Under the pieces are notes generated by a model. The model did no database searches. It saw nothing but the letters and a program-made list of their open reading frames with translations, and was not told where the DNA came from. This document shows, piece after piece, positions 1 through 40,092 of a stretch of 40,092 nt of DNA (its first letter is position 1; each line of letters opens with the position of its first letter). The DNA lies in contig NW_003124912.1 of NCBI RefSeq assembly GCF_000003605.2, positions 13,609-53,700 on the forward strand. The letters are read 5' to 3'. The position numbers were made by a program, and so were the translations under genes. The stretch comes from Saccoglossus kowalevskii (Eukaryota > Hemichordata > Enteropneusta > Harrimaniidae).

Positions 1-432
1 TTTTTTTAAGCAAAAAATATAACATAATTTCCCATAAAATAATCATTGAGACCATGTACAACACTGGTATCTTAAAAATATCTTGTATTTAATTGAAAAA
101 TCTTTCATTTGCCATAATATTTATAGTTCTATATAGTCATAATGCTATAAAGCAATCAATAATCATCATTGGATGGTAGCATAATAAAACACGTCCAAAT
201 TGTAACCATTTTTTTTTACCCAAAGCAATGAGTATTATTAATTCTCAGCCATAAATATGAATTTATTTCGCTTCATACGTATTCTCATTACCAACATATT
301 TGTACAAGTACAATGGTTCGGCGATGAATTATAAAATATAATAGTCTAAAAGAAAAATTAAATGAATGTACCACATTTGTTGCCTAACACCTCAAAATTA
401 ATACGTGAAGTTATTTTCTTCTTTTCTTGCAG
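1..432 (+). other. 3' part of an intron of the myostatin-like gene
   Basis: AT-rich sequence without a coding pattern, ending in a pyrimidine-rich tract and CAG at 430-432, directly before the coding exon at 433. The preceding exon (signal peptide and N-terminal prodomain in the family) is outside the window. Confidence 0.75.
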
Positions 433-1554
433 ATCCAAATAAGTTCATGAAACCAGAACACACATCGCACGGCTATTCTTTCTTCGAATTCTCCCCTCAA
501 GTGCGAGATGCACAGATAATAGAAGCTCGTTTACATGTTTATATTAGACAGCAAGAAGCAGTACAGACCACCGCAACCTGGTTACACATTTATGAGCTTG
601 GACCACCAGGGAAACACCACTACAACAAAATTGCTTGTAGCAGAAAAATAGAACTAAGTTCCAGAAAGGGTCACTGGGAACAGTTTGACATCCAACGTGT
701 CGTGTTCGGGTGGTTTCATGACCATGAAAGCAACTGGGGATTAGATATTGATGCAACGGACCATGAAGGCAACTCAGTGGTTGTCACAAGTTCCGATTGG
801 GGTTCCGAAGACCATCAACGCGTGAGTACATTAGCTAATCAGTCAGTCATTCACTTGTTCACACAGGTGGAACACTTGTGCAACGTTTATTGGCCACTCA
901 GACAACACATGATATCACCCGAGGAAATTAGCAGCTGGACATCACAACTAAACGACAAATTATTTGATATAACTATGTTATGCGTATTTGTAATTATATA
1001 GCAAAGGAACGTTGTTCCCATAATCCAACATCATGGATACAGTTTGGCTCGGGTTTGGTTAATCGTACCAGAAATTAACATCAACAAGAATCAATACCAT
1101 ATTAATGATATTATTTGTTGCTCTTTTACACAATTTTAGTTTCTTCATCATATTTTTTTTTGCATTTACATAGATGCCCTATCTGGAACTACGCACTCGT
1201 CAACACAACTTGAGACATAAAAGATCACCAGAACTAAACTGTGATGAGAAATCGGAAGAGGAACGGTGTTGCCGATATCCACTAGTTGTTGACTTTGTGG
1301 AACTCACCTGGGATTGGATAATCGCACCCAAGACCTATTCCGCTTACTACTGCGCAGGGGAGTGTCCCAATGTTTACAATCTTCAAAATGCCCACAGCTA
1401 TTTCGTTGAAAGGGCTAACCCACGAGGACACGCAGGACGATGCTGTACTGGTTCAGAAATGTCCCCAATTTCGATGATCTACTTTATAGACGAAAAAAGC
1501 ATAATGTTTGGTGTAGTGCCAGATATGGTAACAATCAAATGTGAATGTTCTTAA
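433..1554 (+). CDS. MSTN: Myostatin/GDF11-like TGF-beta family ligand, last two exons (5' partial)
   Basis: Secreted dimeric growth factor precursor of the GDF8/GDF11 branch, acting on activin-type receptors (family knowledge). Coding exons are 433-821 (acceptor CAG, donor GTGAGT, enters in phase 1) and 1174-1554 (acceptor TAG, phase 0, stop TAA). The first encodes prodomain, including SFFEFS and the later WFHDHESNWGLDI segment. The second carries the furin-type site RHKR at its codons 14-17, followed by a 109-residue mature domain, the same length as vertebrate myostatin. That domain has nine cysteines and the motifs RCCRYPL, WDWIIAPK, ANPRGHAG, RCC and MSPISM. The placement of the prodomain/mature exon border just before the furin site matches vertebrate MSTN. 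The C-terminus is KCECS where vertebrate members have CGCS. Vertebrate MSTN and GDF11 arose by duplication, so this is best read as their common invertebrate counterpart. The ATG at 405 lies in the intron and is not a start. Confidence 0.95.
822..1173 (+). other. Last intron of the myostatin-like gene
   Basis: A 352-bp phase-0 intron with donor GTGAGT and a T-rich tract before the TAG acceptor. No other feature seen. Confidence 0.85.
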
Positions 1555-1748
1555 ATTAACAATGATTCAACGAGTGCTGCATCGGAAGTTGAACTGCTTG
1601 CCTTGACAACAAAAACACTGTTGTGCCTTGAAGCTGTACATTATTTATATCCCTTGCGTTTCCAGGGCGGATAGCTGTCACACTCCCAAGGGTGTAAAAA
1701 CAAACAATTTACACGCGAAAGAAATATATTAACGCGACATTTACTGAG

Positions 1749-1754
1749 AATAAA
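1749..1754 (+). terminator. Candidate polyadenylation signal of the myostatin-like gene
   Basis: AATAAA about 195 bases after the stop codon. A second AATAAA lies at 1949-1954. Which is used cannot be told from sequence. Confidence 0.45.
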
Positions 1755-1959
1755 TATTTGAATATCAGAGTACTTGGATTTTGGCCTGCCGTCGTGGAAT
1801 TCAAGAGAAGTGAGAAGAAAGAAAGCGATAAAAAACAGATTAGAGTAATATGGTTATCCGTGACGCGATTGTATAAACTGTAATATGGCTGTCCCATTCT
1901 TAGTGTTATATTAGACAGAAATAGTGGACCAGGAATGGATCAGTGACAAATAAATATAA

Positions 1960-4900
1960 TAACACGTGTGGAATGCCGGACACTTCCACATAACCTTTCT
2001 CCTTAGTGCCTCAGATTAAAACCCTTCCCTTTTACTTCCTTAAGGTAGCGAAGAAGAACTTAGTTTTTTTTCAATTCATTTTGTAAACACAGATGCTGCA
2101 TAATGCATCATCATACTTAATGAAAACACAGATTGCTTTGTGCAAGGAGTGGATCTGTGTAATTGGTTGTTATGCAATTGTATAGTTAGTATACCTACTG
2201 TGGAACTTGCTTGTCATTGGATAATCCCAGTTGACATATTTACATAACAATGGGTGATTGCTTGGAAATTAGGTGAATAGACTTATCTATTGTTATTTCT
2301 TTTAGGAAATCACAATTTGAAAAAATGTATATAAGATTGTTTTTTTTTGTTTCTGCAAGGTCTTAATCACTCACTTAGATTGACCAAACTTTTGCTAACT
2401 TATATAATAATGCTCTATGAAATAGATGATTCTACTATTTACATGTGTGTATATCGACGGATAATGCCAGTATGAATATGAGTATTTTCAACAAAATGCG
2501 TATACGTATCTATGTACTTATTTGTAGCTACTGTATGTATCGTTCATATCAAGAGTAGATATCCATTTAATGTCACCGATCAAACAGGAATGTGAATGTT
2601 GATACACGTTTGCTAATAAAAGCATGGTTAAGAACCCGATATCGACCAGATGTTCTAATGTAACAATAATATGCCTCTCTACTCAGAATCACAACGTGCC
2701 AACAAATAATTTATGACAAACAAATGTTGACCATGCATAGACTCTACTGCATAGGGCTTACAGGATATGTTGCTAAGCATATCAAATAGCAGAGTAGTTC
2801 AGCTATGAAATTCAACATGCTGTCAAATTCTAAAGAATGTATAAATGTATGATTTGGAAAAGATATAACTTGTTATGTGTATTGGTGTATACGGAATTGA
2901 GTAATACATAAACATTAATGTTGATTCATTATTTGGATGCATACGTCGAATATTTTAATTAATCAAAATCAAATTACACACGTGCGTATTTCATATGATA
3001 GCTTAGTAATAATAATTACAAAAAATATTTATTGATATGCTGAATCTTTATGAAAATGAATAAGTGTCAAGAGGGGAAATGACATGTACATGACATGTAC
3101 ATAAATTTGCTTTATATAAAAAATTTCCTTTTTTTCGTCAGGCGATTGAAAACAACTTGACCGGTCACACGCAGAAAAATACCCCCCCCCCCCATTCAGA
3201 ATTCCATTGCAGTAAATTAACCTTTAACCTTTCCTTTCACTCATGGGCAATTGGCGTTACCAAAATGCCAATGAAAGCATCTTCATTGGATTTGAATGCA
3301 ACGCGAAAATGTTCAGAATAAATGTTTTATAAATATTTATAAATGTCTAAATATCAAATTCACGTCATCGTGAAATCCAGTTCGTTGGTTTGGGAAGCAA
3401 ACGTTTTTTTACAGCAACATCATCATGAAAAAAAAATTAGTAGAAAAGTAAAAATAATTCCCACAGTTTTAATTCTATCTTCCTTAATTTAGGTCAATGA
3501 CAGAAACGTTTTGATCTGTTCGACTGCGCCTGATATGTTGACTCGTGGAAGGGTACATTTGGAACTGGTGTGGCGGGCAACTAGTTGCCTGACCCATTCA
3601 TGGCGACGCGATAATACCTCAAAAACGAGTCAATACATTGACAACAAAGCCTTGACCCAGTCGATGACATATTTAGGATATACGGGTGACGCCCTCCCCA
3701 TCAATGCGTGATAGCAGTGTGAACATGTGGACGTTGTTCCCATTATTTACAGAGAACATCCCCGGTCGAGCAATTACAATTATAGTATCCCAATAGTTTG
3801 TAAAATACGTGTAGTTGCACATTCGAAAAATAAATCGCTTTTTTGCCGACTAAAATATATTCGTAGGCGATTTTTCAGATTGATTTCTTAAAGTGAAAAA
3901 TCATGGTGGATTTGTTCCCGAGGTTTGTTGTTCAAACGATCCGATTATAAACGGGAAAGTGTTCACCTAATTTGGTCGTCTTAGTTGTTTGCTCGTGGAT
4001 TGACCTCAAGCACAGCTCAGATGTCGTCTAATAGCCGGGGCTCTGAGGTATTGTATTGTATAGCCTAAACGCCGGTTCAATAATGGCTATATCATGTAAT
4101 AACAGGTAAATACACGAAACGTGGAATACTTTTGTGGGAATTAGAAAAAAAACGTTTCTCAGCCTGTCTCTATTTGCCTTGATTTGACTAGGATTCAAGA
4201 TTTTGGTCTTTGAACATCGGTATATTATACGCATTTATGTTTATTTATTATCATTCGCCAGCTAACTGTAACCAAGTGAAGCTCCAGAATAGGAACTGTA
4301 AACTGGACAGAAATTACGTCACTGCAATCAACAATATATTTACTCGGATGCTACGAAATACCCACAGCAATCCAGCTGAATTAATCAGACTTGATTGAAG
4401 GTGCATACAGTAAATAGGAGCGTCACAACAGAATGTTGCTAGACGCACGAGGTGCAGATCATTAAAAAAATAGAAAACTGACCTTAACATGAATCAGCAA
4501 CGTCTCAGCGGTGTTACCAGGCGTGCGAAATGAGTGCGGAACCCATCATCCTCTAATATATTGTTAATACCTTTCAAGTAATAATTATCTAATCTTGTGA
4601 TCTATATAAGAGACGTAATTAGGGGTGTTGTCTCGCATAATTTGCTTTGAAGTAATATTTGGTAATTATCTGTTCATGTTTTCCAAAAACACTTTTTTTG
4701 TCACATGACCTACATGGTCCACCGTATCTTAATTTGAGACATGTATACACCCTGAGATGGAGCCGAGGGAATGTTACTTGAAAGATACGGGAAACTGATA
4801 ATTTCCAATTGAAATCATCTCGCTCATCATATAGCTTAACAGTGGGTAAATTAATAATCAATTTTATTTGGGGAAACATATCAAGATATGAAGCTGAATC

Positions 4901-5700
4901 CATCAGGGTTAGTTCAAATGAAGATAACGAGAAATTTAAACTCAAGAGTTCTCCAATTTACCTGGCAGGTACATGTTGTTGGAACACATAGCAACACTTC
5001 TTTGTCTTAACTAGATTGTGTAAATTCGACCTCGTACAAGAAGTGGTGCACAGTTTGTGTCCATTGGAATACAAATAGTCTGTCTAAATACGAACTAACC
5101 AAACTTGACAAATATACTGTCAATGAGAAAATTTACCTTAACCATAATTTCAACATCAGTATATTGTTGTTTTGTATCTATGCATTGCTAAAATATCCAG
5201 AGTTGTGTTCACAATAAATTTATATCTCTGTATATCATTTTCGTAATTGAGGCCTGCTTTATTAATGAAGCTAGTCTAGAATTAAGTTTATGCTGTGTAA
5301 AATATAAAAAAAATAATAATCTCATTTGAATAATCCCATTAGTTACATAAACAGTATCACAATATCGACGAAGACAATTCTTAATAAGAATTAAGAACTT
5401 GCAAACGAGGTGGTGAAAATATTGAATATCACTAGGTGTTTCGGGTTAATATTTTACCTGATCCCATAATCCCACGACAGGTTCATATTATAGGAATTGC
5501 GTGCTTCATTGCATGGCTCCTATCCCCGGTGTCCTTACCACCAATCTCCGAAGAAATCTTATGGCGACCAGCCTTATTATTCAATTCCAATTTTGTCTAA
5601 CCACACTACGTGGGCTAGATCCACTTTACATCGCATACTTCAATAAATAAAATCAGATCATCAAATGCACAACTGCTAAATATACCTAAGGCCAGACTCG
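1960..5700. other. Intergenic AT-rich DNA
   Basis: No convincing exon on either strand. It holds a 12-base C run at 3182-3193, a short direct repeat of GACATGTACAT near 3080-3101, the dispersed repeat at 3235-3380, and short chance open frames (3511-3711, 4028-4398, 4619-4991) with no family resemblance. Confidence 0.6.
3235..3380 (+). repeat. Dispersed repeat with terminal TTCACG hairpin, copy 1
   Basis: Two blocks recur near 21.2-21.5 kb. Block A (3239-3280) contains ACTCATGGGCAATTGGCG, GTTACCAAA and GCCAATGAAA. Block B (3325-3376) contains TTATAAATATTTATAAATG followed by the small palindrome TTCACGTCATCGTGAA. Here both blocks run in the same direction. In the other copy block A is inverted. 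Confidence 0.55.
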
Positions 5701-5703
5701 AGT

Positions 5704-5838
5704 CTTAACGGGTGGCAGTCGTCTTGCCGCGTCCTGTTCGATATGGGACTCATAGCGACGTATACAACGCGTGTAAAATACATTGTTTATTTACATGAAA
5801 TTCGAACACGCGCTGCGCGACGACCACCGCGCTTTAAA
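5704..5838 (+). repeat. Half copy of a CpG-rich inverted-repeat element
   Basis: This matches the reverse complement of the right part of the complete element at 26157-26366. Shared blocks include TGTTCGATATGGGACTCA, GCGACGTATACAACGCG, TTGTTTATTTACATGAAAT and CACGCGCTGCGCGACGACC. The opposite inverted repeat is missing here, so the copy is truncated at about 5838. It stands out from its surroundings by GC and CpG content. Confidence 0.75.
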
Positions 5839-5839
5839 G

Positions 5840-8676
5840 AAGAACGATCGTTCTAAAATTCGGCACCTTCATTTTTATCTACCCGATCTAGACTAATGTT
5901 TCAGTGAGCATTTAGAATTAACTGTGCATTCGATCATATTGGGATGTTACATAAAACTCATCACTAGTAAGCCCGTGCTTCAAATGGTTGGACTGCAATC
6001 ATTGTATGGACATCTAGGTGCAGGTTACACGTAACAGCCCAAGTGTTCTCTTTGTTGAATTTCATTACTGAAGTAGACACACGCAACCCAAAACAATGAG
6101 CGCATTATATGTTCAAACCTTATTTTGACAATTTCGATCAACATTAGCCAAGCATGACCACAAATACGGTCAGTTGAACACAAATTAGTTTGTCCTTTCA
6201 GTAAACCGATCGTAGTAAGTAAACAGTGCAGGCATATGAAATTACATTTACAACTATGCTGTTACACTCACTAATAGAATCACGTATCAGTAACGGCCAA
6301 TAGGTCCAATTGTATATATTTTTTCATACAATCACCCAATACCCAACTTACTGTTACTGCGTGATTTATTTGGTAAAACGGGATTTAAAACTGGTATACA
6401 TCGCTACTTGGGCAATATGTATAGTTTATTGGTTTGCAATAAAAGATGTCTGAAAAGTCGGTCACAAGTGAATATTGTATCGTGTACAAGAACGATAGCT
6501 GCATGCACTGTAATTCCCCGTAAACAACTCTGTATAATCTCAGAGAGGAAAACAAAATGACCCATATTCGTCACAGTTCACTACTCGCCTCTTAAAATGA
6601 TGATTAATAGTTTGTTGCATATTCGACAGTAAAGAGGGGAATAATCTAATAAAGACAAGCAGTAGTATACAAATATGTAAGATATATGTCCGAGAAATAT
6701 GAACTAAACATGATATGTCCAATTAATTGATCACGCACACATTACCAGTATTCAATGATGATGAAATCGGAATCTGTCAGGCATTGCGACTTCCAGAGAT
6801 GTTGTTAATAAACATGCGACTTAAATGTAATACACGACACCCCAGGAGCTGATAAATCTTAATGATGTATTTTCAATGTCAGAGAGCAAGGTTACTTGTG
6901 TTTTCAAAAAACGGTATGCCGTGAACTAACACCTGGAGTTGTTCCAGGGGAATATTTACGCATATGCCATTTTTTGAGATAATCAGTACACTAAAGACAA
7001 AGTCATATTGGTACGCGCGAAGGCCAACTCGAATTAAGAACGTCTGAAGTATCATTCATCCAAACAGATTCTAATTAACATAAATGTGCAGTAGACAACA
7101 TGGCATGGAAATAGTGGACACCTGGTCAAGCCGGTTTAATGGGGGAAAGCATAAGCTATGGCAAGTGTCAGAGGTCAACTACATACAGATTGATGACGTG
7201 TGGTATTAGAGAGGCAACCATTGACAAGAATCCCACTGTTATCACGTGTAATATTTATGCTTCTTTTAACAACTTCTGACAGACAACCGAAAAATGGCCA
7301 TCATTAAAGTGAAGAATTAATGGCAACAAATGCACTCATAAAAGTACGAGAAGCTCTATATAATCATCGACGTACACGTGGCGAACACATACAAGTGACG
7401 CCTTAGCATAAGAAAATAAACAGAACAGAGTCATGACGTGTTTTCAGTAAACAGAGATATTAGTCAAATATATTGCTTCGAGGTACTGGTATGAGATATT
7501 GATTAATTAGAATAATACACTCATAAACCAATTAATGTCGACGATTTTACAATATTGATCTATAAAGCAATTGCTCGCTAATATCATACACAGAACAAAT
7601 TACTTAGATTTTTTTTCAATGTGTACTCTGTGGAACCGATATGTATGAGATTGTATGATTGCGGCACACTGAAACATAAAATATGAATATACATGTGGGG
7701 GGTAATCAGTCTATTTCTAATGGTGATACAAAACAGCTTTTGTCCGAAACTATTGCGTTACAAATCCTTTCACAAAAAAACATTGTGAACCAACTTTGAT
7801 ATTGAATGCTATTAAAGTTGCGTTCTTTAATAGTAATTCTCAAATAATAATAATTGTTGCTGCCATTGCAAATCGTGCTTGTCAACAAGCAAATTGGAAG
7901 ATCACAATAGCTTTATTGCAAAAAATGGCAGCTTATGTGATGATTATTATTTGAGTAATAGATCTCCAAACTCAAGGTCGAGTACATGTGCTTGCAAACA
8001 CGTGTCTACCATATTAACTACGAATTGCATTGACCTTAATCGATGTGCTGGCACGGTTTTTTAAGAAACGAATGACTGAAATCAAATGGGGATTTTTTAT
8101 TAGCAAATATGTGTCAGCTACAATCCATCAGGATATTTGACTTTTGAACATTATGTACTAAATTTAAATACCACATGGTAAATCTAAGTAAGGCATCACA
8201 TCCAGTGGCACGACGGACTGTAGGCATTCTGATTGGTACACACATTGTACACAAATATTATCAGCCTTATTTTCGCATTCGTGTGAATTCACGGAATCCT
8301 TAATCAAGTCACGGTGCTTCAAAACACACGTATATAATTTCAAATTGGTGACATCAGACGTTTTCCTCCCTCTATTATTTGAAGAAAAATAATATATATT
8401 ATTATGTTTAAGATATTGTAGAGCATTTAGATAATTATCTCTTAAGAGACATAGTAAATTATCCATGAAGCTAGGGTTAATCGCAGATTATTTAAAACAC
8501 TCGCACTGTTACGAGTTTTTTTGATTGCATAAACAAACATACATGTCTAACAACTTCTCCCGGTCATGTGAACGTTTGTTTGTTGCAAACACTGTTCGCG
8601 TTTACTGGTCAATCAGTTTCAGAAGAAGTTGGTGAACGAGTGCAGGGGCAACCATGTAGTTAATAGGAGCTTTATA
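5840..8676. other. Intergenic AT-rich DNA
   Basis: No gene recognised. The longest open frame is a 100-codon, ATG-initiated frame on the minus strand at 8164-8466, with cysteines near its C-terminal half but no known domain. It is about the length expected by chance in this composition. Confidence 0.5.
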
Positions 8677-8752
8677 GCTCCAGGTCGAATCACGTTTTTT
8701 TCAAATCAGCCATGCTGTGGAGCAGTCACTTTACCGACTGAGTTAAACACGT
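8677..8752 (-). repeat. tRNA-derived SINE head or decayed tRNA
   Basis: Read on the minus strand, this has a box-A-like TAACTCAGTCGGTAAAG and, about 45 bases later, a box-B-like GATTCGACC. The spacing is near that of a tRNA gene with an internal RNA polymerase III promoter. The acceptor arms do not pair convincingly, so a working tRNA is unlikely. A SINE head or a tRNA fossil fits better. Confidence 0.45.
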
Positions 8753-10950
8753 GATAGATGAGGAAACACAAAGAGTTGCCCTAATATATGCATGTATCAC
8801 AAAGCACTACAAATTATCTATAACGCTATTTGATTTGTACTATTGGACATTTCTCTGAAACTTGCACATTCGCAGAGTATTTTGCATGTTTTTCAAAAGT
8901 ATGTTTTGCAATATTTTACCAGAATGCTGGTGAAATGTAATTTATTATTTATTACAGGTGCTTAATTGCTCCTTATTTTTTTATAAACATATTAAATTCT
9001 GTCATGTATACGTTCTCCGACTCAACTGGTAAATATTTGAGAAATGTAATCAGCAATTTAAGTACTGAATGGGAGAAATTACTAATTTTTTCCCATTCAG
9101 TGACAGTTATCTAAGAATTGTTTAGTATGGTTGTTATGGTTCAGCGATTAAACTTGTATGTAGATATTTCAGAATACACAGAAAGCTGCACATTCGTGAC
9201 ATTTACCAACCAACCAATGTAAGCAATTTATTACAAATCGTAGCACATGCACTATGTATCAGGTTCACCGTGTACATTTTTTTCTCTCATTGGATCATCG
9301 ACCAAATTGTACATGCACGGAAAATAAGTTACTAGTATAATATACGCAAACAGAAAACACGATAGGATTTGTGGACAATTCACATACACACAACAGAAAA
9401 ATGATGAAATCGATAGTAAATATTGAGGCTGCGCATCTCGTAGTTTAACCAAAACGATTTACTTCCGCAAATTGTCCTTACACACTGGTACTATCTGTAA
9501 ACCCATAAGAACTCGCGGCGTTTCCAATACAAATACGTTGAACAAATATAACGTATAGCATAGTTTGCTTACTCGTTCTGGACACCTGGTATCATCACTA
9601 ATACCATTACTGCCAGTGGTTCAAGATGAACCAAGCAATTAGTAAATGTCTTGTGTGGAATATAGCAATCCTTTTTTGATATTATTCCTTCTTGGATTTT
9701 TAGATTGGCTGATAGGCTGTTCACATAGTGCTAGGAGAGTTTGATTCTAGAAGCTAGTTGGCGCTCTTGTAGTAGACCCAACCAGCGTACGTCAGCAGCT
9801 GCGTGAGATACGGGCGTGGGATATGCCAACCATATATTGCGTGGCATGTACATATAGACTTCATTTAAGCACAACCTTTCCATTTCAAAGATGCATCTAT
9901 CCAATCAACTACTTATTTGTTTCCAGTAACACACAATACGTGATCTAAATGTGTTTTTTTCGCGTGGCATTCGTTGATGGGCATTTCTCGCGTGTGAGGG
10001 GTAACTGGATATTGGTCATCCGTGACAACTTCAGAAACTGCTAAATAGATTATCGTCACTCGATAGGTCCAAACTCATATCTGGTACGTACTCCATCTTT
10101 TGGTCCACCAGGAATTCAATAATAATTTGTTCAAAGTTTCGGTATGACGTCCCCTAACAATAATATGTAAATTTGGTAAGAACAAATGTACTAAAATAGT
10201 CTCTTCCAAATATTCAAACCTTAAAAAATCCTTCATACTAGCTCTACTTCTTTAAATGTGTTCATCTTGATACTGGATATCTGAATACAAATTAAAACTC
10301 TATTCACGGAAAAGAAACACGCAAATACAAATTCAGGGGTGGGTGGTAGTTGTAGGAAAATACTAGGTAATTTCAGAAGAAGAAAGTTGAGTTGAGTGGA
10401 TTGAAACACGTCACTGAATATTACGTCATGATTGCATTAGATTCTGACAAACAAATGAGTAAACCAAATAGCGATATGCGTATTTATAATTTTTGTGGCT
10501 GTGAAATATTCCTCAAGGATTTTGTTCTGGCAATAAACTTCTATGAGATTCACAACAAATCACTGAAAATCACAGTAAAATAATAAAAGTAAATAGGGTT
10601 ATCGTCTGCACACATTGTCCATATTTGATCTCACGCGCTGTGCCGCATTCTACGGTTAAGTCAGTTTTATTTTTAGTAAGATCTCGTAATCGAGAAAAAC
10701 GTCATTGCTCTTGCTTAGAAAGTTGTCAATGTCCTGGACTCACCGATGAATCTGTTATAAATGCTTTAAACCTTTACCAAAGTAGTTTATCGAATGGCAT
10801 TTGTGAATAATCCTGTCATATATAATGTCTTTATAAAAATGTAAATATATTTTGAAAACAACTGTGTGAGGGCATACAATTTACAATGTATGCAACTACA
10901 AAATCTATTAATCTGTACATTTATTTAAGTCACTGAGTATCATGTATTAA
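8753..10950. other. Intergenic AT-rich DNA with a small hairpin
   Basis: No gene recognised. At about 9067-9100 a near-perfect inverted repeat (TGAATGGGAGAAATT facing its complement around a 3-base centre) can form a hairpin. Short open frames here (9252-9452, 10392-10583, 10625-10810) show no family resemblance. Confidence 0.5.
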
Positions 10951-11376
10951 TTATAGACATACTGACTGGTGCAGAACTTGTACAAAACATATACATAAAC
11001 ATTTATTTGTTAGTTTTACCGAAATCTGGTAATGCACGGCTGGTAACCTGTTCTGGAATGGCAGAAATGCTTGACTTTGGGGCATGCTTAGCACTGAAAT
11101 GTCATTCGTCTGAAAATGAAACCAAGTGTATATATAAGTGTGTGACATAATGTGTAATGCATGCATGACGTTTGATAGTGGCCAGTGCAGGTATGCTAGA
11201 AATATGGCTTCAGAACAGCATTTATTGAAGCAAAATGGTCAACAACCATTTTTAAATCAAACCCTAAAAAATGATGTTCATCAAGGTTTCATGATTTATA
11301 TCATATGTACCAAGTATGAAAGCAATCGCAAGGCACAACTAAGAACAGAAATGCTTGATTTTGATGCATAATTAGT

Positions 11377-11382
11377 TTTATT
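11377..11382 (-). terminator. Candidate polyadenylation signal of ABITRAM
   Basis: AATAAA on the minus strand, about 230 bases after the ABITRAM stop codon and before the TA microsatellite. Confidence 0.45.
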
Positions 11383-11400
11383 ATATCAAAAAATGAATGC

Positions 11401-11403
<3 letters not shown>

Positions 11404-11446
<43 letters not shown>
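11404..11446. repeat. (TA)n microsatellite
   Basis: Uninterrupted TA dinucleotide run of about 21 units just beyond the ABITRAM 3' end. Confidence 0.95.
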
Positions 11447-11450
<4 letters not shown>

Positions 11451-11613
11451 TATGTATGTATGAAGTTCACATGTGATTAGGTCAGACAGATACACCGATG
11501 CACAGAGGTGAATGTAGAAGTCTTCGTTTTCAGACTTTAAACAAATAAATACATATGAACAATATAAAAACTAATTTGAGAATTGAAAACATACAATTTA
11601 AGAGCAGTAATTA

Positions 11614-14600
11614 TTAGCTGTTTTTATCTTCTTGTGCCCTGTTCAATATTTCTTTCTCATACTCGTCTTTTGTTAGAAGTTTTTCCATTTGTGGATCACT
11701 ATTACCAAATTTTGGAAGAATGATTGAGATGAAACCATCTGTACTGGGCTGAAACAAAATTGAAAAGTAATTAATTACAATACAATTTTCAAATAATTTA
11801 GTAATGTATACGCAATTGTTAACCAGTGAACACAAGTGTCATTTTCTAGTATCTACATATTGTTTGCACTTTTGTTTTTACCAAATTTGTTGTTATAATG
11901 TAATCTGGGAACTTTAATTACATACAGTATGTATTTACATTGAGTTTATATAAAATACACCAGACATGAACTGCACAAGTATTATCAATTGTATGTGAAC
12001 TACTGGTACTAGTAGCTGTTACAAATAAGTTTCAATACATGTAAGCAAACTTTTTGTTATAATACACTAGACATGCTAAAACCTGTTTTTTTTATTATGA
12101 TTATAACATATCAGACATTCAACTACCTAAACACCATGTACTTGACATGAAAAAGGATGCACTGATGTTATATGACTAGACTGTGGTATGTTATTATACA
12201 CCTTGTATTAATTAGAATCTGATGCAGAAGTGTTAACATTGGGTAAGGCTGATGCAAACAGTCTGGGGACAAATTCAGTAGTTCAGTAAAAAATACATGT
12301 TAGGGGCAAGCCTGTATACAACAAGTATATAAATGAATTATAAATGATAATTATGAAAATTTTGATCTATTTAAATTGAAATGTTATAAAAGGAAATGTT
12401 ATATGTGAGACACCAGATAGGAGAATATTAGTTTAAATTAATAAAACATAAATGAAGATAATAGACAATGTATCTTGACAAGTTCTGTCAGTTGGAATAA
12501 ACATACTACACATAAACATACATAAATGTAGTTGAGTGTTTTCGATATCAGTTTATAATTAAAAATTTTATGAAAATTTAAATACATTATAAATATAAAG
12601 ACAACCTGTCTAAGAATAACACTTTGGGATAAGTCCATAGACTCTTTTTTAAAGATCAGTTTCATTGATGTGTGAATTATATACATGATTGAAATCATAT
12701 AGAAAAGATGCACTTTACAAACACGTTTGATGCTATGAGACAAGATGGAAATGTATTGACTGAAATCTTACCTTTTCATTGATTAAGTTTGGCACTGAAA
12801 GAAGTTTCTCGTTCACTTCAACTAATTTTCCATTGACACAGCTGTAAATCGTATATTGCGAGTCATCGTCACAGGTAATGATGCACAGAGGTCCTGTCTC
12901 ATTCACCCACTGCCCACCCTGTCGAAATGATCAGTATCAAACAATAATTCATTGATTAAGATATTATGTAATGATTAATGTGTTGGCATTTTATATTCTA
13001 AACTAATTCATCAAATGAATTGCACAGTTTCACAAACTCAATGTAAACATATACCCTTGTGTGATTCTACCAAAAGTATTTGACCTTAGTGAAACACATA
13101 GATCAAGAAAAAATCACATTTATGACATACATTCAATCAGATTTTGCATAAAATATGGCCATGGTCATAAAACAAAATGGTGGCATATCAAATTGCCAAT
13201 GATGGCGCACTTTAAAACCCATTCAGTGAGCAGGATCTGCTTAGGTATAGCAGTGAAATGATGGCTGAATACGAGAAGATGAGTGCAATTATTATTACAC
13301 TGAAAACAATAGAATTTGTCATTCCGTAAAGAGCTGTATCAGCACTTGTTTCTAAAAGTATCAAATTTGTCCTTAAAGTATTTCACCAACATTGACAGGT
13401 TCAAGGTTATTGACGTCACACGATACAGAATCGCAAAAGGTTATCACAAGAAGTAAACATCGGTCAATACGATCACCATACTGCCTTCATGCATACTTTG
13501 CAGCATTCTCGTGATAACCTCTTAAAACACGCATTCAGAATAAGAAATAGGGAGTATTATTTGAACAAGTCTGCAATACATGAAATAACTTGGATGGCGA
13601 ACCAGATACAAACGATGCAGCATTCATCAGTTTAATCGCATGGCAGATTACATTCAGAATGAACTTAAGTACGTACATAAATACAAAAGAAATTAAAGAT
13701 TGCATCATAGAGATGCCCTCAGCTTCTGTTTACACAGTCTGGTTGGCTGGATGGTTACTGGACATAGGGTTTTATACCAAGAACATGGGACTAATTCATT
13801 TGATGCCCTTGGGTATCCTTAGTGATGATGACTTTCAGATAAGACTCTTGAAAACCAAAAAGCTTACTGGGAAACTCAAACAAGTGAATTGATTGTTACA
13901 TAATTGTAGCAGCAAGCAAAACTCATGCAAAATTTATAAAATTTATTCAAGAACACATACTGTTAATTAATTGTCATCAAATTTTGCACTACAACTCAGT
14001 TCATAAAAAACTTTTCACTTGGTGAATTTGTCGTCTATCATCTTTTTTCTAACATACACTTGGATCGTGAGCTATCAAGTAATAATGCATAGAGGACCTG
14101 TCTCATTAGCCCACTGTGTATACTCTGTCAAAATGAATTAGTATTCAAACCAATATGGTAAAACGTAAGAGTTTTGATACATAAATTATCCTTTAATTTG
14201 TTCTGAGTCTATTCATCACCTAAATCATATTTTGTGAACTCACAAAGCCATAGTTGTGATGAGTGAAAACTATGGCAACCTGAAGGCAGATTGGCAGAAG
14301 CATATTTCTCGTAATCAATTGTGGTGTTTTTTTATGACACAATTAAGATCCACGTTTGCTACGAATGCAAGACATACAGCACATCAAGTTCTGTGTGATT
14401 AACCAACCATTTTGGTCATTAAAAAAACACTATTGCAAACTTGACATTAAATTTTGCTCAGGAGTAGATCCAAAATTGCAGACTGGCAGCCATTATTTGA
14501 TTGCATGTGTGTATGTGAGCAATGTTGTCAATATACATTGTGCACCCCCCCCCCCAAAAAAAATAAGGAGGATTATTTTAGAATTATTAAATAATAACAT

Positions 14601-17600
14601 GAGAGTACAACTTCACCTTTTTTCCCTTTCCTGAAACTTTGTTGTCCATTCTGTTGAGGTTTTTGGTTACTTGGAATGTCACATTCTTGATTGTCTTGTT
14701 ATTTTTGATGAGTGGATGGCTATCAGCAATCGTAACTATGATAACTCTGAAACAACAAAGATTTGAAATATAAGTCAATGACAGAATTTTCTCATACTAT
14801 AAATCACAACATATGACACAATCTGATTATAATAAATCCAAGCTTGTTTTTTATTAATCTATTTATTTTGTTTTTAAATACAATCACACCTGTGTATAGC
14901 AACCGCAAAAGAAACTTTGTTAAAATGGTCTTTATAGACAGGTGGTCTATATATGGACCCCCAACCCACACAATTGATTGTACTTTTGCGTTCAAGGCAC
15001 ATTTATTTGAATTGATCACAATCAAAATACACACATACAAACATCCAGAGTTAACACAACGAACTCAATGTGTAATGAATTGCAAACAACATTATCACAT
15101 GATTTAGGTGCTAACTGATATTTCACACTAAATGTGACGATATGCACCATATCATGTGATGGTAACGTTTTCATAGTTACGATATGAGAATTATACACTG
15201 GATAACAATAATAATAAAAACAAACCCTGCCCCCAGGGTTTGACCGGACCCCATACAGAAAAGTTCGTTTAAACCTGTTCTAAACTTTTTGGATTTCGGC
15301 ATTCCCATGATGTATCCTAATAATAAGGTCATTATGAGGATACTGCAAAGTATGCACTGAGACAGTATGCAGTTGCATCGACCTCCACTGCGCATCGGTC
15401 GTTACTCTTGCAGTATTGATTTCATGCATACTTAGCAGTACCCTGGTAATAACTCATTAATAATATATGAATCATGATGTGAAGTATGAATCTACAGATG
15501 AACATACTGCTATAAACACAAGGTACTGCAGATCTAATTCATATCATACTACATTCTCAAGTACACATTGACATTAACAGGAGCTTTTTTTGCTTTATCT
15601 AAAACTCATAAAGCACAACTTCAAAGCAGTTCCTTATTGTACAGCAATTATACGCCTTTATTGAGTCTAGGTTACTGTGTCATCTGAGCAGCCGCCGGGC
15701 AAATTTTTAGCATAAAGATGATACTGTTTGAAATATATTTAGTTAAATTGCTTGAGAATCTGTAAACGAAGTTGAAAGGACCTATTCAAGTGTAACGATG
15801 AATATTATGATACAGTGTATGAGAGCGTCATGGATCGTGGTGTTTTGCCGCATATTGATTTGACTGGTCAAGCATAAGAACACAGGTCATACAGAGAAGA
15901 TGTGAAGGACAAACATCAGATACATAATGAAATAAATATGGTACCATATTTACCCACTAGAAATGCATCTGTAATAGGAGTGCATATAAACCACTAGTCA
16001 CATTATATTATATTTTAACACCTTTATTACATTTTATAAACCAAATAGATATGTAATTCATTCTATAAGGTTGTAATAAAGAATTATCTTATCTTATCTT
16101 ATGTCTTATTTTTACTATGGACACACACCTGTCATTTACATAATCACAAATGCTACGAATAAAGCAGTACATAAATATCAGGTAAAATCATGTATTCTTT
16201 TCAAGTATTCAAATTAGGGATACAACAAGTTTCATTTCACATGCTTCAATGTGACTGCTGGTCATGTCTGTAAGATGACAAAATTTGCAGAAAAATTTGC
16301 AACTTGAAATTTTAATTTTATTTGTCCAGGCTCATGTACAGAGATACCATCTTTGATCGATTGTGTTTGTCATGGACATGTGTCCTGACATGCATAATTT
16401 GAAAAAAAAATACAAAACATGTCAACGATAGCTGCCAGTTGGTAATTTTGGATTCAAACAAGAAACAAATCGTCATGGAGATGTATCTCAACATGTATAA
16501 TATAATATATTCCTACATGTATGATGTATGTGCCAAATATGAATGAAAATGTTCCATAAGCCTTAGAGATATAGCAGTATGGACAAAAAGCGAGATGGCT
16601 GCCAGTCGGCCATCTTTGATCTGATTATGAAACAAACTGACATGGACATGTATTCCAATATGTATACTGTTTGTATCAAATTTGAACAAAAAGTGACAAG
16701 GCATGCGTAAGATACCACATTAAAAAAAACAAAATGGCTGCCAGTCAGTATGTCCTTATGTCCCGGATAAAGTACTAGGCACATGCAAAGAAAGAACATA
16801 TTTGGTCCACAGGGTTCAGAAATATGTTCAGATGGACAGAATGATGTGTAATAACAAGCAGCCAGTCGGCTGAGATAGCTCTGCTGTTAGCAAAGTACAT
16901 TTCAATTAAAGAACAGAAGATATCATTAGAAAATGAACAATATGTATAGTATCAAAGCAATGGGATTTGCTGTTTTCAACAAGAATTCAAAAATATCACT
17001 TTTCACTAAAAATGACAAAAACAATCATCAAAATTAGATAATTGAAGATATCACCACGAAATTAACAAATCTGAAAGAGGTCCACATGTAGTACCTATAT
17101 ATGTAATATAAAATCAATCGGACTAGCGATTTTCAATAAGAAGTCGAAAATATCACTTTTTACCGAAAATGACAAAAATATTCACCAATATTAGAGAATT
17201 AAAGATATCATTACAAAATGAACAAATCTGAGAGAGGTCCACATGTAGTACAAATACATGCAATATCAAAGCAATTGGACTTGCAGTTTTTAACAAGGAG
17301 TTGAAAATATCACTTTTTATCAAAAATGACAAAAATATTCACCAAAAGTAGAGAATTGAAGATATCATGAAATGAACAAACCTAAGAGAGGTCCACCCAA
17401 GGTACATATACAACAAGTATCAAAGCATTCAGGCTTGTAGTTTTCAAGAAGAAGTCGTAAAAGTAAAACATTGACACGGACGACAGACGACGACGGACAA
17501 TCACTCATATGATAAGCTCCGCTCGACAAAGTCGACAGCGGAGCTAAAAAACTACGATACAAGCTGATGAGAAAATTCCATCTGTATCAAAAACAAGCCT

Positions 17601-20600
17601 TGCATTTGTATCTAAAATTAAAAAATAAAATATTTCATCTCTCAGTTTTTACTGAGGAGCAAGTTGAACAAAATGACCGTATAACCAGCTACTTTGATAA
17701 GACATTTAATTAAAATGGTTATCGGTTAGAGATTCATTAAGTAGACAAAATGAGTCTAGCATAGAACCTTGAAATCACAAATACAAGACGATAAACTAAA
17801 TCAAAAGAAAACTTACTTGTTCGAATGCTGGAGAATACACAAATCTTCACCAGGCCTGCCATTTACATCTACAAGATGGAACAACACATAAAATAATTAG
17901 TAGTTATAATTAATAATTAAGACTATTATACATCTGTCACAGCAACACCATAAGTTACAGTGTGCCATAATTTTGAGGTATTTTACATGGTATTTTAATC
18001 TTATCATATTAGGATTATGCGCGTAAGTGTCCTCTAATAATAAAAAAAACATGGCTGCCACCAGAGTTTTACGGGATTCAACACAAAGAAGTTCGCTGAT
18101 TCTGTTCTAAACATTTTGTATTTAGGCATTCCCATGGTGTATCCTTGGAAAGAAAAGATGTATAATAATAAGGTTTTTATGAGAATACCTATGTATGCAC
18201 TCAGACAGTACGCCGTTGCATCAACCTCTTCTGCACATCAGCCGATACTTCCGTTGTACTGTCTTTGTGCATACTTCGTAATATCTTCGTAATAACCTTA
18301 TATTACTACAAGAATACAAAGTACGCATTAGGACAGAGTGAAGATCAACAGCATATGCAAAAGATGTAATGAAAATTTAATTGTTTTTATTGAATTGTCG
18401 TAATATACTGAAAGGAAAATATTCTTCAGTAAAATCAAAATTTCATCAAAAATGAATAACACTAAAAATATATTCACAAATTTACCTTTAAGTAGATAAA
18501 TATTATTATGAATTTAGCTGACTATATATATATATATACAAAAAGAGGCCCTCAAACTTATATTTATCTATTTGTTTGTTTATACAATTTTTTTTTTTAT
18601 TATCTATCACTTTCTATAAATACAAATTTTTGCTTTAAACTAATGTAAAATTATTTACAAGGAGGCCAAAACGTTATTATTCTCATAATTAAAAGTTATT
18701 ATAACCACGGTAGTTTTGACCGATGAATATTCCATGCGATTCTGTACTATGTTATTATTGTTAGTTTTTTCTGCTTGTTTTCATAATTCAGTGAAATACA
18801 ACAGGCAAAATTCCAGCGAAATGCATAATATAATATTCGTGCCAGCAGGAACAGATGTATTCAGTGGCAGGATTTCATTTCCATCACACATCATTCAGTC
18901 AACTAAAAATTACTTTCCACTAATTTGCATGTTATTAGCATAAATATATGGCATGCTACAACAGAGAATACAGTATTACATTGATCTATACAGCATAAAA
19001 AATAATGCCTTTTTAAGCTTTACGATAACTTGAATACGAAATCTGGGAAAACTACATAAAGCTCACAGATGAAAGAGCTCTACAAATGTAAGAAAATGCA
19101 ATTTACAGTTTTTTATATGACTTTTCATCAGTCCACTATCTTGCTTCTCGAGCAGAGGATTATGGGTAAAAGTATAACATCATATCCATATTGTGAGAAA
19201 TTTCCTTTAAGCTTAGTTTATGGAAAAACGGGAGGCGTTGCTTGCATTGATTTCAGAACATGCAAGCTCTGTTTTCATTTGGCAATTAGTTCCAGCAGCA
19301 AAATAGGGAACTTTCAACTGTCATCTATCTAACAATACCTGATGGAGCACATGGGTTAAAAAGGTGAAAAGGTTGAAAGTGACTCGTGAGAAAAAAAAAT
19401 ATTGCATACACTCATATACGACATGTGTCAAGCTTACGAGTAAAAAGTTCACTGACAAAGTCCAAGGGTATGAACAAAACCAATCTGTGAGAACCGTATG
19501 ACCTTAATGACTTTTTGTCTTTCAATCATTGACAGAGGTAGTGGAAAATATACAATGATTTACGCATCAGTAATGTTGATATTTCAACACCAGGATGTAT
19601 GTGTAGCTATTTTTTATAATGGGCATAACTAATTTGTAACCATAATCTATACAAAATAAATTTTCAAACATGCTAGTGTCTTAGTTAAACCATTAAACCA
19701 CAGTCTCTCTATCATCAGTCTTGGCAACAGCGGAACCTAATTTTTGTTGCTATCTGTGAATGGGGTAAACAGATGATTCACACCTTCGAAAAACAGCATA
19801 GGGGCAATACAAATCACAGCATGGAGACTGGGGTAAAACACCTTGAGAAACAACACAAGGTGAATAATAGCAGGTATGAAATCAACGACTGACACTATGC
19901 TAATTGTATAGCTATGCTTTGCGGAATACCGATGGCCCCAGAAGATAAGTTGTTTCACACCTAAAACAATAGTCGTTACTGGATCAGTGATAGAGGGACT
20001 GTGTTTAAACAGGAACCGACCACTGCTGCATGACTTGTGGACAGTCAATTCGTATAGCACCCTCTACAGGCCATGTTTGTTTAAAAAGACTGGGAAATTA
20101 GGAATTGCTCTCCTGTAGACAGTACCGGAGTGATTACGAAAGATCTTCAAATTGATAGTGATACTAGTAATTAGCTATTACGGGTCTTGGTTCGCTTCGG
20201 TGAAAGAGCCACAAGGGGGGGGGGGGTTACTCTCGTGCAATAGGAACAGGGGGGATACAGTATGAACCTCACGTCCATGTACTGTCAAACAACAATTTTT
20301 GCACTAAAAAGTAAGTGTTGAACTATCTGTTCATCAAAACTGGAATGTCAAGCTACCAATTCAATCATACACTGGAAAAATTCAGAATATAACATTCAAA
20401 ATGCAGAAGTGAGTGTTCAGTGTTGTCGTTGTTGTTGTGTTTTAACATATTGACAGACTAGAAAAAGCTTTTGAAAATGAAACAATATTTAATTATAATT
20501 GCTCAAGAGACTAATCCCAAAGTTCAAAATGTCATATACCATATCGATTGAAAAATTTAGATAGCATTATATGTTCTGATCAGTCTGCTAGCAATGAATT

Positions 20601-21907
20601 ACATGCATGAATTGTATGTGGAAATAATTTGTATCAGAGGTACATTACTTGGGGTTTGCAATGCGCAGAGTACTGTGTATGGTGACGTCATGCCAAGATC
20701 CCATTCAAGTCTCATCTGGTAGATAGCGAGACTGATGCTACTACCTTTTGACATGACATAGGCGGTTTGTAATAAAACAATAAAACATGTATTACCACAT
20801 TCATAGTGAAAAAATGTAATACATTGAAAATGTACAGAAAATATAGTTATTGTAATCCGTCATATCGTGAGCAGCTATTTTGATCCACCTGGACATCCCA
20901 GTATCCTAGTTACCTCGGGCATGCGCATTCGCATTTTTCTGAGTTGGAACGCTTATGCAAGAGCAAGATTGAAACGGGATGTTGGTATCATGTCACCGTA
21001 GTTGCGAACCCCAAGTAATGTACCTCTGTTTGTATATATATTTGCAATCTTGGTGAATTTTTTAATAATATTTGAACTATAACCAGTGGATTACAAGAAG
21101 GCATTTTTTGTTTTAGGACATCTATAAATATTTTAAAAACATTTATCCCAAAAAATCCTTGCACTTCCTACAAATGCAGAGAACAGGGTTTCATTGGCTA
21201 CAGTAATTATTTGGTAACGCCCCTTACCCATGAGTCTTTGCGAGATCCCTTCAGTCATTGACAGATTTACTGTCATGAAAGCAAAATTACAGTGATTCGT
21301 TCGCTGAAATAAATTTAAAAGACTAAGAAGTATAAGTAATACCATTATTGTTTGTATCAGAATGTTAACTGGCTGAGTTCTAGACTGGAGGTATTTATAC
21401 GCTAAGGCTCGTGATTGGTTGCTCTCAATTACCATTTAAAATTTATAAACATTTATAAATATGTGATATAAAACAAATTCACGCCTTCGTGAAACCTGGT
21501 GTAACGAACTACAAACTTATTATTATTTATTTTATATATTTGTAAATTTGAATATTGTATTGTTCTTGTGGTGTGTATGTTCATAAATTAAATATTCACT
21601 AGATTATTTATTACCAAATAAAATATACTATTACTATACACACTGTACAAATTAATTAAAACCCTACTTCATAGTATTTTAGTACTAGAACACAAATGTC
21701 AAATACGGGGGGGGGGCTTTTCTTCGCATGGTACAAAAACGCTTTAGAAATAGCATTTTTGGAAACAAACTTACCTATTTTGTACCCTCTCCTAAAATAC
21801 CTGTCGACTACTGAAGGATATGAACACTTTAAAATCCTGTCTGATTTCGGCGACGCCTTGCACATCGACTTTGACTCCTGTTCAGTAGAAATTGAACACG
21901 CCGCCAT
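11614..21907 (-). CDS. ABITRAM: ABITRAM (actin-binding transcription modulator; FAM206A/Simiate), complete, five exons
   Basis: Small glycine-cleavage-H/lipoyl-like fold protein that in mammals locates to nuclear speckles and binds actin (family knowledge). Coding exons in order are 21775-21907, 17817-17868, 14617-14746, 12772-12918 and 11614-11748. They total 597 bases, giving 198 codons plus stop, and all junctions keep frame with GT/AG borders. Recognisable blocks are YPSVVDRYFRRGYKI in exon 1, EDLCILQHSN in exon 2, ADSHPLI, KTIKNVTFQV and NKVSGKGKK in exon 3, SCVNGKLVEVNE in exon 4, and STDGFISIILPKF and TKDEYEKEIL in exon 5. These line up in order with the vertebrate protein (about 181 aa); the extra length is mostly at the N-terminus. 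The start is an ATG in good context (AATATGGCG). Introns of 3.9, 3.1, 1.7 and 1.0 kb hold many mobile elements. It is transcribed away from the C1GALT1-like gene. Identification is from remembered family sequence. Confidence 0.95.
13438..13520. mobile_element. Palindromic MITE, internally deleted copy (ABITRAM intron 3)
   Basis: AGGTTATCACAAGAA at 13438-13452 faces TTCTCGTGATAACCT at 13506-13520, matching 14 of 15 bases as an inverted repeat. The inner stretch TTCATGCATACTTTGCAGCA matches the right arms of the copies at 15205-15465 and 18035-18305. Confidence 0.7.
13990..14215 (-). pseudogene. Degenerate duplicate of ABITRAM exon 4 within intron 3
   Basis: The block around 14070-14150 matches the 5' half of exon 4 and its flanking intron at 12865-12950. 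Shared strings include AATGATGCACAGAGG versus AATAATGCATAGAGG, CCTGTCTCATT and GTCAAAATGA. In the exon-4 frame the copy reads WANETGPLCIIT and is then stopped by TGA TAG, so it cannot replace the exon. Weaker similarity extends on both sides, suggesting a local segmental duplication of the exon with flanks. Confidence 0.75.
14545..14555. repeat. C homopolymer followed by A run
   Basis: Eleven C bases and then A-rich sequence. Similar C or G homopolymers of 10-12 bases lie at 3182-3193, 20215-20226, 21707-21716 and 31206-31217. Confidence 0.9.
15205..15465 (+). mobile_element. Palindromic MITE, long copy (ABITRAM intron 2)
   Basis: The 3' part is a long inverted repeat. AATAAGGTCATTATGAGG and CTGCAAAGTATGCA at 15322-15356 face their near-complement at about 15425-15460. 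The unit preceding it (GTTCTAAACTTTTTGGATT, GGCATTCCCATG, TGTATCCT) is shared with the copy at 18035-18305, so the repeated unit is about 250 bp. Confidence 0.8.
16220..16770. repeat. Imperfect tandem repeat, period about 167 bp ('GGCTGCCAGTCGGCCAT' type)
   Basis: Matching blocks recur at about 167-base spacing, for example CATGGAGATGTATCTCAACA at 16472 and CATGGACATGTATTCCAATA at 16639. GATGGCTGCCAGTCGGCCAT (about 16593) and AAATGGCTGCCAGTCAGTAT (about 16732) also recur. It lies directly before the 5' motif of the element at 16866. Confidence 0.6.
16866..17547 (+). mobile_element. Helentron-associated (DINE-1-like) non-autonomous element with 155-bp tandem repeats and terminal hairpin
   Basis: The 5' part has GAGATAGCTCTGCTGTTAGC. 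Then come about three and a half copies of a repeat whose GAGGTCCACATGTAGTAC block recurs at 17077, 17234 and 17388 (spacing 157 and 154). A stretch rich in GACGACAGACGACGACGG follows at about 17477-17496. At 17515-17545 a strong hairpin has arms AGCTCCGCT(..)CGAC and GTCGACAGCGGAGCT around an AAA loop, then an A run. The 5' motif TAGCTCTGCTGT matches the complement of the right hairpin arm. This order (5' motif, tandem repeats, 3' matching motif, hairpin end) is that described for Helentron-associated elements. It sits in ABITRAM intron 2. Confidence 0.65.
18035..18305 (+). mobile_element. Palindromic MITE, long copy (ABITRAM intron 1)
   Basis: Same family and orientation as 15205-15465. The arms AATAAGGTTTTTATGAGAAT (about 18167) and CTTCGTAATAACCTTAT (about 18286-18302) form the inverted repeat. 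The inner blocks TATGCACTCAGACAGTACGC and GTTGTACTGTCTTTGTGCAT also face each other. Confidence 0.8.
20628..21035. mobile_element. hAT-like MITE with long terminal inverted repeats and 7-bp target duplication
   Basis: The element is 20635-21028 (394 bp). CAGAGGTACATTACTTGGGG at the left end is exactly complementary to the right end (CCCCAAGTAATGTACCTCTG), and pairing continues inward (GGTGACGTCAT versus GGTGACATGAT). It is flanked by TTTGTAT at 20628-20634 and 21029-21035. Ends beginning CAGAGG and a 7-8 bp target duplication suit the hAT superfamily; hAT duplications are usually 8 bp. There is no transposase open frame. It lies in ABITRAM intron 1. Confidence 0.85.
21167..21495. repeat. Dispersed repeat with terminal TTCACG hairpin, rearranged copy 2
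   Basis: Block A on the minus strand (21240 down to about 21175) reads GACTCATGGGTAAG, GGCGTTACCAAA and GCCAATGAAA. Block B on the plus strand (21437-21495) reads TTTATAAACATTTATAAATA and TTCACGCCTTCGTGAA. Both blocks match 3235-3380, but here block A is inverted relative to block B. Confidence 0.55.
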
Positions 21908-23826
21908 ATTGATTAGTTTGACCTAGCTAGACCCTTTAACTTAATGTCTATTCGAAAGTCATGACGTCGTGCACACTGACTGTTTCAGTTAGTGATAGAT
22001 TTGCGTAAGCGATGAATTATCTTCTATGATAATTTCAAATATTTTTTTTCGGGATTGGTACAAGCATAAAGCTAAAAAAAAAGCTTTATGAAACAATTCT
22101 CTGCCATCAGTCCCAGAAACCAGTTACCGCAGGATGGCGCGTGACCCTATTTACGCATTATAGTGAGGTTATCGGACTTATTCTCATGAATAAGACGATG
22201 GGGGAGCTCGTTCGCCGGCAAGAGAAAAAAAAAATGTCATCAACTACGGTGGTAAACTTTTCCCAATTTGCGACATCTGTGGCATAAATTTGATAAAGGT
22301 AGAACCGGCAGAAGCTAACTCAGTGGATATCGGCCATTTTGCCTGTATAAGTTTGTAAGATTTATCATAGGTTCTATGGCAGAGATGTTATACTATATAT
22401 GAAAATTGTAATGTATTGTGAATGATGGGGTACTTTTTGTTGTCCTCAATTATTTCAAAAATCTGAGTTTTAAAAAATGGTAAAAAAATGCAATTTTTCT
22501 TTAACATTGTGTTTTATTATGGAATTATGCTAAAAATAGCGATTTATTTTTTTAAAACATATTAAAAGTAACACACTGTAACACAAAAAAAGAATGCTAT
22601 TTCATGGTGCCATGGGACAATAGATTCATGAGTAGGCTTCACAACCGCGAGCACGAATATCTACTATAAAGATCCTTGCCATTGGGCACAATTTTAGGGT
22701 GTACCCTTGAGTAATGTAGTATGTTTGGTTAATTTATGAGCTTGCAGTTGGGAATATATTTGTTATACTGTCGAATCATTGAAATAAACACGTTATAAGC
22801 ACATTTATAATGGTATTTGTTTGAAGAATCGATATACAGTATTTTGGTTTTGTAAATGTTCTTCAAAAGTAACATAACGCAAAATAAATAAATACAAAGA
22901 ATCGGAATATTAATAGTGTTGCACACCCCGTGGGAAATGTACCATATGACGTGCTGTCATTTTCAGAAAAGAAAAAAAAGTACCGAACGTGTTAAGCAAA
23001 GAGACAGTGAGATTTTACAGAAAGATCCAACCTGCAAACTCTACAAATTACTATGTTTTTCGTTGTAAAATTACTCACTTTTAATATACTTATCAAACAT
23101 ACTTAGAACATAACTAATTGGAGTGTTTTCTCGAGGTGACATTTTTTTTCTAATTTGGAATACAAATGGCTGGAAGAAATTGTTTTTATGCAAATATAGT
23201 GTTTACATCTGTAATGCAACAAATACTTGTTCTGTTTTTTCTGTGTTAGACATAATAAATCCCACAGTCCTAACAGGCAATGCGCACATTTTTAAATTTA
23301 GTCTCTCCTCCCACAAAAATCCCATTACACGCCTGATTATGCATCGACTACACTATAGTAATATACATAATTCGCACAACATTGGTGACACGACCGTGAA
23401 GGTGATTTTCATGAAGAGGTCAGTGTGTATAGATAATATTGTGTTATAGATGAAATTATTGTAATACTAATTTAATACACTTCCCATTATGGAGTGTAAC
23501 ACCTGTTCTATATTGATCATTACTGGATGTACGTACGGCAACATATACACAGCAACTTAAAACATGTTCGCCACTCTCATCGACCACTTTTCAACATGTT
23601 GATGTTTTCTATCAATTCTATAGTGGCTTAAAATTAATGGGAAACCTCGCTGGATCGTACAGTTTCGGAGATGTAAAAATCATGGCTTTCCACGATGGGA
23701 AAATTCGATATTGCATTCATACGTAACGACTAAGTTGGAAAATTCATCTACACCCCTGGATACATTACAATATCTGCTGAATACAAACAGCGCATTTATA
23801 TATCATTGTCTTTGGAAGTGTGCGAG
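21908..23826. other. Shared upstream region of ABITRAM and the C1GALT1-like gene
   Basis: About 1.9 kb between two divergent start codons, so promoters of both genes probably lie here. Near ABITRAM it is somewhat GC-richer, with a CRE-like ATGACGTCG at about 21961 and GATGGCGCGTG at about 22133; no TATA box is convincing. A perfect 9-bp-arm hairpin (CATAAAGCT facing AGCTTTATG) lies at about 22065-22090. A dispersed repeat occupies about 22288-22650. Confidence 0.5.
22288..22650 (+). repeat. Diverged copy of the TTAA-flanked element, opposite orientation
   Basis: This aligns with the reverse complement of 33291-33824 over several hundred bases. Shared blocks include CTATGGCAGAGAT, GTACTTTTTGTT, TTCTTTAACATTGTGTTT and ATGAGTAGGCTTC. 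The left end (AAAGGTAGAACC) is a decayed form of the AAGGTAGAAGCC terminus. Confidence 0.7.
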
Positions 23827-26514
23827 ATGTCCCTGTTACGTCTTCTTCGCGTGTGGGTAGCCACACTGTCGATCGGAATGCTGGTGTTTACTGGAATTGT
23901 ACTGTTCACATATGAAATACGCACACGGACTATGTGGCGGAAACAGATGGGCGACTTAGTCAACATAGAGTACAGGGACATAGAACAAGGAAAGATCTCA
24001 GCCAACACTAGTAGTCTGCGTGAACCCCATGTGACAAACGGTGAGTCGGGTTAACTTTAATATATAATAATAATAACTACGTAAACAACGTGTAGTTGCA
24101 CAACTACCTAATTCTTCCATGTAAGTAGTAAGCCTCTAATTTCAGTCCCAAACGCGACGATAGACCTTACATTACATGACGCCACAGGCCAAAATGTACA
24201 AAACATTGTTTAGTGTAGCTGTTGTTTTTTTTTTTTTTGAGGAAAGAACACAGCGAATTTATAAAGAACGGGATAAATTGTGCAATTTGTTTGACTCCCA
24301 AACATTCAAACAAAAAGCGAAATTCATCTTTAACAAAAAAGTGCAACATGCATAGTAAGTCACGTTTTCTATTTCTTCTAGGGGTATTCGTTCACCATTT
24401 TCACTTATCACATGATACAGACACCAACTTGAATGGACATGTTATTGGTTAGAGAAAATGCGTGCAAGCATGAGTGTATCTATATATGGCACATTTTAGA
24501 CGCGTATGCAAATCAATATTTGCATCACATGGAACATTTGGAGTGATAGTCCGGGCAATTTTGACAGACTAGTATTAGTATGATAAACATTCCAAAATAA
24601 ATGCGCTCACGACTGCTGGTTTCGATTTATTTCTGGTTAATTTTAATAATGCCGTGCCTTTACAATTTTAACTATTGGGAAGGTTCGATTCAAATTGAAG
24701 AATATATGTTATGCCCACTATACTTTCATTTTTTGTGAGTTCATGTCATCCGGATGAGACAATTTCTTCATGGTGATTATAGTTTTCCATTATATAATGG
24801 AATATAATCACCCATAATGCATTGGTGTGTGTGTAGTAATATGCTTAGTAGTGCGAAATTTGAATTCGGCTCGAACTGGTCGATGATATGCTGGAATTGT
24901 TAACCCCACGCATGCGCAGTGAAATACTGATAAAAATACATTACTTGCACATGTCATATGCTTAATGACTTTACAATATGAAACATTCGTAACAGATCGT
25001 ACAATTGTTCCAATCGTTTTACACCATTTCTTTATTTAGCTTTCAGTTAATAACTGAATCGTTCGCTGGTAACCATGACAATATTGAATAATTTCGCTTT
25101 TCTTTCCAGATAAGTACTTCTCAGCATCATCGAATCATGATTTGAAAAATGAAGTTCGGGTACTCATTTTTGTGTTGACGTCTTCTAAGACGGCTTCTGA
25201 GCGGCTATCCCTGGTACAGGAGACATGGGGACGACGCTCAAATAAGATATTATATCTTAGTAGTAATGCTGATTCCAACATGTCGATCATCGGTCTGGGC
25301 GGGACGGATGGTTACGAGACACTATGGGGAAAAACTAAAAGAGCATTTTCTTACGTGTACAACAATCATTTGAACGATGCTGATTGGTTCATGAAAGTCG
25401 ATGACGACACCTACGTGGTTGTTGAAAATTTGCGGCGCATGCTCCGTGGTTACAACGCGTCGAAGCCGCTCTTCTTTGGACACCGTTTTCGTTATCCTTC
25501 TTCCGTCCGCCAGAGTTACATGAGTGGAGGCGGTGGTTACGTACTCAGCAAAGCAGCTCTGGCAAGATTTGTAAGGCTCGGACTGCCAAACGCCGTTGCG
25601 TGCGAGCAAAACGATATGGGTGCCGAGGATTATTTAATGGGAAGATGTCTCGAGAGAGTTGGTGTAGTACATGGAGATTCACGGGATTCCAGAGGCAGAC
25701 AACGTTTTCTTCCCTTATCACTTTTCCATCATTTCAACGGTAATTACCCCAAATGGATGTATGAATATGAATATTATCCGTTAAGATCAGTGAGTATATT
25801 ATTTTCTCATAATAATTTGTCAACATAATCTAATTTTAATAATTTGTTTTATAAAGCGGTATTGTATGTGCGCCTTCGAAATTCTTGTATTCTATCCTAA
25901 GCATTCTCTTCATTTTTAGAAATAATTATATATTTTACAATTTAAACTGAAACGAGGTGTTTCTATTGGCCGATTAGATAACTTTGGAACGTTTTCAAAT
26001 GACGTTGTTACGCACTGTGCTCTTTGGATAGACTCAATTGCCATTGAAATGACTAAATATTGGTGCATATTTATAATATAAAGAGAATGCATTTGTTGCG
26101 CTGTAAAAAAAATGTATTTTACAGACAGTGTAGACAGGTGCAACGAAAGCGTCATTATTTAAAAAGCGATAGACGCCACGATGCGTCCTGTTCGATGTGC
26201 GTCCCATGCGACGTATACAAGGCGCGTAACGCGTAAAGGGCGGTGGTCGTCGCGCAGCGCGTGTTCGGATTTCATGTAAATAAACAATATATTTACACGC
26301 GTTGTATACGTCGCTGTGAGTCCCATATCGAACATGACGCAGCACGATCATTGCCGCCCTTTTAATTAAATTTCACCAGTCTGTTCTTGTTCATGTTTTT
26401 TGTATGTTTCAGGGCAGGCAGTGTTGTTCTGATAGCCTAGTGAGCGCACACTACGTACGTGGAAATGACATGCATTTGATGGACTACCTTATTTATGGAC
26501 TAAATCCTGAATAA
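23827..26514 (+). CDS. C1GALT1: Core 1 beta-1,3-galactosyltransferase (C1GALT1-like, glycosyltransferase family 31), complete, three exons
   Basis: Golgi enzyme that adds galactose from UDP-Gal to GalNAc-Ser/Thr, making the core 1 O-glycan (family knowledge). Exons are 23827-24040, 25110-25789 and 26413-26514, with phase-1 and phase-0 junctions and GT/AG borders; the product is 331 aa. It is a type II membrane protein with a short basic N-terminus and one membrane segment at residues 10-28. The catalytic domain has DWFMKVDDDTY (metal-binding DDD at 169-171), SYMSGGGGYVLS (207-218), GAED (242-245), GRC, GDSRD and CCSD (302-305). Sequons are at N60 and N187. The last exon encodes only 33 residues and stops soon after CCSD..HYV, so the C-terminus is shorter than human (363 aa). 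The cysteine pair of human LCWV and QRCNK is absent. The in-frame TTG at 23806 is not used as start; the first ATG is 23827. It could be one member of an expanded C1GALT family. Confidence 0.93.
24772..24812. repeat. 41-bp near-perfect palindrome in C1GALT1-like intron 1
   Basis: GGTGATTATA and TCCATTATATAATGGA, followed by TATAATCACC, form a hairpin with a few unpaired bases. No matching flanks were seen, so a tiny MITE or chance palindrome are both possible. Confidence 0.6.
26157..26366. mobile_element. Complete CpG-rich terminal-inverted-repeat element (C1GALT1-like intron 2)
   Basis: The left arm has GCGTCCTGTTCGATGTG, CCATGCGACGTATACAA and GGCGCG. The right arm is its near-complement (CGCGTTGTATACGTCGC, CATATCGAACATGACGC). 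Ends begin and finish around TTAAAA/TTTTAA. It carries no protein frame. GC and CpG are far above the surrounding intron. A half copy lies at 5704-5838. Confidence 0.8.
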
Positions 26515-27390
26515 ACTGCCCGGGATAAACTGTCGAAGACTACTCTAGAACGTGTGACAGAAAACTGATCTGTTTTATAATGCAGTCTATATTGAAATGG
26601 AGAACCCCGAATTAGAATTAGAAATTAGATAACCGCGTGATAAGTGAGTCATAAACATACATGCTACTTGAATCGATTGTGGCTTGTGATTGTTGAATTA
26701 TTCGTATTGCCGATATGTGAAATACTAGTAAACAAGATCCACCAAAAGATCGGAACAATGTGCATATTTTAATAAATCATTCGTAACACTAGTGACTCAG
26801 AGGTAGTTTCTTCTACTTGTTTGTAATTATTGACATGTGTAATATGGGTCAACCAATCAGAAGACAGGCTAATTAACTTATCAACTGAGACCCGGAAACC
26901 ATACTTTCTTGGATAAACTTAGATCCCGAAAACTTGCGTTCAAACAAGCCCGATTCTGGCGGATAATGTGAGAGCGCTTACACTGATGGCAAGTCTGTTG
27001 GGATTTCGCGGTCACATGACTTTCGCGTTAGACTGCAATCAAGTCTAGTTTGATATACTAAACTTCTAGTCGGTGACACAGAGTGCAAAATTAGCAAATA
27101 TTCTTTCTTGGCAGAGTGGTTCATTTGAGGTAACATCCATGTGAAATGTTAATCACTTAAATTTATAACTATATCTGTCTCAAAAGTACTGCATACATTC
27201 CCAATAAAGTAAGCACTGAAAGACAACCATCAGAACATTCACACACACTGAAATAAGGAGATATTCACGCCCCACAATGACGTAAAGTAGATGGAGTACA
27301 GTAAAAAGTGGTCAGTCAATTGCAAATGAAAAAGACCCGTAAATCTATATAAGTATTCGCTTGTTCTAACATTTTCAAGTTAGTAAGACT
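26515..27390. other. 3' flank of the C1GALT1-like gene
   Basis: Candidate polyadenylation signals (AATAAA) are at 26771-26776 and about 27202. No further gene recognised before the exon-like region that starts at 27394. Confidence 0.5.
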
Positions 27391-27393
27391 TAC

Positions 27394-29640
27394 CTGTAAA
27401 CATAGGTAATTCAAGGCTGTAAGGAAGCAAAAATTAGTTGGTCCGGCCATCCATCGAGGGCCGTATGCCCGAGGCGTATGATGACCACGTCTGCTAGGGG
27501 GGACAACAGAAGTGGTTGTTGTGCAGAGAACCGTGCACTCAGGATCGTTCTTGCCCATGACGTGATTTAGACATGGAACATAGACGGCCAACTCATGCAC
27601 GTCGATGTCAAGAAGACCATGGCATCTGATTACGAGTCCCTTTATGGCATTTCACTTGAGCAGATCTCTTCCCCTTATTCTTACTGAACATCTGCATATA
27701 GTCACATATGTTGAAAAACCATTAGCCCAGCTGTCATGGTAACAAGGAATATTGAAGGCATAATATGCATGTACCAGGAGCGAAACAAAAGTTGCAGCCG
27801 GCTGATGTTAGTTTTTTAAGGCTTGAGCGATAAAGAGGCAAGGCCTCTCAGAATGGATTGAACCATGTTGTGTCCTGGGAGATTCCTCTACCTAGACTCA
27901 CTTTTAGGATGATACTTCGGTGGTGTTCACTGTAGAAGATACTTTTTTCCTGTATAGCTGGCTTAGTACAGAAATCTAACTAGTTGAGGTGTAGAGGAAT
28001 AGAAAGGTTGGATGTAAAATAGTAAACACCAATTTCTGAAATACTACAAGTTTCTATAACACAACAGGGATAGTCTCCATAACAGTGCTGATCAGAGAAT
28101 AATTTATAGGCATGAATGTGTAAGTGTTCTTTCCGGAATTGTGAGCAAGTCTGCACAGTTGACTGCAATGATCCACTGATATATGTGGTAACATCATGGG
28201 TCCACTTTTGACCAGAATGAGGCCATTAATGTCATCATTGAGTTGGTTGACATTGACAGTTTCCTGAGCACTGCCATCGAAGCAGTCTTGTGGCGATTCT
28301 GAAGACAATCGTTGTAATCTGCCACTCTAATGTTGTTTCTACATAGTATAAAAGTATTATATTTTGTATTTACACTCTAGCTGAATGTTGTGCAGTTCAT
28401 CCCAAGTCTGGATTTCTACTGCAAGGAAGAGACATTTTGCATTCACATACAAACTTGCTTGTTCTTCCCAGAGACCCAATGCTTGTTTGTCCATCAAGTT
28501 GGCTTCCAATACAAAGTTTGATTGTGCCTGCTAGAAGAGACAGTCAGGTAAGGTGGGTAGGAACCCTGAACAAATAATCAGGGTTGGTCAACTACTGAAA
28601 AACATCTAGACACCTAACAAGGTTGTCCTATAGGAAAAAGTTAGGTTCCTGTACGTCGAACAATAGTTTTTGTTTCAGTTTCAAGGTGGCAGGTGACACC
28701 AAGCTTGTCACTCAGATTAACTTTCCCCACCATGCTCATTGTTCCAATGTGTTAGTCCTATAAGATCTTCTCATAGAGTTTCTCTGAGGGGTGGGAAAAT
28801 ACACTGCAGATGTTTATTTCCATCTCCAGGTAGACCAGAAACATTGATCAGAAACACAAAAGGGTGCTAGTAAACATTTATTCAGCTTTTCTTTCAATTG
28901 GTTATGGGAAAACACGTCATCAATATAGTTGTCCCATAAGTGTAGCTGTAGTACTACTACTTGTCACACTATTGTGAATATCAGTTGTGCAGTGAACATG
29001 CAATTAGGGAGGACTCTGTAATGCTATACTGACTCCCCAACCTCAAGAGGTGTTCACTGTCTGGGTACAGTGGAATATTTAAGTGTCTTTCAAAAAATCG
29101 TTCAGAACTCACACTGGTGATCTAATTTGAGATGTGTACTCTAATCAGACAGATCCATGAACGAACGCATCTGCCATTCCTGAACAGACGTGCATAAAAG
29201 CCTGGGTCTAAGCTCTTTGACATGTTTAGATTGTATGCTTGGCTTAGCAAGGCAGTGACTTCTGTATTGCACATGTTTTCTCTTGGCAGCATTTACTCTC
29301 TGTGAAGCCAGTACTGCCGAGTGATAATGAGAAAATCTGGTTATGCCCGGTGATTTGGCAATGGTGGGACTGGGTCGGTTACTTGAGACAGCGAGTTACT
29401 GCATGAAATATGTTCCATCTCTGATTAGGGCTGGACAGGAAGCATGCAACCTCTGATCTCTTACCCCAAGACTGGTTGGAGCTATTGCTTGACGAGGATA
29501 AATAATGTGTGGAATGGACATGTCCAGTGTCTCCACAGCAAATGCCCCAAATGACAGACGAACATCTGAGTTTCCCTTAAAGACTGTGTGTGTGCATATT
29601 TGAGTGTATGGTATCAACACTGACGACTTTCATTCAACTT
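27394..29640 (-). pseudogene. Unidentified exon-like region, possibly a decayed gene or old transposon
   Basis: This stretch is less AT-rich than its flanks and has several open blocks on the minus strand. 29396-29620 is open for 74 codons. About 29135-29300 is open for roughly 55. About 28650-28740 starts MSMVGKVNLSDKLGV. 28390-28527 follows an acceptor-like CTCTTCTAGCAG and contains DKQALGLWEEQASLYV and LFLAVEIQTWDEL. 28069-28297 contains VNVNQLNDDINGLILVKSG. 27394-27650 contains HELAVYVPCLNHVMGKNDPE and RAYGPRWMAGPTNFC and ends at a perfect donor (CAG/GTAAGT) at 27394. In-frame stops and frame changes separate the blocks, some of which could be introns. I recognise no family. It could be a real multi-exon gene, a pseudogene or a fossil mobile element. 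Confidence 0.35.
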
Positions 29641-31356
29641 TACACCTACCAAGTGACGACAGACCTACCAAGTGATGACCCCAATCTTTGTTTCATAATT
29701 TCTATTAATATTTAATCGAATTTAAGTTTGAATTAATATTAATATACCTTACTAAACCTAAGCTTTGCAAACATTTCTATATTTAGTCACAGGATATTCG
29801 ACTTTTATTTAATTAAACTTGAATTAAAATGCAATTCTATGTTAAATTGCATTGAACTGAGTTTAATTAAACTTTTAATAAATTTATGACTTTCCACAAG
29901 TACAACACTACCAGCTTTGTAAGATTTCACTTCAACTTGGGAATGAAAAAGGGTGGACTGTTTTTTTTGAAAATTCTGGTTCCTAAATAGTCTCGGGGTT
30001 CCAACAGCCAAAAATCGCTTCTTCAAAATGGGATACAAAAATGACAAATTCAGCTGAATTCTGTTAGCAGTTGACTTAATGTTTTAACAGATTATTTTGC
30101 AGTGAAAATTTGTTATTTTTTCATAATTTGTAGGAATCTGAAAAACCTGTTTCACAACTAGTCTCTGTTTAGTTTCAAGCCACATTTCAAGATGGATGCC
30201 CCCATATCAGAAATTAATTAATTACATTTATTTTATTATGTGTACACAAACTGACTGATCAAAACACAGTTCTTTTTACACTGGAAACTCAGACACTGAA
30301 GAGTTCAGTGTAAAAGAAGCAAACTGCTGGACACAGCCATGCATGGCACAGTCCCAGTTAGTTATCAAATTTAAGATGTAGAGTTTTGTTTATAGTAATA
30401 TACATGTAGTTGGAACATAAACATTATGTATATGTGAAGTTTGAATGTAATCGGTCCAGGCATGCAAGCACGCAAATACAGAGGTGAATTGATAAGTCTT
30501 GTTTTCGAACTCCGTCCGTATGGGGACTAAAAATATCAGACTTCTGGGCCCTTTATGACTAACAAATTATTTTAACCAAACTGGTCATCAAGTCTATTTT
30601 GTCATAAATTTCAGGTTTACATTGTATCAGTGATACTGGAAAACGTTTAGTCGAATTTATTTTTGTTTAGTTATTTATCAATAAATGGATAGCAAGAGCT
30701 CTTGGAACAGATATATTTATGGTAAATAAGCCCATTTATATACAGCTTTGTAAACATAATTAGTAATACCAGTAACAAATGTTATAAACAAAGTACATTG
30801 CTAACACGTGTTAGAGGCACTTCAAGAAAATACAAGCACAATTCATGTTCACAACAATAATTTACATATTAACAGTAAGATGATTTTATTTTGATGTCAA
30901 AATATAAATTTCGGCTTACATGCATTTTAATTAACTGGTGATTCATTCCTAATAGAGTAAGTATTGTATAATAAAATACACATCAACTGCCAAAGTCAAT
31001 TGAACTACCCGTGAGAAATTCTGCTCCCACTATTATACCGGTACATTTGTTCTCAAGATTTGTAAATACAAGACATACTCATTCCATTATTATAATTAAA
31101 AGTTGTAGAAAATATAGAAATGTTATGTACAGATTTACAATATTCCAATCAAATATTTGTATGACAAAAACGTTTAATTTTACCTAACTATTTACAATCT
31201 GCACTGGGGGGGGGGGGTATGAAAATTATGTTTGAAAAGTGTACAAAACTATTATTTGGAAAATATTTTACATTACACAATTATTTATGTGAGCAGGTCA
31301 TTAGTTTGCCTAATGTTGAAAACATGATGAAAGCTGTATAATCCTTGACAGAGTCT
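29641..31356. other. Intergenic AT-rich DNA and probable 3' UTR of the next minus-strand gene
   Basis: No exon seen. A repeat segment at about 30425-30500 (GTGAAGTTTGAATGTAATCG, ACAGAGGTGAATTGATAAGT) matches 37545-37630. A 12-base G run lies at 31206-31217. AATAAA on the minus strand at 30885-30890 could serve the gene ending at 31357. Confidence 0.5.
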
Positions 31357-34300
31357 TTATGATACACCAGTATACGTCGAAAAGGCAGATCCATCAGGTA
31401 TAAGTGCCTGATTGGTAAAAACTTCTTTAATTGGAATGAAATGCTGTTCAATGAGAAAAAAAACAAAATCAAAAAATTTACATATATAATAACGTAGCGT
31501 AACGTTTACAACCTTGTCTCATGAGAATGTAGACATTAATTAACAAATAGGAATTCAATTCAAGATTAGATACAAACTAAAGATATAAGTACTGCTTGGT
31601 ACAATCTTTTCCATGCAGGGCAGATATTGAAATACAAGTTTTTATTTTTGATATGTGACTCTTAAAAATATAGAACATAAAAACGAGTGATACCTGTATA
31701 ACACAGTATTTTCTTGTTGACGATGAATAACTTTTATCATACATGCAACAGCTTATATAAAGCATTAAAACTAAAATAAGGCTTGAATTCAAATGAATTC
31801 TTGGCATGAATGTTTTGATGCCCATTTATGCACATGTATAATGCAATTGTGACATGTTGTTGACATTGTAAATACCCGGTACCTCTTGGAATTCAATAGC
31901 ATTTCAAATTTATATGTGACAATCAGGTAGTTTTGAAACCGGCGCATTCAAGATATTAAATGATGTTCATGCATACTAGATTGAGTAATTTTAATATGTT
32001 TCTTCTTGAACGAATCACATTTATTTACACTGCCCAGCTGTTCTGTTTTCATGACCGTCGTAAAAGGAGTGCCAGCCAGAGTATAATATATAAATATAAA
32101 AAATCAAATGACTGATATTTTCATTTGAGATACTGTTTAACGCATGATATTTTCTCTCCTATAACAATATAACATTTTCATGTATGATAATATCTATATC
32201 TAAACGAAATTTTGCATGGAAAATAATGGCTAAAATTTAATAATTGTGACAGACATTTTCTGTAATATGTACCTTTCCCATCATGATAATATTCTCGCAA
32301 CCACATATTTACATATTATACAGCAATTATCATGAATTTCAATGAGGTTTCGACAGCCAAAATTAATCTGTTTATAGTATAGTATAGTATATATCTTTGA
32401 GGAAAGTAAGGAATCACACATGTGGGAATAATGGTACACCTTGCATTTGGCTAACATACAAATATTGTTTACGAGCAACATTTATTATATATCCATATCT
32501 ATTCAATGTTACATGAAAGAAATGCCTCAGCTCCTTATTCTTTTGTTTATGGTTAACAACTCCCCTGATGAAAGCCTTCGCAAATAGCTGATTTGAATGG
32601 TACCGTATATGTCAAACAACGATGTATTGAAGGTTTCACATGTATAAAACAACCTACCATGTCATCTCCACCATCTAGTATCTTAGCAACAGGATTCATG
32701 AAGTTTCTTTCCACACGTGGTTTCGCACTAAACTTGCTGAGTGACCTGCATGTTGATAGCGCAACTTCACTATCTAGAAGCGCATCATGGAAGTGTTGAT
32801 TTCCTGTAGGGAGTAAAAATAGTTTCAGGTATAGTGACTTAAAAATGAGAAAATACCACAGAAATTATATATAGCAGTGGCACTGGCAAGTATGAAAGTT
32901 GTTCAAAAGGCGTTGTCTTTACCACTAAATGGCACTCAAATTATAAAAATTATACAAATACGTGGCAAAAACTATAGACAATCAGATGTATCATATATTT
33001 GTCAAACTATATTCTTTGAAATATGCAAGAAAAGATTTTGTAGAATGATTTGGTATATACAGTCAGAGTGTAACTTTATAACTAAACTTAACGTTTAGCT
33101 AGATAATGAAATTGAACAAAGCAAAGTCAGTTGACAGCCAGCCAGGGAGTTAAGTTGCCCTCAGACTGTACTGTATATACGGTACTGTAATTTAGGCAAC
33201 AGGGACAGGCCCTAATTTGGTTCTAAAATAGGAGTCATAAAATGTTGAAAAATTAGTCAATCAAGAAAAATATCCTTATGTTCAGTATATTTAAGGTAGA
33301 AGCCTAGTCATAAAATTTGACAAAATTGGTGATAAATCGCATGACAATGTTCATTAGTTTATTATGTACAATCATGAAGCTAATGTCTCATGGTACATTA
33401 TTTTGTGTGTTACAGTTATACTTGTTGAGAAAAGTGTCCTAATATTTCTTGAAAATTGCTATTCAATGAAACACAATGTTAAAGAAAAAATGCATTTTTT
33501 GACACTGTTTAAAACCCAGATGTTTTAAATAATTCAGAACAAAAAGTACTCCATCATTAACAATATATGATTTTTTCAGTCTATGTCACAGGTTAGATTT
33601 TGAGATATAGCATAATATCTCTGCCATAGGAACCTGTGGTAAAAGTGTTATAATAGTGTCAAAATGGCGACTTTCCACTAAAATACAACTATCAATTTCT
33701 TGAAAAAGGCTGGTGACCCCAACTTTTTTTAGGTTGAATATCCTTAGATTGCCTTGGAGTACAATTTATTGCAAAATGAATAAATTCTTGGTTTTTAACT
33801 TTATGAGTAGGCTTCTACCTTAATGTAATATGAAATTATTTTAAAAATTTGTTTGTATGTTTTTTCATACTTGAGTTGATCTGATTACTGATGCTGCAAG
33901 TACAATCTTTTGGCTTTGATTTTGATGGGAAAACGGCACGATTTTTTTCTTTAAATCAAAAACTGAGCATTGAATAATAATTTAACACTTTTTATGGTGA
34001 TAACAAGCTCATTGATGGAACAAATCACGCTAGCCACAATAAACATCATACTCCTGAATAGACATCAATGACTACAGGGAAAAACTAAATTAGACTCTAA
34101 TTTAGGCGTCAAGATTGAAATGTTCAAAAAATGATGCATAAATTAGAGATTTTATGGTAGTACTGGTAGAAAGTAACAATGTAATGTAATATCATCAGTT
34201 ATTGGTACTCTAGATTGATGGCACAGTGTACTTAATTCTCTTGTGATCAGCTTGTGGTGAAATGGATTGAGCTGAAAGGTAAGGTGCCTCCCTATTGTCC

Positions 34301-37300
34301 AGTTTCTGTTATGCAGGTTGTCCATGGCCAACTGGCACCAACTCCCCCCTCTTAATTGAGTATGGTTTTAATTTTAGCTAATTTATCACAACTGTTCTTA
34401 CAAAATTCAGTACTTTATTTTATTCATGTTTCAGATTTTTGACAAAATCACAAAAGATTTTTAACAAACCATTGTAACCAATGGGCTTACCTATGGTTCT
34501 GTGTTTCAGTGAATGCAAACCAACAGGAGATTTGGACCTCATGTTAGCACCGAGTGAAAGTGAACCTTGAATCCTCTTCTGATTATAAAGACCAGGTGCA
34601 GAACAGACAGATGATTTGCTTTCTGGAGAACATGCTTTATTTAGACCACCACTTGTAAATCTGTTTGAACTCCAAGCAGAAGTTTCAGCTTTGTAGCTTT
34701 GAACTGCATGGTCTTTGTCTGCTGATGAGTGATCAAGTGGGAAATTGTTCTTTTCCGAAACAGGCAATCTGTTGTCATGAAATATAGTCGTTCTTGCTTC
34801 TGGAGAAATTGGTCTTACAGCAGGAGAGTCAACAGAGAGACTAAGGGGAATCGGTTCTTTAGTGACTAGTTGACTGCAACTTTGCATGGCCAATGGAGTT
34901 CTAATTGGCAAGTCAATGTCTGCATATGCATGCTTGGAAAACGATGGTGTCTGAGGAAGATAGCGAGACAATGTTGTTTTCCCGGCTACAATTGGCTTTG
35001 GTGTGTGGATCGAACGTTGCAAAGACTTTGCAGTAGAGTGTATGGCAGTCCAAGGTGTTGAAGTAGTAGTTGCTACAGCAATTTGTTGAGACACAGAAGA
35101 AGGCACAAGAGAAAACGATTCACTGTTTTTAGATTCTTGTGTCTGATTGAATAGGTAAGATTTATCTTTCAAGGCCTTTGTTTCTTGTTTGGTATCGATA
35201 TATGGTTGTTGGTAAAAGTTGGATGAAGTTGTGGCCATTTGTGAGGAGACTGCAGCAATATTTGATGGAATTTGGGTGAGAGTTTTTGAAGTCTGAGATT
35301 CATCAGTTGACACAGGGTGTTGTTGTCCAGTGGTTATGGCATTTGTAGCTGGATTCCAAGCATTCAATGGTCTGCTAGTGCCATGTTCCAAATCAGACTT
35401 GACAGATGAAAGAGTGTCAGAGGGAAATAAATTGATTGGTTTAAAAGCTGTAGATGTTTGGTTGAAATCAGATTTCTTTGAAGCCGTCACTTTGGGTGAT
35501 GAAACGGGCGACAGTACTGAACTGACAGTGTTCACATGTGCAGTGGTAGGTAACTGCATCCCGGCTGATGACTTAAATGCTGAACTGCCATATGACGAGA
35601 GTCTTAAATCACTTGTTTGTGCATGACTTGGTAAAGAATACAGTTTATCATTACTGACATGGGCTTCGTAAAGCCTGGCCTTTTCTGAGTACCCATTTGA
35701 ATTTAAAATAGAACCAGTACAAGAACTGAAAACTGAATTACTCGCTTGATGTTGATTGTGGTACAACGATTGCTGGTACAAGTGGTCTGGAGCTGATGCA
35801 TGATGAAACAGAGGTCTCATTGCTGAATCAGATAGATGTGGTTCACACGGATTCGCCAGTGGATCAATGTTTGTGTGCAACAACCCAGTGAGACTATACT
35901 GAGATACTGATGGAATTTTTTCATGACATTGAGATGTCAGCAGTGTGGTTGGCTGATTGTGATCTTGAAATTGTTGTTGAGATCCATGTGTATACATCAG
36001 ATTTACATTCTGGTACACTGGCTGTGACCCACCTAGACCATGCTGAGGTATTGCTGAAATTGTTTTATGATATGAAGATGACTGTAGTGAGGTTGGCTGA
36101 TTGCGATAATTGTGGTCTTGAAATTGTTTGTCAGATCCATGTGAATACATCAGATTTTCATTCTCACCACCTATTGATTGATGTTGCTGTTGATTCAAGT
36201 TCATGTTCTGTGGAGTCTTGTTTAAAGCTACTGCATGATTGGTAGGTGTAGCCGCAACAGTTGAAAATGTGTTCTGTTGTTCATATTGACGAGTTGAACA
36301 ATGACTACCAGGACTATGATTCAAACTGGAAGGGATATGCGTTGATTGAGTCATCATGGCAACAGCCGATGACGTCTGATTTGGGGTACCCCATGCACAT
36401 GACGCTATATTTGGCTGTGACGGCTCTTGGCCGTTCTTCATTAACAATGGTACATTAAGCAAATCATTTTGTTCCAGTTGTTTAATTTCTAATTCAAGTA
36501 GTCGCTCAGCCTCTTCAACTTCCTAGAGAAAATACAAATTATCAGAATTAAAAATGGAGAATCTTGCCATAATCAGAGTGATGTAATAACAGTTATATCA
36601 ATAGTTCTACTCAGTCACCTTTACCAACTGATTAAAGATAAAAACAATCACAGCAAATTTACACAAGTAGTAGTCAGTGTGCTTCTTTCATGCAATACAA
36701 TGACCACCAGCCATATTCTTAATGCCAAGGAATTATAAGATAAGGATATACAACTTTCATAAACATGTACAGTGATATGCCATCTCACAAGAATGGAAAC
36801 TCTTAAGCATTATGTGCAATTGTCAATCAAACGTATTTGATTGCAAAAACAGAAAATGAGTGATAATCACTGTATCCGAACAGACAAAACATATTATATG
36901 CTTTGCAAATAAGCATAGTCTGAATTATAAATGTATAATGTTTGAATAGTTTTGAATCAAGAGCTGCATTTATTAAAACAAAATGGTCGACAGTCAGCAA
37001 TTTTGTATCGGATTTGAAAATCAAAAAATGCATTAAGGTGCCATAATTCAGTTGAAGCACATACATAAGGCAGAATTTGACAAAAATAACTGTTGACAAA
37101 TAAGATACTATCTGATTAGTCAGACTGTTATGGTAGACAATCAGGTACAATCTTGTAGGTAGCTTCACATTGATGCAATATGTCCATTGTATGTACCATT
37201 TTTGAACGAAGTTCATTCGCTTCCGAAATGGCAGAAATGGTTGTGCGTCAGCCATTTTGTATCTCATCGTTAAATGAATACAATTGCATATGTGTGACAT

Positions 37301-39389
37301 GTGTACAAAGTTTGAACATGGACATGGCTCCGGTATTCACTAAAACAGAATGGCCAATTTGAATCTAAAGTTGTGCATCAAGTCCCATAAGGCCCAATAT
37401 ATATGTACTTTGAGAGTTTGAATGCAATTCTTCAAATCACAACGGAGATCAGATTTGGAATTGCATTTTGATGATAACCACAATTCGGCCATCTTGAATT
37501 AGATCATGAAACAATTAATGTGCATGTGTCGCCTAAGATTGTGTGATGTATGTGTGAAGTTTGAATGTGATCGTACCAGGCATGTCTAAAACACAGGTGA
37601 AGACAACATACACAGAGGTCAATCAAGTCCCTATTGTCAGACTTGATTATTCTCAACTTATAAATCAGTGATATTTGCATGAATATAATTTCATTTACCC
37701 TGAGATGTTTCAGGTCCTCTTCTCTTGCTGCAAGTTCATGCTGTTGTTTCTCTTGTTGAATCATACTGTAAGGAGTACAGTAATCCTTAGTATCATCATT
37801 CATCATAGGAAGGCTGTTTTCCTGTAAATAAAAACATGAATCAATACTGAACAGAACAATTAAGAAATCAAAGGAAGCTTAGAAAGAACTCCCTTGTGCT
37901 GAGAGTATTGAAGACATTAAAAATTAATTCAAAATTACTTGTACATGAGATATTGATGGAAGAGCTGAAAACTAATTATGTAAATCAGGTAACTAATATG
38001 AACAGAACAGAACAAAAAAATTATGAATTATTATGCTAATTAGAGAATTAATATGAACAAATTTTAACCCAAAATTAATCAGGCCTGTCTATTGTCCTAG
38101 AGCACTTATGTACCAAATTTTATTCAACTGTGATGATCAGTAATTGAGATATCAGTGTTAATTAATTATATTAATTAGGTGATTAATAAGCATAAATATT
38201 TACCAAAAACTAATTGGGTTTCTGCATAGTTCGCTTTAAAAGTTTCATTAAAATCCAATTTGTGGTTCTTTATATATCAGTAGAACATTATGCAAATTAG
38301 CTAATTAATATATACTGATATTACCCAAAAAACTATCAGGTCTGTGCAGTGTCCTATGACATCTATGTACCAAATTTCATTGAAATGTGATGATTACTAC
38401 TAGAAATATCAAAAGCTGAAAATTAATTAATTATGCAAATTAGGTAATTAATATGTACTCATATTACCCTAAAAACTATCAGGTCTGTGCAGTGTCCTAT
38501 GACATCTATGTACCAAGTTTCATTGAAATGTGACAATTACTACTTGAAATATCAAAAGCTGAAAATTAATTAATTTTGCTAATTAGGTAATTAATATCTA
38601 CTGATATTACCCTAAAAACTATGAGGTTTGTGCAGTGTCCTATGTCATCTACGTACCAAGTTTTATTGAAATGTGATGATTAGTACTTGAGATATCAGTG
38701 GAAAAGCCGAAAATTGATTTATCATTATGCAAATTAGGTAATTAATATTGGACAGATTTTTACCCAAAACTAATCAAATCTGCACATTAGTTTGGAGCAT
38801 CTGTGTGCCAAGTCCAATGAGTGGTTCTTTAAACCGGACACACATACAAACACACATACAGACACACTAACTGCAAAGACTCCCTTTTTGTGCTTCGCAC
38901 TTAGGAGTCAATAAGACTTATCATAGTTGGTAAAATACAAGGTCTATCAGAATGGCATCTATCAGAAAACTGCCCTGTATATTGGGTGCTTACTTTAAAA
39001 GCTTTGTCATTCTCAGGACTGGTCAGTAGATCAGCCCACTTTACAGGTCCCTTGGTGTTTGGCTATAGGAAAAAAAGATATGAAATGGTTAAACATCAAG
39101 CTAAGATAAGATAACACAAAAACCTCAATCACTGGTAGACTGAAAGCATCTTGTGAAGCGACACCAGTGCTTATGCTGTACTTCTTATGAGATAACAAAA
39201 TGGCCATTACATTGCATGTTTTTTCTCCATCAGAACATGGAAAGATAGTATAGTAAAACTTACTGACACAAAAGCTTGTGGTTTTTTTGTTATGTTGTAT
39301 TTTGTTTTTCTGACAGGTAAATTTGGCGATGCTGTAGATATGCTCTGTTCTTGTAATAAAGACACTTTCGGGTTCAGCACTCTCAAAGC
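31357..39389 (-). CDS. Unrecognised coiled-coil, Ser/Thr/Gln/Asn-rich protein, last six exons (5' partial)
   Basis: Exons in order are 39264-39389, 38994-39062, 37699-37821, 34491-36522, 32658-32803 and 31357-31443. All have GT/AG borders and keep frame across 2583 bases (860 codons plus stop). The visible N-terminal part has GPVKWADLLTSPENDKAF, then a charged heptad-like stretch (EKQQHELAAREEDLKHLR, EVEEAERLLELEIKQLEQ) predicted as coiled coil and split by an intron. The 2-kb exon encodes about 650 residues of low-complexity S/T/Q/N/P-rich sequence, with an internal duplication around NLMYSHGS and NLMYTHGS. The last two exons encode a more ordered C-terminus (DALLDSEVALSTCRSLSKF, NFMNPVAKILDGGDDM, HFIPIKEVFTNQALIPDGSA). 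No membrane segment or enzyme motif. The composition would suit a scaffold, centrosomal or RNA-associated protein, but that is only inference. The 5' exons lie beyond 39389 and probably outside the window. Confidence 0.8.
33291..33824. mobile_element. TTAA-flanked MITE (piggyBac-like) in an intron of the unrecognised gene
   Basis: Bounded by TTAA at 33291-33294 and 33821-33824, with inverted ends AAGGTAGAAGCCTAGTCATA and TATGAGTAGGCTTCTACCTT that differ at one base. The interior (about 526 bp) has no transposase frame. TTAA target duplication is the hallmark of the piggyBac superfamily, although known piggyBac ends usually begin with CCC. A diverged relative is at 22288-22650. Confidence 0.75.
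35884..36156 (-). repeat. Internal duplication in the large exon of the unrecognised gene
   Basis: Two units of about 40-43 codons, 36156-36028 and 36003-35884, begin NLMYSHGSDKQFQDHN and NLMYTHGSQQQFQDHN. They share spaced residues after that (QPTSLQ/QPTTLL, YHKTIS/CHEKIP). The copies have diverged at many positions, so the duplication is old. Confidence 0.85.
36880..37640. repeat. Array of diverged 'CAGCCATTTTG'-type repeat units
   Basis: Units of roughly 150-170 bases carry GTCAGCCATTTTGTATC, AGAATGGCCAATTTGAAT and TCGGCCATCTTGAATTAGAT, followed by TGTGTGAAGTTTGAATGTGA or GTACAAAGTTTGAACATGG. The same family is in ABITRAM introns (13061-13261, 14356-14530, 16220-16770) and at 10951-11560. 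Confidence 0.55.
37886..38912 (+). mobile_element. Helentron-associated (DINE-1-like) element with 143-bp tandem repeats and terminal hairpin
   Basis: The 5' part has ACTCCCTTGTGCTGAGAG. About six units follow whose block GGTCTGTGCAGTGTCCTATG recurs at 38339, 38482 and 38625 (exactly 143 apart), with older units at about 38083 and 38217. Then come a CACACATACAAACACACATA stretch and a hairpin at 38878-38909 (GACTCC...GTGC TTC GCAC...GGAGTC). The 5' motif resembles the left hairpin strand (ACTCCC...TTGTGCT). It is in an intron, ending 84 bases before the exon at 38994. Confidence 0.65.
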
Positions 39390-40092
39390 CTGGAAAAATC
39401 AGAAAGCAATAATGAGCATTCAAATAGGTGTATTTGTTGCACAACATTTTAAATCGGGGTTACACAATTCATGAACGTTTTGTCATAACATGCATGTTTC
39501 GCATGCAGCCCATGTTCTAACAAGTCATTGTCAATGTCAAGTCTCTGTCCAGTTTTTAGTGACTGTCAACATAGTGCCAAATAATTATTCCCACTTATAA
39601 TATGACAGACATGATACAAAGTGGAGCCAGTTTATTTGTGTGATTTCTTCCTTTACATGGTAAATGCGTAAAGTTTGAGCATGATCAGTCTAGCCATGTT
39701 AGCAATATGGTTTTCAAAACAGCATTCTCGGCTGAGATAGCTCCGCTGTTAGCAATGCACATTACAATTAAGGTAGAGATGCACTTTATTTGTGAATTTC
39801 AATCAAAAATAGTTTTTTTCGTTTTTTATATAGATTTTTATCTAAAGAACATTCTGTGAAAATTTGACCAATGAATTCTTATTGGAACACCGTTAAAATT
39901 GCTGTTTATTTTCTGGTTAAAAATAAAAAAACACTCACACGTGGCAATGTTTATGTCCAATTGCCTAATTTGCATGAGTAACCAAATAACAAGACTGTAC
40001 GGGTCATAGTTCATTCAATTCACGCGCATGTGCAATTATTCTCAAATCAGTTCTCGCTCGCTAGCAAACCAAACATTATATTTCCTCAGCGG
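39390..40092. other. Intron or 5' flank of the unrecognised gene, with a copy of the element head
   Basis: No further exon recognised on the minus strand. At 39728-39771 the sequence TCGGCTGAGATAGCTCCGCT and the following GTTAGCAATGCACATT match the 5' end of the element at 16866. The tandem repeats and the hairpin are not present before the window ends, so this is a solo or truncated head, or its remainder lies outside. Confidence 0.5.

Follow-up and report, generated by a model that had tools for sequence, protein, structure and literature searches.

The window, i.e. the whole stretch of 40,092 nucleotides of Saccoglossus kowalevskii DNA analysed here, harbours two transposable-element candidates, E1 and E2, and the 3' end of a third, E3. 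E2 lies within an intron of a minus-strand gene, and an unoccupied counterpart of an E1-family insertion site is located between E1 and E2. The features are:

16853..17549, minus strand: E1, probable non-autonomous Helentron-type element (copy alignment, sharp boundaries)
17513..17546, minus strand: E1 5' subTIR and inverted repeat, forming a 5' hairpin with a 3-nt loop that is kept across copies
17476..17498, minus strand: E1 microsatellite-like stretch of GTCC/GTCG/GTCT (seen in the sequence; placed in the order as in Cg_HINE)
16950..17462, minus strand: E1 tandem array, period 157 bp, 3.3 copies
16876..16887, minus strand: E1 3' subTIR, ACAGCAGAGCTA
16859..16872, minus strand: E1 3' palindrome CAGCC-GACT-GGCTG, followed by the CTTGTT end (one family form folds)
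20883..20998, no strand assigned: empty paralogue, among the matches listed, of the L012 site on contig C1912, which is occupied by an E1-family copy
37822..38993, minus strand: phase-0 intron of a minus-strand gene, predicted from exon sequences, splice sites and reading frame
37866..38911, minus strand: E2, second probable non-autonomous Helentron-type element, unrelated to E1 (copy alignment)
38878..38909, minus strand: E2 5' subTIR and inverted repeat, forming a 5' hairpin with a GAA loop
38837..38868, minus strand: E2 microsatellite-like stretch of GTGT/GTCT
38017..38782, minus strand: E2 tandem array, period 143 bp, three clear monomers and diverged ones
37888..37899, minus strand: E2 3' subTIR, GCACAAGGGAGT (family form GCACACGGGAGT)
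39716..40092, minus strand: E3, third element, represented by its 3' end; it continues beyond the window into an assembly gap

Counted from within its own T-run, E1 is 697 bp long; the family consensus measures 693 bp from TAGC. The T-run (17547-17551) precedes the 5' subTIR, TAGCTCCGCTGT (17535-17546), and the family form of the 5' hairpin folds at -13.1 kcal/mol (DNA parameters). The two subTIRs of the family read TAGCTCCGCTGT/ACAGCGGAGCTA (37 copies), and the 3' palindrome takes the form CAGCC-GAYA-GGCTG, with variants. With at most one mismatch, TAGCTCYGCTGT was found at three sites in the window (0.12 expected; three were reached in 0 of 100 shuffles), namely both E1 ends and positions 39738-39749, the latter overlooked by the first-pass annotation. 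The last ~60 bp of E3 match E1 and its interior does not: relative to the E1 consensus, the 12-bp 3' subTIR is identical, 51 of 57 aligned columns agree, and the interiors are unrelated. These values lie within the bounds given in PMC4067079, where members of one HINE family have 11 or more subTIR letters in common and those of one subfamily agree in 80% or more of the final 60 bp.

E2 is ~1046 bp long (1048 bp as paired in the copy survey). The family form of its 5' hairpin is GACTCCCGTGTGC-GAA-GCACAAAAAGGGAGTC (fold -8.7), and its subTIR pair is ACTCCCGTGTGC/GCACACGGGAGT, the two differing by 0-3 letters (22 copies). In the window's copy the inverted repeats are eroded, with 9 of 12 letters pairing. 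The clear part of the array spans 38287-38748 (period 143, 3.2 copies), and more diverged monomers reach back to ~38017. The 3' subTIR is followed by a 22-nt tail ending GATT and lacking a clear hairpin; no 3' palindrome was detectable in this tail (fold -0.7), where only AAGCTT is present. To judge from the splice signals, E2 is situated in the phase-0 intron on the host gene's own strand, accounts for ~1046 of the 1172 intron bases, leaving 44 nt between its end and the splice acceptor.

Both elements follow one plan: inverted repeats of 12 bp, a hairpin at one end and a tandem array with a period of 157 bp in E1 and 143 bp in E2. Read on the minus strand, each proceeds from a T-run through the 5' subTIR with its inverted repeat, the microsatellite, the array and the 3' subTIR to a 22-23-nt tail ending TT. 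Their sequences show no similarity above chance: the best local score was 30, against a mean of 25.2 for single-letter shuffles (maximum 30 among 50); the opposite orientation gave 25 (shuffled mean 24.1). The observation made in the first-pass annotation, that two unrelated elements with arrays, hairpins and biased stretches follow one plan, was confirmed, with several adjustments. The elements, first placed at 16866-17547 and 37886-38912, extend over ~16853-17549 and ~37866-38911. The array period of 143-155 bp holds for E2 and was slightly short for E1. The matching "5' motif" and "terminal hairpin" contain inverted repeats of 12 bp, the hairpin marking the 5' end and the motif being the 3' subTIR. 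The polarity originally assigned is rejected, because the minus-strand reading gives the published HINE order and places the T-run at the 5' end. It follows that E1 and E2 are on the minus strand, so that the proposed location in introns opposite the host gene is borne out only for E2, and there only as regards the intron, the strand being that of the surrounding gene.

We then turn to the remaining copies in the 572-Mb host genome, where a first look gave 4116 candidates for E1 and 2519 for E2. A copy with both ends was found at 37 of 40 E1 places (39 genome places and the window copy) and at 22 of 30 E2 loci, with sharp boundaries in each family; the search for the ends as a unit, suggested earlier, thereby showed the parts travelling together in most copies examined. 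Left out were i) for E1, L026, L043 and L046, in which one end was missing, and a second pairing of 892 bp in L016, and ii) for E2, seven loci with the 3' end only and L081, in which both ends were detected outside the pairing filter. Inside the element ends the commonest letter was common to 70-100% of copies, as compared with 20-69% in the flanks; the exception was one loop position of the E1 3' palindrome (40-49%). E1 copies measured 681-711 bp, a constancy that may reflect selection of the sample, since copies were picked by similarity to those of the window. The number of E2 monomers ranged from ~4 to ~10 per copy, roughly estimated from summed blast lengths. Arrays are probably passengers, their length being clearly variable in E2.

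The first-pass annotation had also suggested co-evolving ends, and for this we found no support. The two E1 subTIRs vary at a CpG, where 27 copies carried C/G, five T/G, four C/A and one T/A (37 copies, without the second unit of L032), i.e. the changes are unlinked. In E2, the two ends of a copy differed by 0.86 mismatches, compared with 1.01 for shuffled pairs (22 copies). Judged from these letters, ends do not appear to co-vary within either family. The second unit of L032 forms a head-to-tail pair with its neighbour (GCTTGTT, then TAGCTC). We considered this pair as proof of read-through replication and rejected it; an older copy whose T-run received a later insertion is the likelier explanation, because the second unit is more diverged and not clearly closest to its neighbour.

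Insertions of both families occurred in T-rich sites without consistent target duplication. The E2 5' T-run was five or six long in 20 of 22 copies, and flanking T was modestly enriched (48% and 43% for E1, 38% and 53% for E2, vs 32% in the window). Empty sites were found for both families and showed no duplication beyond Ts. In the window's own empty site the target is CATTTTTCTGAG, at ~20932-20943; for the E2 family, the comparisons were L086 with L003, L081, L089 and L030, and L087 with L027. Some comparisons were imperfect: L016 showed small losses, and the 5' end of L012 was damaged. Where joined flanks matched nothing beyond the locus they came from (L024 and L032 for E1, L073 and L090 for E2), no empty site was counted.

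Taken together, E1 and E2 belong to two families that are new, though the kind of element is known. With a probability of about 0.9, we read both families as non-autonomous and of Helentron type (HINE/DINE-1-like), mobilised by a replicase made elsewhere in the genome; the unit structure, T-rich sites, empty sites and lack of consistent duplication bear out the Helentron-associated/DINE-1 assignment of the first-pass annotation, whose interpretation is partly supported as a whole. Two features of HINE/DINE-1 elements are found in both families, i.e. subTIRs of ~11-15 bp and an inverted repeat adjoining the 5' subTIR. The short 3' palindrome of HINEs is present in E1 and not detectable in E2, which makes E2 HINE-like but missing one defining feature.

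Alternatively, both might be MITEs or fold-back elements whose 12-bp inverted repeats are used by a cut-and-paste transposase. Such repeats do lie near both ends, and the window's E2 copy is flanked on both sides by TCTTA, which could be a 5-bp duplication. MITEs of DDE transposases carry inverted repeats at their extreme termini and a target duplication of fixed length; neither is found in E1 or E2. The 3' inverted repeat is followed by 22-23 conserved nucleotides, the ends are asymmetric (in E2 the hairpin is at the 5' side only), and the empty sites also argue against duplication. Flank matches of at least four bases were rare and had no fixed length (3 of 38 E1 rows vs 1.06 in shuffles; 2 of 22 E2 copies vs 0.63). 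Matches of four to six bases are thus too few for a rule, but not zero. We regard a MITE origin as very unlikely. Pearl elements, according to PMC7492417, were formerly classed as MITE/fold-back type.

Insertion in rolling-circle style without target duplication would also suit canonical Helitrons (Helitron1). However, neither 5'-TC/3'-CTRR ends nor an A|T target were seen; the elements begin with a T-run and subTIR, terminate in GTT or GATT and sit in T-rich sequence, and membership of Helitron1 seems highly improbable. That E1 and E2 are ordinary dispersed satellite fragments with flanks alike by chance is barely conceivable: the arrays are satellite-like and vary in monomer number in E2, but the fixed, sharply bounded modules beside them, and the recurrence of the E1-type 3' end with another interior, rule this out by unit structure.

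For the Helentron-type reading, a source of replicase was looked for, as the first-pass annotation had advised, and the host genome does encode a Helentron-type Rep-PIF1-endonuclease (contig C2261; L049/L057). Its Rep motif, VEFQQCGSPHTH, has the Helentron-type S (GS-PHxH in motif 2), and the domains PF14214, PF05970 (PIF1) and PF03372 (Exo_endo_phos) follow in succession, the C2261 copy being split over three separate reading pieces. An autonomous partner with the same ends did not emerge: E1/E2 ends were found neither at the C2261 locus nor beside Rep pieces on six other contigs (for these, flanks of up to 1500 bases were covered). When E1 and E2 were compared with the Helentron region by blast, the matches were weak throughout (best E 0.12), and queries with the ends at Rep loci returned a single 15-nt hit (E 0.18), shared by two loci that overlap. 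A search for the host Helentron's own inverted ends yielded 19 candidates, the null level (20.05 in shuffles). In viral contigs, a set that may omit records near the window's genome, the two end patterns had no exact match.

From this, the following course can be proposed. A Helentron Rep-helicase-endonuclease encoded elsewhere would nick the 5' end, which is flanked by Ts and marked by the hairpin of subTIR and inverted repeat, and one strand would be peeled off during replication through the array. Replication would halt at the 3' subTIR and the 22-23-nt tail ending TT, and the strand or circle would be joined into a T-rich site without duplicating the target. Nicking, strand displacement, termination and mobilisation in trans by the Helentron-type gene are all inferred.

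A more far-reaching proposal is that E2 represents a many-copy rolling-circle family without a 3' stem-loop, in which the 3' subTIR and conserved 22-nt tail alone stop replication, one host Helentron replicase accepting both this end and the E1 hairpin end. We consider it unlikely. If it were true, the replicase would recognise the subTIR and the distance from there to TT, not a 3' hairpin. Equal spacing (3' subTIR, 22-23 nt, TT) in two sequence-unrelated families, only one of which has a 3' hairpin, offers a natural comparison of what Helentron 3' ends need. Furthermore, a known class of elements, by which satellite-like repeats are dispersed in animal genomes, gains two families that are present in many copies and have both exact ends and empty sites.

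Among known systems, Helitron2 of Fusarium (FoHeli) resembles E1/E2 in its asymmetric terminal inverted repeats; it differs (PMC5148889) in being fungal, 5-11 kb long with Rep-Hel genes and a few non-autonomous members in low copy number, and in its terminal letters and target. Pearl elements of bivalves have up to six central repeats of ~160 bp, a likeness by description (PMC7492417). DINE-1 and HINE-Mo, as described in PMC4067079, share subTIRs, microsatellite, central repeats, T-rich target and absence of duplication, and the order of parts in E1/E2 agrees with that of DINE-1. The subTIRs are 13 bp in DINE-1, 12-15 bp in HINE-Mo and 12 bp in E1/E2; the inverted repeat of E1/E2 is as in DINE-1, whereas HINE-Mo lacks one and has palindromic subTIRs. 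The distance from the 3' subTIR to the end is 38-60 bp in HINE-Mo and 22-23 nt here, and both DINE-1 and HINE-Mo possess a 3' stem-loop, like E1 and unlike E2, which has no clear one. The published order of Cg_HINE from Crassostrea gigas is subTIR, inverted repeat, microsatellite, array, 3' subTIR and palindrome (PMC7492417). Consensus monomers in C. gigas are 138-181 bp, and earlier work already describes a period of ~150 bp as typical for elements of this sort (PMC7492417). Cg_HINE has the 3' palindrome, as does E1 but not detectably E2, and is likewise without a link to an autonomous Helentron sharing its ends (PMC7492417). By description, not by letters, the likeness covers part order, GTCY/GTCC microsatellite, variable spacer, short array, a 3' subTIR of 11-12 bp, TT insertion without duplication and the coexistence of unrelated families within a genome (PMC7492417).

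Two sequence-unrelated elements in the window, E1 and E2, are built as non-autonomous Helentron-type (HINE/DINE-1-like) elements. The Helentron-associated/DINE-1 reading put forward in the first-pass annotation was supported by the order of parts, unit structure, exact ends and insertion sites, all observed here together with a Helentron-type replicase gene in the host genome. A third element, E3, lies at the end of the window.

Features of the window (the three dispersed repeat pairs lie outside E1/E2 and span an identity range of 72-90%)
402-1554: gene for a TGF-beta ligand of GDF8/GDF11-like type (propeptide plus mature domain)
5707-5836 / 26234-26362: dispersed repeat pair
15207-15453 / 18036-18296: dispersed repeat pair
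16853-17549, minus: element E1
22411-22518 / 33465-33568: dispersed repeat pair
37866-38911, minus: element E2
39716-40092, minus: element E3

The plan attributed to both elements, namely a matching motif, an array of about 150 bp period and a hairpin, proved to be real. In the window, Tandem Repeats Finder detected 3.3 copies of a 157-bp unit in E1 (16950-17462) and 3.2 copies of a 143-bp unit in E2 (38287-38748), and self-comparison extended the E2 array, in diverged monomers, as far as about 38017. No similarity above chance was found between E1 and E2. The E1 motif TAGCTCYGCTGT matched three times in the window versus 0.12 expected, with at least three matches in 0 of 100 shuffles; the third site (39738-39749), absent from the first-pass annotation, belongs to E3.

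On the minus strand, the parts of E1 and of E2 follow the order described for HINE/DINE-1 elements: 5' subterminal inverted repeat (subTIR), inverted repeat, microsatellite, central repeats, 3' subTIR and 3' palindrome (PMC4067079, PMC7492417). The polarity originally assigned was thus reversed: what had been taken for a terminal hairpin consists of the 5' subTIR and its inverted repeat, and the supposed 5' motif is the 3' subTIR. The 3' palindrome of E1 is CAGCC-N4-GGCTG (fold -5.6 kcal/mol), whereas no folding palindrome was found at the E2 3' end (-0.7 kcal/mol).

The window occupies positions 13609-53700 of contig C1747 of the host genome. This genome (572,110,611 bases, 4830 contigs) yielded 4116 first-look candidates for E1 and 2519 for E2, which are candidates and not copy numbers; 40 were scored for each. 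Alignment of copies, as had been suggested, defined exact ends. Both ends were located in 37 of 40 E1 places (39 in the genome, plus the window copy as number 40; the end listing has 38 rows, since locus L016 paired twice) and paired in 22 of 30 E2 loci, the others being seven with only a 3' end in the DNA examined and L081, outside the pairing filter. On the minus strand, E1 starts with a T-run followed by TAGCTCCGCTGTCGAC-TTT-GTCGAGCGGAGCTTA and ends with GCTAACAGCGGAGCTA-TCTCAGCCGANAGGCTGCTTGTT; E2 starts with a T-run followed by GACTCCCGTGTGC-GAA-GCACAAAAAGGGAGTC and ends with CAGCACACGGGAGT-TCTTTCTAAGCTTTCTTTGATT. Inside these ends the commonest letter occurred in 70-100% of copies (40-49% at one loop position of the E1 palindrome), versus 20-69% outside. 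E2 copies with both ends measured 1028-1994 bp, with roughly 4 to 10 monomers each. E1 length was almost invariant (681-711 bp), perhaps because the search preferred window-like copies.

Insertion at T without consistent target duplication was likewise supported, as no flank-match length recurs and empty sites exist for three loci. The 5' T-run of E2 comprised five or six bases in 20 of 22 copies. The two flanks agreed over at least four bases in 3 of 38 E1 rows, where shuffling gave 1.06, and in 2 of 22 E2 copies, where it gave 0.63. When the E1 ends were fixed, one row matched over five bases and one over six. One of the two E2 cases is the window copy, with TCTTA on both flanks. Although this counts against a rolling-circle-type reading, we take it as chance, because no match length recurs. 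As for empty paralogues, the flanks of L012, an E1-family copy with a damaged 5' end, match window positions 20883-20998 (target CATTTTTCTGAG), those of L086 match four loci (L003, L081, L089 and L030), a T-run marking the junction, and those of L087 match L027. Among the matches listed, L016 and L021 are inserted within E1-type arrays, L016 with small losses at its junction.

The ends had also been proposed to co-evolve, but no clear paired change was seen in either family. The variable CpG of the E1 subTIRs read C/G in 27, T/G in five, C/A in four and T/A in one of 37 copies, which is independent decay at the two subTIRs. In E2, the two ends of a copy differed on average by 0.86 letters, versus 1.01 for shuffled pairs. 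With no clear paired change among the examined copies, the agreement between ends seems to date from the founding element of each family.

E3 runs into an N assembly gap at the window's end. Its last ~60 bp agree with the E1 consensus 3' end in 51 of 57 aligned columns, and its interior gave no match to E1; the 3' end is of E1's subfamily, and the interior is unrelated. Of the 17 letters at 39959-39975 in that interior, 16 agree with a stretch of the E2 monomer, under a search pattern designed for both. Elsewhere in the genome, an E2 3' end directly abuts a 5'-truncated E1 (L043/L060, contig C4447), which may be a composite or may reflect nesting accompanied by loss. At L032 (contig C3777), two E1-type units, the second more diverged, stand head to tail with a common TT junction. 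At L063 (contig C1118), an E2-type copy situated in an E1-type array has seemingly lost its 5' hairpin (GACTTTGCAGTT vs GAC...GTCTTTGCAGTT elsewhere).

E2 does lie in an intron, occupying about 1046 of its 1172 bases, but not opposite the host gene as first reported: both are on the minus strand. The upstream exon, CCAAACACC...GCTTTTAAA (PNTK...ENDKAFK), is followed by GTAAGC; the downstream exon, GAAAACAGCCTTCC... (ENSLP...), is preceded by TTTATTTACAG; and the joined letters read in phase 0. E1 shares this strand and is preceded, ~265 bases upstream, by a probable minus-strand exon with a GTAAGT-like donor. The window also encodes a Fringe-like glycosyltransferase, which together with the GDF8/11-like ligand points to an animal as the host.

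Non-autonomous elements of the Helentron/Helitron type are copied by a Rep-helicase in trans, via a single-stranded or circular form. For E1 and E2, nicking followed by strand displacement, and trans-mobilisation, would be the corresponding steps. Pfam Helitron_like_N gave eight matches on seven contigs of the host genome (11 candidates, all scored) and none in 14 control genomes. The gene on contig C2261 is split into three reading pieces; its motif VEFQQCGSPHTH has the Helentron-type S and is followed by PIF1 and Exo_endo_phos domains. The autonomous partner sought with the same ends was not recovered in this gene: neither E1 or E2 ends nor, in a scan of the locus, ends of its own were found. 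L052 and L053 encode a divergent Helitron_like_N protein in a long open frame, and the GS/GL-PHxH motif known from Helentrons and Helitrons was not seen in the L052 translation. At L050, a Rep-like frame continues into a long coding-like minisatellite with a MSTTKVSPHIVDVNYQGV-type unit.

The missing 3' hairpin of E2 is among the least ordinary points, alongside the E1-type end of E3 on another interior; some members of Fusarium Helitron2 are described as similarly hairpinless (PMC5148889). For elements of this sort in C. gigas, consensus monomers of 138-181 bp have been described (PMC7492417), and therefore the near-150 period common to E1 and E2 is not new. E1 and E2 represent two families of a known kind of element, and are candidate new families within it.
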